Below are positions 1-64,000 of a DNA stretch of 64,000 bases, one piece after another. Position 1 is the first letter of the stretch. Each line of letters opens with the position of its first letter. A model generated the notes under the pieces. It saw only the letters and a program-made list of their open reading frames with translations. It made no database searches and was not told the origin of the DNA. This stretch comes from Dokdonella sp. GTDB taxonomy: Bacteria > Pseudomonadota > Gammaproteobacteria > Xanthomonadales > Rhodanobacteraceae. A program made the position numbers and the translations under genes. The stretch covers positions 1-64,000 of the forward strand of contig JAHCAR010000004.1 of the NCBI GenBank assembly GCA_019634795.1. Direction: 5' to 3'.

Positions 1-143
1 AACGCCATGACGACTTTGCTACTTGATCAGACCCTCCCTAGAATTCCCTGCATTCAGGAATCCGGAGACGGCGTCGATTCTCTGCAGGGTCGTGAGTTGC
101 CGCCAGTCGGCTCCGTCCATCAGGAAAACCGGGGCGCACGGGG

Positions 144-1232
144 ATGGACCTTTTTCAGCCTACAGATGCGAGCATGGAACATATCGAGTTTACATTGTCT
201 CGCGACGGCACGCGCTTGGCGACAGCGACATGCGGCAAGGGCCCGCTGCTGATAAAGGCCGCCAACTGGCTTACCCACATCGAGAAGGATCGCAATAGTC
301 CTATCTGGTCTCACTGGATCGAGGGGCTCGCAAGCGGTCGCCGCCTGCTGCGCTACGACGAACGCGGTACCGGCCTGTCCGATCGTGAAGTGCCCGACGT
401 GTCATTCGAACGCATGCTCGAAGATCTCGAGGCGGTTGCCGACTACTCGGGCGAGCAGCGTTTCGACCTGGTCGGAATATCGCAAGGCGGCGCAGTTGCG
501 ATCGAGTATGCCTGCCGCCACCCGGATCGCGTGCGCAAGCTCGTTGTTTACGGTGCCTACGCCCAGGGCTGGAATCGCCGCGAGTCCATGTCGACCCGAC
601 GCAGGTCGTCCGCGCTCGCAGAACTGATCCGACTCGGATGGGACTCAGGCACTGATGCCTATCTGGAGCTGTTTGCTGCACTCCACATTCCCGGCGCGGG
701 AAGCATGGAAGTCAATGCGTTCGTGGAGGCCTGCAGGTCCACGACCACGCCGGAAATGGCCGCTCGACTTTTTGAAGCGTTTGGCGAAATCGACATTCGG
801 TCCCATCTTCCCAAAGTGAGGATGCCTGCTCTGGTCCTGCACGCACGCCATGAAGAGGCGGTGCCTTTCGAGCAGGGAAAGCGGATCGCCGCAGGCATTC
901 CGCGGGCCCGCTTTATTCCATTGGAGAGTCGCGCTCACGTGCTGGGCAGATCGGACCCCGCCTGGGCCGTACTCACGCGTGCCATCGATGATTTTCTCGC
1001 TCCGGTACAGGATCAGGCGCAGCCCGCCCTCTGGGATCTGACGGTTCGGGAGAGGGACGTCCTCGGCTGCCTGGTCCGAGGCGAGTCGAACACAACGATT
1101 GCCGAAGCGCTCGGGCTTCGCGAAAAGAGCGTGCGTAATTACCTGACCATCATCTACGAGAAGCTCGGCGTGGCTTCGCGCGCGCAAGCGATCGCCTTGG
1201 TGCGGGATCATGGATTGAAAGGACGCGTTTGA
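144..1232 (+). CDS. Alpha/beta hydrolase fused to a LuxR-type DNA-binding domain
   Basis: 362 aa. The N-terminal part is an alpha/beta-hydrolase fold: the nucleophile elbow GISQGG puts the catalytic Ser near residue 113, and RAHVLG near residue 265 is the likely catalytic His. The last ~65 residues (from LTVRERDVLGCL) form a LuxR/GerE helix-turn-helix (TIAEALGLREKSVRNYL), followed by KLGVASRAQAIAL. This domain order is known for one-component regulators in which the hydrolase-like domain may sense a small ligand; whether it hydrolyses anything is not visible. ATG at 144 has a poor ribosome site. ATG at 174 (MEHIEFTLSRDG) matches family starts as well and may be the true one. No co-directional partner gene overlaps it. 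Confidence 0.85.
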   Translation: MDLFQPTDASMEHIEFTLSRDGTRLATATCGKGPLLIKAANWLTHIEKDRNSPIWSHWIEGLASGRRLLRYDERGTGLSDREVPDVSFERMLEDLEAVADYSGEQRFDLVGISQGGAVAIEYACRHPDRVRKLVVYGAYAQGWNRRESMSTRRRSSALAELIRLGWDSGTDAYLELFAALHIPGAGSMEVNAFVEACRSTTTPEMAARLFEAFGEIDIRSHLPKVRMPALVLHARHEEAVPFEQGKRIAAGIPRARFIPLESRAHVLGRSDPAWAVLTRAIDDFLAPVQDQAQPALWDLTVRERDVLGCLVRGESNTTIAEALGLREKSVRNYLTIIYEKLGVASRAQAIALVRDHGLKGRV

Positions 1233-1544
1233 CACGGTCGATCCTTGCCAACGCTCAAAGGTGGATTTCGGCATGCAGGCGAATGGCCGTGATCCCGCCC
1301 GGGTCGATCCGGGACTTGGGCGGGCGGTGCGTCGAACCTGCTTGTTCAATCGCTCGGGCGACTCGTCCTTGCCTGCTCCCGCTGTTGCAAGTCGGCAACT
1401 GCGCCTCTCCTTCATGCGCCACGGCCGCCGGCCAACCCAATGGATACCCAGGCTTGGTCCGTCAATGACAGGTCAAGACGCTGCGAATCCGGCACTGGTC
1501 GCTCGCCGCAGAATGCACCAACAGCGATCCCGCCACGATTGGCA

Positions 1545-1589
1545 ACGGGACATTTGTCCATGGCCGCCAGGTCATCCGGCTCCTAGATT
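1545..1589 (+). promoter_or_regulatory. Promoter-like module, copy 1
   Basis: ACGGGACATTTGTCCAT (1545-1561) contains the inverted repeat GGAC-ATTT-GTCC and is followed after 20 bases by CCTAGATT (1582-1589). The same two blocks with the same 20-base gap recur at 2189-2233. Identical spacing with an unrelated spacer sequence suggests a bound element, such as an operator plus a promoter box. Function is inferred. Confidence 0.45.
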
Positions 1590-1642
1590 GCTGGCCGAAG
1601 CGCTCCTGTTGTTGGCGCGCGAAGAACGTTTTGGAGGCGTAA

Positions 1643-1999
1643 ATGTGTCCCCTTTCCGCGAATCCGCGTGCGTCTTTTCCACTGCACAGGGCGGCGCCCG
1701 TGAAGGGATCCTGTCACTTGCTCGGGCCAGATATCGCAGTTGGAAGCGTCCGCATGACGAGGCCTGTCATGGATCCATCTTGCTCCGAGCACCGGCAGTG
1801 GCCCCGTGAGGCGGGCGCCCCGGCCCAGGGTGGTCATGTCGGCGGACCCGTCGCCGACCTCGATCAACGGATCACCGAGCTCGAGGATCTTGTGGTCGTG
1901 ATGGCGGGGGTCATTGAGGCACTGCTCGGTCATACGAAGTGCCCTCGGCCCGCGACGAAGAGTTGGCGCCCGCGCACCATCGAAGAATGCCTGGGCTGA
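1643..1999 (+). pseudogene. Possible decayed ORF behind promoter-like module
   Basis: 118 codons, starting at an ATG with a good ribosome site (GGAGG nine bases upstream) and 54 bases after promoter-like module copy 1. The product shows no signal peptide and no family I recognise. Only a segment near residues 70-92 (VADLDQRITELEDLVVV) looks like a plausible helix. The upstream signals suggest a gene once lived here. It may be a remnant, a divergent small gene or chance. Confidence 0.25.
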
Positions 2000-2188
2000 A
2001 TCGGAGCATGGGTTGGGAGCGACCTCGGGGCGGTGTCCGCAATGCGCAGGAGCCAGCAGCGCACTGAAGCAAGTCGGCGCTGCCCGGCGGGCTGGGCCGC
2101 GCTGTGCGCTTTGGCTGTCCGTCCTCACATGAGGAGGGTTCGATCAGCGCAGCCATCGTGTCGGATCCGTCAGGCCAGTCCAGCGGAG

Positions 2189-2233
2189 ACGGGACATTCG
2201 TCCATAGGCGGGAACCGCCGGACTGCCTAGATT
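2189..2233 (+). promoter_or_regulatory. Promoter-like module, copy 2
   Basis: ACGGGACATTCGTCCAT (2189-2205) contains the inverted repeat GGAC-ATTC-GTCC. After 20 bases comes CCTAGATT (2226-2233), 52 bases before the ATG of the beta-helix protein gene. It matches copy 1 at 1545-1589 in both blocks and in spacing. Confidence 0.5.
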
Positions 2234-2284
2234 TTCCCGAACGCAACGCGCCAATGGCAGCGCGTGCAATATCCGGAGAATCCG

Positions 2285-4720
2285 ATGCGAAACATCCTTG
2301 CTATTCTGGTTGCCTTCTCGGCAGGCCTGTTGGCCGCTGCCCGCCCGGCTCATGCCCTCGACTACTGCGTGAACAGCGTCTCGGATCTGCGCAGCAAACT
2401 GGCACTGCTTCAGTTTTCTGCGGGAAATCATACGATCCGGCTCGTCCAGAACCTTGACTACGACCTCGGTACAACAGGTCTGACCTACACGCCGAATCAT
2501 GCCGGAAGTCTGTCGCTGCTCGGAGGCTACACCGCCGGTTGCGCGCAGCGCACGATCAACCCGTCGAACACCCGTCTTCAGGGGCACGGTCGATATGACA
2601 CCTCGATCCGACTGACCTTGCCTGGCGGCGGTTTGATCGAGGGAATCCAATTCACAGGGCTCAACGGCCCATCATACCGTGGAGGGCTGCAATTCCTGCG
2701 CGCCAGCTCGGACCAGGCTTATCGGACCCTGGTGTTCCGGCACAATATCGTCAACGGAGTCGTTGGGCATACTGCATTCAAAGCCGGCTACGGCTGGCGG
2801 TGGTACGGCGAACTTCGGCTCGAGAACAATTTGTTCCAGGGCAATCAGGCAATATTTGCCGCATCTGTCGCCAACTCGGGCAATGCGGGTTCGAAGCTGG
2901 TACTGGCCCACAACACCGTGTACGGCAGTGGTTCGTCGGACAACGCAATGGGCGGATTGTTTCTGGAGGCGGCGGGCAGTCCCTCGCCGCCAGTGGCGTT
3001 CCAGAACAACATCCTCTGGGCGAACGCAGGTGTCGATCTCGTCGTCGCCGCGGGAACGTCCGTCTTCAGCGATCACAACGTGATCGGCACGATCAGCGGA
3101 TCGACGACCCTCGGCAGCACGACGATCAGCGCTGACCCGATGTTCGTGAGCCCGGCGGCAGGAAACCTGAGGCTGCAGAGCACCTCGCCAGCCATCAATT
3201 TCGGCACCAACTCGGTTGCTGGCGGACTCTGGGCCTACGACCTCGACCGGAACTCGCGACTTGTTGGAACGCGACCCGATGCGGGCGCCTACGAATCCGC
3301 CGTCGATGATTCGGGGCTGCAAGTCGTAACGACCACGGCCGATAGCGGAGCGGGTTCGCTGCGCCAAGCCATCATCAACGCCAACCTCAGCCCGGTGGCT
3401 ACCCGCATCAAGTTCGATATCTCGACGATTTGCCCTCGAGTGATCACCCTCGGCTCGCCCCTTCCTGATATCGCCAAGGATGTGTTCCTCGACGGGTACT
3501 CGGAATACGGCAGCATGCCGAACACATCGGAGCTCGCCTTCAATGCAAAACTATGTGTGGCCGTGCGGGGCAATACGACCAATCAACCGACGCATGCCCT
3601 GCGCGTCTCGCAGAACAGTGGTCGCCTGCGCGTCTCAGGGATCGCCTTTGGCAATTTTTCGGGGTCGGCCATCGATCTACCGGCAGGTTCCAATCACCAG
3701 ATACGCGGCAGTCAGTTCGGTGGTTCCCTGGCGGGAAGCGGCTTGCAGCTCGGCGCCTTCGGCTTGGATGCGGTATCGATCGGTCCGGGAGGCAGTGGCA
3801 CCGTCGTAGGCGGCTCGGACCTTGCGGCGCGCAACGTCGTGGGCGGCAGTGCAGCGAGCGGAATCGGCGTAACCGGAGGTGCGGCGCCGCAGATTCGCAA
3901 CAACCTGATCGGGCTCGATGCCGACGGTTCGACCCCCGCCCCGAACCTCTACGGTGTCTGGTTGCGCGGTCAGAACGCCCTGGTGGCGGGCAACGTGATC
4001 AGCGGAAACAACATCGCCGGCATAGTCATAGGAAGCAACCAGATGCCTGTCGCATCAGGGAATTCCGTCACTGGAAACAGGATCGGTACCTATCCGAATG
4101 GCACGGGCGGCATCGGAAACGGTACCGGTAGCGGCATCGCGATCACCTTTGGCGCCACGCAGAATACGGTAGGTGGACTCGCGTACGGATCCAACAGCAT
4201 CGCCTTTCACAAGGGGCCCGGGGTATTCCTCAATGGGGCCGGATACGCGAACCGCATCCAGGGCAATTCGATTCGCGACAACGATCGCTCCTTGTCGGGA
4301 TATCCGTCAATCATCTTCGGATACACGCCGACGCCGAATGATCCGGGAGATTCAGACGATGGATCCAACCGGCAGCAGAATTTTCCGGAGCTCCTCGTCG
4401 CCAGGCTGAGTGGGCAGCAATTGCATGTCGAGGGTGACCTCGACGCCGAGGACGACGTCTATATCGTCGAGATCTATGCTGCGGAGAGGGCTGCATTTGG
4501 CAATAATCGCGGTGAGCTGGGCGAGCGCATAGGGTATCTATACCTGACAGTCGCAGGCGGACCGAAGCACTTTTCAGGAGATTTCACGGTCGGAACGTTG
4601 CCTGGTCAACTGCTCACGGCAATTGCCATCCGCAACAACGGCGATACCTCGGAGCCTGGGCCGGTGATCCAGGTCGAGCCCGACAATGATCGGATCTTCA
4701 GCGATGATTTCGAACTCTAG
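2285..4720 (+). CDS. Exported right-handed beta-helix protein with C-terminal FxxxFE tail
   Basis: 811 aa. A Sec signal peptide (MRNILAILVAFSAGLLAAA..AHA) starts at ATG 2285, preferred over an in-frame start at 2264 because it begins the signal directly and follows GGAGA. The body is rich in Asn/Gly beta-helix rungs (NNLFQGN, HNTVYGSG, GNVISGN). RPDAGAYE near residue 340 resembles choice-of-anchor Q proteins, and GSLRQAIINAN near residue 360 is the CSLREA-type element seen before a second helix domain. The protein ends IFSDDFEL, a variant of the tail shared by other exported proteins here. It is paralogous in architecture to the protein at 22583-25072. It is likely a surface or secreted protein; the substrate is unknown. 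Confidence 0.85.
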   Translation: MRNILAILVAFSAGLLAAARPAHALDYCVNSVSDLRSKLALLQFSAGNHTIRLVQNLDYDLGTTGLTYTPNHAGSLSLLGGYTAGCAQRTINPSNTRLQGHGRYDTSIRLTLPGGGLIEGIQFTGLNGPSYRGGLQFLRASSDQAYRTLVFRHNIVNGVVGHTAFKAGYGWRWYGELRLENNLFQGNQAIFAASVANSGNAGSKLVLAHNTVYGSGSSDNAMGGLFLEAAGSPSPPVAFQNNILWANAGVDLVVAAGTSVFSDHNVIGTISGSTTLGSTTISADPMFVSPAAGNLRLQSTSPAINFGTNSVAGGLWAYDLDRNSRLVGTRPDAGAYESAVDDSGLQVVTTTADSGAGSLRQAIINANLSPVATRIKFDISTICPRVITLGSPLPDIAKDVFLDGYSEYGSMPNTSELAFNAKLCVAVRGNTTNQPTHALRVSQNSGRLRVSGIAFGNFSGSAIDLPAGSNHQIRGSQFGGSLAGSGLQLGAFGLDAVSIGPGGSGTVVGGSDLAARNVVGGSAASGIGVTGGAAPQIRNNLIGLDADGSTPAPNLYGVWLRGQNALVAGNVISGNNIAGIVIGSNQMPVASGNSVTGNRIGTYPNGTGGIGNGTGSGIAITFGATQNTVGGLAYGSNSIAFHKGPGVFLNGAGYANRIQGNSIRDNDRSLSGYPSIIFGYTPTPNDPGDSDDGSNRQQNFPELLVARLSGQQLHVEGDLDAEDDVYIVEIYAAERAAFGNNRGELGERIGYLYLTVAGGPKHFSGDFTVGTLPGQLLTAIAIRNNGDTSEPGPVIQVEPDNDRIFSDDFEL

Positions 4721-4763
4721 CCACCGGGATCCGGGGCATCGAGAACAGCGATTTCCAAGCGCG

Positions 4764-5150
4764 ATGGATGCGATAGAGCTGCTGATGTTGAGACGCCGGC
4801 TGGGGCGCTCGCTGGGTGCACGCGACGCAGCAGGTCTGGCAAATCTGCTCGCCGAGCAGGCGTGCGTCGAGCTGGATGGACGGCGTTGGCGCGGCCGCGA
4901 GGAAGTCATTGGCGCACTTCTTCTCGGTCCCGTGCCTGCTTACGTCCCCGACGCCCGCGCACCGCTCAAGGTGAGCTCGGGCGTCCTGACCTTCAGCGAA
5001 TCCTGGTGGCGGCGCGATCGTGTCGTGAATTGCGAGATTGCGTTTGCGAGCTCGCGGGGGCCCTGGCTACTGATCGGAATCGTCGAGGGGATCCCCGAGT
5101 CACGGTCTGCTGCCGGTCGCGGCCCATGTTGCGGGGAACCAGAGGCATGA
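4764..5150 (+). CDS. NTF2/SnoaL-like small protein
   Basis: 128 aa from ATG 4764; a longer in-frame start at 4686 would overlap the preceding gene and add unlikely sequence. The pattern MDAIELLMLRRRLGRSL, then DAAGLANLLAEQACVELDG and a Trp-rich strand (SESWWRRDR) fits the NTF2-like/SnoaL-like fold used by small enzymes and polyketide cyclases. No catalytic residues can be assigned. The stop overlaps the start of the downstream acetyltransferase (ATGA at 5147-5150), so the two are probably translated together. Confidence 0.6.
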   Translation: MDAIELLMLRRRLGRSLGARDAAGLANLLAEQACVELDGRRWRGREEVIGALLLGPVPAYVPDARAPLKVSSGVLTFSESWWRRDRVVNCEIAFASSRGPWLLIGIVEGIPESRSAAGRGPCCGEPEA

Positions 5151-5818
5151 ACGAAACGAAGCTTGCGGTACCCAACTTGCGCGTCGCGCGGCCGGCAGAC
5201 GCACACGCATTGAGTGCTCTGATGCGCAGCACATTCATGGCGGCGAATGGGCACTGCACGACGGCGGAAAACCTGGCCAAGTTCCTTGACGCTTGCTACA
5301 CACCGGAAATCCAGCTCAGGGAGATCAGGGATCCCGGCGTTCACACGGTGCTCGTGGAGGAGCGCACGGGCTTGCGAGGCTACGCGCAGTTGCGCTGGAC
5401 CACTGCAGCACCCCGCGAATTCGGGGAGGTTGCGGTAGAGCTCGGGCGAATCTACCTGATTCCGAAAGTTCAACGTAGTGGGATCGGAAGCGAGCTCATG
5501 CAGTATCTGCTGAGGCAGGCGAGAGTGGGTGGAGCTTCACTGGTCTGGTTGAATGTCTGGCAGGAATCCGCAGGTGCGATCGCCTTTTATCGCAAGCACG
5601 GATTCCAGATCGTCGGGGAAACCCTGTTCGAGGTCGGCAATGAATCCAAGGAAGACTGGCTGATGACGCGCTCGCTCGGAGACGAGTCGCCGGCGTCGAG
5701 CGGCTGTCGTGAAAAATTTCGGACGGAACCTTCTTCTGACGGTAGCGGACAAGCCCACGTAGATTCGCTCGACGATCGCACCGGCGATTCAGCTACGGGC
5801 CGTCGAATCCGTCGCTGA
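5147..5818 (+). CDS. GNAT family N-acetyltransferase
   Basis: 223 aa. The start is ATG 5147, sharing ATGA with the preceding stop. Residues ~8-175 fit the GNAT fold: motif A contains the acetyl-CoA loop QRSGIGSELM, followed by motif B with NVWQESAGAIAFYRKHGF. The acceptor is unknown. The last ~45 residues after the GNAT core (rich in Ser, Gly and Arg) look like non-domain extension, and the 3' end overlaps the convergent gene at 5793-7073 by 26 bases. The true product could have arisen by loss of an earlier stop. Confidence 0.8.
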   Translation: MNETKLAVPNLRVARPADAHALSALMRSTFMAANGHCTTAENLAKFLDACYTPEIQLREIRDPGVHTVLVEERTGLRGYAQLRWTTAAPREFGEVAVELGRIYLIPKVQRSGIGSELMQYLLRQARVGGASLVWLNVWQESAGAIAFYRKHGFQIVGETLFEVGNESKEDWLMTRSLGDESPASSGCREKFRTEPSSDGSGQAHVDSLDDRTGDSATGRRIRR

Positions 5819-7073
5819 AGATCGCATCACCATCGGCATAGGCGACGAAAACGCCGCTGCCCCATTCGACCTGGGTGTCGCCATCCGGATGCAGGGCGCC
5901 GATAAAGGCGATGTCACCCTGGTCGTTGATGCCTGGCGCGCCGCTGAAGATCGGCCACGAATCCGGATTGTCGATGTGCTGGCCGATGCGGCCGGGGCCG
6001 AGATCGGTCATGACCGGATCCTCCTTGCCGATCACGCGCACGAGGGTCGTGCCGTCGCCGGCATACAGGGCCTGGCCATTGGCATCGCGGGCCCGGAACA
6101 CGACCAGGCCGGCCGCGTTCATGGCCGGTGCGAACGATTCGATGTTACGGATCGTGCCGGTGGGCTCGACGCGCGCGATCTCGATTGCATCGACGCCACC
6201 TCCGTTCGGCGCGAAACGGTAGACCGCACGCACGTTGCCGGCATCGAGGTTGAGCACTACCGCGACCTGCCCGGCATTGTTGTAGGCAAGTCCGTTGTCG
6301 AAACGCCGGTACGGCGAAGCCGCATTCGTCGCAGTATCGACCGCCAGCGTCGTGTAGCTGCCGTCGCTGGCGAAGCTGCGGATCTCGTTGTGGTCGACGT
6401 CGCCGATACTGACCTTGCAGGCGATCAGGCGACTTTCATTCATCGCCGGCGTATAGATGAACGCATACGGTCCCGGCTGCACGTTGGCATCGACGATATG
6501 CAGCAGCGAAGTGCCGGCCCCGGTCGAGGCCAGGCCATAGCCCGAGCCCAGGCCCGCCCGGTAACCGATGACGCCGGCGTCGCTGATCACATGCCCGCTG
6601 AACGATACCGGAGTCAAAGGCAGGGTATTGACGATGGCCGACTGCATCGTTCCAGGATCGTAGCGCCGCAGGCGATAGCTGCTGCCGTCCTCGTAGGTGT
6701 AATAGACAACTTCGCCACCGCCATTGATGCTGACCCGGTCGGAAATGCCGTCGACCGGCGGCTCATGCAGGGCGACGATGCCACCCACGCCGTGCGCCCC
6801 GACCCATAGCCCGACTCCGGTATTCGACTGGCTGCCGTTGATCGGCACGATCTGCACCGGAAACGCGACCGTGCGGTCGTTGTTGATGCTCGCGGAAATA
6901 CTGTTGAACGACGAACCCGGCGGCAGGTTCCAGCCGTTGTCGTTGACCAGCAGGTTGGTGCGCGCCTGCAGTTCGAAATTGGAATAGTTCGGGACTTGGG
7001 CATGAGCCGAACTCGATGCAAGTCCGTTGATGCCCAACCCGAATGCCATGGCGGCGAATACAGTTTTCTTCAT
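5793..7073 (-). CDS. Exported NxxGxxAF-repeat protein with IFSDGFD tail
   Basis: 426 aa. ATG 7073 begins a signal peptide (MKKTVFAAMAFGLGINGLA..AHA); ten further in-frame residues upstream are less likely. The body carries repeats of the NxxGxxAF type (INDQGDIAF, MNAAGLVVF, YNNAGQVAV), a beta-propeller-like family annotated in many bacteria as a tandem-repeat protein of unknown function. The protein ends AIFSDGFDGP, the tail shared by other exported proteins here. It is divergent from the gene at 7252. Its role is probably outside the cell. Confidence 0.8.
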   Translation of the reverse strand: MKKTVFAAMAFGLGINGLASSSAHAQVPNYSNFELQARTNLLVNDNGWNLPPGSSFNSISASINNDRTVAFPVQIVPINGSQSNTGVGLWVGAHGVGGIVALHEPPVDGISDRVSINGGGEVVYYTYEDGSSYRLRRYDPGTMQSAIVNTLPLTPVSFSGHVISDAGVIGYRAGLGSGYGLASTGAGTSLLHIVDANVQPGPYAFIYTPAMNESRLIACKVSIGDVDHNEIRSFASDGSYTTLAVDTATNAASPYRRFDNGLAYNNAGQVAVVLNLDAGNVRAVYRFAPNGGGVDAIEIARVEPTGTIRNIESFAPAMNAAGLVVFRARDANGQALYAGDGTTLVRVIGKEDPVMTDLGPGRIGQHIDNPDSWPIFSGAPGINDQGDIAFIGALHPDGDTQVEWGSGVFVAYADGDAIFSDGFDGP

Positions 7074-7251
7074 TGGTATTTCCAATGCCAGACGTTTACC
7101 CACCTTTGCCTATTTTCGGCAATATCGCAACGACCCTCTATCCAATAATCATGACTGAAATCATTCGGACAGAGCGTGCGCGAGTCGGTTGAATATATAC
7201 TCTTGGATCCCCATACCCACGCCCCGGATTTCGCGGCAATCCTGCACAAGT
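7074..7251. promoter_or_regulatory. Divergent promoter region between two exported-protein genes
   Basis: 178 bases, visibly more AT-rich than the surroundings. It holds a -10-like TATACT at 7196-7201 facing the gene at 7252, although no good -35 is seen. It also has the small inverted repeat ATGA-CTGAAA-TCAT around 7151-7164. It presumably drives both exported-protein genes. Confidence 0.4.
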
Positions 7252-9486
7252 ATGAAAACTTCGATTCGTACGTTGGTCTTCGTCACAGCATTCATGTTCT
7301 CTTGGGCAGGTTGCTTCGCAACTGAGCCGTCGCCAAAAGCGCTGCAGCCCACACCAGATCTCCATCTCGCCCTTGCCGGAAAGATATACGCGGTTCTCGT
7401 GCAGGCGGATGAGGGCGTGATCATCGGTGGCGAGTTTTCGTCCGTGAACGGCGTCCAGCGAAAAAACCTGGCCCGTATCGGGCCTGATGGATTTCTCGAC
7501 GCGAATTGGCGCGCCGATACGGACGGCACCATCTACGTCCTCAGCGCAGATGGCCTCGGAAATGTCTACGTGGGTGGCGCATACCTGAACATCCAGGGCC
7601 AAGCCCGATTCGGGATCGCAAGGATCGCAACGAATGGGCAGGTCGATCCGGTCTGGGCACCGGCGCAATCGAACGGTGGCTACGAAACGGTGCTTGCGAT
7701 CGCATTCACGCCGAGCTTCGATGCGGCATACCTCGGCGGCGAATTTGCAGCGATAGGAAATCCCGCGCAGTCATATCTTTCAAAGGTTTCCACGAGTGGC
7801 AGCGGCGCAATCGACTCAGGCTGGAACGCCGCTGCGGACGGCCCGATCCATGCGCTGGCGGTCGATTCGACTGGATTCGTCTACGCAGGTGGCTATTTCC
7901 AGAACATCGGCGGAGTTCAGCGGTTGAACCTTGCGCGGCTCGCCGCAACCACTGGAATTGCGGATCCAGGTTGGAGTGCGGACGCAGATGGCGTCGTCCA
8001 TTCGTTGCTCGTCGAAGTTTCAGGCCGGTTGTACGTAGGCGGAGAATTTCAACATATCGGTTCGCAACAAACGGGCGGAATTGCGAGGTTACTTGGCGGG
8101 GGTGTCGTCGACGATTTTTGGTATCCACCAATCGGAACAATCAGCTACGTACTGGCGATGTCCCAATCCGCCTCCGGCGATCTGTTCGTCGGCGGAAGCT
8201 TCAGCCCTCTCGGAGCACCTCCCTATGGAAATCTGGCCAAGGTCCGGACGACGGGAGTGGACGATGGCGCTATCGACTGGACGTGGTTGCCGTCGTCGAA
8301 CAATTTCGTCTACGCGCTGGATGCCACTCAAGGTGAAAAAATCGCCATTGGTGGTCTGTTCACGACCATGAGCGAAGTTCAGTCCCTGGGTTTCGCGCAG
8401 TCAGATGCGCTGGGTGTGATCGGCTCCGCCATCGATGCTGAAAAGCCTGGCAAGGTCTCTTCGATGGCAGTCCAGCCGGACGGTGGATTTATCGTGGGTG
8501 GTGAATTCCTCAAGGGCGGTGGATTGCAACGCAGGAACCTCCTGCGAGTCATGCCGAACGGCAACGTCGATCCCGACTGGAATCCTTCGCCAAACGGAAT
8601 CGTTGATCGAGTCATTGTCGACAGAGACGTCGATGTCTACGCGGCAGGTCGATTCACGTCCGTGTCTGGCGTGCAACGCTCTCGCCTCGCCAAGATTGGC
8701 GCAGGCGGCATCGGAACCGTTGATTCGACTTGGCCCAGCGTGCAGGGTGGTTACGTCTATGCCATGTTGCTCGCCGACGATGGCTCGCTGTACGTCGGCG
8801 GCAGCTTTCTCGGGATCGGCGGGATTGCTAAGCACTTTTTCGGCAGGATTCGTTCGGACGGATCGGTCGATCAGGCCTGGAATCCACCCCAGGATCGGTA
8901 CATTACCGGGCTGGCACAAACCCATCCAGGATTCATTGCAGCGTCAACGTTCCTGCAAAGTTTCCCGATCAACCTCGGCGACGTGAAGCGGGTATCCACC
9001 GAAGATGGCAGCGTAGCGCGCACCTGGACTCTCGATAGAGCCGCGAATGGCATCAGGTCCGATGGCCAGTTGCTCTACGTCTACGGTGATCTCGGGAGTA
9101 TCGATGGAACGCCGGTTTCCAAGATCGGCCGGATCGCTGTGGACGGCAACGTGGATAGTGGTTGGATGCCGCAGTTCAATGGTGGCTATATCTACGGCAT
9201 GGATATTGGAGCGGACAGTTCGGTGTTCCTCGCGGGGACCATGTACCTTGAGCCGGATCTCCATCGCGTTCTCCGGATTCCGGCGGGCACCAGTCAATTC
9301 GACACATCATGGGACATCGCGACCGACAGCGAGGTGTTCGGACTTTCTCAAGTCGGCGACGATTCGCTGCTCGTGGCCGGAACGTTCACGGTGGTCGACG
9401 GGGAGGCAAGGGCCGGATTCGCCAAGGTCGGCCCTTCCGACAACATTTTCTCGAGTGGATTCGAGTCGCCGCCGCCGAGCCCCTGA
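7252..9486 (+). CDS. Exported delta-60-repeat beta-propeller protein with IFSSGFE tail
   Basis: 744 aa. ATG 7252 begins a signal peptide (MKTSIRTLVFVTAFMFSWA) ending near CFA; an in-frame start at 7189 would put 21 non-hydrophobic residues in front. About a dozen ~55-residue repeats follow, with consensus D..W.P..DG.VY.L....G.VYVGG.F..I.G..R..LARI, typical of delta-60 repeat propellers. The C-terminus is NIFSSGFESPPPSP. The protein is likely surface-located or secreted. No enzymatic motif is seen. Confidence 0.85.
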   Translation: MKTSIRTLVFVTAFMFSWAGCFATEPSPKALQPTPDLHLALAGKIYAVLVQADEGVIIGGEFSSVNGVQRKNLARIGPDGFLDANWRADTDGTIYVLSADGLGNVYVGGAYLNIQGQARFGIARIATNGQVDPVWAPAQSNGGYETVLAIAFTPSFDAAYLGGEFAAIGNPAQSYLSKVSTSGSGAIDSGWNAAADGPIHALAVDSTGFVYAGGYFQNIGGVQRLNLARLAATTGIADPGWSADADGVVHSLLVEVSGRLYVGGEFQHIGSQQTGGIARLLGGGVVDDFWYPPIGTISYVLAMSQSASGDLFVGGSFSPLGAPPYGNLAKVRTTGVDDGAIDWTWLPSSNNFVYALDATQGEKIAIGGLFTTMSEVQSLGFAQSDALGVIGSAIDAEKPGKVSSMAVQPDGGFIVGGEFLKGGGLQRRNLLRVMPNGNVDPDWNPSPNGIVDRVIVDRDVDVYAAGRFTSVSGVQRSRLAKIGAGGIGTVDSTWPSVQGGYVYAMLLADDGSLYVGGSFLGIGGIAKHFFGRIRSDGSVDQAWNPPQDRYITGLAQTHPGFIAASTFLQSFPINLGDVKRVSTEDGSVARTWTLDRAANGIRSDGQLLYVYGDLGSIDGTPVSKIGRIAVDGNVDSGWMPQFNGGYIYGMDIGADSSVFLAGTMYLEPDLHRVLRIPAGTSQFDTSWDIATDSEVFGLSQVGDDSLLVAGTFTVVDGEARAGFAKVGPSDNIFSSGFESPPPSP

Positions 9487-9547
9487 CCGCGATCCATCCG
9501 GCACGCATCGATCGTGCTACTCGATACTGGCCGTCTCAGGGCAGGTA

Positions 9548-10543
9548 TCAGGCCGATTCTCGCGAAGTTCTCTCGAATTTGGCGCCGATGCGTCGGTCCA
9601 GCCATTCGACGATCTCTTGCTGCACCCCTGCGGGTGCCATCTCGAGGCTCTGAACGCAGACGAAGGCCGCGTTCGGGTCGGCGTCGGCCTTGCGCATTTT
9701 GCGACGCACGCGCATCGGCAGTTGCTCGCTCGGCTTGAGCTGGACGACGTGCAGGCGATTGTCGACCAGGGCGTTGTCGCTGGCGAGTTCGAGGTGGGAG
9801 GCGACGACTTCGGTCTTGAACTGTTCGCTCGAGCGCAGGCGGTAGCCGGCATTCTTCTCGAGCAGTTCGGGATGCTCGGCGAAGAAGGCCTGCAGGGTCG
9901 AACACCGCATCGGGTAGGGGTTGTGGTAATGGCGGTAGTAGCGGTCCTGGAAACCGGCCAGGCGCGCACTGAGCTGCTGCGACTCGAGGTTGCCGACCCG
10001 GGTTTCGACGACGCCGCGCTTGCGCTTGATCCAGCTTGCCAGGCGGGCGAATGCGCCGTGTCCGGCCTGCTGCCGCCAGTAGCCGCGCTGCACGACCCGG
10101 CCTTCACGAAAGAAATCCTCCGGCGCAACCTCGCGCAGCAGGAACATGTCGTCGTTGAAATAGACGAAGTGCTCGGCCAGGTCTTCGATGCGCCAGAGCA
10201 TCGTGATGATCGAGCGGCTGTTGAACGTCGGCAGGGCCTGCTCGTGGCCACGGAAGATTTGGGCGTGGTCGACGACGCGGAATCGTTCGGCGTGCGGGGT
10301 GCCGGCAAGCCGCTCGAGGATGCGCGGCTTCTGGCCATCGGTGACGATGTGGATGCGCCGGAACCAGGGCGCGAAACGCAGGATCGAGCGTATGCACCAA
10401 TCGATTTCGCCAGCGTCGTTGAAGCGGGTGCGTTCGGCGCTGGGCGGGCGTGACTGGCCAATTCCGGTGAGATAGGCATCCAGCCGCTGCCTGTGCGCGG
10501 GATCGGCGCCGTCGACCCAGGTGATGACCGCGTCGATGTTCAT
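9548..10543 (-). CDS. Stealth family sugar-phosphate transferase
   Basis: 331 aa from ATG 10543. Conserved region 1 is at the very N-terminus (IDAVITWVDGADP). CR2 follows with FNDAGEIDWCIRSILRFAPW and IHIVTDGQ, and the acidic HFVYFNDDMFLL block lies mid-protein. Stealth proteins are hexose/hexosamine-1-phosphate transferases of capsule and exopolysaccharide synthesis, related to the GlcNAc-1-phosphotransferase of lysosomal targeting. The acceptor polymer cannot be told here because no capsule genes flank it. In-frame sequence upstream to 10633 lacks conserved features, so the start at 10543 is chosen. Confidence 0.88.
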   Translation of the reverse strand: MNIDAVITWVDGADPAHRQRLDAYLTGIGQSRPPSAERTRFNDAGEIDWCIRSILRFAPWFRRIHIVTDGQKPRILERLAGTPHAERFRVVDHAQIFRGHEQALPTFNSRSIITMLWRIEDLAEHFVYFNDDMFLLREVAPEDFFREGRVVQRGYWRQQAGHGAFARLASWIKRKRGVVETRVGNLESQQLSARLAGFQDRYYRHYHNPYPMRCSTLQAFFAEHPELLEKNAGYRLRSSEQFKTEVVASHLELASDNALVDNRLHVVQLKPSEQLPMRVRRKMRKADADPNAAFVCVQSLEMAPAGVQQEIVEWLDRRIGAKFERTSRESA

Positions 10544-10677
10544 GTCGGTTGCTTCCGGTGCAAGGCGATGCGGGCCGAGATGATTTCCGCTGCAGGGATT
10601 GTTGCTGCAATCGCCACTTGCGCGCGCCCGCAACTACGGCCGGGCGGCACGAGTCGCCGCCCGAAACCTGATGCGCA

Positions 10678-10703
10678 ACCCGCCGCCCGGAAGCGGGCGG
10701 CGG
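10678..10703 (-). terminator. GC-rich hairpin downstream of the M13 peptidase gene
   Basis: Perfect 11-bp stem CCCGCCGCCCG/CGGGCGGCGGG with a 4-base loop, 14 bases beyond the M13 stop codon on the minus strand. There is no long T-run, so it may act as a weak terminator or a 3'-end stabiliser. A second 8-bp inverted repeat (CGGGCGGC/GCCGCCCG) follows at 10640-10662. Confidence 0.55.
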
Positions 10704-10716
10704 GCTGGAACGCATG

Positions 10717-12816
10717 TCACCAGATCTTAACCTGCCTGTCGCCGTCGCGGACCATCGCGTCGCCGGTCTTGCACTCGAAGGCCGTGGCGAACGCCGGCAT
10801 GTTCGACGGGGCGCCGATGGCCCGGATCGGTGTCGGCGAATGCGGATCGACATTGAGCAGCACTTCGAGGCGCTTTTCGCGCGTATTGCCACGCCAGATG
10901 CGGGCCCAGTTCAGGAAGAAGCGCTGGTCTTCGGTATAGCCGTCGATCTTCTTCGAGGCCTCTTCCGGGTTCTTCTTCAGTGCAACCTGCAGGGCGTCAT
11001 AGGCAATCGCCAGGCCACCGAGGTCGGCGATGTTCTCGCCGAGGGTGAGCTGGCCATTGACGTGCTTGCCCGGCAGCGGCTCGTAGCCATTGAACTGCTC
11101 GACCAGCTTGGCGGTGCGCGCCTCGAAGGCCTTTCGGTCTTCGTCGGTCCACCAGTTCGTGTTGTTGCCTTCGGCATCGAACTGGCTGCCCTGGTCATCG
11201 AAGCCGTGGCTGGCCTCATGGCCGATCACGGCGCCGATGCCGCCGTAGTTGATGGCGTCGTCGGCCTTGGCGTCGAAGAACGGCGGCTGCAGGATTGCGG
11301 CCGGGAAATTGATCGTGTTGTCGGTCGGGTTGTAGTAGGCATTGACCGTCTGCGGCGTCATGCCCCATTCCTTGCGGTCGGTCGGCTTGCCGATCTTGGC
11401 GATGTCGAAGTCGTGATTGAACTGGTTGGCCGCGGCGACATCGGCGAAGTAGCTGCCGCCCGGCAGGCTCAGGCCCGACCAGTCACGCCATTTCTCCGGA
11501 TAGCCGATCTTCGGCAGGAAGGTCGACCACTTCTCGAGGGCCTTGGCCTTGGTCGTGTCGCTCATCCAGTCGAGACTTTCGATGCGCGCCTTCAGGGCCG
11601 CCTGCATGTTGTCGACCAGTTCCTGGGCGCGCTGCTTCGCCTCGGGCGGGAAGGCCTTGGCCACGTAGAGCTCGCCGAGAGCCATGCCGAGCTGTGCATT
11701 GACCGTGCCGAGCACGCGCTTCCAGCGCGGCTCGTCTTCCTTCTGGCCGTTCAGGGTCTGCTTGTGGAAAGCGAAGAACTCCTGCTGGAACGGCGTCGAC
11801 AGGTAGGGCGAGGCGCTGTCGGCATACTGGTAGCGCAGATAGGCCTTCCAGTCGGCAACCGGAACCTTGGTCAGCATCGCGTCGACCTCGGCGAAGAACT
11901 TCGGCTGCGAGAGCGAGAAGCCGTCGGTCACCTCGGCCTTCTGGGCCTTGAAGAAGGCATCCCAGTCGAAGTGCGGAGTGACCTTGTTCGCCTCATCGAC
12001 ACTGACGAAGTGGTACTGGTTCTTCGGGTCGCGCAGCTCGGTTGGCGCCAGCGAGGCCTTGGCCAGCCGGGTCTCGAAGGCGAGCACCGCTTGCGCCTGC
12101 TTCTTCGCCGTATCGGCATCGACGCCGGTCAGTTCGAGAACCTTGGCGACATGCGCAACGTAGGCATCGCGCAGTTCGGCGTACTCGGGTTTGCTGTAGT
12201 AGTCCGGGGTCGGCAGGCCGAGTCCACCCTGGAAGGCGTAGCCGATCTTGCGCTGCGAGTTCTTGAAATCGGTCTCTGCGCCGAACTGGAACAGGGTGCC
12301 CTGGCCACGCGAGAAGCTGTCGTTGAGATAGGCGACGATGTCCGCGCTCGAGGCGATTCCGTCGATCTTCGCCAGTTCCGGCTTGATCGGTTCGGCGCCG
12401 AGCTGGTCGATGGCGGCTTCGTTCATGCCGGCGCTGTAGAGCTCGCCGATCTTGTGTTCGATCGAGCCGGCCGGCGCATCGGATTTTGCCGCGTTCTCGG
12501 CCAGTTCATGCTGGGTCTGCAGGCTCGCTTCACGCAGCAGATCGAAAGTGGTCCAGCGCGTCTTGTCCGCCGGGACCGGATTCGCCGCGATCCACTTGCC
12601 GTTGACGAAACCGTTGAAATCGGCACAGGCATTGATGTTCGCGTCGATATCGTTGACATCGAACGCCACGTGCGGGGCCTCCGCGACCGCGGCGGCCGGC
12701 GCCGCCGGTGCCGCCGCCGTGTCCGCGGCAGTCTCGGCGGGCTGCTTGTTGCAGGCTGCCAGGGCGATCGCAATGCCCATCGAAATGGCCAGCGGTTTCA
12801 GGACTCGGGTCTTCAT
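10717..12816 (-). CDS. M13 family zinc metallopeptidase, lipoprotein
   Basis: 699 aa. ATG 12816 gives a lipoprotein signal (MKTRVLKPLAISMG..ALAAC, lipobox LAAC), so the in-frame extension to 13053 is rejected. The neprilysin/PepO-type catalytic domain carries the zinc site HEASHGFDD (HExxH), the third ligand in GENIADLGG, the N-terminal family block near ACADFNGFVNGKWI and the C-terminal Cys near CKTGDAMV. It would degrade oligopeptides in the periplasm, anchored to a membrane by its lipid. The upstream spacer carries AGGAG. It is a monocistronic gene by layout. Confidence 0.93.
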   Translation of the reverse strand: MKTRVLKPLAISMGIAIALAACNKQPAETAADTAAAPAAPAAAVAEAPHVAFDVNDIDANINACADFNGFVNGKWIAANPVPADKTRWTTFDLLREASLQTQHELAENAAKSDAPAGSIEHKIGELYSAGMNEAAIDQLGAEPIKPELAKIDGIASSADIVAYLNDSFSRGQGTLFQFGAETDFKNSQRKIGYAFQGGLGLPTPDYYSKPEYAELRDAYVAHVAKVLELTGVDADTAKKQAQAVLAFETRLAKASLAPTELRDPKNQYHFVSVDEANKVTPHFDWDAFFKAQKAEVTDGFSLSQPKFFAEVDAMLTKVPVADWKAYLRYQYADSASPYLSTPFQQEFFAFHKQTLNGQKEDEPRWKRVLGTVNAQLGMALGELYVAKAFPPEAKQRAQELVDNMQAALKARIESLDWMSDTTKAKALEKWSTFLPKIGYPEKWRDWSGLSLPGGSYFADVAAANQFNHDFDIAKIGKPTDRKEWGMTPQTVNAYYNPTDNTINFPAAILQPPFFDAKADDAINYGGIGAVIGHEASHGFDDQGSQFDAEGNNTNWWTDEDRKAFEARTAKLVEQFNGYEPLPGKHVNGQLTLGENIADLGGLAIAYDALQVALKKNPEEASKKIDGYTEDQRFFLNWARIWRGNTREKRLEVLLNVDPHSPTPIRAIGAPSNMPAFATAFECKTGDAMVRDGDRQVKIW

Positions 12817-13091
12817 GAGGTCTCCTTTCAGGATGGGGCGGGGTTGCCCCGGTCGGGGAATGGGGCGGGCGAGCCAGCGCCGGGGCGCCAGAGGCTGTGG
12901 CGTCAAACCAGCAATGGTAATGCGGTTCGGGCTTCGCCTGCAGTGTCGAAGGTCATTGGCGCGGGTACGGCCCGGAATGGCGAGGCCTGTCAGCGGCTTC
13001 GCAACGGCCGCAATCCCGCGCACCCTTGCCGTGGGCGTCGGGACATTTCGCAAAATTCCCGGTGCCGCCTACAATCGTGGATCTGCCAATC

Positions 13092-13652
13092 ATGGAATCG
13101 ATCATGTCCTTCGGGAAGTGGATACTGCTTCTGGCTGCAATCTGCGTGGTTCCGCCGGCGTTCGCAGCGGAATCGGACACGGCCTCGTTCGAACGGATCG
13201 AGCGATCCGCCTATCGCGACATGTTGCGGGATGCCGCATCGGCCTATGGTGCCGGACGCTACGACGAATCGTTTGCCATGTTCCGGCGCACGGCCTGCGC
13301 GGGCGACAAGCAGAGCCAGTCGGCACTCGGTCGCATGTACCTGCTCGGCCAAGGGGTACAGCGCGATGACCTGACCGGATACGCCTGGCTCAAGCTGGCG
13401 GCCGAATTCATCTATCCGAAATACCAGTCGGTGGTACGGGCGCTGGAGGACGCGATGACGCCCGAACAGCGGACGATCGCCGAGGGTCGGGTCGCCGTGC
13501 TCAAGGAGCGCTACAGCCTGAGCGCCACGGGCATGAGTTGCTCGCAGAGTGCGTCCAAGGGCGGGCATATCATCGACCAGATCGTCTGCACGCCGCGCAG
13601 CGAGGGCAAGCGTCTGCTGCTGCGGCGTTGCGACGACGTCAAACTCGACTGA
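13092..13652 (+). CDS. Exported Sel1-like repeat protein
   Basis: 186 aa from ATG 13092 (MESIMSFGKW), or 182 aa from ATG 13104. A signal peptide (WILLLAAICVVPPAFAAES) follows either start. Residues ~60-110 contain Sel1-like helices (GAGRYDESFAMFRRTAC, then QSALGRMYLLGQGVQRDD and TGYAWLKLAAE). A Cys-containing C-terminal segment follows (MSCSQSAS, IVCTPR, LLRRCDD). Sel1 repeats usually mediate protein contacts; the partner is unknown. It ends 10 bases before the convergent DUF502 gene stop. Confidence 0.75.
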   Translation: MESIMSFGKWILLLAAICVVPPAFAAESDTASFERIERSAYRDMLRDAASAYGAGRYDESFAMFRRTACAGDKQSQSALGRMYLLGQGVQRDDLTGYAWLKLAAEFIYPKYQSVVRALEDAMTPEQRTIAEGRVAVLKERYSLSATGMSCSQSASKGGHIIDQIVCTPRSEGKRLLLRRCDDVKLD

Positions 13653-13662
13653 GGGCGTCGAT

Positions 13663-14364
13663 TCAACCGGGTTTTTCGGCCGCGAGCGGCGCTGGCGGCT
13701 GCGCGGAGTCGGTGTCCCAGCGTGCCGTGAACGGCAGGGTTTCGGCGCCAACCGCGCCGGCCGAGAGCAGGAAAGCCATGGCCTGGTCGACGCTCCAGTC
13801 GGTTGCGGTCAGGCGCTCGATCGGCACGATCTCGAGGTAGCCACCGGTCGGGTTCGGCGTCGTCGGCACATAGACCGCGGCGAGCTCGCGGCCTCCGGCA
13901 TCGCGGAATGCGCGCGTCACGAAGCCGATCGACTTCAGTTCGGGTGAAGGGAAGTCGATCAGGACCACGCGCTGCGTTCCGGTTGGCTTGCTCTGCAGCA
14001 TCGACATCAGCTTCTTGGTGCCGCCGTAGATCGAATGCACGATCGGAATTCGTCCGATCAGATTCTCCACGCCATCGATCAGGCGCCGGCCGAGCACGAA
14101 GTTGGCGGCGAATCCGACCAGGTACAGCGAGATCACGGTTATCACGAACGCGATCAGCGAGATCAGCCACGGTTGGCCCAGAAACTCGCCGGTGGCTGGC
14201 CAGGTGCTGCCCAGGGCCGAGACCATGCCGGCGACCAGCGGTGCACTGACCTCGGAGAGCAGGCCGAAGACGAACTTGAACACGACCCAGGTCAGCCACA
14301 GCGGCACGAAGGTCAGCAGGCCGGTGATCATGTAGCGTTTGAAATAGAACTGTCGCTTGGCCAT
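13663..14364 (-). CDS. DUF502 inner-membrane protein
   Basis: 233 aa from ATG 14364, preceded by GGGAAAGAA. It has two membrane segments (MITGLLTFVPLWLTWVVFKF and ISLIAFVITVISLYLVGFAA), then the family signature LIGRIPIVHSIYGGTKKLM and VVLIDFPSPELKSIGFVT. The C-terminal Pro/Ala-rich tail (SAQPPAPLAAEKPG) is not part of the domain. DUF502 proteins are widespread and their function is not established. It is divergently arranged with the P-loop gene starting near 14493-14586. Confidence 0.88.
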   Translation of the reverse strand: MAKRQFYFKRYMITGLLTFVPLWLTWVVFKFVFGLLSEVSAPLVAGMVSALGSTWPATGEFLGQPWLISLIAFVITVISLYLVGFAANFVLGRRLIDGVENLIGRIPIVHSIYGGTKKLMSMLQSKPTGTQRVVLIDFPSPELKSIGFVTRAFRDAGGRELAAVYVPTTPNPTGGYLEIVPIERLTATDWSVDQAMAFLLSAGAVGAETLPFTARWDTDSAQPPAPLAAEKPG

Positions 14365-14492
14365 TTCTTTCCCGAGGCTGCCGATCCCGATTATCGCGGC
14401 AATCCGCGATCGGGGCCAGTTCGCATGTCGGCCTGCCGCGATCTTTACTGCTGCCGCTCGGGAAACACAGCTGCAGCCCCGTTTGCGGATTC

Positions 14493-15215
14493 GTGGTCCC
14501 GCGATCGCGGCATGGCGCCGGCGGCGTGCTCGTGGCAGTCTTGGACGGACGGTCGAGACGTCGCAACCGCACGAGGCCATCGGACGTGGCGACAAACCGG
14601 GTTCCGCAACCGCCACCCCACGCGACGCCGGAAGGGGATGCCTTTCCGCTCGGTCCGGAACTGCTCCCAGTCCCGATCGTCGTTGCGACGATGGGCCTGC
14701 CTGGTGCGGGCAAGTCGGTCGTCGCGCGCGCCATCGAATCCGAACTCGGCTTGCGCAGGATCTGCCGCGACCGCATCCGCGCGGCGATGTTTCCGAACTG
14801 CAACTACAGCTTCATCGAAAAGCGCGCAGCCTATCGCAGCCTGCTGCTGGCCCTCGAGATCAATTGCATGTTGCGGGTCGGCAGTGTCATCGACGGCATG
14901 ACCTTCTCGCGCCGACCGGAACTCGATCGCGTCGCCGAAATCGCCGCCCGGCACCGCATTGCGACCATCCCCGTGCTGGTCGAGTGCCCGCCCGACCTGG
15001 CCCGCGAACGCGTCGCCCGAGATCTCGCGACGGGCCGGCACGTGGCCCTGGACCGCACGCCCGAAACGGTCAACGACGTGCTCGCGAGGCGCGAGCCACC
15101 GCCCGAGGGCACGCTCGTCATCGATGGGACCCTGGCCGAAGCCGAGATGTGCCGGGCGGCCGTCGATGCGATCCGCCAGTGCATCGCCGATTCACAAGGT
15201 CCTGCCGGCGACTGA
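14493..15215 (+). CDS. P-loop ATPase/kinase-like protein (AAA_33/zeta-toxin-like fold)
   Basis: 240 aa from a GTG at 14493. A GTG at 14586 (209 aa) is also possible, because the first ~45 residues are Arg/Pro-rich and look non-domain. Walker A is GLPGAGKS, then a DRIRAAMF segment and a late VLVECPPDLARERVARDL lid-like segment with several Arg. This matches small-molecule kinases of the AAA_33 group (polynucleotide kinase-like). The substrate is not visible. It ends 67 bases before the radical SAM gene, probably in the same transcript. Confidence 0.7.
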   Translation: MVPRSRHGAGGVLVAVLDGRSRRRNRTRPSDVATNRVPQPPPHATPEGDAFPLGPELLPVPIVVATMGLPGAGKSVVARAIESELGLRRICRDRIRAAMFPNCNYSFIEKRAAYRSLLLALEINCMLRVGSVIDGMTFSRRPELDRVAEIAARHRIATIPVLVECPPDLARERVARDLATGRHVALDRTPETVNDVLARREPPPEGTLVIDGTLAEAEMCRAAVDAIRQCIADSQGPAGD

Positions 15216-15282
15216 ATTGCCCGCTCGGACTGATGATCGACCAACGACCGACGCTGGCCGCGTTAACGGCGATAATGGCCGC

Positions 15283-16812
15283 ATGACCGAGATCCTGCTG
15301 GCTACCCTCAACGCCCGTTACGCGCATGCCTCGCTCGGCCTGCGCTACCTGCGCGCGAACCTTGGCGAGTGGCGGGAGTCCTCGGCGATCCGCGAGTTCG
15401 TGATCGGCCAGAAGACCGAGGATATCGTCGAGAAACTGCTGGCGGAAGGACCGCGCATCATCGGCATCGGCGTGTATATCTGGAACGTCGAGGAGTCCAC
15501 GCGGCTCGTGGCCCAGCTCAAGGCGGTCTCTCCGGAGACGATCATCGTGCTCGGTGGTCCCGAAGTCAGTTTCGAGATCGACGAACAGCGTATCTGCAAT
15601 CTGGCCGATCATGTCATCACCGGCTGGGGCGACGTCAGTTTTGCCGCCCTGGTGCGGCAGCTGATGGCTGGCGAAACTGCGCCCGGCAAAGTCATCGCCG
15701 GCGTGCAGGCACCGTTGCCGGCCATCGTTTCTCCTTACGCCGAATACACCGACGAAGATGTCCGCCAGCGCCATCTCTACGTCGAGGCTTCGCGCGGATG
15801 TCCGTTCAAGTGCGAGTTCTGCCTGTCCGCCCTCGACAAGACCGCCTGGCCGTTCCCGCTCGAGGCGTTTCTCGCCGATCTCGAAGCGCTCTACGCGCGT
15901 GGCGCGCGCCAGTTCAAGTTCGTCGATCGTACCTTCAACCTCAAGGTCGACACCTCGATGGCCATCCTCGGCTTTTTCCTCGACAAGCTCGAGTCGGCAC
16001 CCGGGGACCCGGTGTTCGTGCATTTCGAGCTGATCCCGGATCACCTGCCCGAGCGGCTGCGCGAGATGATCACGCGCTTCCCGCAGGGCACGCTGCAGTT
16101 CGAAATCGGCATCCAGAGCTTCAATGCGGACGTCCAGGCGCGCGTCTCGCGCCGCCAGAAGAACGACGTGGCGGCGGCGAACCTGGCCTGGCTGCGCGAG
16201 CAGACGCATGCGCACCTGCACGTCGACCTGATTGCCGGCCTACCCGGCGAAAGCGTGGCGAGTTTCGCCGCGGGATTCGATCGGCTGGTGGGGCTGGCTC
16301 CGCACGAGATCCAGTTCGGCATCCTCAAGCGGCTGCGTGGCGCACCGATCGCGCGCCACACGGCCGAGTTCGGCCTGCGCTTCAATCCGGATCCGCCGTA
16401 CAACATCCTGGCCACGGATGCCGTGGACTTCCAGGCCATGCAGCGACTGTCGCGCTTCTCGCGCTACTGGGACATCGTCGCCAATTCCGGGCGCTATTCG
16501 CGGAGCCTGCCGTTGCTGCTCGGCGCATCGCCATTCGCGAATTTCCTCGCCTTTGCCGACTGGCTCTATGCAGAAACCGGGCAGACCCATGCGCTGGCCC
16601 AGGAGCGACTCGTGCACCTGGTTCACGCCTACCTATGCCTGGAACGCGGTCTGCCCGAGGCGCAGGCCGGCGCGGCCCTCCTTGCCGACTATCGCGCGAC
16701 CGGCGGCCGCAGCCGGTTGCGTTTCGAAGTCGACGATGGCAGGCGCATCGCGCCGCGCAAAGCGGCGCGGACGGCCACACCGGCCAGGCAGGCTCGCCAT
16801 CTGGAGTCCTGA
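15283..16812 (+). CDS. B12-binding-domain radical SAM protein (DUF4080 type)
   Basis: 509 aa from ATG 15283. The N-terminal cobalamin-binding-like domain (LLATLNARYAHASLGLRYL, later VLGGPEVSFE) precedes a radical SAM barrel whose cluster site is CPFKCEFC (CxxxCxxC, near residue 180). SAM-barrel motifs include FKFVDRTFN and LQFEIGIQS. The C-terminal part fits DUF4080. Family members are thought to modify an unknown substrate with SAM/B12 chemistry. It is co-directional with the upstream P-loop gene. Confidence 0.88.
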   Translation: MTEILLATLNARYAHASLGLRYLRANLGEWRESSAIREFVIGQKTEDIVEKLLAEGPRIIGIGVYIWNVEESTRLVAQLKAVSPETIIVLGGPEVSFEIDEQRICNLADHVITGWGDVSFAALVRQLMAGETAPGKVIAGVQAPLPAIVSPYAEYTDEDVRQRHLYVEASRGCPFKCEFCLSALDKTAWPFPLEAFLADLEALYARGARQFKFVDRTFNLKVDTSMAILGFFLDKLESAPGDPVFVHFELIPDHLPERLREMITRFPQGTLQFEIGIQSFNADVQARVSRRQKNDVAAANLAWLREQTHAHLHVDLIAGLPGESVASFAAGFDRLVGLAPHEIQFGILKRLRGAPIARHTAEFGLRFNPDPPYNILATDAVDFQAMQRLSRFSRYWDIVANSGRYSRSLPLLLGASPFANFLAFADWLYAETGQTHALAQERLVHLVHAYLCLERGLPEAQAGAALLADYRATGGRSRLRFEVDDGRRIAPRKAARTATPARQARHLES

Positions 16813-16928
16813 AGATCCGCGACGGCTGCAGGCGTAGCCAGATCCAGGTGCGGGAACCATTGTCCCGCGGTGGACTCTGTTTGCCGACGCCGCGCTACAG
16901 GCGGCAACCCCAGACGAGGTGGTTCGCG

Positions 16929-17267
16929 ATGAATAGGTTCCTGCTTGCATTGTTCCTGGCCGGATTTTCCTGGGCGTCGTGGCCCTCGCTCGCGATCGGT
17001 GATGCGATGGCGACCGAGGCGAGCAAGCCCGCCGTCGAGATCGTCATGTATTCGACCAGGACCTGCGGCTATTGCGCCCAGGCGCGTGCCTGGTTCAGCG
17101 AACATGAGCTGAAGTGGGATGAACGCGACATCGAGGCATCGGCGCAGTCGCACCAGGAATGGGTGGATTACGGTGGCGTCGGCACGCCGCTGATCCTGAT
17201 CAATGGCGCGCGCTTCAGTGGATTCGTGCCGACCCGTCTCGAGGCGGAACTGGCCAAGTACCGCTAA
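16929..17267 (+). CDS. Exported glutaredoxin-like protein
   Basis: 112 aa from ATG 16929. A hydrophobic N-terminus (MNRFLLALFLAGFSWASW) acts as signal or anchor. The glutaredoxin fold follows with the active site STRTCGYC (CxxC), the cis-Pro strand GVGTPLILING and SGFVPTRLEAEL at the end. Glutaredoxins are usually cytoplasmic, so an exported one would act on periplasmic thiols or mixed disulfides. The reducing partner is unknown. A 116-base gap separates it from the radical SAM gene. Confidence 0.85.
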   Translation: MNRFLLALFLAGFSWASWPSLAIGDAMATEASKPAVEIVMYSTRTCGYCAQARAWFSEHELKWDERDIEASAQSHQEWVDYGGVGTPLILINGARFSGFVPTRLEAELAKYR

Positions 17268-17406
17268 ACGAGCCGTTCCTGCACGTCGAGGATCGTGGCT
17301 GTCCCGATTGCAGGCCGTGTTCGGAACCGCCGTCAGGGCATGCAGCACGTCGGCCGCGCCAAGGAAATCCTTCGACGCGGCCGACGCGACAGAATATCGC
17401 CTGGAC

Positions 17407-18273
17407 TCAGTGGTCGCGTTCGCGCTTGCGATCCCGACCGCCCTTGCCGCGCGACGATTTTCGCGCATCAGCGTGCCCGCGTTTGCCGGCCGAAGCGTGC
17501 TGCCTCTTGCCGTGATTGCGGCCGGTGTTCGCGTGCGCCGCACGCGAGCCTGAGCGGCCATGCAGGCTGCCGCTGCGATGTGCGCTCGTCGTGCGCGTCA
17601 CCCGCGTGTCGTGCCTGACCTGGCGATTGCCGCGATTGTCGACCCGCACGCTCGAGCGCTGGACGCTACGGGTGGACTGCCGGTGGTTGCCGTTGCGTGC
17701 CTGGTGGTGGCCGCTCCCGCGATCATGGTTTCGCCCATCATGCCTGGAGCTGCGCTGACCTCCGCGGCGGCCATCATGGCGACCGTCGTGCCGGCCGTCG
17801 TGGCGACTCGCGCTGCGCCGATCCCAGCGATTGCCGCGATGGCGCGAATGCCGCGAGTAGTGGACGCCATGGTTGTACCAGCGGTCGCGATAGTGGTGGT
17901 TCCTGTAGAAGGAACGATGGCTGTAGTGGCGGCCCCAGTAGTCGCCGATGACGAAGCTGATGATCGGGATACCGTAGCGCGCGCCGTAGTCCGGCAGCAG
18001 GACACGGTGGTTCCGGTAGAAGAACTCCAGATAGTCGCCGGCGACCCAGCCGCGGTCACCATAGGCGATGACGTCGCACCAGAGCCAGCCGTCGATGCAG
18101 CCCTGTACCGATACGGCGGTTCCGGCAGGCAGGGTCCGGATCAGCGGATAGTCGATGTCGGGCGCCGCGCGCATGTTGAGGTTGACCGTCGTGTACGCAT
18201 CCTGCGCGCGGGCGGCTACCGATGCAGTGGCGAAGATGGCGGCGATTGCCGCGAGCCATGCAAATCTTTTCAT
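17407..18273 (-). CDS. Exported SH3-domain protein with His/Arg-rich repetitive tail
   Basis: 288 aa from ATG 18273. Signal peptide MKRFAWLAAIAAIFATASVA is followed by a bacterial SH3 domain (TVNLNMRAAPDIDYPLI..LPAGTAVSVQGCIDGWLWC, then DRGWVAGDYLEF). A Tyr/His-rich linker comes next (YRNHHYRDRWYNHGVHY). The last ~150 residues are dominated by Arg, His, Ser and Gly and contain tandem RHDG units (SRHDGRHDGRHDGRRGG). The SH3 part may bind peptidoglycan. The tail is predicted to be very basic and could bind metal ions, polyanions or nucleic acid. The tail's DNA is repetitive and may vary between strains. Confidence 0.75.
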   Translation of the reverse strand: MKRFAWLAAIAAIFATASVAARAQDAYTTVNLNMRAAPDIDYPLIRTLPAGTAVSVQGCIDGWLWCDVIAYGDRGWVAGDYLEFFYRNHRVLLPDYGARYGIPIISFVIGDYWGRHYSHRSFYRNHHYRDRWYNHGVHYSRHSRHRGNRWDRRSASRHDGRHDGRHDGRRGGQRSSRHDGRNHDRGSGHHQARNGNHRQSTRSVQRSSVRVDNRGNRQVRHDTRVTRTTSAHRSGSLHGRSGSRAAHANTGRNHGKRQHASAGKRGHADARKSSRGKGGRDRKRERDH

Positions 18274-18696
18274 GGTAGGTCTCCAGTTCGTTGAAAGAAA
18301 CGCGCGCCTGGACCGTCACTGGCGGAGCACACGGATGTCGCGATTTCTTTTCTAGCGGCGCGAAGGTGAACCTCACCTGATGTCGTCGACACAAAATGTG
18401 TCCGTGAAGCCCTCCCGCGCCGCGCTGGACCCGTTGGACGCGCCCCTGCGCAGGTGCCGCGCGGCCTCGCGATTTCGCCAGGGTTCAGGTTGATGACGGC
18501 GAATTTCCCTGCGACGCGTCCGGATCCTGGCCATTTCCGTGCTCGCAAGCGCGTCCGGGACTTGCACGGCCAATGCATCGACGTCGCATTCCTGCGCTGG
18601 CCCGACCGGATCGGACCTCCATTGGGCTGCGGTTGGGGCTGCCTCGTCCAGACTCGGGTTTGGCCATCCGGCCAAGCTCTGCAAGGGGAGAACGTG
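18274..18696. promoter_or_regulatory. Divergent control region with two 6-3-6 palindromes
   Basis: 423 bases between the SH3 gene and the M23 peptidase gene. It contains AGGTGA-ACC-TCACCT at 18364-18378 and GACACA-AAA-TGTGTC at 18388-18402, both perfect 6-bp inverted repeats around 3 bases, with centres 24 bases apart. Equal geometry at about two helical turns suggests operator sites, but the half-sites differ. No other gene is seen here. Confidence 0.4.
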
Positions 18697-19623
18697 ATGA
18701 CATTTCCGCGATCCATTCGTATCGGCCTGGGGGCGATCGTGTTTTGCGCAAGCAGCGCGGGAGCCGCCGACATCGTGACCGCGCCGCAGGGCGGTGTCGC
18801 GCGCTGGGCCGGACTCGCTGCCAGCGACTGCGGCGTCTACGGCAAGCGCTATCCTGCAGTCGATTCGGTCTGCTACTACCCGGTCGACATCCGCACCCGG
18901 CCGGGCACGCACGAAATCGCCCTGTGGGACCAGGACGGCAAGCAGCATCTCGGCACGCTGCGTGTCGAGAAGGCAGAATTCCCGCAGGTCGAAATGGAAC
19001 TGCCCGAATCACTCGACCGTTTTCTCGATCCTTCTGCCGAGGAAACGAAACGGGCCGTTGCCGAGCGGGCCGAGATCGGCAAGATTCTCGGCGGCAGCAT
19101 GGAACCCGCGCAGTTCTCGCTGCCGCTCGGCAGCCCCGCGGCGACCCTGCCGGCCAGCGCCGATGACTTCGGCAGCGAACGCTTGTTCAACAAGGAGCAT
19201 CGCAGCCTGCACAGCGGCCGCGACTATCCGGTTTCGCTCGGCAGTCCGGTCAAGGCGGTCGCCGACGGCACCGTGGTTCTCGCCGCCGAGCATTTTTTCG
19301 CCGGCAATTCGGTCTTCATCGACCACGGAGCGGGTCTGGTCAGCATGGTCTTCCATCTCGATTCGATCGCGGTCAAGCAGGGCGATGCGGTCAAGCGTGG
19401 TCAGACGATTGGCAAGGTCGGCAGTACCGGCAGGGCGACCGGCCCGCATCTCCACATCGGGCTGCGCTGGCTCGGCAAGCGTGTCGATCCGGCCTTGCTG
19501 CTGAACAACCCCAACGAGCTGCCTTCGGTCAGCGATACGCGCGCGGAGGCCCAGCGCAAGATCGACAAGGCCGAGCAGCGCGAACCCGACGAAGGCGAGA
19601 TGCCTGCCGACGAGGAAGACTAG
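18697..19623 (+). CDS. M23 family peptidoglycan metallopeptidase
   Basis: 308 aa from ATG 18697 with the strong ribosome site GGGGAG. It starts with a signal peptide ending near GAADIV. The M23 domain lies at ~160-275, with zinc ligands in HSGRDYPVSLGSPVKAVADG (first His and Asp) and in GPHLHIGLRW (HxH). The N-terminal half contains disulfide-candidate cysteines (SDCGVY, SVCYYP). The C-terminal tail is acidic (DEGEMPADEED). It would cut peptide cross-links of the wall in the periplasm; no LysM domain is visible. It is divergent from the SH3 gene. Confidence 0.92.
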   Translation: MTFPRSIRIGLGAIVFCASSAGAADIVTAPQGGVARWAGLAASDCGVYGKRYPAVDSVCYYPVDIRTRPGTHEIALWDQDGKQHLGTLRVEKAEFPQVEMELPESLDRFLDPSAEETKRAVAERAEIGKILGGSMEPAQFSLPLGSPAATLPASADDFGSERLFNKEHRSLHSGRDYPVSLGSPVKAVADGTVVLAAEHFFAGNSVFIDHGAGLVSMVFHLDSIAVKQGDAVKRGQTIGKVGSTGRATGPHLHIGLRWLGKRVDPALLLNNPNELPSVSDTRAEAQRKIDKAEQREPDEGEMPADEED

Positions 19624-19842
19624 CGACAGGACGGTCCGCGCCGTCTACGCGTGCATTGATTCGTTCGATCTGGCGTGTCGAAGCGTTTGCAAGATCCGGC
19701 AAGGCTTCGACGCGTCCTCCACGTACCGCCAAGAAAGGACAGGGCTGTTCTGCCATGTCCGACCGGTGGAGTGGAGGGCCGACGTGACGGGCGCCCAATT
19801 CGACCGGCTGCTTTGGTGTTGAATCCCCGGGCAAGCGTCGAA

Positions 19843-22332
19843 TCAATCGAACCCGTCTTTGAACAGGACGTCGGTCGTGCCGAAGATCTCGCCGTAGATC
19901 GCCAGGCCGCCATTGGTGGCACCGGCGAGTTGCGTGGCCACGAAACTTCCGAGCACCGCGCCATCGTCGATCGAGACCCGGACCACACGGTTGCTGCCGA
20001 TGCCGGCGGTCCAGAACGAGAGCCCGTCTGGATCCAGATTCATCGCGAACAATCCGCTCGGATCGGTCTCCCCGAGCGACAGGCGGGAGTAACTCATGAT
20101 CGTCGCTCCCGTTGCGGAGAGCCTGAATACGGCGTTCTCGCAGGCAACCAGGTACTCGCCGTTGGGGCGGCGACGCAGCGCATAGCAGCGTGAGTCCGGC
20201 AGTGTCGCCAGGTCCTCCAGCACCGAGCGCGTGCAGACATCGAAGCGGCGGATCGTGGCGTCTTCGGAGGTGTAGTGCAGCGTGCATTGGTCGGCATCGA
20301 GGTCGATCCAGTCCGTGCCGCGGGGTCCGGTCGGGATCACGAACGTGTCGATCCGCCGACCCAGCGGATCGAGCTTGACGACCGGCACCGCCGCATCCAG
20401 CGAGGGCGGACTGATCAGCCCCGCGTGGCCGACGTAGAGGTTGCCGGAGCGGTCCTGCACGCAGGACTCGGCGAACAGGCCCGCGGAAACGCCGCCGTAG
20501 GCCCCATCGAGCAATGCGCCGTTGCGCGAGAATCGGGCCAGTCCCGGTGTGGTTGCCGGACCGCCGGTATCGAAACGTGTCGCGATGACATCGCCGTTCG
20601 ACTTGAAGCACATGCCCGTTGTCGCCAGTGGCGCGGCCTGATCGAATGGCCAGGCGTCGATGAATTGCCCGTCGCTGGTGTAGCGATGGATCTTTCCCGC
20701 TCCTGCGAGCAGGACGAATCGCGTTCCCGGCGACAGGTCGTCGGTCTTGATCGTGATCGGCTTGCGTGGTGCGCCGAAGCCGCGCGTGGCGACACCGATG
20801 AAATTCGCCTTCGCGAATTGCATCGAAAAATCTTCATCCGCTTCGACATCGAGATCGCCGTTGATGATGACCGGAACCAGCGCCTCGGTCTGGCCTGGGG
20901 CGAAGTCCAGGGCCGGGGTCAGGTTGGCCTGGTAGTCGGGCGATACACCGCTGTTGGTGGCCGTGCCGGGGAAGTATGACTGCACCTTGACCCGGGTCGT
21001 GAACGGCGCCGGTTCCGAGAGGCGCACGGGAACCTGCACGGTCGTCGGCCCCGAATCGCCTTCGATGAACTCGACCGGGTCGAGCATCAGCGTCGGCGCG
21101 ACGATCACGTTCAATGCCGTTGCGCTGAACTCTGGCGCGAGCTGGCGGAGCGTGTTGACGCTCACGGATCCGATCGATGTGGGAACCGGGGCGATCGCGT
21201 AGTCGATCAAGGGAAAGCTGTCGCCCAGGGACGGAACGAGGCCCGCGGCGAACCTGACCTCGATGCGGCCGATGGATTCATTGATCGAACTGATCTGGGT
21301 ACCGACGACGAGATGGTCGCGCTGGTTGCCGGCCGGGCCCCCGATGTCGAAAGCCACGCTGCCGAACAGGCTCAACCCGCCGCTGATCGCCAGCGAGGCG
21401 TAGGGTGCGCCGGCTGTCGAGCCGATCTCGATGCGCGCTTCGTCGGCGACGCCCAGACTGCCGTTGATCGTTCCGCTCGCCCGCACGACCACCCAGTTGG
21501 GCACCGCGAGCTGCCGCGCCGGTCCGCCCAGGTCCAGCGACACGGCGTCCAGTTCGACGATCAGGGGCTCTGCCGGGGTTCCCGAACCTGCCCTGTTGAG
21601 TCCGAGACTCGCGAAATCGCCGAAAACCAGCGTGGTCTGGGTCGCGCGCAGGAGCCCGGCATCGTGTTCGATTTCGAGACGGTTGCCGGAATTGAAGCCG
21701 TGGAAACCGACGCTGCCGGTACCCTGGACGTCGAAGGTGCCGAAATTCACGAAGCGTGCCTGCGTACCGGTGGCGACGGTGTCTCTGAGGAACTCGGCGC
21801 TTCCAATGACCGTGAAAACCGCGCCGGCTGCGTTCGTGATCACCGTGCCGCCGCCCAGTGTCAGGCTGTTGCCGCTCGGCGCGGCCATGCTCCAGCTTCC
21901 CCGGTTCTCGATCGTGATGAATTTCTCGATGCGGGTCGGTGCCGTCAAGGTCGTGACAGCCGTTGCCGCAAGCACCACGGACCAGGAGAAGCCGACCTGG
22001 CCGAGCGTTCCCCCGGCCAACCTCAGCGCCGAAGTGACGGTGAGCTCGGGCAGGAATCCGCTCTCGTTCTCCAGGCGCGATCCGGCATTGAGCTCAAGCT
22101 CGTCGACCGTGCCGGCATCTCGCAGCCTCGCCGTCCCCGAATCGAGCCGCGCGACGTCGCCTGGCCCTGGAGTTCCGGCCGGAACTCCGCTGCCCGCTGC
22201 ACAGCCGCTCCAGTTGGCCGGTTCGTTCCAGGCACCGTCGGCCAGGGTCCAGACGCAGGTCGCGGCCCGCGACTCGCCAACGACCATGGCCAGGGAAACA
22301 AGCAGACCGATTGCGGTCCTGTGAATGTTCAT
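19843..22332 (-). CDS. Exported Calx-beta/propeller protein with LFKDGFD tail
   Basis: 829 aa from ATG 22332; the upstream in-frame part lacks signal character. A signal peptide (MNIHRTAIGLLVSLAMVVG) is followed by a WTLADGAWNEPANWSG segment typical of secreted beta-solenoid proteins. A long Ser/Thr/Gly-rich solenoid follows, then a Calx-beta-like domain (FIEGDSGPTTVQVPVRLSEP..DVEADEDFSMQF) and a C-terminal propeller region (HRYTSDGQF, RFSRNGALLDGAYG, RFDVCTRSVLED). It ends TDVLFKDGFD, one of the shared tails. It lies head to head with the beta-helix protein at 22583. Confidence 0.82.
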   Translation of the reverse strand: MNIHRTAIGLLVSLAMVVGESRAATCVWTLADGAWNEPANWSGCAAGSGVPAGTPGPGDVARLDSGTARLRDAGTVDELELNAGSRLENESGFLPELTVTSALRLAGGTLGQVGFSWSVVLAATAVTTLTAPTRIEKFITIENRGSWSMAAPSGNSLTLGGGTVITNAAGAVFTVIGSAEFLRDTVATGTQARFVNFGTFDVQGTGSVGFHGFNSGNRLEIEHDAGLLRATQTTLVFGDFASLGLNRAGSGTPAEPLIVELDAVSLDLGGPARQLAVPNWVVVRASGTINGSLGVADEARIEIGSTAGAPYASLAISGGLSLFGSVAFDIGGPAGNQRDHLVVGTQISSINESIGRIEVRFAAGLVPSLGDSFPLIDYAIAPVPTSIGSVSVNTLRQLAPEFSATALNVIVAPTLMLDPVEFIEGDSGPTTVQVPVRLSEPAPFTTRVKVQSYFPGTATNSGVSPDYQANLTPALDFAPGQTEALVPVIINGDLDVEADEDFSMQFAKANFIGVATRGFGAPRKPITIKTDDLSPGTRFVLLAGAGKIHRYTSDGQFIDAWPFDQAAPLATTGMCFKSNGDVIATRFDTGGPATTPGLARFSRNGALLDGAYGGVSAGLFAESCVQDRSGNLYVGHAGLISPPSLDAAVPVVKLDPLGRRIDTFVIPTGPRGTDWIDLDADQCTLHYTSEDATIRRFDVCTRSVLEDLATLPDSRCYALRRRPNGEYLVACENAVFRLSATGATIMSYSRLSLGETDPSGLFAMNLDPDGLSFWTAGIGSNRVVRVSIDDGAVLGSFVATQLAGATNGGLAIYGEIFGTTDVLFKDGFD

Positions 22333-22582
22333 CGTGTCGGGGCCTCCGCCCGGGCCTCCACGCGCGAATCGCGCGGCATCCAAGCCCATGCTCGCCTTCT
22401 GAACGACGAAGTGCCGCGATTCCGAACGCAGCCGCACTCCGTTGCGGTGCCGGAACCCATCCGCATCTTCCTGGGGAGTGCCTTCGAGCGCATCCGGCGG
22501 CGGAAATCACCCGACTGCGTTCGGTTCTCCCCTGCAGCGTCATTCCACTCGAGAAGGGGCCGTCGCTCCGGGGAGTTGCGTC

Positions 22583-25072
22583 ATGCTTTCATCGAAATGG
22601 CTGTATTACCTTGCCGTATCGACACTGCTGCTGTCGGCATCGGTCGTCCATGGCGCGCAGATCATCTGCGTTGACAGTGCCTCCGGGCTCGACAGCGCCC
22701 TGGGTTTCGCCGAAGTGGCTGATGTACGGATCAATCTCGTGCAGGGCAGCTACGACACCCGTATTACCCGGTTGAATCAGGATTTCGGGAGCTTTCCGTT
22801 CGATGCGGAGGGATCGATCACGATCGTCGGCGGATACAACGCGAACTGCACGTCGCGCAGTGCGAACCCTGCACTCACCGTGCTCTTCGGCGATGCCGAC
22901 ACCGACATCCTGATCCGGAACGGAATCGACGTGGAGTTCGAGTCCGTGACCTTCGAGAGCCTGCGCTACATGTCGATCGATGCCAACCAGTTCGGCTCGC
23001 CTGCAGAGCACAGCCTGCGCATGACCCGGGTTATGGCCCGCAATATGGGGCCGATCTCGGTCATTGCGAGCGAAGTTTCGCTCAACCAGGTCGCGATTAC
23101 CGGAAGCATCCCGTTGCCGCCACCGGCCAACAACTGCGCGTTCCTGGCCTTCGCCTTCGATCTCGACGTCGTGAAGGTGGAGAGTTCCCTTTTTGCGGAC
23201 AATGGCGGCGATGGCCTGTGCGTCGGCCACGATCCGGGTCGTGGCTGGGGCAATGCGTTCGTCTACAACTCGATCTTCTGGGGCAACGCCGGATACGATA
23301 TCGTCTCGGTCACCGACGAGAGCAGCTCGGACATCCTGCTGCGTGCGAACCTGCTGCAGACCACCAACATCGTTCCTGCACCGACTTCCCCGCCGTCGGG
23401 GACCCTGACGGCGAATCCGCAATTCGTCGATGCGGCCGGCGGTGACTACCGGCTCGGCGATTTTTCCCCGGCAAAGGACTCCGGCTACATACTTCCACCG
23501 AGCGGGCTACCCTCGATCGACATCCAGGGGTTGCCTCGCATCATCGGCGCAGGACTGGATCGTGGCCCGTTCGAAAACCAGGCGATCCCGACCCAGTTCA
23601 TCTACACCGTCACCAACACCAACAATTCCGGTTCGGGCTCGCTGCGCCAGGCGTTGATCAACGCCGAATCCGCAGGGGGTCTGAACGGCATCACGTTCAA
23701 CATTCCGGGAAGCGGCTGTCCGAAAGTGATCGCCTTGCAGAGCGAATTGCCGCCGATCACCCAGCCGCTCGTCATCCAGGGCTATTCGCAACCCGGCGCC
23801 ATCGGCAACAACAGCGAAAGCTCGTTCAACGCGAGCCTGTGCGTCGTGCTCGAAGACGCCGGGAGCGTATCGCGTGGACTGGTTATCGACGACACGGCAC
23901 CGCCGGATGCATCGGTCACCATCGAAGGCCTCGGATTCAATGGATTCGCGACGGCCGCCATCGACGTGCGCGGCGGCGGTGATCACCACATCCAGGGCAA
24001 CCAGTTCGCGGGCAGCGTCGGCGCGGTCACGCTCGACAACGGCAACTACGCGATCCGCGTCAGCCGGCTCGCCGCACCGGTGCTGTCCGGGACCCAGATC
24101 GGCGGCGACGAACCTGGCCAGCGCAACCTGATCGGCAGCGCGGCATTCGGGATCCTTCTCAATGGCGGCTTCGTGCGGGACACGCTGATCACCAACAACT
24201 TCATCGGCGTGGCCGCCAACGGCAGCAGCGCGCTGCCGAACAACTACGGCATCAGCAACACGGGCGCGCTCGACACCACGGTCAGGGGCAACTGGATATC
24301 GGGCAACGCCGTCGATGGCGTGTACGTCAACGGAACGGGAACCTATCTGACCGGCAATCGCATCGGCTTGCGTGCCGATACCAGCGGCGGCTCGAGCCTG
24401 CCGAACGGCGGCTGGGGCGTGCGCATCACCCACGCCGGCTCGGGTCTGCCTTCGTTGAATCTGGTCGGCAGCGGAATCGGCTATCTGAACGGCGTTCCGA
24501 TCCCGATCGGCGCCGGCAACACGATTGCCAACAACATTGCCGGTGGCATTCGCACGGACAGCGGCCTTGGTCATCGATTGAGCCGCAACCTCGTCTATGC
24601 CAACGGCCGACCCGAGATCGACATCGCCGAGGTCGGATTCACGTTCAACGACAACGACGGCGATGCCGCCGCTGCGACGCTGAGCAATCGTGGAATCAAC
24701 TATCCGCAGTTCGACGGCTTCCCGCGCGGCGGCCCGACTCAAGGCACGGTGGCTGGCACGCTGCAGTCGATCAACGGCGACTATCGCGTCGAGGTGTACT
24801 CCGCGCCGGCCTGCAACGGTGGCGGCCTCGCCACGGGCGAATCCCGCGTCTATCACGGCGCGAAAACGGTCTCGATCCGCAATGCGCCAAGCGGCCAAAA
24901 CGGCTCGGCCAGTTTCGGCATGCCGGTCAGCGCTTCTGCAGGGGCAGCGAACCTGATCGACCGCGGCTTCGTCATGCTGGCGATCGACCAGGATGGCAAC
25001 ACCTCGGAACTGTCGCTGTGCCTGCCCTACCAGTCGAACGACGTCATCTTCGCGAATGGCTTCGAGCCGTGA
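22583..25072 (+). CDS. Exported right-handed beta-helix protein with IFANGFE tail
   Basis: 829 aa from ATG 22583 with GGGGAG just upstream. Signal peptide MLSSKWLYYLAVSTLLLSAS is followed by a first beta-helix (VYNSIFWGN, NLVYANGRP rungs). The choice-of-anchor-Q-like block LPRIIGAGLDRGPFE follows, then GSGSLRQALINAES and a second helix with ITNNFIGVAANGSS repeats. The C-terminus is DVIFANGFEP. Domain order, the SLRQA block and the early C..SG segment match the protein at 2285-4720, so the two are paralogues. A large exported surface protein is likely. Confidence 0.85.
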   Translation: MLSSKWLYYLAVSTLLLSASVVHGAQIICVDSASGLDSALGFAEVADVRINLVQGSYDTRITRLNQDFGSFPFDAEGSITIVGGYNANCTSRSANPALTVLFGDADTDILIRNGIDVEFESVTFESLRYMSIDANQFGSPAEHSLRMTRVMARNMGPISVIASEVSLNQVAITGSIPLPPPANNCAFLAFAFDLDVVKVESSLFADNGGDGLCVGHDPGRGWGNAFVYNSIFWGNAGYDIVSVTDESSSDILLRANLLQTTNIVPAPTSPPSGTLTANPQFVDAAGGDYRLGDFSPAKDSGYILPPSGLPSIDIQGLPRIIGAGLDRGPFENQAIPTQFIYTVTNTNNSGSGSLRQALINAESAGGLNGITFNIPGSGCPKVIALQSELPPITQPLVIQGYSQPGAIGNNSESSFNASLCVVLEDAGSVSRGLVIDDTAPPDASVTIEGLGFNGFATAAIDVRGGGDHHIQGNQFAGSVGAVTLDNGNYAIRVSRLAAPVLSGTQIGGDEPGQRNLIGSAAFGILLNGGFVRDTLITNNFIGVAANGSSALPNNYGISNTGALDTTVRGNWISGNAVDGVYVNGTGTYLTGNRIGLRADTSGGSSLPNGGWGVRITHAGSGLPSLNLVGSGIGYLNGVPIPIGAGNTIANNIAGGIRTDSGLGHRLSRNLVYANGRPEIDIAEVGFTFNDNDGDAAAATLSNRGINYPQFDGFPRGGPTQGTVAGTLQSINGDYRVEVYSAPACNGGGLATGESRVYHGAKTVSIRNAPSGQNGSASFGMPVSASAGAANLIDRGFVMLAIDQDGNTSELSLCLPYQSNDVIFANGFEP

Positions 25073-25230
25073 ACTCTGCCCGGCACTGCCCGACGCGCCG
25101 ACGCCTCCCGTGCCGGCGGAGCCGGCCCGGGTTGGCAAGCAAAGTCAGCATGGCCGGTTCGGCAGCAGATGCGAATGGGGCCTGTTTCCCGCGCTACACT
25201 TGTGTTCGAATCGGGTACAGGTCGGCGACC

Positions 25231-25771
25231 ATGGTCGAGGATTCGCATTCCGAGCACACCACGGCCTGGTTGCTCGATCGCATACGGGAAGGGGACGACC
25301 GGGCCCGCGTCGATCTCGTCACACGGATCGAACCGCTGTTGCGCCGGTTTGCGCGCGGCCGCCTGCCGGTGCGACTGCGCGGCCAGCAGGACACGGCCGA
25401 CCTGATCCAGCTGACCTGGCTCAAGGTCCTCGACAGACTCGAAGCCATCAAGGTCGACGAACCGGGCGCATTCTTCGCTTACCTGCGCACCGTGCTCGTC
25501 AATGCCCTGCGCGAATCCCTGCGCCGCCAGGCACGCTCGCCGATCCTGCCCGATGCCGGGATCGAACTGGTGGCCAATGATGTTGACCTCGATGACTGGC
25601 TGGCCTGGGAGCAGTCGCTGGCGGCGTTGTCGCCGGAACAGCGGAGTCTCGTCCTGATGCGCTTCGAGTTCGGCATGAGCTTTCTCGAGATGGCCCGCGA
25701 GCTCGGCCAGAGCCCGGATGGCGTGCGCATGAAGGTCAACCGCGTGATTGCGCGCATGGCCGGACAGTCCG

Positions 25772-25782
<11 letters not shown>
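25231..25782 (+). CDS. ECF-type RNA polymerase sigma factor
   Basis: 183 aa from ATG 25231. Region 2 is ARVDLVTRIEPLLRRFARG..DTADLIQLTWLKVLDRL with FFAYLRTVLVNALRESLRRQ, and region 4 is LAALSPEQRSLVLMRFEFGM..REL..SPDGVRMKVNRVIARM. No anti-sigma gene follows. Instead the stop overlaps the start of a Ser/Thr kinase gene by 11 bases. That layout matches ECF groups paired with STPKs, in which phosphorylation of the sigma factor replaces anti-sigma release (known for the ECF43-like group; membership here is inferred). Targets are unknown. Confidence 0.88.
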
Positions 25783-28531
<2,749 letters not shown>

Positions 28532-28559
28532 CCCTGACCGTGCGTGCCGTTGCCATGCA

Positions 28560-29116
28560 CTAGTCGGCGGCCCGCTCGACGCAGCCCTGATCGAGGAAAA
28601 GCAGTTTCCAGCCTGCCTGCAGGGCGCGGACATCGAACGGAAACGGCAGCTTGTTGCCCTTTGTCGGAGCGCTGACTGCGGCCAGGCTCATCAGGTAGGC
28701 ATACAACGCTGAAACATCCTCGTCGCTCGATTCGGTGACGTGGTCGGACAGGAACGCCGGGTAAAGTTGAGTGCCGTCGTGGGCGATGCCTTCACGCATG
28801 GCGTTTACGAGCACTGCCTCGGACCAGTTGCCGAAGCCGGTGGCCGGATCGGGCGTTATGTTAGTCGAATTGCTCGTGCCGAACCCCGTCTTCAACGGAT
28901 AGCTGCCGGCATTGCGCGCACCGCGCTCGGCCGTGCGACAGGTGGCGCAGGAACCGGCACTGGCGAGCATTTCGCCGCGCTGCAGCTGGCTCGCCTCGAA
29001 CGTCTTGGCGGCCGGCACTTCGATCGGATCCAGCGCCGGGTGCCAGGCCAGGACGAAGACCCGGCGATGTCGATGACCTCCAGGGTCAGCGGGAACACAA
29101 TCACGCGTTTGAACAT
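28560..29116 (-). pseudogene. Broken cytochrome c (alcohol dehydrogenase-type c subunit fragment)
   Basis: The start ATG 29116 (GGAGG upstream, MFKRVIVF, membrane anchor) is out of frame with the rest. One base is missing from the GGG run at ~29060-29062; the next frame gives VFVLAWHPALDPIEVPAAKTF, then NSTNITPDPATGFGNWS and YPAFLSDH, typical of multiheme c subunits of membrane dehydrogenases. The heme site reads CATCRT instead of CxxCH: codon 28935-28937 is Arg where His is required. The reading frame then ends after WKLLFLDQG, where relatives continue with further heme domains. It is almost certainly non-functional unless there is a sequencing error, which the Arg and the truncation make less likely. 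Confidence 0.85.
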
Positions 29117-29514
29117 GGGCGGCCTCCACGTTGCGTGAATTGCGGCGCCAACAACCGGGCAGCCATCCGGCGCCGGTGCGGGACCTACTCATCCGACTGC
29201 GGCTCGGCGGGCGGCGAATTCGCAACAGACCGATGGTCCGTACGCAGTGGTCAGAGGTGCTCGCTCAAATCGCTGGGGGAATGCGTCGTAGCTGCGGAAA
29301 TGGACACAGACGTGCGCAGCCGGCTTCCGTTCGGGACTGCCCCCTACGCAAAAGTGGCGGTGTGCAAATTGTCGATGTGGCTTCTCGAACGGATCATGCG
29401 CAAATTTCTCTGCAGGCGAGCAATCAGGCGCGCATTCGCGTTGGGCGTAGGCGCCCAAGTCAAAGGGATCTTGCGGATACCACGACGATCGTGCCGCTTG
29501 TCCAGAGCCCCTCC
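29117..29514. other. Intergenic stretch, 400 bases, no gene seen
   Basis: No convincing ORF was found. A small inverted repeat TTGGGCG-TAGG-CGCCCAA lies at 29441-29458, without a clear T-run. It separates the broken cytochrome gene from the end of the exported propeller gene. Confidence 0.5.
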
Positions 29515-31005
29515 CTAGTCGAAACCGCTAGCGAAGATGCTCGGTTCGCGCCCGTCGGCATCGATCAGGCGTGCAACGCCGAAAGTGGGAAATGCGAGCG
29601 GATTTGAACCACGGGTATTGCCGGCATAGTAGAGGAATCCGGCCGGATCCAGCGTGATCGCCCGGCCGAAATCCGAATAGCCGAGCGAAGGCGCCGCCGC
29701 GTAAGTTCCCAGGCCAATTCCGCCTGATCCGTAGCTGGAGTCCTCCATGCTCGTCGGCAGCAGACGCATGCTGAAGAAGTAGGTGCCGTTTCCGTCGATT
29801 CGGTCCACCGTTGCCGCCAGCACGATCTTGCCGTTCGGCTGAATCAGCAGGTCGCCTGGCTGTTCGTTCGGGCCGACGCTGACCAGGTCCTCGGCCTCGA
29901 TGAGCAGGAAGCCGCCGCCGATCCCGGGGATCGTATTGAAGCTGCTGTCCGGGTTGCCGTCCGGAAGAAACCGAGTGACGTACAGGTCGCGGTCGCCTTC
30001 GAAAACGTCCTCGGTGCTTCCGAGCACGACCGCACGATCCGAGGCGTCGATGGCAAGTCCTCCTGCGATCGCCCGCAGGGTGGAATCCACCGATGTTTCG
30101 CCTCCCGCACCAAACGTCGTGTCGAGGCTTCCCATGGCGGTAAACCGGTATACGGTATTGAAGGTTTCCGTGCTGTCGAACTGATACTGGTTGCAAACCA
30201 CAAGGATCCGGCCCTGGCTGTCGATCTCGATATCGACGGCGTTGCTGTTGCGATCGACATAGTCGACGCGCACCGTTCCATCGATACCAAACGTCGAATC
30301 CGGGTTGAGGTCCTGTCCAAGGCGCGTGAGGAACAGGGACAATCGGCCGTTGGTCCGGCGAACCGAACCGGCCGCAACGGTCCGGTTCTGGTCGTCGGCG
30401 ACGACGGCCTGGAAGCGACTGTCGTCGAGTTCGTTGACCGCCGGTGCCCTGATAAACAGGCCCTCCAGGGAATCTCCCCGTGGACTGAATCGGGCCAGGC
30501 TTGCGCGATAGGTTCCGCCGGATTCGAGCTCGGCGGCAATCAGCAGGCGGCCGGTGGTATCCGTTGCCGAGTCGAAGGCGGTATAGCGTTCGCCGGGAAG
30601 TTGCGGTCGAAGTTCGGTCATCGCGACCATGCCGGGTCCCGTGTCTGCGGGTACGGGACCATAGTCGGTGGGCACTCCGTCCACGGAGAGTTCCGCCGCG
30701 CAGAGGGTTCCCACGATGGACCCTGTCGTCGAGAATCCGTCGCATCGCCCGGCCAGCAGTACGCTTCGATCCGTGCGCAAGTGCACTCCTACGAGCTTGT
30801 GCAGTCCCGAAACGAGGACTGGCCGTCGTCCTCCCGAAGCGAAGCCCGGGTCATAGAAGCCGTCGGTCGCGGGCGCAGGTCCGCAGGCCAGCAACAGGGC
30901 TGCACCGAGCACCAGTAGTACGGCCTGGCGCGGAAGGTACCTGGGCCGCCGGTGTTCGGCGGGTTCGCCGCGCATTGCCTCCCCGATTCGATGCGTTCCG
31001 CTCAC
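29515..31005 (-). CDS. Exported delta-60-repeat protein with IFASGFD tail
   Basis: 496 aa from GTG 31005, which overlaps the stop of the upstream gene (GTGA at 31002-31005), or 486 aa from ATG 30975. A hydrophobic signal follows (RQAVLLVLGAALLLACGPAPA), with LLAC resembling a lipobox, so it may be a lipoprotein. The body has delta-60-type repeats (GFYDPGFASGG, NPDSTFGIDGTVRVDY, SLDTTFGAGGETSVD, PDSSFNTIPG). It ends PSIFASGFD, the shared tail. The frame overlap suggests coupled translation with the propeller protein upstream. Confidence 0.82.
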   Translation of the reverse strand: MSGTHRIGEAMRGEPAEHRRPRYLPRQAVLLVLGAALLLACGPAPATDGFYDPGFASGGRRPVLVSGLHKLVGVHLRTDRSVLLAGRCDGFSTTGSIVGTLCAAELSVDGVPTDYGPVPADTGPGMVAMTELRPQLPGERYTAFDSATDTTGRLLIAAELESGGTYRASLARFSPRGDSLEGLFIRAPAVNELDDSRFQAVVADDQNRTVAAGSVRRTNGRLSLFLTRLGQDLNPDSTFGIDGTVRVDYVDRNSNAVDIEIDSQGRILVVCNQYQFDSTETFNTVYRFTAMGSLDTTFGAGGETSVDSTLRAIAGGLAIDASDRAVVLGSTEDVFEGDRDLYVTRFLPDGNPDSSFNTIPGIGGGFLLIEAEDLVSVGPNEQPGDLLIQPNGKIVLAATVDRIDGNGTYFFSMRLLPTSMEDSSYGSGGIGLGTYAAAPSLGYSDFGRAITLDPAGFLYYAGNTRGSNPLAFPTFGVARLIDADGREPSIFASGFD

Positions 31006-31919
31006 GGCTCGCTTTCCTCGAACTCGCTGTGGAAGATCCGGTCATCCTCGAACATCGCTTCACCACTGATGAACTGCAGGCCGGGCAAGGCCACAGACGC
31101 GATCAATGTCTGCGCATCCGCGAGGTTTCCGGTTTCCGAGTAGTCGAGCAGAACCACGCGCGCATCGGATACGCAACAACGTGTGCCGATGGCATGGCCG
31201 GATCCGTCGGCATTGAGCGACAGGTAGTTTTCGCTGGCACTGTCATCGCGCTGGCTGTCGATGACGGTCGGAGCAGCCGGATCGACCATGCGAACCCGGC
31301 CGAAACCGGCAACCAGGATCCTTTGCGTGTACGGGTCCCAACCGAGGCCGGTGGCGAAAGCGGAGGTTTGCAGGCGCGTCGTTTGTCCCACGTCGAAATC
31401 GATACGGCCAAAATGACCGATGATGGATTCGGTGCCGGTCGAATAGAAGCTCTCGCCCGACGGCGTGAAGACAATGTCGGTCAGATTCAGGTCGCCGCCC
31501 GTCAGCGCGACCGGCGTGCCGTTCCCGAAGGGTTGCAGGGGAACCCCGTGCAAGGTCGAGGACCAACCGCAGTAAAGGAGTGACCCGGACAGGTCGGGCG
31601 CGCATACGTTGGCGTTGTTGAAGGTTTGCGCGAGGCTGACCTGGCCCGTGCGCAGGTCGATGCGGCTGACGACGCCGGAACCGGTGACGTAGACCAGGAA
31701 CTCGGAGACAACGATGCCTCCGCCGGCCCCTGCCGTGGCGACCAGCTCGGGCTCCGAAGCCGTCAGGGTTCCCTGACCGTCCCAGTCGATGGCGACCCTG
31801 TAGAGTTGCTCGGTCTGCAGTTCGGCCACATAGATGCGGGTGCTCAGCGGTGTCCCGGCGTTGGCGGCTCCGATCGAGAAGCCGACGACGCTCGCAGCGG
31901 CAATTGTCCATGTGCGCAT
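31002..31919 (-). CDS. Exported beta-propeller protein with FxxxFEE tail
   Basis: 305 aa from ATG 31919. Signal peptide MRTWTIAAASVVGFSIGAANA is followed by blade-like repeats (YRVAIDWDG, SRIDLRTGQVSL, DIVFTPSGESFYST, GRVRMVDPAAP). A Cys pair (TRCCVS) is present. The C-terminus is DDRIFHSEFEESEP, a degenerate form of the shared tail. It is first of two coupled genes and divergent from the winged-helix/TPR regulator starting at ~32022-32067. Confidence 0.78.
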   Translation of the reverse strand: MRTWTIAAASVVGFSIGAANAGTPLSTRIYVAELQTEQLYRVAIDWDGQGTLTASEPELVATAGAGGGIVVSEFLVYVTGSGVVSRIDLRTGQVSLAQTFNNANVCAPDLSGSLLYCGWSSTLHGVPLQPFGNGTPVALTGGDLNLTDIVFTPSGESFYSTGTESIIGHFGRIDFDVGQTTRLQTSAFATGLGWDPYTQRILVAGFGRVRMVDPAAPTVIDSQRDDSASENYLSLNADGSGHAIGTRCCVSDARVVLLDYSETGNLADAQTLIASVALPGLQFISGEAMFEDDRIFHSEFEESEP

Positions 31920-32066
31920 GAATGCAAACTCCTGTCCGGGACCTGGCTCAGGCTATTGCGTCGCCCGGACATTCACCCGGATGGCGACTTCTTTTTTTCT
32001 TCATTGCAACTGTCGGGCAACATGTCGAATCATTGGCTGCAGGGCCTTTGGAGTCGTCAAACCGAA
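31920..32066. promoter_or_regulatory. Divergent control region with distant inverted repeat
   Basis: The region separates the propeller operon from the winged-helix regulator. GTCCGGG (31934-31940) and CCCGGAC (31964-31970) are perfect reverse complements separated by 23 bases. CGGACATTC here also recalls the GGGACATT core of the module at 1545 and 2189. It could bind the regulator encoded next door; this is inference. Confidence 0.35.
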
Positions 32067-34745
32067 ATGCGCTTTCGATTCGCCGGATTCATCCTCGACG
32101 CCACCGAGCGCCGGCTGCTCGATCCGCGTGGCAACCAGGTCAGCTGCGCGCCAAAGACCCTCGACGCGCTCCGATTGCTGGCCGAAAAGGGTGGGCAGCT
32201 GGTCAGCCGCGACGACTTCCACGAACAACTGTGGCCACGCTCGGTCGTTGCGGACGAGACCCTGGCAAAGCTGATCTGGCAGGTTCGCAAGGCGCTCGAA
32301 CCCGTGGGCGAAGAACTCATCGAGACGGTGCCGCGCCACGGTTACCGGCTGCGCGCCGAAGTTGCCGTGGAGGCGATTGGATCGACCGGGCTGCCCGCAG
32401 CCGCCGAATTGTCTCCTTCGGTCAGCACGTCGGCTGAGGTCGCTGCGGCGATGCCGGCCGCGCTCGCACGACACCGCACCAAATCGCGGTTGCTGGTTCC
32501 GATCGGCGCAATGCTCGTCGTTCTGGTCGTTCTGGTCGTGCTGGCCGCACTCGGGGAGCGCGCGCTGCGTCGAGATTCGCCGCCTCCGCGGGCGTCGCAG
32601 GCAGGCAGGGCCCCGGTGGTCGAGATCGCCGCAGTGGCCTCGGCCGACTCTTCGCCCGGTCTCGAGCCGTGGGTAGGGGAAACACTGGCCGCAGCGCTGG
32701 GTCTGGAGCTCGGGCTCGAAGTGGTCCCGGAGCGGGCAGCACGGATCGACCTGCCTGAGGGAGGGAAGCCCTCGAACCTGTTGAATCATCGCGTGAGTGT
32801 GGATGACGCGGGGCGATGGCTCTGGGACGTCCAGGCAGGTCGCGAGGGACCCCGGCTTTCGTTCGTGATCGATCCCCAGGCCGACGCGCGCAGCCAGATT
32901 CAGGTTGTATCCAATCGCCTGCGGGCGGAAACCGGTGCTTCAACGCCGGGCAGCGCACGCGGCGTCGCGCGCGATCTGGCTTTACCGCGGAGTTGGAGTT
33001 CCCTTCGCGCCTACGTCGATGCGAGCGCTGCACTGATGCGGCGACAGGGCAGGCACGCCAGTGATCTCCTCGCTCCGGTAGTCGTCGGCGAGCCCGGATT
33101 CGTACCCGCCTGGCTGAGTCTTGCGCGCGCCTATTATCTGCAGGCCAGGGACGCCGACGCTGCACGCGCGGCACGCGAGGGCTTGGCCCGTGCCGCACAG
33201 GCACCGGCGATCCTGCGCATGGCCCTCGCTGTGCAACTCGACGAGGCGGAAGGGCGATTCGACGAGGCCGCCGAGCGTGCCAATGCCGTCCATATGCTCG
33301 CGCCGGAACGGTACGACGCAACCCTGACCGCGGCGAGGCTGGCCGGGCACGTCGGTCGAATCGATCGATTCGATGACCTGATCGCCCAGGCCCGGGCCTT
33401 GAGGCCGGATTGGCCCGAGGTGGATCTTCTCGAGTCGGTCATCATGCTGCGCCGCGGCGACCAGAAGGCCGCGATCGCCAGCGCGGAGGCGGCCGCACGC
33501 AAGGCCCTGACCCTCGGCTGGCAGGACATCGCAGGCGAAGCGCTGTTGAATGCGGCGCGGGCCTATGGCCAGAACGGGCAATACACCCTTGCGCTCGATC
33601 GAGTCGAGACGGCCCGCAAGACGCTGGTCGCCCCCAACGAGGATTTGCTGGCCCAATTGGCCCTGGTCGAAGGTACCGTCCTGTCCGATCTCGGCGAGTA
33701 TGACCGAGCCGGACAGAGCCTGGCCCAGGCCGAAGCCTGGTTCAGGCCCGCTGGCGCGACGTTCGAACTGTCATCGGTGCTGGATATCCAACGCGCAATC
33801 GCCGTGCGACGGGGCGACAGGCAACGTGCCGCGAAGCTCGCGGACGAGCAACTGCGCCTTGCCGAAGCCAGCGGTGACCGCTACCTCGCCGTCGCATTCT
33901 CGATACGGATCGCCAACGCATACGTCGAATCCGGCGAAGTGGCGATTGCCAACGAGTGGTTCAGCGCTGCGGTGAAACGGGCATCGGCAATCAATAATCC
34001 ACAGCTGCTGGCCTCGACCTTGAACGACTGGGCGCGCAGCGCATGGATGGCCGCGGCCGGCGCCGAAGCGCGCGCGGCGGCCACGCGCGCCCTCGAGGTC
34101 GCGCTGGGCTCGCAAGACTGGAAGGCGGCCAGCGCGGCCGCCGGCCTAGCCGGTGAGATCGCCTTGTCCAATGGCGACGCGCGACAAGCCGCCCAACTGC
34201 TCGACCAGGCCCTGGGCTATGCGCGGCGTGGCGACGATCCGCTGCTGCTCGCGGACGTGGCACGCGGGCAATCGGAACTGGCGTTCGCCTGTGGCCGGGT
34301 CGACCAGGCGCATCAGCGCCTGATCGAAGCCCGACAGGCCCTCGAAGTTGTCCCGGGCGGCAGCGAGGAGAGTGCGGAGTCGAACCTTTCCCGGATCCGC
34401 CTTGATCTCGTCGAAGCGGAGCTGGCGCTTGAAGGCGGGCCTCCGGCAAGACCCGATGAGGCTCTCCAGAACGCGGAGCAGCTTCTGGCCGGGGGAGGCA
34501 ACCGCGAGCTGCTTGCCCGGATCACGTTGCTGCGTGCCGAGCAGTTTCTTCGCGACGGCAAGCGCGACTTGGCCAAGGCCAGGCTCGATTCGCTGGAAGG
34601 TCTCGATTCGCGTGGCCAGAACCGGCTTGACCGCAACAGGCAACGCCTTGTCCGGGCGCTGGAGAATAACGACCCGTCGATGATTCGCGGCCCGCAGCCA
34701 TCCACATGCGACGAGGCCTTCACGCAGGCCGGAGGGACGCGGTAA
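32067..34745 (+). CDS. Winged-helix (OmpR/CadC-type) membrane regulator with TPR domain
   Basis: 892 aa from ATG 32067, or 907 aa from ATG 32022; neither ribosome site is strong. The N-terminal ~95 residues are a Trans_reg_C winged helix (FAGFILDATERRLLDPRGNQ..PKTLDALRLLAE..ETVPRHGYRL). A single membrane segment spans ~142-163 (VPIGAMLVVLVVLVVLAAL). About 700 TPR-like residues follow, outside the cytoplasm if the DNA-binding part is inside. This is the CadC-like one-component layout. It is divergent from two exported propeller genes and is a candidate regulator of them. Confidence 0.88.
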   Translation: MRFRFAGFILDATERRLLDPRGNQVSCAPKTLDALRLLAEKGGQLVSRDDFHEQLWPRSVVADETLAKLIWQVRKALEPVGEELIETVPRHGYRLRAEVAVEAIGSTGLPAAAELSPSVSTSAEVAAAMPAALARHRTKSRLLVPIGAMLVVLVVLVVLAALGERALRRDSPPPRASQAGRAPVVEIAAVASADSSPGLEPWVGETLAAALGLELGLEVVPERAARIDLPEGGKPSNLLNHRVSVDDAGRWLWDVQAGREGPRLSFVIDPQADARSQIQVVSNRLRAETGASTPGSARGVARDLALPRSWSSLRAYVDASAALMRRQGRHASDLLAPVVVGEPGFVPAWLSLARAYYLQARDADAARAAREGLARAAQAPAILRMALAVQLDEAEGRFDEAAERANAVHMLAPERYDATLTAARLAGHVGRIDRFDDLIAQARALRPDWPEVDLLESVIMLRRGDQKAAIASAEAAARKALTLGWQDIAGEALLNAARAYGQNGQYTLALDRVETARKTLVAPNEDLLAQLALVEGTVLSDLGEYDRAGQSLAQAEAWFRPAGATFELSSVLDIQRAIAVRRGDRQRAAKLADEQLRLAEASGDRYLAVAFSIRIANAYVESGEVAIANEWFSAAVKRASAINNPQLLASTLNDWARSAWMAAAGAEARAAATRALEVALGSQDWKAASAAAGLAGEIALSNGDARQAAQLLDQALGYARRGDDPLLLADVARGQSELAFACGRVDQAHQRLIEARQALEVVPGGSEESAESNLSRIRLDLVEAELALEGGPPARPDEALQNAEQLLAGGGNRELLARITLLRAEQFLRDGKRDLAKARLDSLEGLDSRGQNRLDRNRQRLVRALENNDPSMIRGPQPSTCDEAFTQAGGTR

Positions 34746-34819
34746 GGACGCAGCCTCCGGGCGCAATCCGACCGGGTGCGTGGCTCCCGGCATATTCCCT
34801 CGCCGTGTCCTGGATGCGA

Positions 34820-34848
34820 TTGCAATGCAGCCGCTCTGTCGTTGTAAT
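34820..34848 (+). promoter_or_regulatory. Sigma-70-like promoter for pgk
   Basis: TTGCAA (34820-34825), a 17-base spacer, then TGTAAT (34843-34848): five of six matches to TATAAT and four of six to TTGACA. It lies 41 bases before the pgk ATG at 34890. Confidence 0.55.
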
Positions 34849-34889
34849 GGCGAGCTGACCGCCATCCCTTGCAAACAGGAAAATCGCCG

Positions 34890-36065
34890 ATGCCCATCAT
34901 CCGCATGAGTGAACTCGAGCTGCGCGGCAAGCGCGTGCTGATCCGCCAGGATCTCAATGTGCCGATCGAGGATGGGCGCATCACCTCGGAGCAGCGCATC
35001 ACGGCCTCGTTGCCGACCCTGAGGCTGGCCCTCGAAAAAGGGGCGACCGTGCTCGTGACCTCGCATCTCGGTCGGCCGAAGGAGGGCGTGTGGAGCGAGG
35101 CTGATTCGCTGGCTCCGGTCGCCGCACGTCTCGGTGAACTGCTCGGGCGCGAAGTGCCGCTGCGACGGGACTGGGTCGACGGCGTCGACGTACCCGACGG
35201 CGGCATCGTGCTGCTCGAGAACTGCCGCATGAATGTCGGCGAGGCGAAGGATGACGAAGCCCTCTCGCGAAAGTACGCCGCTCTCTGCGATGTGTTCGTG
35301 ATGGATGCATTCGGCACGGCGCACCGCGCACAGGCCTCGACCCACGGCGTGATCCGCTTCGCCCGCATTGCCGCCGGCGGTCCGCTTCTGATGGCCGAGC
35401 TCGATGCGCTGGCCAAGGCCCTCGAATACCCGGCGCGCCCGCTGCTGGCCATCGTGGCCGGGTCCAAGGTGTCGACCAAACTGACCCTGCTCGAGAACCT
35501 CGTCGACAAGGTCGACCAGCTGATCGTCGGTGGCGGCATCGCCAACACCTTCCTCGCTGCCGCCGGCCATGCCGTCGGCAAGTCGCTGTGCGAGCCCGAC
35601 CTGATCGAGACGGCCCGACGCATCAGCGCGGCCGCGCGCGCACGCGGCGGCCAGGTGCCGATCCCGGTCGACGTGGTGGTGGCGCCGCGCTTCGCCGCGG
35701 ACGCCCCGGCGACGGTCAAGGCGGTCGGCGATGTCGCCGACGATGACATGATCCTCGATATCGGCCCGCAGACCTCGGAGCTGTATGCGGCGATGATCGC
35801 CAAGGCCGGCACCGTGGTCTGGAACGGGCCGGTCGGCGTCTTCGAGTTCGATGCCTTCGGCGCCGGCACGCGCGCCGTGGCCAACGCGATCGCCCGCTCG
35901 GCGGCCTTCTCGATCGCCGGCGGCGGCGACACCCTGGCCGCGGTCGACAAGTACGGTATCGCCGACAAGGTCTCCTACATCTCTACCGGCGGTGGGGCCT
36001 TCCTCGAATTCCTCGAAGGCCGCGAACTGCCGGCGGTGACCGCGCTGCGCGCTCGTGGCGCCTGA
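34890..36065 (+). CDS. pgk: Phosphoglycerate kinase
   Basis: 391 aa from ATG 34890; a TTG seven codons earlier is less likely. Family blocks include [14 protein letters not shown] (RxDxNVP), TSHLGRP and [18 protein letters not shown] and the C-terminal [13 protein letters not shown] also match the nucleotide-binding region. It converts 1,3-bisphosphoglycerate and ADP to 3-phosphoglycerate and ATP in glycolysis. It is first of a likely pgk-HAD-pyk transcript. Confidence 0.97.
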
Positions 36066-36078
36066 TCCGGGCTGCGCC

Positions 36079-36714
36079 GTGCGCCTCGTACTGTTCGACC
36101 TCGACGGGACCCTGATCGATTCCGAAGCTGGCATCACCGGTTCGATGGTGCATGCATTGCGCGCGCTCGAGGTCGAGCCGCCACCGATCGAGGTCCTGCG
36201 CGGCTGGATCGGTCCGCCGCTGCAGGCCTCGTTCCCGAGCGTGCTCGGCGACGACCTCGAACGCGTCGACTTGGCCGTCCGCCATTACCACGAGCGTTTC
36301 GATGACGTCGGCTGGCGCGAGCATACGGTCTACCCCGGCATCGCCGAGCTGCTGGCGGCGCTGAGGCACCGCGGCGATCGACTGGCCGTGGTGACCAGCA
36401 AGATCGCCGACCAGGCGCGGCGCATCGTCGGGCATTTGCCGTTCGGCCACCTGTTCGATGGCGTATTCGGCCCCGAGCCGGGCGTGCGCACGAGCGAAAA
36501 GGCGGCCCTGGTCGGCCAGGCCATGCGCGAACTCGGTGGCACGGTGCGGCAGACCCGCATGATCGGCGACCGGCGCTTCGATATCGAAGGCGCGCGCGCC
36601 AACGGCGTGCGCGGTATCGGCGTGCTCTGGGGCTTTGGCCAGGCCGCGGAGTTGCGCGAGGCCGGGGCCGACCACATCGTGGCCGATCCGGGCGAGCTTC
36701 TGGAATGTCTCTGA
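36079..36714 (+). CDS. HAD-superfamily phosphatase (Gph-like)
   Basis: 211 aa from GTG 36079 (MRLVLFDLDGTLIDSE). A GTG at 36055 overlapping the pgk stop is possible but adds non-domain residues. The HAD motifs are DLDGT (nucleophile Asp), VVTSK (Thr/Ser and Lys) and GDRRFDIEGA (acidic motif IV). The cap domain is the Gph/phosphoglycolate-phosphatase type. It may clear a toxic by-product of glycolytic enzymes, as such phosphatases do; the substrate is not proven. The stop codon sits in the loop of the first of two tandem stem-loops. Confidence 0.87.
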   Translation: MRLVLFDLDGTLIDSEAGITGSMVHALRALEVEPPPIEVLRGWIGPPLQASFPSVLGDDLERVDLAVRHYHERFDDVGWREHTVYPGIAELLAALRHRGDRLAVVTSKIADQARRIVGHLPFGHLFDGVFGPEPGVRTSEKAALVGQAMRELGGTVRQTRMIGDRRFDIEGARANGVRGIGVLWGFGQAAELREAGADHIVADPGELLECL

Positions 36715-36743
36715 AGACATCGTCGCGATGTCCTTGAGGACAT
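36705..36743 (+). repeat. Two tandem 6-4-6 stem-loops before pyk
   Basis: ATGTCT-CTGA-AGACAT (36705-36720) and ATGTCC-TTGA-GGACAT (36728-36743), separated by the 7-base linker CGTCGCG. The two copies are nearly identical in stem and loop. The first overlaps the HAD stop codon. An alternative stem pairs GACATCG (36716-36722) with CGATGTC (36726-36732), so the structures exclude each other. Possible roles are a terminator, processing site or operator pair before pyruvate kinase. Confidence 0.6.
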
Positions 36744-36855
36744 TCCGCGCGCGGGCGCCCTCTCTGCAATGAATAGGAATGCATAGCCCCGACTGGTGCA
36801 TCTACCGGTCAAGCAGCTGTGATAGGTTCGGCCGCTGACGAACAGGAGTGGATGG

Positions 36856-38322
36856 ATGTCTGAGCAACTGCGTCGCACCCGCATCATTGCCACGCTGGGC
36901 CCGGCCACCGATGCGCCGGGCATGCTGAAGAACCTGCTGGCCGAGGGCGTCGATGTCGTCCGTCTGAATTTCTCGCACGGCCACCCTGACGATCATCGCG
37001 CGCGCGCCGCGGCCGCACGCGCTGCCGCCGCCGAACTCGGTCGCGAAGTCGCCGTACTCGGCGACCTGCAGGGGCCGAAGATCCGCGTCGAGCGCTTCGC
37101 CGATGGCGCCGTCCACCTCGAAGTCGGTGCCCGCTTCACCCTCGACTGCCGTGCCGACGCGCCGCCCGGCGACATCGACCGGGTCGGTGTCGGCTATCTC
37201 GATCTCTGGCGCGACGTCCGGCCGGGCGACCTGCTCCTCCTCGACGACGGCCTGATCGCGCTCGAAGTCACCGAAATCGATGGCAACCAGGTGCGGTGCC
37301 GGGTCACCGTCGGCGGCCGCCTGTCCGATCGCAAGGGCATCAACCGCCAAGGCGGCGGGCTGACCGTCGCCGCGCTCTCGGACAAGGACCGCCGCGACAT
37401 CCAGCTCGCCGCCGAACTGCAGGTCGAGTTCCTCGCCGTTTCCTTCGTCAAGAGCGCGGCCGATGTCGAGCAGGCACGCAAGCTGCTCCATGAAGCCGGC
37501 GGCGATGCGTCCATCGTGGCCAAGATCGAGCGCACCGAAGCGATCGCCGCGCTCGGCGAGATCATCGATGCGAGTGACGTGGTCATGGTCGCGCGCGGCG
37601 ACCTCGGCGTCGAGATCGGCGATGCCGAACTGCCGGGCCTGCAGAAAAAGATCATCCGCGAGACGCTCGAACGCAGCCGCGTCGTGATCACGGCGACACA
37701 GATGATGCAGTCGATGGTCGAATCGCCGATTCCGACCCGCGCCGAAGTGCTCGACGTGGCCAACGCCGTCATCGACGGCACCGATGCCGTGATGCTTTCG
37801 CAGGAAACCGCCTCGGGCCGGCACCCGGACAAGGCCGTGGCCGCGATGCGCCGGGTCTGCCTCGGCGCCGAGCGCCAGTTCGAGCCGCCGGTCGACGTCG
37901 CCCCCGGCGCCCGCGTGCTCGATCGCACCGACCAGGCGATCGCCCTGGCGACGATGTTCCTCGCCGACCGCATCAGCGTGCGCGCGATCGTCGCGTTGAC
38001 CGAATCCGGCGCGACCGCACGCTGGCTCTCGCGCCATCGTTCGAGCGTGCCGATCTACGCGCTGTCGCGCAACGGCTCTGCGCGCCGGCGCATGCTGCTG
38101 TTCCGCGACGTCCACCCGATCGAGTTCGATCCGCATGACGTCGGACCGACCCAGGCCGCGCGCGCGGCGATCCAGCACCTGTTCGACCTCGGCCACCTCG
38201 CCGAGAACGATCGCGTGATCCTGACCACTGGAGACCATACCGGCCAGCTCGGCGGGACCAATACGCTCAAGCTCCTGCGCGTGGGCGGCGGTGGACTGGC
38301 GGAAGGCCTGGGGGATCTTTGA
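36856..38322 (+). CDS. pyk: Pyruvate kinase
   Basis: 488 aa from ATG 36856. Catalytic motifs are RLNFSHG, GDLQGPKIR, KIERTEAIAALGEI, VARGDLGVEIG, TATQMMQSM and DGTDAVMLSQETASG; the C-terminal allosteric domain is present. It converts phosphoenolpyruvate and ADP to pyruvate and ATP. Its stop overlaps the next gene by one base (TGATG). The ~140-base gap to the HAD gene holds tandem stem-loops, so pyk may also have its own control. Confidence 0.97.
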   Translation: MSEQLRRTRIIATLGPATDAPGMLKNLLAEGVDVVRLNFSHGHPDDHRARAAAARAAAAELGREVAVLGDLQGPKIRVERFADGAVHLEVGARFTLDCRADAPPGDIDRVGVGYLDLWRDVRPGDLLLLDDGLIALEVTEIDGNQVRCRVTVGGRLSDRKGINRQGGGLTVAALSDKDRRDIQLAAELQVEFLAVSFVKSAADVEQARKLLHEAGGDASIVAKIERTEAIAALGEIIDASDVVMVARGDLGVEIGDAELPGLQKKIIRETLERSRVVITATQMMQSMVESPIPTRAEVLDVANAVIDGTDAVMLSQETASGRHPDKAVAAMRRVCLGAERQFEPPVDVAPGARVLDRTDQAIALATMFLADRISVRAIVALTESGATARWLSRHRSSVPIYALSRNGSARRRMLLFRDVHPIEFDPHDVGPTQAARAAIQHLFDLGHLAENDRVILTTGDHTGQLGGTNTLKLLRVGGGGLAEGLGDL

Positions 38323-38903
38323 TGGATACTCCTCCCCAGAGCGCTCGCACGTCGCTCTACTCGATCCTCTGCATCGTGATACGACTCGGCGCGGTCATGC
38401 TGGCATTGAGTGTGGTGGGCGGATCTTTCGGATTTTTCGGTCCGGGGCAGGCGGCCGATTTTTCTGTCGCCGAGCGGATTTCGGTCTTGATGTTTCTCAT
38501 TGCCTGCCTGGTGGTCGCTTTCTTGCTCTGGTTGTATCCTGGCCCGCTGGCACGACTTGCCTCCGCCAGAAGTTCGCATCAGATTTTCGAGAGTTCCCTC
38601 GACGCCCAACAGATTCAATGGGTCGCATTCAGTGTGCTCGGCATGTACTGGGTGATGACAGGGGTTCTCGATCTCGCCCACATCGGCTATCAATTCATCT
38701 GGTTGTCCGAGGCTTTGGGCACTGGCGAAGAGGCGGCCCGGCGCCTCCATGGACAGATTGCCTACTACGCGTTCGAGATCATCCTTGGTATTTTTCTAAC
38801 GCTCGGGGCGCGCGGGCTTGCACATTTGCTGCACAAGATCCGGTATGCGGGGAGCTCTGGACTGACCACGCGGAAACCCTTCGCATCGGAAGATCCGGAC
38901 TAG
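38322..38903 (+). CDS. Hypothetical membrane protein
   Basis: 193 aa from ATG 38322, one base overlapping the pyk stop. Four hydrophobic segments are visible: LYSILCIVIRLGAVMLALSV, VLMFLIACLVVAFLLWLY, WVAFSVLGMYWVMTGVLDL and IAYYAFEIILGIFLTLGA. No known family is recognised. The C-terminus is polar. It is co-transcribed with pyk by layout, but its role is unknown. It lies at the left edge of the repeat-rich insertion before fba. Confidence 0.7.
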   Translation: MDTPPQSARTSLYSILCIVIRLGAVMLALSVVGGSFGFFGPGQAADFSVAERISVLMFLIACLVVAFLLWLYPGPLARLASARSSHQIFESSLDAQQIQWVAFSVLGMYWVMTGVLDLAHIGYQFIWLSEALGTGEEAARRLHGQIAYYAFEIILGIFLTLGARGLAHLLHKIRYAGSSGLTTRKPFASEDPD

Positions 38904-38921
38904 CTGTCACCGGAGGGGATT

Positions 38922-39017
38922 ATGGCGCTTCTGCCTGGCCCTCAAGATTGGCCATTGCTTTCGCCGCAACTCTTTGGCTGTGTTCAGAGCGGGATTCGAC
39001 TGCGCGAAATTCGGTGA
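38922..39017 (+). CDS. Candidate 31-residue ORF after a good ribosome site
   Basis: ATG 38922 follows GGAGGGG with ideal spacing. The product starts MALLPGPQDWPLLSPQLFGC and ends at 39017. The PGP-x-x-WPLL stretch looks like a truncated N-terminus rather than a complete protein. Only the ribosome site and the short open frame support it; it could be a gene remnant. Confidence 0.25.
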   Translation: MALLPGPQDWPLLSPQLFGCVQSGIRLREIR

Positions 39018-39120
39018 CTGTGCCGATCGCGCTGCCAGAAATCGCTTCACGGCGCTGGATGCGCACTGTCAGAGCAGGGCCTCCACTCGCCGGAGGCGAG
39101 CCACTCACTCCGATCCCACT

Positions 39121-39143
39121 GTAGGAGCGCCTTCAGGCGCGAT
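39121..39143 (+). repeat. REP-like palindrome, copy A
   Basis: Palindromic core GCGCCTTCAGGCGC preceded by GTAGGA and followed by GAT. The same unit recurs at 39315-39337 and 53926-53948, and in reverse at 53843-53865. It is preceded by TCCGATCCCACT, as is copy B. This is a typical REP-type extragenic repeat. Confidence 0.8.
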
Positions 39144-39314
39144 TCGCTCCCCGCGCCAACCGATTTCCCTCACCGTCGTCCCGGCGCAGGCCGGGACCCA
39201 GTGACTTGGCTCTGGCTTCGCTTCGTGGATCGCTGCGCATTCCGGGTCCAAAGCGAAGCTTTCACTCGCCTGCGGCGAGGGAGTCACTCCGATTGCAGCT
39301 ACTCCGATCCCACT

Positions 39315-39337
39315 GTAGGAGCGCCTTCAGGCGCGAT
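39315..39337 (+). repeat. REP-like palindrome, copy B
   Basis: Identical to copy A over at least the 23-base unit, and also preceded by TCCGATCCCACT. This makes a longer direct repeat of about 35 bases. Confidence 0.8.
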
Positions 39338-39517
39338 GCTTTCCCGCACGTTTCGGAATTCCACATCGTCGTCCCTGCCCTTCGACAAGCTCAGGACAGG
39401 CCGGACTTCGTCCGGTAGGGACCCAGTGGCTTGGCTCTGGCTTCGCTTCGTGCATCGCTGCGCGGCGCGAGATGTGGGCATCTAGTCCCAAGCTTTCACT
39501 CGCCTTCGGCGAGCGAG

Positions 39518-39549
39518 TTACTTTCTCTTGCGTGGCCAAGAGAAAGTAA
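39518..39549 (+). repeat. Long perfect hairpin inside repeat region
   Basis: Stem TTACTTTCTCTTG / CAAGAGAAAGTAA (13 bp, perfect), loop CGTGGC. It lies among low-complexity dispersed repeats. With a 6-base loop it could end transcription or mark a mobile repeat boundary. Confidence 0.75.
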
Positions 39550-39856
39550 ACACTGCGCTGCAGGAGCAGCGCGAACGGCGCAGCCGACCCGCAGGGCGAA
39601 GGGCAGGAGCCCGGAGTCAAGAGAAGGCCACCCCAAAGCGGTGGTCTCCGGACTGCTGTCCTCCGACTGCGCGGCCGGGCTACGGGGGTTCGCTGACAGC
39701 ACCTCCATGTGCTGGCAGCGAACTGGGCGCGATCCCTCGCGCCCACCCCCGGATCGAGTCCGGGGCAGGCTCTGCGGGCCTTTCCTGCGCCCAGCCGCCA
39801 CCGCTTACGGGGCCCGGTTAGCGCGCATCCTGCGCGCCAAAGCGAAGAGCAAAGGC

Positions 39857-39934
39857 CAAAGCCAACAGCCAAAGCCAACAGCCAAAGCCAACAGCCAAAG
39901 CCAACAGCCAAAGCCGACAGCCAAAGCCAGAGCC
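39857..39934 (+). repeat. 13-bp tandem repeat, 6 units
   Basis: Six units of CAAAGCCAACAGC; the fifth and sixth have one to three changes. A 13-base period shifts frame with every unit, so the repeat cannot code for a periodic protein if copy number changes. It is a candidate variable-number locus. Confidence 0.85.
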
Positions 39935-40199
39935 CCTCATCCGCCTTGTTCGCACCATCCATGGTGCTCACCCTTCGGGCCGGCTACCGCCGTTCGCGCT
40001 CGATCCCATCGAGCGCGAACGGCACCTTCTCTCGCGCGCGGGAGAAGGAAGTGCGAACGCCAACGTCAACGCAACATTTCACGGGTGCGGGAAATCGCTT
40101 CGTCTTGGCTGCGCAGATGCGCAGTGACCGGAGCCCCTATGCAGTGGGGTAGGGGCGAAGGTCAGAAACGGGGGCGTCCAGAATTGCGACGCAGGACCA

Positions 40200-41882
40200 C
40201 TAGCCGCCGACGACGATGCCGTCGCGAAGCAGCTGGTCGGTTCCTGGATCATAGGTCCAGACATGCCCTGCAAGCGTGCGCTGAATCGGGTCGACCGCCG
40301 CAACGTGTTGGTTGCCATCCCCGTAGTGTGCATTCAGATGCTCGACGCCGGCCGCGAGCTGGCTCCCCGTCCGGATGCAGCCGGTTTCGTTCGGTGTCGT
40401 GAACAGGTTGTCGCGAAACGTTGCCGTCCACTGTGACGGCAGACTCGCATAGCGAAACGTTGTAAAGCCGCAGCCTGACGCCGCATTGACGCTCACGATC
40501 ACGTGGTTGGCGACATAGCGCGCCGGGTAGACGTAGCCGTCTGCGAAGGCGTAGTCCGCCTGGGCCAGTCCCTCCGAGTCGGGGTCTGATCCGACCACCA
40601 GATTGTGTTCGGCCAGCATGCCCTCGTCGAGATTGACTTCTCCGCCGGTACTGGGATCGGTGCATCCCAGTCCGAGGACATAGGAACCATTGGTGCTTGC
40701 ACCGAGGTCCGAATGAAGCAGGCAGTGGCGCACGCTGCTTCGATTGCTCGCTCCTCCGAACGGGTTGCGGGTGCCGTAACTGACGCATCGATGCAGGTGC
40801 ATGCGCCCGGCGCTCCCTGCGTGCTTGATCTTGAAGCCCAATACGCTGAAACCGCTGCTGATGCAGTCGATCGCGAACGCATCGGCGCGTTCGGGCAAGC
40901 CGATGGTGGCGTAGAAGAGAAAATTCGAACTGTTGTGATAGGTCAGGTTGCTGCGGTCGAAGTTGTCGTATGCCTCAACGTGGTCGAGCAGACAGCCGCC
41001 GTGAAACTTGACCCCGGTGCAGTTGTTCTGGGCATTGCAGCTGTAGTCGCGCGCAACCACGTACTTCGCCACCGAACCGGCGTTCATGAGAAGCGCAGCC
41101 ATTTCGCCGGCATTGCCGCCGACAAGCTCCACGCCGATCAACACGACGCGCTTGCCGAGCACGAAGCCCGATCCGTCCACGAAGGTGTACCGAACCGCTT
41201 CACCGGGGAACGACCGGATCAGCAATGGATCGGCCTCTTCCCAACTGCCCTGCGCGACGCGACGATAGGGATTACCTGACGGCATGGCGTACCACGACAC
41301 ATTCTCGATGCGATAGTCCAGTCCGCCACGCAGGTAGACCGTGCGACCCACTCCGTCCTGCACGGTTCCGAGGGCGTCGAGCAGGGTCTGGAATGGCGCG
41401 GCCAGCGAGCCATCGCCGCCTGCCGGCGCGCTGCCATCGACGAAGACGCAGCGCGCATCTGCGACCGCGATCGTGAATGCGCTTTGCACCCGATCAGCGC
41501 CGGCACGCATCTCGATTCGAACGCACACATCGCCCTGCGTGTTCGGGACCCACGACAACCGCCCCTTGGCATCGATGCTCATGCCCGGAGGACCTTCGAG
41601 CACGTGCCAGCTCAAAGGCCGGTTGAGCCAGTCATAGCCGGTCAACGGATAGTCGATATCGATGCCGACATGCACCAGCCGAGGGGCGTCCCAGTGGATG
41701 AACAGGGGCTGCTCCGGAAGGTAGTAGTCCGGCGTGCCGCCGAACGCATCGGGATCGAAGCCGTCCTGAAACAGCGGCGCGGATGTATCCGGCGCACACA
41801 GGCCGGCCAGGGCGTCGGACGCGGGCCATGCCAATGTCGCCATGGCGCCGCCAATCGTCGCGACGAACTCGCGTCTTTTCAT
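40200..41882 (-). CDS. Exported beta-helix-like protein with Tat-type signal and N-terminal DGFD motif
   Basis: 560 aa from ATG 41882. The start MKRREFVATIGGAMATLA resembles a twin-arginine signal. Just after it, residues ~36-43 read PLFQDGFD, the same motif that ends other exported proteins here. An Ig/cadherin-like region follows (WHVLEGPPGMSIDAKGRLSW), then a parallel beta-helix body with VFVDGSAPAGGDGSLAAPFQT and many Asn/Ser rungs (HNLVVGSD, RYVANHVIVSV). Parallel beta-helix proteins include polysaccharide lyases, but no catalytic site is clear. It lies in the insertion between pyk and fba. Confidence 0.78.
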   Translation of the reverse strand: MKRREFVATIGGAMATLAWPASDALAGLCAPDTSAPLFQDGFDPDAFGGTPDYYLPEQPLFIHWDAPRLVHVGIDIDYPLTGYDWLNRPLSWHVLEGPPGMSIDAKGRLSWVPNTQGDVCVRIEMRAGADRVQSAFTIAVADARCVFVDGSAPAGGDGSLAAPFQTLLDALGTVQDGVGRTVYLRGGLDYRIENVSWYAMPSGNPYRRVAQGSWEEADPLLIRSFPGEAVRYTFVDGSGFVLGKRVVLIGVELVGGNAGEMAALLMNAGSVAKYVVARDYSCNAQNNCTGVKFHGGCLLDHVEAYDNFDRSNLTYHNSSNFLFYATIGLPERADAFAIDCISSGFSVLGFKIKHAGSAGRMHLHRCVSYGTRNPFGGASNRSSVRHCLLHSDLGASTNGSYVLGLGCTDPSTGGEVNLDEGMLAEHNLVVGSDPDSEGLAQADYAFADGYVYPARYVANHVIVSVNAASGCGFTTFRYASLPSQWTATFRDNLFTTPNETGCIRTGSQLAAGVEHLNAHYGDGNQHVAAVDPIQRTLAGHVWTYDPGTDQLLRDGIVVGG

Positions 41883-42121
41883 GGACGCTCCGGCCAGGGT
41901 TCAGGGAAACAACGAGTATGGCATCCGATATTTTCCTCGAGCAAACGATTGAAGCGGCGACATGTTGCGATCGGAAACAGAAACGGCGAACGAAGGGACA
42001 CGGCGGGAAGCCGTGAGGGCTTGCGAGAGGAACAACGGGTGGGTAGATCGGGCGGCATGCGCAGTGTACGGCCTGTCTGTCTGCGCAAATCCCACGATAC
42101 CGGCGCGAGGTCTCGCTCGAT

Positions 42122-42532
42122 CTACTCACATGAAAATCGACCTACAGTCATAGGTCCACAATCCGGTTCCCCAGGGTATGGATCACACAGGCCTGGCAGG
42201 AGATTTCCAGGAAAGCCGGCTGAGGGGTTCACTATTCCTTTTCCAAGTCGTGCACATTGCGCTTGCGCGGCTGCGTGCCAGAGTTTCAGCAATTCACTCT
42301 CGTCGCGTATGGGTTTCCGGGTGGGGCTTCTGGTTTTTGGTTCCAGGGCCAGGTAGTAGTGAAATTTCGGGGGAGAATCCTTCAGTAGCCTGAGTTCATA
42401 TCCTTCCGGGCGAGGAAGTGAGTCTGATATCAGCAAACCTGACCCATGGATGCTTCGAACGGGCGCTTCTCCGTTGCACGCTGCCAGGACCAGTGCGCAT
42501 CCCGCCAGGGCGATCACTTTGACACTCATCAT
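42122..42532 (-). CDS. Small predicted lipoprotein of unknown function
   Basis: 136 aa from ATG 42532 (a second ATG is next to it), preceded by GGAGGAATCTTCA. The signal MMSVKVIALAGCALVLAAC gives lipobox LAAC. The mature part has SHGSG-like and RPEGYELRLLKDSPPKFHYY segments and four cysteines beyond the lipobox that could form disulfides. No family is recognised. It may be an envelope protein. Confidence 0.65.
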   Translation of the reverse strand: MMSVKVIALAGCALVLAACNGEAPVRSIHGSGLLISDSLPRPEGYELRLLKDSPPKFHYYLALEPKTRSPTRKPIRDESELLKLWHAAAQAQCARLGKGIVNPSAGFPGNLLPGLCDPYPGEPDCGPMTVGRFSCE

Positions 42533-42741
42533 TGAAGATTCCTCCAGGGCGACGACATGCTAATACCGCCGAGCATCACCGCCTGTCCCCCGGACACGGT
42601 GTGCGTCGCGGAGGACCCGCAATCGTTCTGGTGATTGGCGGGTTTCGAATGCATTGGATTGGAGTGTCGGTGGTGATTGATCGGGACCCGCCCGGTCGGA
42701 TTAGGTATCCTCACCCACCTAGCCAAACCGGAGCCCGCGTC

Positions 42742-43194
42742 ATGGCCCTGCGACTCATCCCATTCACGATCATCTGCCTCGCGCTGACTTCGCTTGCCTT
42801 CGCGCAGAAGATTCCGCGCTCGGTCAAGCCCGAGGACCTCGAGAAGTACTGGGTGATGATGAAGTCCTCGGTCGAGGGCAATGCGCCGCTCGGCGGCAAG
42901 AACATGGAACAGTCGGGATGCGCGGCGGTTTCGTTCATCGTCGAAGGCAACGGCCGCACCAGCAACATCACGATCGAAAAGGTCGAGCCGCCGGGTGGCC
43001 TCGGCGAGCTGGCGGCGAGCATCGCGTCCCACCTCGAGTTCGAGCCGACCATCATCAATGCCGGCCGCGATCGCGTGTTCAGCTCGCTGATCTTCCCGTT
43101 CAATCTGCCGCCAGACCCCGAGGCGCGCAAGGCGATCATGCAGCGCTGCGTCATACCAGCGCGCAAGTGGGGCGCAAAAAGGCCTGCAAAATAA
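42742..43194 (+). CDS. Exported TonB C-terminal-domain-like protein
   Basis: 150 aa from ATG 42742. A signal peptide (MALRLIPFTIICLALTSLAFA) leads to a small domain with SGCAAVSFIVEGNGRTSNIT and LEFEPTIINAGRDRVFSSL, fitting the TonB C-terminal fold, and a Cys pair (SGCAAV, MQRCVIP). It has no N-terminal membrane anchor or Pro-rich spanning segment, so it is not a classical TonB. Exported TonB_C-only proteins are common in this group; the role is unknown. The ATG lies after a GGAGC site. Confidence 0.72.
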   Translation: MALRLIPFTIICLALTSLAFAQKIPRSVKPEDLEKYWVMMKSSVEGNAPLGGKNMEQSGCAAVSFIVEGNGRTSNITIEKVEPPGGLGELAASIASHLEFEPTIINAGRDRVFSSLIFPFNLPPDPEARKAIMQRCVIPARKWGAKRPAK

Positions 43195-43284
43195 CGGGTT
43201 GCGTCATTTCCCGCGGCTGAAGCGGGCTGCCTGGCCCGCTCCGGGGTCGACCCATGGCGGACTGCAGTCGCGCCCGAACTGGCC

Positions 43285-43290
43285 TATACT
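43285..43290 (+). promoter_or_regulatory. Candidate -10 element before fba
   Basis: TATACT lies 82 bases before the aldolase ATG. No clear -35 is seen 17 bases upstream. It is the best promoter candidate in the gap between the TonB_C-like gene and fba. Confidence 0.35.
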
Positions 43291-43372
43291 CCGCGCCCCT
43301 GAGCCTCCCAACCCAACCTGACCGGCACCTCGCGTGGCGGCACAACGCATTTGTTTCTGGAGTGGTCCATCC

Positions 43373-44383
43373 ATGAGTATCGAGCAGCTTGAAAGCATCG
43401 CCCAGGCCATGGTTGCCCCGGGCAAGGGCATCATCGCCATCGACGAGTCGAACAACACGATCCGCAAGCGTTTCGACGCGGTCGGCGTGCCGAACACCGA
43501 AGAGAACCGTCGCGCCTACCGCGAAATGCTGCTGACGACGCCGGGCCTGAACCAGCATATTTCCGGTGCGATCCTGTACGACGAGACGATCCGCCAGTCG
43601 ACCAAGGCCGGCGTACCGTTCACCAAGGTCATGCTCGATGCCGGCATCCTGCCCGGCATCAAGGTCGACAAGGGCCCGTTCCCGCTCGCCGGCTTCCCGG
43701 GCGAGCTCGTCACCGAAGGCCTCGACGGCCTGCGCGAGCGCCTCAATGAATACGCCAAGCTCGGCGCCAAGTTCGCCAAGTGGCGCGCCGTGATCACGAT
43801 CAGCGGCGATGCGCCGAGCGGCACCTGCATCGAAGCCAACTGCCACGCCCTCGCACGCTATGCGGCGCTCTGCCAGGAAGCCGGCATCGTGCCGATGGTC
43901 GAGCCCGAAGTGCTGATGGACGGCGCGCACGACATCGACGAGTGCTACGAGGTGACCGAGGCGACCCTGCGCAGCCTGTTCGCTTCGCTGTACGAGCAGA
44001 ACGTCTATCTCGAGGGCACGATTCTCAAGGCGAGCATGGTGCTGGCCGGCAAGGACTGCCCCGAGCAGTCCGACACCGACGACGTCGCCGACGCGACGAT
44101 CCGCTGCCTCAAGGCCTCGGTGCCGGCCTCGCTGCCGGGCATCGTGTTCCTTTCGGGCGGCCAGTCCGACGAGCAGGCCACGGCCAACCTCAATGCAATG
44201 AACCAGCAGGGTCCGCACCCGTGGCCGCTGTCGTTCTCGTATGGCCGCGCCATGCAGCAGGCCGCACTGAAGCTCTGGGGCAAGGACATGGCGGCCAACT
44301 TCGCCTCGGCACAGAGCACCGTGGCCCAGCGCGCCAAGGAAAACGGCCTCGCCGCGCTCGGCCAGTGGAAGAAGAGCGCCTGA
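43373..44383 (+). CDS. fba: Fructose-bisphosphate aldolase, class I
   Basis: 336 aa from ATG 43373. Class I aldolase blocks are GKGIIAIDESNNTIRKRF, AILYDETIRQST, GIKVDKG, KFAKWRAV and EGTILKASMVLAG (Schiff-base Lys). It interconverts fructose 1,6-bisphosphate with dihydroxyacetone phosphate and glyceraldehyde 3-phosphate. pgk, pyk and class I fba lie together in relatives, so this gene belongs functionally with the upstream pgk-pyk set. A strong terminator follows. Confidence 0.95.
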   Translation: MSIEQLESIAQAMVAPGKGIIAIDESNNTIRKRFDAVGVPNTEENRRAYREMLLTTPGLNQHISGAILYDETIRQSTKAGVPFTKVMLDAGILPGIKVDKGPFPLAGFPGELVTEGLDGLRERLNEYAKLGAKFAKWRAVITISGDAPSGTCIEANCHALARYAALCQEAGIVPMVEPEVLMDGAHDIDECYEVTEATLRSLFASLYEQNVYLEGTILKASMVLAGKDCPEQSDTDDVADATIRCLKASVPASLPGIVFLSGGQSDEQATANLNAMNQQGPHPWPLSFSYGRAMQQAALKLWGKDMAANFASAQSTVAQRAKENGLAALGQWKKSA

Positions 44384-44412
44384 GTCCGCACTCACGCTGA
44401 ACGGTTGTAACA

Positions 44413-44438
44413 AAACGGGCGCCCTTGGGCGCCCGTTT
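44413..44438. terminator. Strong palindromic terminator after fba
   Basis: Perfect 12-bp arms AAACGGGCGCCC / GGGCGCCCGTTT around TT, with T or A runs on either side. It lies between convergent fba (+) and the desulfurase gene (-, stop 44478) and may serve both directions. Confidence 0.8.
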
Positions 44439-44477
44439 CGCGTTGGGCTATCGCAATTTGCATGGCCGTCGCCGCGA

Positions 44478-45869
44478 TCAGGCCCGCCGCGACGCGGTCC
44501 GACGGCGCGCACCGGATTCGGCAAACGAGGCGATCACGCCGAGCGCACGCTCGATATCACGCAGATTGGTCGGCGCCCCGAACGAGGCACGCAGCGCGCC
44601 GACCGGAATGCCGGAGCCGAGGCAGGCAGCGAAGCGCGGAATGCTGAAGGCATCGCCGAGCCGATCGAGACAGCCTGCCACGGCGTTGCCCGGAAATCCG
44701 AAAGCGCTCTCGGCACAGCCCGGATTGCAGAAGCACCCGCCGCGCATGGCCACGCCCGCCGCGCCGGCGCGCTGCTCGACCTCGAGGAAAGGCAGCGCGC
44801 GCCCTTGTGCGTCGAGTACGTTGAAGGCGACGGTCGCACCGCGGTCTCGGCTGTCTTCGGGTCCGTACAGGCGCACCAGCGGCGACCCGCAGGGATGGCG
44901 CAGTGCGACGAGTCCGTCAATGAAGCACGCGGTCAGCTCGCGCAGCCGTCGCGACAGGCGTTCGCTGCCGATCGCGGCGATGAAATCGAGTCCGACGCCG
45001 ATCATGCCGATGCCGAGGAAGTTCGGCGTGCCATCCTCGTAGGCCTGTTCGCCGCCGATCAGGCGGTGGCGGTCGAGCTGGACCGAGGCGTAGTCGACCG
45101 TGCCACCGGCAAACCACGGACGCCGCAAGCGGGCCAATGCCTCGCGACGTGCGATCAGCGCGCCGATGCCGGTCGGCAGGCCGAACATCTTGTAGAACGA
45201 AATGGCCGTGAAGTCGGCGCCACAGCGTCCCAGATCGAGCCGACTGGATGGCGCGTAGGCGGCCGCATCGAGCAGCACGTCCCAGCCGCGATCGCGGGCC
45301 GATGCAACCAGGCCGAGCGGATGGCGCACGCCCGAGAAGTTCGATTGGGCGGGGAACGCGAACAGGCCGGGCCCCGATGCCGAAGCGGCACCGAGCTGCG
45401 CCAGCGGATCCTGCAGGCGCAGCTGCATATCGAGCGGAATGGTCCCGATCGTTGCGCCGGCGCGTCGGGCGAACTCGCGGATGCCGTTGACCGAATTGTG
45501 GTTGTCCGCGCTCAGCATCAGGCCGCGCCGGGCCGAGAACGGGTAAGCCTCGGCGACCAGCTTGATCGCCGCGCTGGCGTTGGCGACGAAGCAGACCGCA
45601 TGGCTGTTCTCGTCGACATTGAACCAGGTCAGGACGGCGCGGCGCGCCGCGTCGATCAGCGCGGCCGAATGGCGCGAGGGGCGATGTTCCGAATGCGGAT
45701 TGCCGAACACGCCGTCGGCGAGCAGGCGCGCCTGGGCTTCGACCTGGCTGGCGCCATGGAGCGCGCTGCCGGTGTAGTCGAGATAGGCGCAGTCGTGCGC
45801 GTCGAGGCGCGCGAATTCGCGCCGGCGCAGGCCGTCGAAGTAGGCGTCGATCGCGATCGGTGCGTTCAT
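44478..45869 (-). CDS. MOCOS-like class V aminotransferase (cysteine desulfurase-like)
   Basis: 463 aa from ATG 45869, overlapping the preceding stop by ATGA. It is a PLP class V fold: N-terminal YLDYTGSALHG, SADNHNSVNGIREFA, the PLP Lys in SFYKMFGLPTGIGALI, and RGGCFCNPG near the end. The latter corresponds to the sulfur-accepting Cys loop of molybdenum-cofactor sulfurases. It would take sulfur from cysteine, or load it on a carrier. It is the last gene of a sulfur-transport operon. The C-terminal ARRRTASRRA is basic. Function is inferred from the family. Confidence 0.85.
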   Translation of the reverse strand: MNAPIAIDAYFDGLRRREFARLDAHDCAYLDYTGSALHGASQVEAQARLLADGVFGNPHSEHRPSRHSAALIDAARRAVLTWFNVDENSHAVCFVANASAAIKLVAEAYPFSARRGLMLSADNHNSVNGIREFARRAGATIGTIPLDMQLRLQDPLAQLGAASASGPGLFAFPAQSNFSGVRHPLGLVASARDRGWDVLLDAAAYAPSSRLDLGRCGADFTAISFYKMFGLPTGIGALIARREALARLRRPWFAGGTVDYASVQLDRHRLIGGEQAYEDGTPNFLGIGMIGVGLDFIAAIGSERLSRRLRELTACFIDGLVALRHPCGSPLVRLYGPEDSRDRGATVAFNVLDAQGRALPFLEVEQRAGAAGVAMRGGCFCNPGCAESAFGFPGNAVAGCLDRLGDAFSIPRFAACLGSGIPVGALRASFGAPTNLRDIERALGVIASFAESGARRRTASRRA

Positions 45870-46483
45870 CCGCATCCGCGCCGGCGCAGGTGGGCGATGC
45901 TCGCGTCGACATCGTCCGTGGCTGGCGCCGACTCGGCGGCGGACGGGTCGGCGGGAGCACCGATGCGCGGCTGGCCGCCGAAGTAGCGGCTCAGTTCGGC
46001 GCGCGCTTCGAAGCGCTGCCGAGACTCGGCCGAGGCGCCGGCGGCCAGCACCGGATTGATCACCTCCTCGAGCCAGCCGCGCAGGCCGTTGCGCAGGACA
46101 TGGATCTCGCGCGCGCCGATGTTGCGTAGGTGAATGACGGTTTGCGCCGGAATCCTGCCGTCGGCAGACACGAGCACCAGCAGGTCGCGATCCGAAACGG
46201 CGATCCGATCCGGCGAATCCGGATCCTGGCGTCGAGCGCGGGGAATCCGGTAGGCCTCGAAGGCATCGGTCGAACGCAGGTCGATGATGCGCAGGCCCGG
46301 TTGGCGACCCCGGATCCACTCGGCGAGCTGCGTGGCGGACACCGCGGGCAGTGGCGCCGTTGCGTCGTCGGCACGTTCGCCCTGCGCGCGTGGCGGTGGA
46401 TTGTCGCGATACGGACTGCCGGCGAACGCTGCCGCCGCGCCGAGCACGATGGCGGCCCAGCCGAGTGCACGAGGCGCATTCAT
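45866..46483 (-). CDS. Membrane-anchored rhodanese-like protein lacking the catalytic Cys
   Basis: 205 aa from ATG 46483 (ATGA overlap with the preceding gene). An N-terminal hydrophobic segment (ALGWAAIVLGAAAAFAG) is followed by a rhodanese fold (IIDLRSTDAFEAYRIPRAR..LLVLVSADGRIPAQTVIHL..VLRNGLRGWLEEVI). The active-site loop reads VSADGR, with Ser at the usual Cys position. The only Cys is the penultimate residue of the C-terminus (RRRGCG). It could bind rather than transfer sulfur, or use the C-terminal Cys. It overlaps its neighbours on both sides within the sulfur operon. Confidence 0.85.
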   Translation of the reverse strand: MNAPRALGWAAIVLGAAAAFAGSPYRDNPPPRAQGERADDATAPLPAVSATQLAEWIRGRQPGLRIIDLRSTDAFEAYRIPRARRQDPDSPDRIAVSDRDLLVLVSADGRIPAQTVIHLRNIGAREIHVLRNGLRGWLEEVINPVLAAGASAESRQRFEARAELSRYFGGQPRIGAPADPSAAESAPATDDVDASIAHLRRRGCG

Positions 46484-47022
46484 GCCGGCCGCTCGAAGCG
46501 GGCCAGCAGGCGAAACGCGAGCAGGGCGACGGCGACCACGAGCAACACGACCACGCCATACGGAAGCTCGAACAGCTGCGGCAGGGTCAGGGTTCCGTAG
46601 GCGGTGCTGGCACGCAAGGGCTGCAGTCGGTCGAACAGCAAGCCGCAGCTGCCGATGCCCACGAACAGTCCACCCATCACGGCCAGGCCATCGAGGCGAC
46701 CACTGGCGGCGGCCACACAGGAGGTGCCCGGGCACAGGCCGGCGAGCACGAAACCGACGCCGAAGACGAGGCCACCGACGAACTGCGGCAGCAGGAAAGT
46801 CTCCGGCACGTAGAAGCCAGTCAGGTCGACGAGGCCGAGACGGGCGAGCCAGAAGCTGCCGAGCAGAGTCGTCAGGATCGCGCTGAACATGACCTTGAAC
46901 ACGCAGAAGTCGGTGCCGTAGAACTGCCCGACCAGCTTGCGCGCACGACCGAGTCCGGCCTGCTCGAGGGTGACACCGAAGGCGACGCCGATCAGCAGCG
47001 CGATGCCGAGCGTGGCAGTCAT
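46480..47022 (-). CDS. YeeE/YedE half-transporter (second subunit)
   Basis: 180 aa from ATG 47022. About five membrane segments are visible, with the Cys-containing signature FGVGFVLAGLCPGTSCVAAASGRLDG and IGSCGLLFDRL. YeeE/YedE proteins carry thiosulfate or other sulfur compounds; members of this short form act in pairs. It overlaps the companion half-transporter upstream (ATGA) and the rhodanese-like gene downstream (ATGA). Confidence 0.88.
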   Translation of the reverse strand: MTATLGIALLIGVAFGVTLEQAGLGRARKLVGQFYGTDFCVFKVMFSAILTTLLGSFWLARLGLVDLTGFYVPETFLLPQFVGGLVFGVGFVLAGLCPGTSCVAAASGRLDGLAVMGGLFVGIGSCGLLFDRLQPLRASTAYGTLTLPQLFELPYGVVVLLVVAVALLAFRLLARFERPA

Positions 47023-47525
47023 CGCCAGAGCCTGCGCAGAAGCGGCGCGACGAGGTAGGCACTCGCGAACAGACTGAGCATGAAGACCCAGCTGCCGACG
47101 CTGAGCACAGCCCCGCCACTGAGCGCCTGCCCACTCGTGCAGCCCCGGGCGAGCATCGCGCCGGCACCCATCAGCGTGCCTCCGCCGAAGGCCCAGGCCA
47201 GGCGCGCGCGGATGCCGAGTCGCGGCCCGCGCTCGACCTCGGCGCGCCAGCGACCCGACACGAGTGCGGACACGGCCGCGCCGATCATGACGCCGAGCAG
47301 TTCGAACACGAGCCAGTCGGAACCGAAGCCGCCGTCGGCGAGATAGCGGGCGAAATACGCATTCGCCGACACGGCTTCGGTGTCGACCGCCGCGGCGACG
47401 CTCGCCGACGCGCTCGCGAACGCACCCGAGGCGCCGAGCCCGCGACCGCTCAGCACGAAGCTCGCGAGCAGGACGAGACCGAGCGCGACGCCTGCGAGGT
47501 ACGGGTCGGCGTAGGTGCGTCGCAT
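47019..47525 (-). CDS. YeeE/YedE half-transporter (first subunit)
   Basis: 168 aa from ATG 47525. Membrane segments include YLAGVALGLVLLASFVLSG, DWLVFELLGVMIGAAVSAL and FGGGTLMGAGAMLARGCTSG; the conserved Cys in LARGCTSGQALSGG identifies the sulfur-transporter family. It starts one base after the sulfurtransferase stop and overlaps the second half by ATGA. The pair probably builds one pore. The transported species (thiosulfate or sulfane sulfur) is inferred from the family. Confidence 0.88.
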   Translation of the reverse strand: MRRTYADPYLAGVALGLVLLASFVLSGRGLGASGAFASASASVAAAVDTEAVSANAYFARYLADGGFGSDWLVFELLGVMIGAAVSALVSGRWRAEVERGPRLGIRARLAWAFGGGTLMGAGAMLARGCTSGQALSGGAVLSVGSWVFMLSLFASAYLVAPLLRRLWR

Positions 47526-47526
47526 C

Positions 47527-48453
47527 TCAATGGCCGGTCGCGGCCGTTTCGACCGGCAGGTCGCGCCGCGACCAGTCCTCGAACGAGCCGTCGTAGAGCA
47601 GCACGGGATGGCCGAGCAGTCGTGCGGCGAACAGCATCGCCGTGGCCTGCTGGCCGATGTGGCAGTAGCCGATCACGGTATCGCCGGGCCGCACGCCGGC
47701 GGCGTCGAACAGTGAGCGCAGGGCCGCGGGCGACTTCAAGGTCAGGTCGTCGTTGCCGATCGAAGTGAACGGAATGCTGCGCGCACCGACGATATGGCCG
47801 GTCTCGTGGGCGACGCCGTGCGCGCCGCCCGTATCGACGCCGTCGTAGAACGCGCGCGCGCGGCCGTCGACGAGCGCGTAGCCGGGTTCGTTCGCATGTG
47901 CCTGCACGAAGGCGGCGTCGACGATCAGCGGTTTGAGGCTCAGTGGCGACAGGGTCGAGCGGGCCGATGGCTTGTCGATGTCGCGGGTCACGGCGTGGCC
48001 ATCGCGCTGCCAGGCCGGCATGCCGCCATCGAGCAGGGCGCTGCGCTCGCCGAGTCCGGCGACATCGAGGGTGAACACGACGCGCGTGGCCGGTGAGGCC
48101 CAGTCCTTGCCGAAATAGACGACGACGCGCGAGCGGTCGCCGATACCGAGCGCGGCCAGACGGTCGTGCAGATCGGCTTCCGGCGGCATCTCGAGCATGA
48201 GCCCCTTGCCGCTGTGATCGGACAGTGCGATGTCATCGAGGGTGACGTAGCGCGCATGCGGGATATGACCGGCCTCGAAGCCCTCGCGCTCGCCGACATG
48301 CAGGAGCACGAGGTCCGGGTCGTCGAGATGCCCGGCCAGCCACGTCGTCGTGACCAGCGGACCGGGCATCGCGGTCGATCGATCCGCGGCCGACGCGGAC
48401 GTGGTCGGCAGCAGGCAGGCGCAGGCGGCCAGCAGAAGTGGAATGCGAACCAT
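47527..48453 (-). CDS. Periplasmic two-domain sulfurtransferase
   Basis: 308 aa from ATG 48453. Signal peptide MVRIPLLLAACACLLPTTSA leads to two rhodanese domains. The first lacks a Cys in its loop (VYFGKDWA); the second has the active-site Cys 264 (GYCHIGQQAT), as in thiosulfate and 3-mercaptopyruvate sulfurtransferases. It would take sulfane sulfur from thiosulfate or a related donor outside the cytoplasm. First gene of the five-gene sulfur operon, with a one-base gap to the transporter. Confidence 0.92.
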   Translation of the reverse strand: MVRIPLLLAACACLLPTTSASAADRSTAMPGPLVTTTWLAGHLDDPDLVLLHVGEREGFEAGHIPHARYVTLDDIALSDHSGKGLMLEMPPEADLHDRLAALGIGDRSRVVVYFGKDWASPATRVVFTLDVAGLGERSALLDGGMPAWQRDGHAVTRDIDKPSARSTLSPLSLKPLIVDAAFVQAHANEPGYALVDGRARAFYDGVDTGGAHGVAHETGHIVGARSIPFTSIGNDDLTLKSPAALRSLFDAAGVRPGDTVIGYCHIGQQATAMLFAARLLGHPVLLYDGSFEDWSRRDLPVETAATGH

Positions 48454-48676
48454 GGAGCGGACCCTCGTGTGTTGATGTCATCGTCGACCACGAGTATCGG
48501 CACCGGGGGCACCGGCCGTCGGACCCGTAGCGTGCAGATTCGGACCTCGGCATGCATCGGAAGTCATGGCGCTCGCACGGTTCAGTTTGCCGGAAGCCGG
48601 AAAGCGGCCTTCGGTGGGCGCAGCGCGAATGGGGTCTTGGGGTGTTCAGTGAGGCGTCGGTGAGCGCCGCGATCGC
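48454..48676. promoter_or_regulatory. Upstream region of the sulfur operon, no gene seen
   Basis: 223 bases between the GlxA-like regulator stop and the sulfurtransferase start on the same strand. It presumably carries the operon promoter, but no convincing -35/-10 pair was identified by eye. Confidence 0.35.
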
Positions 48677-49651
48677 TCAATCGAAACCAAAACGCTCGCG
48701 ATAGGCTTTCGGCGTCAACCCGAGCTGCTTTTCGAATGCACGCCGGAACGAATGCGCACTGCCGAAGCCGAGCGAGCTCGCGATGCGATCGATGTTGCTG
48801 CGCGGCAGGCTCAGGCGCCGGCGCGCCTCGGTCAGGCGCAGCGACAGCACGAACTCGGCCGGGGTCGTGCCGAAGACTGACTTGAAGCGCCGGCTGAAGT
48901 GGCGGGTACCGAGATTCGCTCGCTCGGCGAGACGGTCGACGCAGAGATCGCCACCCAGATTGGCGAGCATCCAGGTGACGAGGTCGCCGAAGGCATCGTT
49001 GGCCCGGGTCTGGTACTGCAGCGGTTCGGAGTACTGGTTCTGGCCGCCAAAGCGCTTGACGTAGACGACCATTTCTCGTGCTGCCGCGAGCGCGACCTGG
49101 CTGCCGAAATCCTCTTCGATCAGGGCCAGGGCAAGATCGATACCGGCCGTGACGCCGGCGCCGGAATAGAAGGGGCCATCCTTGACGAACAGCGCGTCGG
49201 CATCGACCGACAGGGCCGGGAAGCGCCGGCGCAGGTCGTCGGCGTGGCGCCAGTGCGTGGTCACGCGGCGGCCATCGAGCAGTCCCGTGCGCGCCAGTGC
49301 GAACACGCCCGTGCACACGCTGGCGATGCGCCGCGTTCGTGGCGCGCGTTCGGCGAGCCAGCGGTCGACCGCATGCCCGCGGCCTTCGCGCAGTCCGACG
49401 CCGCCCGGCACGATGATCGTGTCGAGGGACGGGGCATCGGCGAAATCCGCAGCAGGCTGGAAGACCACGCCCGATTCGGCCGTGAACGGCGCGCGGGTCG
49501 CGGCGATGACGAGCAGTTCGTAGCAGGGCTTGGTCCTGCCGCGTGCGTCGCTCGTGAGCGCGCTCGCGAACGCTTCGGCCGGACCGGTCAGGTCGAGCGC
49601 GTTGATGCCGTCATAACCGACGATGCCGATGCGGCGCAGCGCTGGGTTCAT
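48677..49651 (-). CDS. GlxA-type AraC regulator with DJ-1/PfpI-like domain
   Basis: 324 aa from ATG 49651. The N-terminal DJ-1/PfpI domain (IGIVGYDGINALDLTGPAEA, SVCTGVFALARTG) is followed by an AraC helix-turn-helix pair (VDRLAERANLGTRHFSRRFK and IASSLGFGSAHSFRRAFEKQLG). GlxA-type regulators usually sense small molecules through the first domain. It lies just upstream of the sulfur operon on the same strand and may regulate it or a distant target; this is not shown. Confidence 0.9.
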   Translation of the reverse strand: MNPALRRIGIVGYDGINALDLTGPAEAFASALTSDARGRTKPCYELLVIAATRAPFTAESGVVFQPAADFADAPSLDTIIVPGGVGLREGRGHAVDRWLAERAPRTRRIASVCTGVFALARTGLLDGRRVTTHWRHADDLRRRFPALSVDADALFVKDGPFYSGAGVTAGIDLALALIEEDFGSQVALAAAREMVVYVKRFGGQNQYSEPLQYQTRANDAFGDLVTWMLANLGGDLCVDRLAERANLGTRHFSRRFKSVFGTTPAEFVLSLRLTEARRRLSLPRSNIDRIASSLGFGSAHSFRRAFEKQLGLTPKAYRERFGFD

Positions 49652-49682
49652 CGAGGCGGGCTGCCTTCGTTTCAGTGATTGC

Positions 49683-49848
49683 CTAGTCTGGTGTCCCACA
49701 AATACCATCAAATAATTCCGGCGTCTTTCACGGCGATACTGCGTTGCTCGTCGTCGCCATAGTGCCCACTATGACTCCTCCTCGCGCCTTGTCTCGCCAT
49801 GAAATCCATCCGGAATTTCTTCGCGTTATTTGCGGGACACCACACTAG
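49683..49848. mobile_element. MITE-like 166-bp element with imperfect terminal inverted repeats
   Basis: The left end CTAGTCTGGTGTCCCACAAA (49683 onward) and the reverse complement of the right end (49827-49848) match at 20 of 22 bases. Inner TTCCGG/CCGGAA arms also pair (49716-49721, 49810-49815). A third inverted repeat CATAGT-GCCC-ACTATG lies at the centre. No transposase gene is present. It is best explained as a non-autonomous element or dispersed repeat. Confidence 0.6.
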
Positions 49849-49962
49849 ATTAGGCCCTTGCCGTCGTGGGGCACAGTGACGACAGGCCGCTCACCCGACG
49901 AACCAGGAGGGCCCGATGCGGCCGTTCGCGCCGGGCGTGCCGAAGTGCTGCCAGATCCAGGG

Positions 49963-50034
49963 CCGTTCGCGCTGAGCTTGTCGAAGCGCTTTCGGAGTCC
50001 TCACAGGGGCTTCGACAGGCTCAGCCCGAACCGG
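49963..50034. repeat. Inverted pair of GACAAGCTCAG-family repeats
   Basis: A unit with GCTGAGCTTGTCGAAGC (49963-49987) is followed by its approximate reverse complement (50009-50034, GCTTCGACAGGCTCAG). A related copy (CCTTCGACAAGCTCAGG) lies in the repeat region near 39380. It is typical of REP-family dispersed repeats. Confidence 0.7.
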
Positions 50035-50132
50035 TTTGCGAAGCCGGGGTTGCGATGGGATCAGCGGAATTGGAGTCGCTGAACCGGGAGCCTTGAATCG
50101 GGCAGCCCCAACGGGTTCAGGCCATCCGTGAC

Positions 50133-51089
50133 CTAGCCCAGCGAGGCCAGCCAGTCGTCGTCGGAGCCCTCGTTGACGTCCTCGAACAGGAAGGTCGACA
50201 GATAGCGTTCGCCGGTATCGGGCAGCATGGCGAGAATGACCGAACCGGCCTCCGCCCTGCGCGCGATGTCGAGCGCCGAGGCCAGTGTGGCGCCGGCCGA
50301 GATGCCGACGAAGATGCCTTCCTTGCTGGCCAGCAAGCGGGCCGTGTCGCGCGCGACCACGTCATCGACGGTGACGACCTGGTGGGCGACGCTGCGGTCG
50401 AGCACGCCCGGAATGAAGTCCGGGGTCCAGCCCTGGATCTTGTGCGGCTTCCATTCGGCGCCGGACAGCAGCGCAGCGCCGGCCGGTTCGCTGGCGATGA
50501 CCTTCACTTCGGGGCGGGCGACATGCAGCACCTCGCCGACGCCGGTCAGGGTCCCGCCGGTGCCCCAGCCGGTGACGAAGTAGTCGAGCCGCTTGCCGGC
50601 GAAGTCGCGCAGGATCTCGGCGGCCGTCGTGTTCCGGTGCCAGGCCGGGTTGGCCGGGTTGTCGAACTGGCGGGTCAGGAACCAGCCGTGCTTCTTCGCC
50701 AGTTCCTCGGCCTTGCGCACCATGCCGCTGCCGCGTTCGGCGGCCGGGGTCAGGATCACCTTGCCGCCGTAGGCGCGGATCAGCTTGCGCCGCTCGATCG
50801 AAAAGGATTCGGCCATGACCGCGACGAACGGGTAGCCACGCGCGGCGGCGACCATGGCCAGGGCGACGCCGGTATTGCCCGAGGTCGCCTCGATGATGGT
50901 CTGGCCGGGTTTGAGCTTGCCCGACTTTTCGGCGTCGAGGACGACGGCCAGGGCCAGGCGGTCCTTGACCGAGCCGCCCGGATTGAAGGCCTCGACCTTG
51001 ACGTAGACGTCGGTACCTTGCGGAGCCAGGCGCTGCAGTTTGACGACCGGCGTATTGCCGATCGTGTCGAGTATCGATTCGTAGGACAT
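50133..51089 (-). CDS. cysK: Cysteine synthase A
   Basis: 318 aa from ATG 51089, after GGAGG; an in-frame start at 51122 would add a non-conserved leader. PLP fold type II: Lys 42 in GGSVKDRLALA, EATSGNTGVALAM (69-74), GWGTGGTLTGVG and GISAGAT. It makes L-cysteine from O-acetylserine and sulfide. It lies 22 bases downstream of cysG, probably in one transcript with it. It is the end point of the sulfate pathway encoded further along. Confidence 0.95.
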   Translation of the reverse strand: MSYESILDTIGNTPVVKLQRLAPQGTDVYVKVEAFNPGGSVKDRLALAVVLDAEKSGKLKPGQTIIEATSGNTGVALAMVAAARGYPFVAVMAESFSIERRKLIRAYGGKVILTPAAERGSGMVRKAEELAKKHGWFLTRQFDNPANPAWHRNTTAAEILRDFAGKRLDYFVTGWGTGGTLTGVGEVLHVARPEVKVIASEPAGAALLSGAEWKPHKIQGWTPDFIPGVLDRSVAHQVVTVDDVVARDTARLLASKEGIFVGISAGATLASALDIARRAEAGSVILAMLPDTGERYLSTFLFEDVNEGSDDDWLASLG

Positions 51090-51111
51090 GGGGCTGGAAC
51101 CTCCGTTGAAT

Positions 51112-52542
51112 TCAGGCGGCACGCAAGGCGTCGACGGCGACCGCCCGGGCCGTCAGCGGTGCCGCGCCGTACCAGTGTAGGCGATCGGCCAATGCGGCGA
51201 CCTCGCCAACGATGAGCAGGGCCGGCGACTGCGCGCCATGCAGGGCCGCGCACTCGGCGAGTGTGGCGAGCGTACCGCGGATGACCCGTTGCCGCTCGCG
51301 TGAACCGTTTTCGATCAGGGCAAACGCGGTGCCGGCCGCGCGGCCATGGGCAATCAGGCGTTCGGCGACCCGGTCGAGGCTACCGACGCCCATGTAGATC
51401 GCGAGGGTCTGGCGCCCGGCCGCGAGTGCGCGCCAGTCCAGCGTGTCGATCGAATCACGCCCGTGCGCGGTAACGAAGTGCACGCCCTGGGCATGTTCGC
51501 GATGGGTCAACGGAATGCCGGCATAGGCCGCACAGGCGATCGCCGCGGTGATCCCCGGCACGACCGTGTAGTCGATGTCGTTCGCGCGCAGGAACTCGAG
51601 TTCCTCGCCGCCGCGACCGAATACGAACGGGTCGCCACCCTTGAGCCGAACCACGCGCCGGCCGGCCTGCGCATGTTCGAGCATCAGCGCATGGATCTGG
51701 TGTTGCGGGGTCTGCGCGCCGCCGCCCTGCTTGCCGACTTCGACGAAGGTCGCGTCGCGCCGGGCAAGCTCGAGCACTTCGGCGGAGACCAGGCGGTCGT
51801 GCAGGATCACGTCGGCTTCGTTGAGCGCGCGCAGTGCGTTCAGGGTCAGCAGGCCGGGATCGCCGGGGCCGGCGCCGACCAGGGCGACCGAGCCTCTTGC
51901 GGGCGCGGACGTCGCGGATTGCAGCGCGTTCTGCAGCTCGCGTTCGGCTTCGAGCGGACGCTGGCGACGCAGGTCGGCGGCGATCTTTCCGCTGAACATC
52001 GATTCGAGGAAGCGCCGCCGCGGGCCGGACTCGGGCCAGCGCTGACGGATGCGCTGGCGGTAGCGCGCCGCGAGCGCGGCGAGCGGACCAAGCGAGGCAT
52101 CGAACAGCGACTCGATGCGCTCGCGCACGAGGCGCGCCAGCACCGGCGCCGCGCCAGCGGTCGAGATCGCGATCGTCAGCGGGCTGCGGTCGACCACGGC
52201 GGGCACCTGGAAGGTCGATAGTTCGGCATCGTCGACGACGTTGACGAATAGTCGGCGAGCTTCTGCCGAGGCGGCGATCTGCCGGTTCACGACGCGATCC
52301 CCGGTCGCGGCGATGACCAGCCAGTCCTCGTCGAGCCAGTTGTCCTCGAAGAGGCCGTTGCGATGGGTGATCTGGCCGCTTTCAACGAGCCGGACCAGGG
52401 CGCTCGTGATTCTTGGTGCACCGACCTCGACCAGGGCTCCGGCCCTGTGCAGGGCCAGCACCTTGCGTTCGCCGACGCTGCCGCCACCTACGACGAGGAC
52501 GCGGCGACCGACGAGATTGGCGAAGAGGGGATACAGGCTCAT
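51112..52542 (-). CDS. cysG: Siroheme synthase (trifunctional)
   Basis: 476 aa from ATG 52542. The N-terminal dehydrogenase/ferrochelatase domain has [16 protein letters not shown]. The C-terminal uroporphyrinogen III methyltransferase has [33 protein letters not shown] and [20 protein letters not shown]. It converts uroporphyrinogen III to siroheme, the cofactor of the CysI sulfite reductase encoded nearby. It is divergent from the CysB-like regulator and precedes cysK. Confidence 0.95.
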
Positions 52543-52760
52543 CGGCCAAGCCTAGGTTCGGGCCGGCCCGAACTGAAATGCGCAAAGCCTCTGGGCTTAT
52601 GCGATTCCGTGATGAAAGCTGCGTGGCCGTCTAGACGTCCATAGTGGACGCTGACCGGGCCAGCGCCTATGCTGCGGGGCAGCAAAGGCCGGCGGCCAGC
52701 CGCCTTGCTTCACCCGCAAGGCGCCAACCGGTCCGGCAATATCCAAGCGAATCGATCGAA

Positions 52761-53759
52761 ATGACCCTGACCCAGCTGCGCTACATCGTCGCCATCGTCG
52801 ACGCCGGCCTCAACATCACGCTCGCTGCGGAACGCGTGCACGCGACCCAGCCCGGTGTGTCGCGCCAGCTCAAGCAGCTCGAGGACGAACTCGGCTTCCA
52901 GTTGTTCCTGCGCAAGGGCAAGAGCCTCGATTCGATCACCAGCGCCGGCGCCCAGGTCATCGCGCGGGCCCGGGTCATCCTGGCCGAGGCGGCCAATATC
53001 CGCGCGCTCGCAGCCAACCTGCGCAGCGACGATGATGGCGAACTGGTCATCGTCACCACGCATACCCAGGCGCGCTTCGTCCTGCCCGGCGCGATCGCGG
53101 CGCTCAAGCAGCGTTTTCCGAATGTCGGTGTGCGCCTCGAGCCGCATGGCGATACCGAACTGATCGAGCTGCTCGGCAAGGGCGTTGCCGACCTGGCCAT
53201 CGTCAGCACCGCCGGTGCGCCGCCCAACGCCGACCTCGCGATCCCGATCTACCGTTGGGAGCGGCGCATCCTCGTGCCGCAATCGCATCCCCTGGCGGCC
53301 CTCGGCAGGGCGCCGCGCATCGACGAACTGGCCCGCTACGCGCTGGTCAGCTACGAGTCCTCGCTGGCCGCCGAATCCTCGCTGCGCCGTGCCTTCGATG
53401 CGGCCGGGTGCGAACTCCGGCTGGCCGTCACCGCGCGCGATGCCGACCTGATCAAGACCTATGTGCGGGCCGGCCTCGGCGTCGGCGTCCTGGCCGAGAT
53501 GGCTCTCGGCAGGAACGATCACGACGACCTCTGCGTGTTGCCGGTCGATCGCCTGCTGCCGACCTGCACGACCTGGGTCGTGCTCCAGCGCGACCGTGTC
53601 CAGCGCGACTATGCGCTCGACCTGATCAGCGCGCTGGCCCCGCACATCGACCGCCGCGACCTCGTCCGCGTCGTCCAGGGTGCGGCCACCGCGGACTGGC
53701 CCGAGCCGCCGCAATGGCGCGAGGCAAGCCGTGGCCCTGGCGCGATGCGCGCGGCCTGA
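52761..53759 (+). CDS. CysB-like LysR family regulator
   Basis: 332 aa from ATG 52761. The HTH (TLTQLRYIVAIVDAGLNITL..ATQPGVSRQLKQLEDEL) and effector domain (VVTTHTQARFVLPGAI, GVADLAIVSTAG, SYESSLAAESSLRRAFD, GLGVGVLAEMAL) match CysB and Cbl. CysB activates sulfur-assimilation genes with N-acetylserine as inducer. The gene is divergent from cysG-cysK and close to sat-cysC-cysHIJ, fitting that role. The last ~15 residues are not domain sequence. Confidence 0.92.
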   Translation: MTLTQLRYIVAIVDAGLNITLAAERVHATQPGVSRQLKQLEDELGFQLFLRKGKSLDSITSAGAQVIARARVILAEAANIRALAANLRSDDDGELVIVTTHTQARFVLPGAIAALKQRFPNVGVRLEPHGDTELIELLGKGVADLAIVSTAGAPPNADLAIPIYRWERRILVPQSHPLAALGRAPRIDELARYALVSYESSLAAESSLRRAFDAAGCELRLAVTARDADLIKTYVRAGLGVGVLAEMALGRNDHDDLCVLPVDRLLPTCTTWVVLQRDRVQRDYALDLISALAPHIDRRDLVRVVQGAATADWPEPPQWREASRGPGAMRAA

Positions 53760-53796
53760 AACCGGCGTCCCCCACCTACGATTTGCCGCACACGGC

Positions 53797-53948
53797 GGGA
53801 GCGCCTTTAGGCGTGCTGCTCTTTGGCAACATGAATGAAGAGCATCGCGCCTGAAGGCGCTTCTACGAAGGCATGCGATGACCTGGCGCGGGCTTCGTTG
53901 ACGCTACAGGCGTTCCTGCTCCGTTGTAGGAGCGCCTTCAGGCGCGAT
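53797..53948. repeat. REP cluster (BIME-like) between two convergent genes
   Basis: Three REP units: a diverged copy at 53797-53817 (GCGCCTTTAGGCG), a reverse copy at 53843-53865 (GCGCCTGAAGGCGC core) and a direct copy at 53926-53948 (GCGCCTTCAGGCGC core). Alternating orientation within 150 bases resembles a BIME. It sits between the convergent ends of the CysB-like gene and sat-cysC, where such elements often lie. Confidence 0.75.
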
Positions 53949-53984
53949 GCTCTGCGTCTCGCCACCGGAATCCGCGACGTTCAA

Positions 53985-55745
53985 TCATGCAACACGCCCC
54001 CTATCGCCAATCAATCCACGATTGCGCAGCAAAGCGATGATGCGACCGGCCAGGGTGGCCGGATCGGCGGCGGCGCCGTCGAGGTGCAGTTCTGGGTTTT
54101 CCGGAGCTTCGTAGGGATCGCTGATGCCGGTGAACCGGGCGATCTTGCCGGCCCGGGCCTGCGCATAGAGTCCCTTGCGGTCACGCGCCTCGCAGGCTTC
54201 GAGGGCGGTATCGACATGGATCTCGATGAAGGCACCATGGGCTTCGACCATGCGGCGGACTTCGGCGCGACTGTCGCGATAGGGCGCGATCGGGGCGCAG
54301 ATCGCGATACCGCCGTGGCGGACGATCTCGCTGGCGACGAAACCGATGCGGGTCACGTTGGCGGCGCGGTCCTCGCGCGAGAAACCGAGCCCCTTCGACA
54401 GGTGCTTGCGCACCTCGTCGCCGTCGAGCAGCGTGATCGGTCGCGCCGAGTGTTCGAGCAGGCGCGCGATGACGGCCTGGGCGATGGTCGACTTGCCCGA
54501 GCCCGAGAGTCCGGTGAAGAAAAGGGCAAACCCCTTCGGCGCCGCGGCCGGATAGCGCTCGCGCAGGATCGCGACGACTTCCGGATAGGTGAACCAGGAC
54601 GGAATCTGCTCGCCGTCGGCCAGGCGCCGGCGCAGTTCGGTGCCCGAGATGTCGCGCACCTCGTCGCCGGCCTGCACTTCGTTCGAGGGCAGGTAGGTGT
54701 CGCGGTTGGCCACGTAGACCATGGCCGGAAACGGAACGATCTGGATGCCGAGCTCCTGCTGGTGGCTGGCGACGAGTTCCTGCGCCGCGAACGGCTCGTA
54801 GAACGGAATGCCCTGGGCGTCCTTGCCCGGACCGGCGTGATCGCGACCGATGATGAAGTGCGTGGCGCCGTAGTTCTTGCGGATGATCGCGTGCCAGAGC
54901 GCCTCGCGCGGTCCGGCCATGCGCATGGCCAGCGGCAGCAGCGACAGTTGGGCGGAATTTGCCGGATAGTGGGAGAGCAGGGCCTGGTAGCAGCGCACCC
55001 GCGTGTAGTGATCGACATCGCCGGGGCGGGTCAGGCCGACCACGGGCTGAATAAGCACATTCGCAATGGCGCGCTCCGCCGCGCGCACGGTCAGTTCGAG
55101 GTGGGCGCGATGCATCGGGTTGCGCGTCTGGAAGGCGACGACGCGTTGCCAGCCCAGTGCGCCGAGGCGCTCGCGCAGGCTGCGCGGGCTGTCGCGCAGG
55201 GCCGTGAAGTCGTGATGCTGCGGCGCCTGGATGCCACGCACGCGGCCGCCGAGGTAGACGCGCCGGCGCCGTTCGAGCAGCTCGAGCACGCCCGGATGCA
55301 GGCGGTCGGTCGTGCCGTAGACCTGGTGCGCCTCCTGCAGGGGATCGACGAAGTAGATGTCCTCGACGGTCAGCACGGCGAGCGGCACGCCCTCGCGGTC
55401 GCGCAGCGCGACTTCCTCGCCGACGCTGATCGTGGCCGCAAAGGCATCGTCGACATCGAGAACGATCGGGATCGGCCACAGCGTGCCGTCGGCCATGCGC
55501 ATGTCGTCGAGCACGCGCGTGTAGTCACGACGGCTGAGGAAGCCCCGCAGCGGCGAGAAGGCGCCATTGAGCAGCAGTTCGAGATCGCAGAGCTGGCGCG
55601 CGTCGAGGTCCCAGCCGCGCAGGCTGGCGCTGCGCTGCTTGAGCGCGAATGCCTCGGCGGCCGGCAGGTAGTGTTCCGTGAGCTGGCCGCCGTGTGGCGT
55701 GTTGAGCGGGTCGGTCAGGTTCGGGGCGAGGGCGGACTGGGTCAT
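53985..55745 (-). CDS. Fused ATP sulfurylase and APS kinase
   Basis: 586 aa from ATG 55745. The ATP-sulfurylase part has QTRNPMHRAH (206-215) and GRDHAGPG (300-307). The APS kinase follows with GLSGSGKST (412-420) and LDGDEVRKHLSKGLGFSRED. A single chain thus converts sulfate to APS and on to PAPS, in contrast to the separate CysD, CysN and CysC proteins of enteric bacteria. No CysDN genes are seen. It lies 73 bases after cysH and is probably in the same transcript. Confidence 0.95.
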   Translation of the reverse strand: MTQSALAPNLTDPLNTPHGGQLTEHYLPAAEAFALKQRSASLRGWDLDARQLCDLELLLNGAFSPLRGFLSRRDYTRVLDDMRMADGTLWPIPIVLDVDDAFAATISVGEEVALRDREGVPLAVLTVEDIYFVDPLQEAHQVYGTTDRLHPGVLELLERRRRVYLGGRVRGIQAPQHHDFTALRDSPRSLRERLGALGWQRVVAFQTRNPMHRAHLELTVRAAERAIANVLIQPVVGLTRPGDVDHYTRVRCYQALLSHYPANSAQLSLLPLAMRMAGPREALWHAIIRKNYGATHFIIGRDHAGPGKDAQGIPFYEPFAAQELVASHQQELGIQIVPFPAMVYVANRDTYLPSNEVQAGDEVRDISGTELRRRLADGEQIPSWFTYPEVVAILRERYPAAAPKGFALFFTGLSGSGKSTIAQAVIARLLEHSARPITLLDGDEVRKHLSKGLGFSREDRAANVTRIGFVASEIVRHGGIAICAPIAPYRDSRAEVRRMVEAHGAFIEIHVDTALEACEARDRKGLYAQARAGKIARFTGISDPYEAPENPELHLDGAAADPATLAGRIIALLRNRGLIGDRGRVA

Positions 55746-55818
55746 GGGTGCTGGCCTGGCAAGGTTCGGCGGATGGGAGAGGACGGGACGTGGCGATCGG
55801 ATCGGATGGCGCGCAGAC

Positions 55819-56544
55819 TCAGACTTCGAGATGGATGCCGCATTCGCGCTTGAGGCCGAAATAGCGCGTGTCTTCCTCGCGCATGCCGGGTCGCCAGCGT
55901 GCGGTCGTGTGCACGTCGCCGATCGAGACGTAGCCTTCGTGCCAGAGCGGGTGATAGGGCAGGTCGTGGCGGCTCAGGTACTGCCAGATGTCGCGATCGG
56001 TCCAGTCGATCAGCGGATGGACTTTCCAGCGACCGTGCTTGAGTTCGAGCACCGCAGTCGATGCACGCGTGCTGGCCTGGCTGCGACGCAGCCCGGCGAA
56101 CCAGGTGCGCGCACCGAGCTCGTCCAGCGCGCGTCGCAGCGGTTCGACCTTGCGCAGCGTGTCGTAGCGTTGCAGGCCCTCGAGGCCCTGCTCCCAGAGC
56201 CGGCCATGGCGCGCTTCCATCCAGGCGCGGCCGATCCGCGGCCGGTACACGCGCAGGTCCAGTTCGAGGCGCTCGGTCAGCTCGTCGGCGAACCGGTAGG
56301 TCTCCTCGAACAGGTAGCCGGTGTCGACCAGGATGACCGGAATGTCGCGCCGCTGCCGGCTGACCAGATGCAGCGAAACGGCCGATTGCGCGCCGAAGCT
56401 CGAGGACAGCACCTGTTCGCCGGGCAGGGTTTCGAGGGCCCAGGCGACGCGCGCCTCGGCGCTGCGCGATTCCAGCCAGTCGTTGAGCTGGCCGAGTGCG
56501 CGCGAGTCTTCGGCCGCGGCAACCAGATCGGGAAGTGCGTTCAT
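55819..56544 (-). CDS. cysH: PAPS reductase
   Basis: 241 aa from ATG 56544, sharing ATGA with cysI. PAPS-reductase fold: [47 protein letters not shown] and the catalytic KRECGIHL near the end. Only that one Cys is present. APS reductases carry extra cysteines for an Fe-S cluster, so this enzyme should use PAPS, which fits the APS kinase encoded next to it. It releases sulfite for CysIJ. Confidence 0.95.
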
Positions 56545-58232
56545 GCCATCACCTCCAGGGGAATCTCCACGGCGGCGGGAATGACGCCGCTGCGGAGCAG
56601 GAAATCGCCGAAATCCTCGGCTTCGGTGCGCTCGGCGGAAAAGCGCGCGAACAAGGGGTCGAGCGCGTCGAGGATTTCGGCCTCGGCGATGTTTTCGCGG
56701 TACAGGCGGTTCAGGCGCTGGCCGCGGCGGTCGGCCCCGAGCATCAGGTTGTAACGACCCGGGGCCTTGCCGACCAGGGCGATCTCGCCGAGGTAGGGCC
56801 TGGAGCAGCCGTTCGGGCAGCCCGAGATGCGCAGGTGGATCGGCGTGTCGGCCAGGCCGTATCGGTGCAGGCGCTGTTCGAGCTTGCCGAGCAGGTCGGG
56901 CAGGTAGCGTTCGGCCTCGGCCATGGCCAGCGAGCAGGTCGGCAGGGCGACGCAGGCCAGCGCATTCAGGCGCAGCGGACCGGCCGTGCGATGCAGGTCG
57001 AGACCATGCGCCACGACCAGGGCGTCGATCGCTTCGCGCTGGTCGGCGTCGACGTTGGCGATGATCAGGTTCTGGTTCGGGGTCAGGCGGAAATCGCCGC
57101 GGTGCACGCGCGCGATCTCGCGCAGTCCGCTCAGATGGGCGACCCCGTTGCGATCGGCGATGCGCCCGGCCTCGATGCGCAGGGTCAGGTGCCAGCGACC
57201 GTCGTGGCCACGGTTCCAGCCGAAGCGGTCGCCGTTGTGCTCGAACACGTACTCGCGTACCGCCGCGAGGGCGAAGCCGCAGCGGCGTTCGACTTCGGCG
57301 CGGAACCAGTCGAGTCCGCGATCCTCGATCGTGTACTTGAGGCGGGCGCGCTTGCGCACTTCGCGATTGCCGAAATCGCGTTGCGCGGTCAGCACGGCCT
57401 CGGCGACGGCGAAGACCTGATCCGGACTGACGAAGCCGAGGGGTCGGGCCAGCAGCGGGTAGGTTTCGGCATCGCCGTGGCTGGCGCCCATGCCGCCGCC
57501 GACCGTGACATTGAAGCCGGACAGGACGCCGTCCTCGACGATCGCGATGAAGCCGAGATCGTGGGCGAAGACGTCGACATCGTTGTGCGGCGGCACGGCG
57601 AAGGCGATCTTGAACTTGCGTGGCAGATAGGTCTCGCCGTACAGCGGCTCGCTCTCGGGTTCGCCGCCGGCAACGCGCTCCTCGTCGAGCCAGATCTCGT
57701 AGTAGGCGCGGCTGTTCGGCTTCAGGTGTTCGGACAGGCGCGCGGCCTGCTCATGGACGATGGCGTGCACGTGTGACTCGACCGGATTCGGCGAAACCAG
57801 CACGTTGCGGTTGACGTCGCCGCAGGCGGCGACCGTGTCGATCAGGCTGGCGTTGATCGCCTGCATCGTGGCCTTCAGTTCGCGCTTGATCACGCCGTGG
57901 AACTGGAAGGCCTGGCGCGTGGTGATGCGCAGCGAGCCGTTGGCGTAGCGCGTGGCGATGGCATCGAGGGCCAGCCATTGGCCCGGGGTGACCACGCCGC
58001 CCGGGGTGCGCGTGCGGATCATGAAGCTGTAGGCCGGTTCGAGTTTCTGCCGGCGACGTTCCTCGCGCAGGTCGCGGTCGTCCTGCTGGTAGCTGCCGTG
58101 GAACTTGATCAATACCGTGTCGCCCTCGCGGATCGCGCCGGTGTGCGCGTCGCCGAGGCTGTCGGCGAGGCTGCCGCGCAGGTGGCGGCTGTCGCGCTTG
58201 ATGCGTTCGACCGGGGTCGTGGACTGGCTCAT
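56541..58232 (-). CDS. cysI: Sulfite reductase hemoprotein (beta) subunit
   Basis: 563 aa from ATG 58232. Siroheme/4Fe-4S ligands are Cys 427, 433 (CVALPTC) and 472, 476 (CPNGC). Two sulfite-reductase repeats ([31 protein letters not shown]) and NVTVGGGMG are present. It reduces sulfite to sulfide with electrons from CysJ. It overlaps cysH by four bases and lies 33 bases after cysJ, so the order cysJ-cysI-cysH is an operon. Confidence 0.96.
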
Positions 58233-58265
58233 GATCGGATGCGTTCGGCTCGATGGTGGGGCGGG

Positions 58266-60065
58266 TCAGTAGACGTCGCGGGCATAGCGACCTTCGCGGC
58301 GCAGCGCCTCGAGGCGTTCGCTGGCGCCGTCGCGGTCGGTGGCGGCGTGTTCGGCGATGATCCCGAGCAGTGCCTCCTCGACATCGTGGGCCATGCGCGA
58401 GGCATCGCCGCAGACATACAGATGGGCGCCACGCTCGAGCCATGCGTGGATTTCGCGGCCGTTTTCGCGCAGGCGGTGCTGGACGTAGACCTTGTCCGTC
58501 TGGTCGCGCGAGAAGGCCAGGTCGAGGCGGTCGAGGCGACCTTCGCGCAAGGCTTCCTGCCATTCGACCTGGTAGAGAAAATCGCTGCGGAAATGCGGGT
58601 TGCCGAACAGCAGCCAGTGGCGTCCGGACGCACCGACGGCGGCGCGCTCCTGGATGAAGCCGCGAAACGGCGCGACGCCGGTACCAGGGCCGATCATGAT
58701 CAGGTCGCGACTGCTGTCGGCGGGCAGGCGGAAGCGCTCGTTGCGCTCGACGAACACAGGAATGCGGCTGTCTTCGGTGGCGCCGGCGAGAAAGCCCGAG
58801 GCGGCACCGGCGTGCGCACGTCCGAAGACCTCCCAGGCCGTGCGCGCGACGGTCAGGTGCGCTTCCTCGCCAACCCACTTGCGGCTCGACGCGATCGAAT
58901 ACAGCCGCGGGGTCAGCGGCCGCAGCGCGGCGACGAGGTCATCAGCCCCCCAGCGCGCCGGCCAGGCGTGCAGCAGGTCGATGACCTGGTGGCGTTCGAG
59001 CAGGACGCGCAGCGTATCCGCCTGCTCGGGTGCCAGCAGCCGGTTCAGTGCGCCCTGGCCGGATGCTGCGGCGTGCCGGGCGACGAACGGACGGGCCAGC
59101 CGGGTCAGCTCGCGCCGTGATTCGAGCCACTCGCGCAGGGCCAGGGTCTCGCCGGAAAACGTGACCGGCGATTCGCCGTCGAGTTCGAGGGTTTCGAGCA
59201 CCTCGTCGACCAGCGCCGGCGCGTTGCGCGGCCAGACGCCGAGCGCGTCGCCCGGTTCGTAGTCGAGGCCGGAGCCTTGCAGCGAAAGTTCGAGATGTCG
59301 CACGTCGCGGTCGCTGTCGCGCGCGGTGATGCGCTGGTTGGCCAGCACTTCGGCGGCGAACGGGTGGTCGCGGTCGTGGGCCTGGGTCGTGGCCGCACGC
59401 AGCGGCACGACACTGGCTCGCGGCGGCGCCTTGGGTTCTAGTTCGCGCGCGCGTTCGACGGCCTGCTGCAGCCACGGCCCGACGACAGTCTCGATGTCGA
59501 GATCGGCCTCGCCGCAAGCGAACAGGCGCTCGGCACCGAGCGCGCCCAGGCGCTGGTCGAGCAGGCGACCCGCCGCGTTGAATTGCGGATAGCTCGAATC
59601 GCCGAGCCCGAGCACGGCGAAGCGCAGTTCGTCCAGGCGCGGCGCGCGCTTGCCGGTCAGATGTTCGACGAAGGCGCGCGCATCGTCGGGCGGGTCGCCC
59701 TCACCCTGGGTGCTGACGACCACGTAGAGAAGCCGTTCGGTCTTCAGCTCGCGCAGCGGATAGGCGTCGGCGCGCAGCAGGCGCACCGGGCTGCCGCCGC
59801 GCTCGATATCGGCGGCGAGGCGTTCGGCGACGCGCCGGGCGTTGCCGGTCTGGCTGCCGAACACGATCGTCACCGGTGCCGTCGACGACGCTTGCGCGCT
59901 GCCGGGCGCGACCTTCGCCGGGATCGGCGTGGCCGCGAGCCCGGCGCTGTAGCCCGAAAGCCACCACAAGGCCTGGCTGTCGAGTCCATCGACCAGGCGT
60001 GCTAGCAGCAGGCCCTTGTCCTCGGACAGGGGCATCGGCGTCGGGCTGGCGAACTGCGCGGACAT
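58266..60065 (-). CDS. cysJ: Sulfite reductase flavoprotein (alpha) subunit
   Basis: 599 aa from ATG 60065. The FMN flavodoxin domain begins with VTIVFGSQTGNARRVAERLA. The FAD/NADPH reductase part has TPRLYSIASS, MIGPGTGVAPFRGFI and an end with YARDVY, typical of this family. It carries electrons from NADPH to CysI. Start of the cysJIH-sat transcript, divergent from the NYN gene at 60255. Confidence 0.95.
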   Translation of the reverse strand: MSAQFASPTPMPLSEDKGLLLARLVDGLDSQALWWLSGYSAGLAATPIPAKVAPGSAQASSTAPVTIVFGSQTGNARRVAERLAADIERGGSPVRLLRADAYPLRELKTERLLYVVVSTQGEGDPPDDARAFVEHLTGKRAPRLDELRFAVLGLGDSSYPQFNAAGRLLDQRLGALGAERLFACGEADLDIETVVGPWLQQAVERARELEPKAPPRASVVPLRAATTQAHDRDHPFAAEVLANQRITARDSDRDVRHLELSLQGSGLDYEPGDALGVWPRNAPALVDEVLETLELDGESPVTFSGETLALREWLESRRELTRLARPFVARHAAASGQGALNRLLAPEQADTLRVLLERHQVIDLLHAWPARWGADDLVAALRPLTPRLYSIASSRKWVGEEAHLTVARTAWEVFGRAHAGAASGFLAGATEDSRIPVFVERNERFRLPADSSRDLIMIGPGTGVAPFRGFIQERAAVGASGRHWLLFGNPHFRSDFLYQVEWQEALREGRLDRLDLAFSRDQTDKVYVQHRLRENGREIHAWLERGAHLYVCGDASRMAHDVEEALLGIIAEHAATDRDGASERLEALRREGRYARDVY

Positions 60066-60254
60066 GGATGGTGGGCATCAGGATTTGGACGGCCATTCGG
60101 CCCGATTCGATGCAGGCTACGGACGCCTCGTGGCGGCGGGAAGGTAGATTTGCTCATGCCGATATGCGCCGGCGACATGAGCGGCGCGACTTGCCCGGGT
60201 CGAGGCGGTATGCTGGTCCACGTCATGCCATCCCGGGAAAAGGACCACGATCCG

Positions 60255-61007
60255 ATGAACAGCTCCGCGTCGAGCAAGCTCGCGGTACTGATCGACGCCG
60301 ACAATGCGCAGCCTTCGATCGTCGATGGCCTGCTCGCCGAGGTCGGCAAGTACGGCACGGCCAGCGTCAAGCGCATCTACGGCGACTGGACCAGCCCGCA
60401 GCTGAAGGGCTGGAAGGAAGTGCTGCTGTCGCATTCGATCCAGCCGATCCAGCAGTTCCGCTACACGACCGGCAAGAACGCGACCGATTCGGCCATGATC
60501 ATCGACGCCATGGACCTGCTCTACAGCGAACGCTTCGATGGCTTCTGCATCGTCTCGAGCGACAGCGATTTCACCCGCATTGCCATGCGCGTGCGCGAGT
60601 CGGGACTCACCGTCTACGGCTTCGGCGAACGCAAGACGCCGACCCCGTTCGTAGCCGCCTGCGACAAGTTCATCTATACCGACATCCTCGTCGACAAGGA
60701 TGACGAAACCGACGCCCCGGCGCGCCAGACCAAGGCGGCCAGCCAGGTCGGCAAGGACCGCAAACTGGCCAGCCTGCTGCGCAAGGCGGTCGAGGCTTCG
60801 TCCGACGACAGCGGCTGGGCCAACCTGTCGCCGGTCGGCAGCTACATCGCCAAGCAGACCCCCGATTTCGATCCGCGCAACTACGGCTTCCGCAAGCTGC
60901 GCGAACTGGTCGCGGCGAGCAAGCTGTTCGACATCGAGGAGCGCGTGGTCGGTGCCGGGCCGGGCAAGTCGGTCTACCTGCGCGAGCGGCGCAAGAGCTC
61001 GCGCTGA
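60255..61007 (+). CDS. NYN-domain protein with LOTUS/OST-HTH C-terminus
   Basis: 250 aa from ATG 60255. The NYN (PIN-like) fold contains VLIDADNAQP, TDSAMIIDAMDLLY and CIVSSDSDFTRIAMRV, whose Asp residues would bind metal. The C-terminal winged helix (DRKLASLLRKAVEASSDDSG..FDPRNYGFRKLRELV) is a LOTUS/OST-HTH domain. Such proteins are predicted RNases of RNA turnover. Its link to sulfur genes, if any, is only positional. Confidence 0.9.
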   Translation: MNSSASSKLAVLIDADNAQPSIVDGLLAEVGKYGTASVKRIYGDWTSPQLKGWKEVLLSHSIQPIQQFRYTTGKNATDSAMIIDAMDLLYSERFDGFCIVSSDSDFTRIAMRVRESGLTVYGFGERKTPTPFVAACDKFIYTDILVDKDDETDAPARQTKAASQVGKDRKLASLLRKAVEASSDDSGWANLSPVGSYIAKQTPDFDPRNYGFRKLRELVAASKLFDIEERVVGAGPGKSVYLRERRKSSR

Positions 61008-61022
61008 GCGGAGCCTTGTGGA

Positions 61023-61544
61023 TCAGTCGATGCCGTGCGCTTCCTCGGCACGGCGATAGCTTTCGAGGATGCGCGATCCGAAGCAGCAGATCGTGATTTC
61101 AAGTCCGCTCCAGGCGTGCGCGGTGATTTCGCGCAGGGCAATCCGTGCGGCAAGGTCCGATGGGTAGCCGTACACGCCGCAGCTGATCGCCGGGAACGCG
61201 ATCGTGGCCACGGCCTTTTGCCGCGCCAGTTCGAGGCAGTTGCGGTAGCAGGCGGCGAGCAGTCCGGCTTCGCCGGACTCGCCGCCTTCCCAGACCGGTC
61301 CGACCGTATGAATGACGTAGCGCGCGGGCAGGGCGTAGCCCTCGGTGATTCGCGCTTCGCCGGTCGGACAACGTACGCCGGGTCGCAATTCGGGCAGGGC
61401 GCGGCAGGCGCGCAGCAGCCCCGGCCCCGCTGCGCGGTGGATTGCGCCATCGACACCGCCGCCGCCGAGCAGGGTCTCGTTGGCCGCGTTGACGATGGCG
61501 TCGACGCGCTGCCCGGTGAGGTCGGCTTCGAGGATCCGGATCAT
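61023..61544 (-). CDS. Macrodomain ADP-ribose hydrolase (YmdB-like)
   Basis: 173 aa from ATG 61544. The macrodomain has [24 protein letters not shown], with the Asn and Asp expected near ADP-ribose, and [17 protein letters not shown] plus [13 protein letters not shown]. YmdB-type enzymes hydrolyse O-acetyl-ADP-ribose or remove ADP-ribose from proteins. It ends 15 bases from the convergent NYN gene. Confidence 0.92.
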
Positions 61545-61652
61545 CGGCCTACTATCGGCCTGGCCGCGCCGCCTGCCAAGTCTCCGCGAGACGCAGAAGG
61601 GCGCCGGAATGGCGATTGGATGAACGCAGCCAAAATAATGAACCCCGGAGTA

Positions 61653-61689
61653 TTGTAATTTACCTGCCTAGGACATAATATCCTCGGCA
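61653..61689 (+). promoter_or_regulatory. MarR promoter and palindromic operator
   Basis: TTGTAA (61653-61658) and CATAAT (61674-61679) could form the promoter, with a short 15-base spacer. TGCCTAGGA (61665-61673) and TCCTCGGCA (61681-61689) are inverted copies at 8 of 9 positions and bracket the -10 box, ending three bases before the ATG. This is a classic layout for MarR self-repression. Confidence 0.55.
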
Positions 61690-61692
61690 GCC

Positions 61693-62151
61693 ATGAAATC
61701 GACTCCCGACTCGTCGTTCGCCTACGACCTCCACGACGTCACCTGCCTGTTCCGCAAGCATTTCGACCGGCGGGCGATCCGTCTCGGCCTGACCCGCGCG
61801 CAATGGCGCGCGCTCAAGGCCATCCGCCGCCGTGAGGGCCTGAGCCAGAGCGAGCTGGCCGAATTCCTCGAGATGGAGCCGATCGCGGTCGGTCGGGTCA
61901 TCGATCGCCTGGTCGCTGCCGGCTTCGTCGAGCGCCGCGCCGATCCGAACGACCGCCGCCGCTGGCGCCTGTACCTGACGGTCAAGGCGCATGGCGTCAC
62001 CGACGACATGGAAGTCATCGCCGCCGAGCTGCGCCAGGAAGCCCTGGCCGGCATCGACCACGGCGATTTCGAGGCCTTCCAGCGCGTGCTCGCGCAGCTT
62101 CGCGCCAATCTTTCCGCGATCGAAGCCCCCAACGAATCCTCCGAATCCTGA
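61693..62151 (+). CDS. MarR family regulator
   Basis: 152 aa from ATG 61693. Winged helix with ALKAIRRREGLSQSELAEFL, then EPIAVGRVIDRLVAAGFVERR and DRRRWRLYLT (wing). MarR proteins repress efflux operons and are released by phenolic or drug-like ligands. It is followed 13 bases later by emrA and likely controls its own operon through the palindrome just upstream. Confidence 0.93.
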   Translation: MKSTPDSSFAYDLHDVTCLFRKHFDRRAIRLGLTRAQWRALKAIRRREGLSQSELAEFLEMEPIAVGRVIDRLVAAGFVERRADPNDRRRWRLYLTVKAHGVTDDMEVIAAELRQEALAGIDHGDFEAFQRVLAQLRANLSAIEAPNESSES

Positions 62152-62164
62152 ACCCGAGCCTGTC

Positions 62165-63289
62165 ATGACCAGCCAACAGCCCACCGAAATTGCCGCCAGC
62201 GTCGAGACCGAAGCCGCCAGGCCCCGCGGGCGATTGCGCAACCGCGTGCTCTGGATCGCCGGGCCGCTCGTGGTCGCCCTCGTTGCCGGCTGGTTCTACA
62301 TCACGGCCGGGCGCTACACCTCGACCGACAATGCCTACGTACAGGCCGACCAGGTCACGATCGCGCCGCAGATCAGCGGCCGCGTGGTCGAGGTCGCGGT
62401 GCGCGAGAACCAGGCCGTGCACAAGGGCGACCTGCTGTTCCGCCTCGATCCGGAGCCGCTGCAGATCGCGGTCGAGCAGATGCAGGCGCAGATCGCCGCG
62501 GCCGGCGATTACCTGAATGCCTCGCGCGATACCTATCGCTCGGCCAGTGCCGACCTGCGTTCGGCCGAGGCCACCCTGCGCAACAACGAGGCCCAGCTCA
62601 AGCGCGTGCAGGAATTGCGCGCCAAGGGCCTGGTCGCGCAGAAGGCGCTCGATGATGCGGCGGCCGAGGTCGCCACCGCACGCGGTACGCGCGACAGCGA
62701 TGCGGCGACCCTGGCCAAGGCCCGCACCATGCTCGGCGGCGCCGTCGATACGCCGCTCGAGGAGCTGTCCGGCTATCGCGTCGCCATGGCCCAGCTGGCC
62801 AAGGCCAAACTCGATCTCTCGCACGCCGAAGTGCGCGCGCCGATCGATGGCACGATCGGCAAGATGCACCTGCAACCGGGCGACTACCTGAATGTCGGCC
62901 AGGCGGCGATGCCGCTGGTCTCGAACACGCTCTGGGTCGAAGGCAACTTCAAGGAAACCGACCTGACCAACGTGCGCGTCGGCCAGCCGGCGACGATCGA
63001 GGTCGATACCTTCCCGGGCCACAAGTGGAAAGCGACCGTCGCCTCGATCAGTCCGGCCTCGGGCTCGCAGTTCTCGATCCTGCCGGCGCAGAACGCGACC
63101 GGCAACTGGGTCAAGATCGTCCAGCGCATCCCGGTGCGCCTGGCCATCGAAACGGCCAGCCAGGACGGCAGGGTCTTGCGCGCGGGCATGAGCGCCGACG
63201 TCGAGATCGATACCGGCAAGCAGAATTCGCTGCTCGGCCGCTGGACGGGCGGCGACTCGCCTGAGCCGCGCGTCGCCCTGAGCCATTGA
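62165..63289 (+). CDS. emrA: EmrA/HlyD-type membrane fusion protein
   Basis: 374 aa from ATG 62165. The membrane anchor ILW-like NRVLWIAGPLVVALVAGWFY is followed by the biotinyl-lipoyl motif VTIAPQISGRVVEVAVRENQ, a coiled-coil hairpin (ATLRNNEAQLKRVQELRA) and the barrel VRAPIDGTIGKMHLQPG. It would link the EmrB pump to an outer-membrane channel (not encoded in view). The 126-base gap to emrB contains repetitive hairpin-forming DNA. Confidence 0.92.
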   Translation: MTSQQPTEIAASVETEAARPRGRLRNRVLWIAGPLVVALVAGWFYITAGRYTSTDNAYVQADQVTIAPQISGRVVEVAVRENQAVHKGDLLFRLDPEPLQIAVEQMQAQIAAAGDYLNASRDTYRSASADLRSAEATLRNNEAQLKRVQELRAKGLVAQKALDDAAAEVATARGTRDSDAATLAKARTMLGGAVDTPLEELSGYRVAMAQLAKAKLDLSHAEVRAPIDGTIGKMHLQPGDYLNVGQAAMPLVSNTLWVEGNFKETDLTNVRVGQPATIEVDTFPGHKWKATVASISPASGSQFSILPAQNATGNWVKIVQRIPVRLAIETASQDGRVLRAGMSADVEIDTGKQNSLLGRWTGGDSPEPRVALSH

Positions 63290-63415
63290 GAAGCGGGGAA
63301 TAGGGAATAGCGAATAGGGAATCGATAAAGCAGATTCCGCCATTTGTTTTGCATTCCCCATTCCCCATTCCCCATTCCCCATTCCCGCGCATCCCACGAG
63401 CCACCAGGACCTCCC
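63290..63415 (+). repeat. GGGAAT-type inverted repeat between emrA and emrB
   Basis: Left arm 63295-63322 of GGGAATA-type units and right arm 63353-63387 of CCCCATT-type units. They are reverse complements except for about one base per 7-base unit. The transcript could form a long hairpin between the two pump genes. The period is 7 bases. Confidence 0.75.
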
Positions 63416-64000
63416 ATGAGCGCAACCGCCTCACACCGCGAGGTTCCCAACCTGCCGCTGCTGGTCGTATCGATCATGCTGGCGACGCTGATGCAGGTGA
63501 TCGATTCGACGATCGCCAATGTCGCCCTGCCCGACATGCAGGGTTCGCTGTCGGCCACCCAGGACCAGGCGGCCTGGATCCTGACCTCCTACATCGTCGC
63601 CGCCGCGATCGCCACGCCGGCGACCGGCTGGCTTGCCTCGCGCTTCGGACGCCGCCATCTGCTGATCATTGCGATCGCCGGGTTCACCGTGGCTTCGGTA
63701 CTGTGCGGCATGGCCACGAGCATCAGCGAGATGGTCGCGTTCCGAGTGCTGCAGGGTCTGTTCGGGGCGGCCCTGGTACCGATTTCGCAATCCTCCCTGC
63801 TCGATGCGTTTCCGCCCGAAAAGCACGGCGCAGCCATGGCCCTCTGGGGCATGGGCGTGATGGTCGGCCCGATCGTCGGTCCGCCGCTCGGTGGCTGGCT
63901 GACCGACAACTACAGCTGGCACTGGGTGTTCCTGATCAACGTGCCGGTCGGCATCGTCGCCCTGCTCGGCGTGCTCGCCAGCGTGCCGAAGGACGAGGTC
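63416..64000 (+). CDS. emrB: DHA2-family drug efflux pump (EmrB/QacA type), 5' part
   Basis: 195 codons to the window edge from ATG 63416; the 3' end is outside. DHA2 MFS motifs include LMQVIDSTIANVALPDMQG (motif D1), AAWILTSYIVA, GWLASRFGRRHLLII (motif A) and VGPIVGPPLGGWLTDN (motif C). It would export toxic compounds with EmrA. Third gene of the marR-emrA-emrB operon. Confidence 0.92.
   Translation, partial: MSATASHREVPNLPLLVVSIMLATLMQVIDSTIANVALPDMQGSLSATQDQAAWILTSYIVAAAIATPATGWLASRFGRRHLLIIAIAGFTVASVLCGMATSISEMVAFRVLQGLFGAALVPISQSSLLDAFPPEKHGAAMALWGMGVMVGPIVGPPLGGWLTDNYSWHWVFLINVPVGIVALLGVLASVPKDEV

Follow-up and report, generated by a model that had tools for sequence, protein, structure and literature searches.

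A short, mostly C-terminal tag on many exported Dokdonella proteins tracks GspC and is a candidate docking signal for type II secretion

GlyGly-CTERM, associated with rhombosortase in Vibrio, Shewanella and Acinetobacter, is a short C-terminal tag borne by many unrelated exported proteins and linked to cargo of the type II secretion system (T2SS), as described in excerpts of two reports (PMC13393428, PMC3237569). The tag that we describe in Dokdonella resembles it in these respects, and its carriers also match GlyGly-CTERM cargo families (M36 peptidases, rhombotarget A); GlyGly-CTERM, however, combines its motif with a membrane helix and a basic cluster and is cut by a rhomboid protease, whereas our tag lacks the helix and the basic residues after it, also occurs N-terminally and has no rhombosortase over the cut-off in any of our 34 tag-rich genomes. 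PEP-CTERM with its exosortase, and IPTL-CTERM, share with it a sparse distribution, many carriers per genome and, here, a weak association with exosortase. The tag has neither helix nor basic end, however, and an exosortase, expected in every genome that carries PEP-CTERM, has no match in 17 of our 34 tag-rich genomes. The cargo families of MYXO-CTERM and its myxosortase (MXAN_5453, M36) are likewise matched by proteins tagged here, but the MYXO-CTERM motif has an invariant cysteine, according to an excerpt of the source (PMC11980579), followed by a helix. Neither a conserved cysteine nor a helix was found in the 82 tails from our genome. In type IX secretion, too, a C-terminal tag (Por signal) directs many proteins into a single system; there, in Bacteroidota, it is a folded domain some 80 residues long, whereas the tag here is a nine-residue peptide in Gammaproteobacteria. 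In an AlphaFold model of the protein at 29515..31005, used solely for this statement on the tail (7-sequence alignment, mean pLDDT 64.6), the tail has no secondary structure and a pLDDT <50.

Among determinants of T2SS cargo, loop 3 of PelI is a flexible, exposed nine-residue peptide that serves as secretion signal through contact with GspC and GspD (PMC7949064), and the Ig-fold of VesB is a graftable signal, secretion of VesB requiring the PDZ domain of EpsC (PMC12369372), as far as the extracts of both papers go. Our tag resembles them as a presumed T2SS determinant, but they are determinants of single proteins, whereas here one linear motif is common to 82 proteins of one genome. PDZ-type GspC exists beyond the tagged order (OutC, EpsC), and Xanthomonas XpsC has a helix in place of the PDZ in that region (excerpt of PMC11981180). 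T2SS cargo is expected in genomes that encode the system; gspC, gspD and gspE were confirmed in our own.

The window analyzed here is a stretch of 64,000 nucleotides from a Dokdonella genome. A preliminary description had listed seven exported proteins in it with unrelated folds and a common tail. All seven tails are present in the sequence, each on an open reading frame (ORF) with a positive signal-peptide score (Table 1); the list had missed an eighth protein, in which the motif directly follows the signal peptide. The carriers make up five groups rather than seven folds, because the proteins at 2285..4720 and 22583..25072 belong to one homology cluster and those at 7252..9486 and 29515..31005 are both delta-60/DUF5122 propellers. 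The protein at 5793..7073 matches NF045523 (8.1e-57) and TIGR05002 (5.1e-13), both under the curated cut-offs, and the NCBI name of its MXAN_5453-like family refers to a MYXO-CTERM anchor. For 29515..31005, an ATG at 30975 is the start that suits the signal peptide better. The eighth protein has no NCBIfam match, and its signal peptide is presumably of the Tat type (RR motif).

Table 1. Tagged proteins within the window, with the position of each tag
Coordinates	Strand	Protein	Tag	Tag position	Remark
2285..4720	+	exported beta-helix / choice-of-anchor Q protein	IFSDDFE	4694-4714	ends IFSDDFEL
5793..7073	-	exported NxxGxxAF / MXAN_5453-like protein	IFSDGFD	5802-5822	
7252..9486	+	exported delta-60 / DUF5122 propeller	IFSSGFE	9445-9465	
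19843..22332	-	exported protein, weak Calx-beta match	LFKDGFD	19846-19866	
22583..25072	+	exported beta-helix protein	IFANGFE	25046-25066	
29515..31005	-	exported delta-60 propeller	IFASGFD	29518-29538	
31002..31919	-	exported protein, no family match	IFHSEFE	31017-31037	
40200..41882	-	signal-peptide protein	LFQDGFD	41754-41774	N-terminal tag, at mature N-terminus

The consensus is [DE]-x-[IL]-F-x-[DNS]-G-F-[DE]-x(0-15)-end, a nine-residue tag with no membrane helix. Its genome-wide frequency, which the preliminary description had proposed to compare with chance, is far above it: the motif has 97 DNA matches in this genome against 4 for the reversed-pattern control; within DNA fetched from the same genome, 82 of 98 instances lie no more than 22 residues from the stop of a protein of at least 60 residues; shuffling within the C-terminal 40 residues of 45 tagged ORFs leaves an expectation of 0.023 tails; and the reversed motif ends none of 220 ORFs. 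A chance origin of the tails is therefore excluded. At positions left free in the search pattern, the 82 tails have D (67) or E (6) two residues before I/L, and D, N or S as the fourth tag residue, counted from I/L, in 72. The suffix of 0-15 residues after the tag is rich in P, A and S. The carriers are diverse, 57 NCBIfam and 69 Pfam families being matched among 79 proteins, and include families named for GlyGly-CTERM or MYXO-CTERM anchoring elsewhere (among them M36 peptidases, rhombotarget A and MXAN_5453); homology clustering identifies some carriers as paralogs. The tail also persists in homologs, where its absence would have spoken against a signal: choice-of-anchor B homologs of the tagged lineages have a tag-like end in 19 of the 20 genomes whose match exceeds the cut-off, several of these ends being degenerate, while the end in the twentieth genome (G086) could not be determined. 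Motif counts exceed background in only one order of the class and are at background in the rest, which speaks against a tie to GspC in so far as PDZ-type GspC also exists outside that order. Among the matches listed, a literature search for the motif strings gave 18 papers with letter-run matches and none on a bacterial protein tail, and a search on these organisms and on sorting signals at protein C-termini gave no description of the tag.

Enrichment among signal-peptide proteins, also suggested at the outset as a check, is pronounced: by a simple score rather than a trained predictor, 45/45 complete tagged ORFs of 150 or more residues are positive, versus 56/175 untagged ones, as are 63 of 65 tagged ORFs when the length limit is lowered to 60 residues and the 5′ end is complete. 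Tagged proteins thus have the Sec or Tat signal peptide expected of T2SS cargo. The tag is mostly C-terminal and sometimes N-terminal, lying at the mature N-terminus, just after the signal peptide, in five of six flagged proteins; one internal tag lies inside a subtilase-like protein.

A search for co-occurring receptor or protease genes, likewise proposed beforehand, found the best correlation with the T2SS containing classical GspC and not with a sortase-like protease. GspC (PF11356) is matched in 34/34 tag-rich genomes, which we picked from motif counts, versus 8/45 tag-poor genomes. In a wider set of 299 genomes there are exceptions: 101 have tag and GspC, 167 neither, 16 the tag only and 15 strong GspC only, with the RF variant of the tag (below) counted in only 69 of them. 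By genus majority, 34 genera have both, 44 have neither and 6 are discordant (3 and 3). The match is not the product of one split, because within each of families f1, f2 and f9 tag and GspC are present together in some genera and absent together from others. Since PF11356 misses or weakly scores the GspC homolog XpsC, the correlation concerns classical GspC. The 16 tag-only genomes comprise 11 with a completeness of 73 to 94%, two (G094, G234) barely at the threshold and three (G042, G063, G096) with a completeness of 96 to 98%; convincing tails are present in samples of G063 and G096. GspC without tags occurs in G224, G251, G269 and G241 and, with the GF and the RF variant both counted, in five genomes of genus g31 (G044, G088, G182, G196, G204). 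The tag is likely tied to T2SS export, a link that is correlative: Fisher values for tag–gene association ignore shared ancestry, and, given the few families profiled, another gene could track the tag as well as or better than gspC. GspK (PF03934) proved uninformative as a control, with matches in 77/79 genomes and in Gram-positive controls.

Rhombosortase does not track the tag and was rejected as its partner; matches over the curated cut-off occur in 3/79 genomes, all tag-poor, and in 0/34 tag-rich genomes, one of which (G149) has a match just under the cut-off. An exosortase is matched in 17/34 tag-rich versus 8/45 tag-poor genomes (p = 0.003, Fisher, shared ancestry ignored), or in 21/39 versus 4/40 when g31 is counted as tagged, and in family f2 only in the two tagged genomes. 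It was not adopted as the partner, being associated more weakly than GspC and unmatched in 17/34 tag-rich genomes, including all six of g2, g12 and g14. These data bear on a cleavable C-terminal processing signal for a sortase-like or peptidase enzyme, comparable to LPXTG, PEP-CTERM and GlyGly-CTERM, which would accommodate the many-to-one pattern, the variable suffix and the partial exosortase association. We consider it very unlikely, given that there is no membrane helix or basic cluster, that the tag also stands at the mature N-terminus and inside one protein, and that 17 of the 34 tag-rich genomes show no exosortase match and not one of them a rhombosortase over the cut-off.

One GspC-positive clade changed the tag from GF to RF on unrelated proteins. 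There are at least 12 RF matches in 23 of the 27 g31 genomes searched and in G138, and 0 to 12 in 41 other genomes. Genome G037 has 84 RF matches versus 2 for the control; in DNA fetched around RF matches, including an extra 20 regions chosen in this way, 33/33 C-terminal tails read RF; the six GF matches of this genome were all fetched separately and checked, and not one looks like a tag. For 13 of these 33 tagged ORFs a homologous body exists elsewhere, the best match ending GF in 12 and DF in 1. A G to R switch across unrelated proteins implies a common reader, and the tag is very probably read in trans. A structural or stability cap that needs no dedicated reader, and that might seal the edge of a beta-sheet or protect the C-terminus from proteolysis, would suit the hydrophobic core flanked by acids and the many beta-rich carriers; this switch, the many unrelated families tagged at either end, and the near-background counts in relatives lacking classical GspC make it highly improbable. 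Less credible still is a functionless C-terminal module spread by common descent: although some carriers are paralogous, the motif is conserved at constant spacing across the 82 otherwise very divergent proteins of this genome, and GF changed to RF in concert while homologous bodies were retained.

The PDZ domain of GspC differs in the same clade. Two acids that are rare in 31 GF rows are present in nearly all 22 RF-clade rows (22/22 vs. 2/31; 21/22 vs. 3/31), rows that come from essentially one genus and were assigned by clade, two of the genomes (G044, G196) themselves having few RF tags. The RF-clade PDZ is more negative than that of 9 f10 GF rows (p = 0.005) and of 22 others (1e-7), whereas no difference from the f10 GF rows is apparent in the part of GspC preceding it (p = 0.18). 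By columns, acid gains number 5 before the PDZ and 6 inside it, and base gains 4 in each part. Clade drift may be the cause of the charge, because the RF rows represent about one genus and the PDZ is not the only part of GspC with charge changes. We tentatively suggest, from this acidity in aligned sequences, that the PDZ domain of GspC may read the tag, at somewhat less than even odds.

The PDZ acidity would have to be coincidence if the tag were instead a surface anchor, with the T2SS exporting its carriers by other features and the tag docking non-covalently to an outer-membrane or surface receptor, like GlyGly-CTERM in Vibrio. In its favor, some of the families that carriers match have choice-of-anchor in their name and others are named after a dependence on rhombosortase or myxosortase, GlyGly-CTERM confers membrane association while passage through the outer membrane needs a secondary signal (excerpt of PMC13393428), and in tagless, GspC-positive G224 the rhombosortase and gspC matches lie 95 bp apart; clustering the neighborhoods of tagged genes (60 largest clusters printed) gave no partner gene and no receptor tracking the tag. 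We regard such an anchor as unlikely.

In the best reading, to which we assign a probability of roughly 60%, the peptide serves as a linear docking tag by which exported proteins are earmarked for a T2SS with classical GspC; the preliminary proposal of a sorting signal common to unrelated exported proteins is thereby upheld and sharpened. The motif [DE]-x-[IL]-F-x-[DNS]-G-F-[DE] would label signal-peptide proteins for the classical T2SS, and the machine would read it directly and take the tagged proteins through the outer membrane, either to the cell surface or into the medium. Its fullest form, a position-independent linear T2SS signal of a large part of the secretome, with the GspC PDZ as its reader and, in one clade, a GF to RF change of code that involved cargo and reader alike, is possible but slightly more doubtful than PDZ reading as such. 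Because the tag comes and goes largely with one secretion machine, it may be the cargo label that this machine had seemed to lack. A short tag shared by 82 proteins within one genome, with its tracking of GspC and its natural switch from GF to RF, makes T2SS cargo choice directly testable; a simple rule for predicting exoproteins of Dokdonella, Tahibacter, Marinicella, Wenzhouxiangella and relatives would follow, and the tag is perhaps a portable secretion handle.

An adaptor gene upstream of gspC was sought in 20 loci and rejected, the site alone being conserved; the genes there are, we assume, rho, trxA and rhlB in 9 to 11 of the 20. Within those 60 largest neighborhood clusters, the sole recurrent neighbors of tagged genes are what we take to be Ser/Thr kinases, two-component proteins and TPR regulators of the winged-helix type. 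At one locus (L179) with a tagged gene, a protein that clusters with tagged ones ends in what we take to be an IPTL-like tail.

The tag (nine residues, [DE]-x-[IL]-F-x-[DNS]-G-F-[DE]) is real. All seven tails reported in the preliminary description were found in the window, on ORFs that all have a positive signal-peptide score; their bodies do fall into several groups, but the seven unrelated folds claimed for them reduce to five, since two beta-helix proteins cluster together by homology and another two are both delta-60 propellers. The expectation that the motif exceeds chance genome-wide held: in the own-genome assembly (3.87 Mb, 85% complete) [ILM]F..[GDE]F[DE] has 97 DNA matches against 4 for the backward pattern, and in the DNA fetched around matches 82 of 98 instances end an ORF of at least 60 residues, at most 22 residues from the stop. 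Enrichment among signal-peptide proteins, proposed there as a check, was found with a simple hydropathy score (tagged, 45/45 positive; untagged, 56/175) over 220 own-genome ORF calls of at least 150 residues from DNA selected around tagged genes. The reversed motif ends 0 of these 220 calls (shuffling expectation, 0.023), and among 65 tagged ORFs whose 5' end is complete, 63 score as signal-peptide proteins. No description of the tag was found in the family libraries or in the literature searched on motif strings and C-terminal sorting signals.

Both Phe residues and the residue choices at motif positions one, five, and seven are fixed by the search pattern and carry no independent evidence; within them, the 82 tails have I (63) or L (19) at position one, G at five in 77, and D (47) or E (35) at seven. 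The third residue is A in 44 tails, the fourth D, N, or S in 72, and the residue two upstream of the motif D in 67 and E in 6. The suffix spans 0 to 15 residues and is Pro/Ala/Ser-rich; neither a membrane helix nor a basic end is present in the 82 tails. In five of six flagged proteins the tag lies directly behind the signal peptide (table below), the sixth, at locus L276, being unconvincing, and the subtilase-like protein of L059 has TDRIFFDGFD within an internal stretch. Such N-terminal or internal placement argues against C-terminal processing and for docking. Like L059, L018 encodes a subtilase-like protein of the own genome with a tag or tag variant away from the protein ends. Two further own-genome proteins (L012 and L036) continue behind the tag for 88 and 56 residues whose sequence looks unlike the rest, possibly through lost stop codons.

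Coordinates of tags in unusual positions and of neighboring or associated features
Feature	Location	Strand	Remark
Tag at mature N terminus, signal-peptide protein (Tat-like)	window 40200-41882	-	NCBIfam match: none
Tag directly behind signal peptide	L044		own genome
Tag directly behind signal peptide	L155		Dokdonella
Tag directly behind signal peptide	L177		
Tag directly behind signal peptide	L288		genome G063
Rhombosortase match in tagless genome G224	C47:22388-23331 (L215)		95 bp from gspC match
Exosortase-family match	G000:C2:3735-4169		own genome
Large ORF resembling Ser/Thr protein kinase	window 25748-28531	+	adjoins tagged genes
Pair of protein with IPTL-CTERM-like end and tagged gene	L179:1347-6020 and L179:6906-8000		
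Short tandem repeat, 13 bp x 5.8	window 39855-39929		
Short tandem repeat, CATTCCC x 5	window 63352-63386		

The tagged proteins (79 of 82 scanned, leaving out the short or partial second ORF of L004, L006, and L062) match 57 NCBIfam families (E 0.001) and 69 Pfam families (E 0.0001), by E-value limits only, as the listing does not show curated cut-offs. Among the matches listed (best 25 of 57 and 25 of 69) are choice-of-anchor Q (15), B (2), and I, rhombosortase-dependent M36 (3), myxosortase-dependent M36 (3), and rhombotarget A (3); MXAN_5453 was also matched, under its cut-off. The tag thus occupies the place of known sorting tails of other lineages. The IPTL-CTERM-like protein of L179 clusters with tagged proteins, and its locus also contains a tagged gene, which places two tail systems next to each other. 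The kinase-like ORF belongs to a cluster seen at nine loci around tagged genes, the window among them.

Across 299 genomes of the order, counts of the usual (GF) form split into high and low sets. High counts occur in the own genus (56 to 97) and in genera g12 (105 to 188), g2 (41 and 43), and g14 (72); the own family's other genera have 0 to 11 matches in 68 genomes (controls 0 to 5, against 0 to 16 over the whole order). In 275 genomes sampled from the class, of which four belong to the order, we read no count from outside the order that lies more than 14 above its control. A stricter pattern with stop found at least 115 stretches in named genomes; the 80 listed by name come from Dokdonella, Tahibacter, Pseudofulvimonas, Chiayiivirga, Marinicella, Wenzhouxiangella, Lysobacterales MAGs, and a few others. 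Tagged ORFs of at least 60 residues occur in 108 of 115; the seven stretches lacking one include Roseibium, Pyrinomonadaceae, Bacteroidetes, and Melainabacteria records.

This distribution ties the tag to the classical type II secretion system. The candidate co-occurring partner is GspC (PF11356), present in 34/34 genomes picked as tag-rich and 8/45 tag-poor ones. PF11356 matches strongly (E 1e-13 or better) in 116 of the 299 genomes and weakly in 13. With tagged defined as at least 10 net GF or RF (Arg for Gly) matches, RF being counted in 69 genomes only, 101 genomes have both tag and GspC, 16 tag only, 15 GspC only, and 167 neither; by genus majority the figures are 34, 3, 3, and 44. Among the tag-only genomes, completeness is 73 to 94% for 11 and 96 to 98% for G042, G063, and G096. 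Ten sampled matches each gave four C-terminal instances in G063 and five in G096, L282 and L290 among them resembling chance. These two genomes, of family f8, have convincing tags without a PF11356 match, which could reflect a divergent GspC or mark them as true exceptions. Five of six discordant genera belong to f8; the sixth, g16 (G224), is tagless but has GspC, with a rhombosortase match beside gspC. Exosortase is more weakly associated (17/34 tag-rich against 8/45 tag-poor, p=0.003; 21/39 against 4/40 with genus g31 counted as tagged) and, among the 79 genomes profiled, is missing from the richest tag carriers; the own genome has a match to this family. We prefer a secretion signal to a pure surface anchor, two readings that these data do not separate. 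The own-genome gspC, gspD, and gspE were confirmed, the gspC C terminus matching PDZ-bearing families; what we take to be rho, trxA, and rhlB lie beside the gsp cluster in 9 to 11 of 20 loci.

Genus g31 has GspC and few GF tails, and a choice-of-anchor B protein of its genome G009 ends AEIFGDRFEP. The pattern [ILM]F..RF[DE] has at least 12 matches in 23 of 27 g31 genomes and 39 in G138, while the remaining 41 genomes have 0 to 12; counts are 3 to 11 in G088, G182, G196, and G204, and 14 (control 10) in G044. Genome G037 has 84 RF matches (control 2). The DNA fetched around them holds 43 instances, 33 C-terminal and all 33 with R, and 18 of 22 complete ORFs have a positive signal-peptide score. 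Of its six GF matches, fetched afterwards and all checked, five are internal or remote from a stop and one, 13 residues from a stop, lacks the flanking acid and lies in an antisense-like frame. Thirteen of the 33 tagged ORFs (at least 100 residues) have homologous bodies elsewhere, the best match ending in GF in 12 and DF in one. A common reader would predict just such a joint change across unrelated proteins.

We infer that the PDZ domain of GspC may read the tag directly, which is testable. Published work (PMC12369372; PMC7949064; PMC11981180) points to this region of GspC as a candidate cargo-docking site. In our GspC alignment, which omits G113, truncated at a contig end, all 31 GF rows, all 22 rows of the RF clade, and the mixed G162 have the PDZ block; among tagless genomes it is present in G224, G241, and G251 and absent in G269. 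The greater PDZ acidity of the RF clade fits compensation for the new Arg, although this clade is nearly a single genus. Three PDZ columns carry acids in 22/22, 21/22, and 22/22 RF rows against 2/31, 3/31, and 9/31 GF rows, and RF-clade PDZ domains are more negative than those of family f10 GF rows (p=0.005) and other GF rows (p=1e-7), whereas the part before the PDZ is no different from f10 GF rows (p=0.18). Acid gains fall in six PDZ columns and five before it, and losses in one and four.
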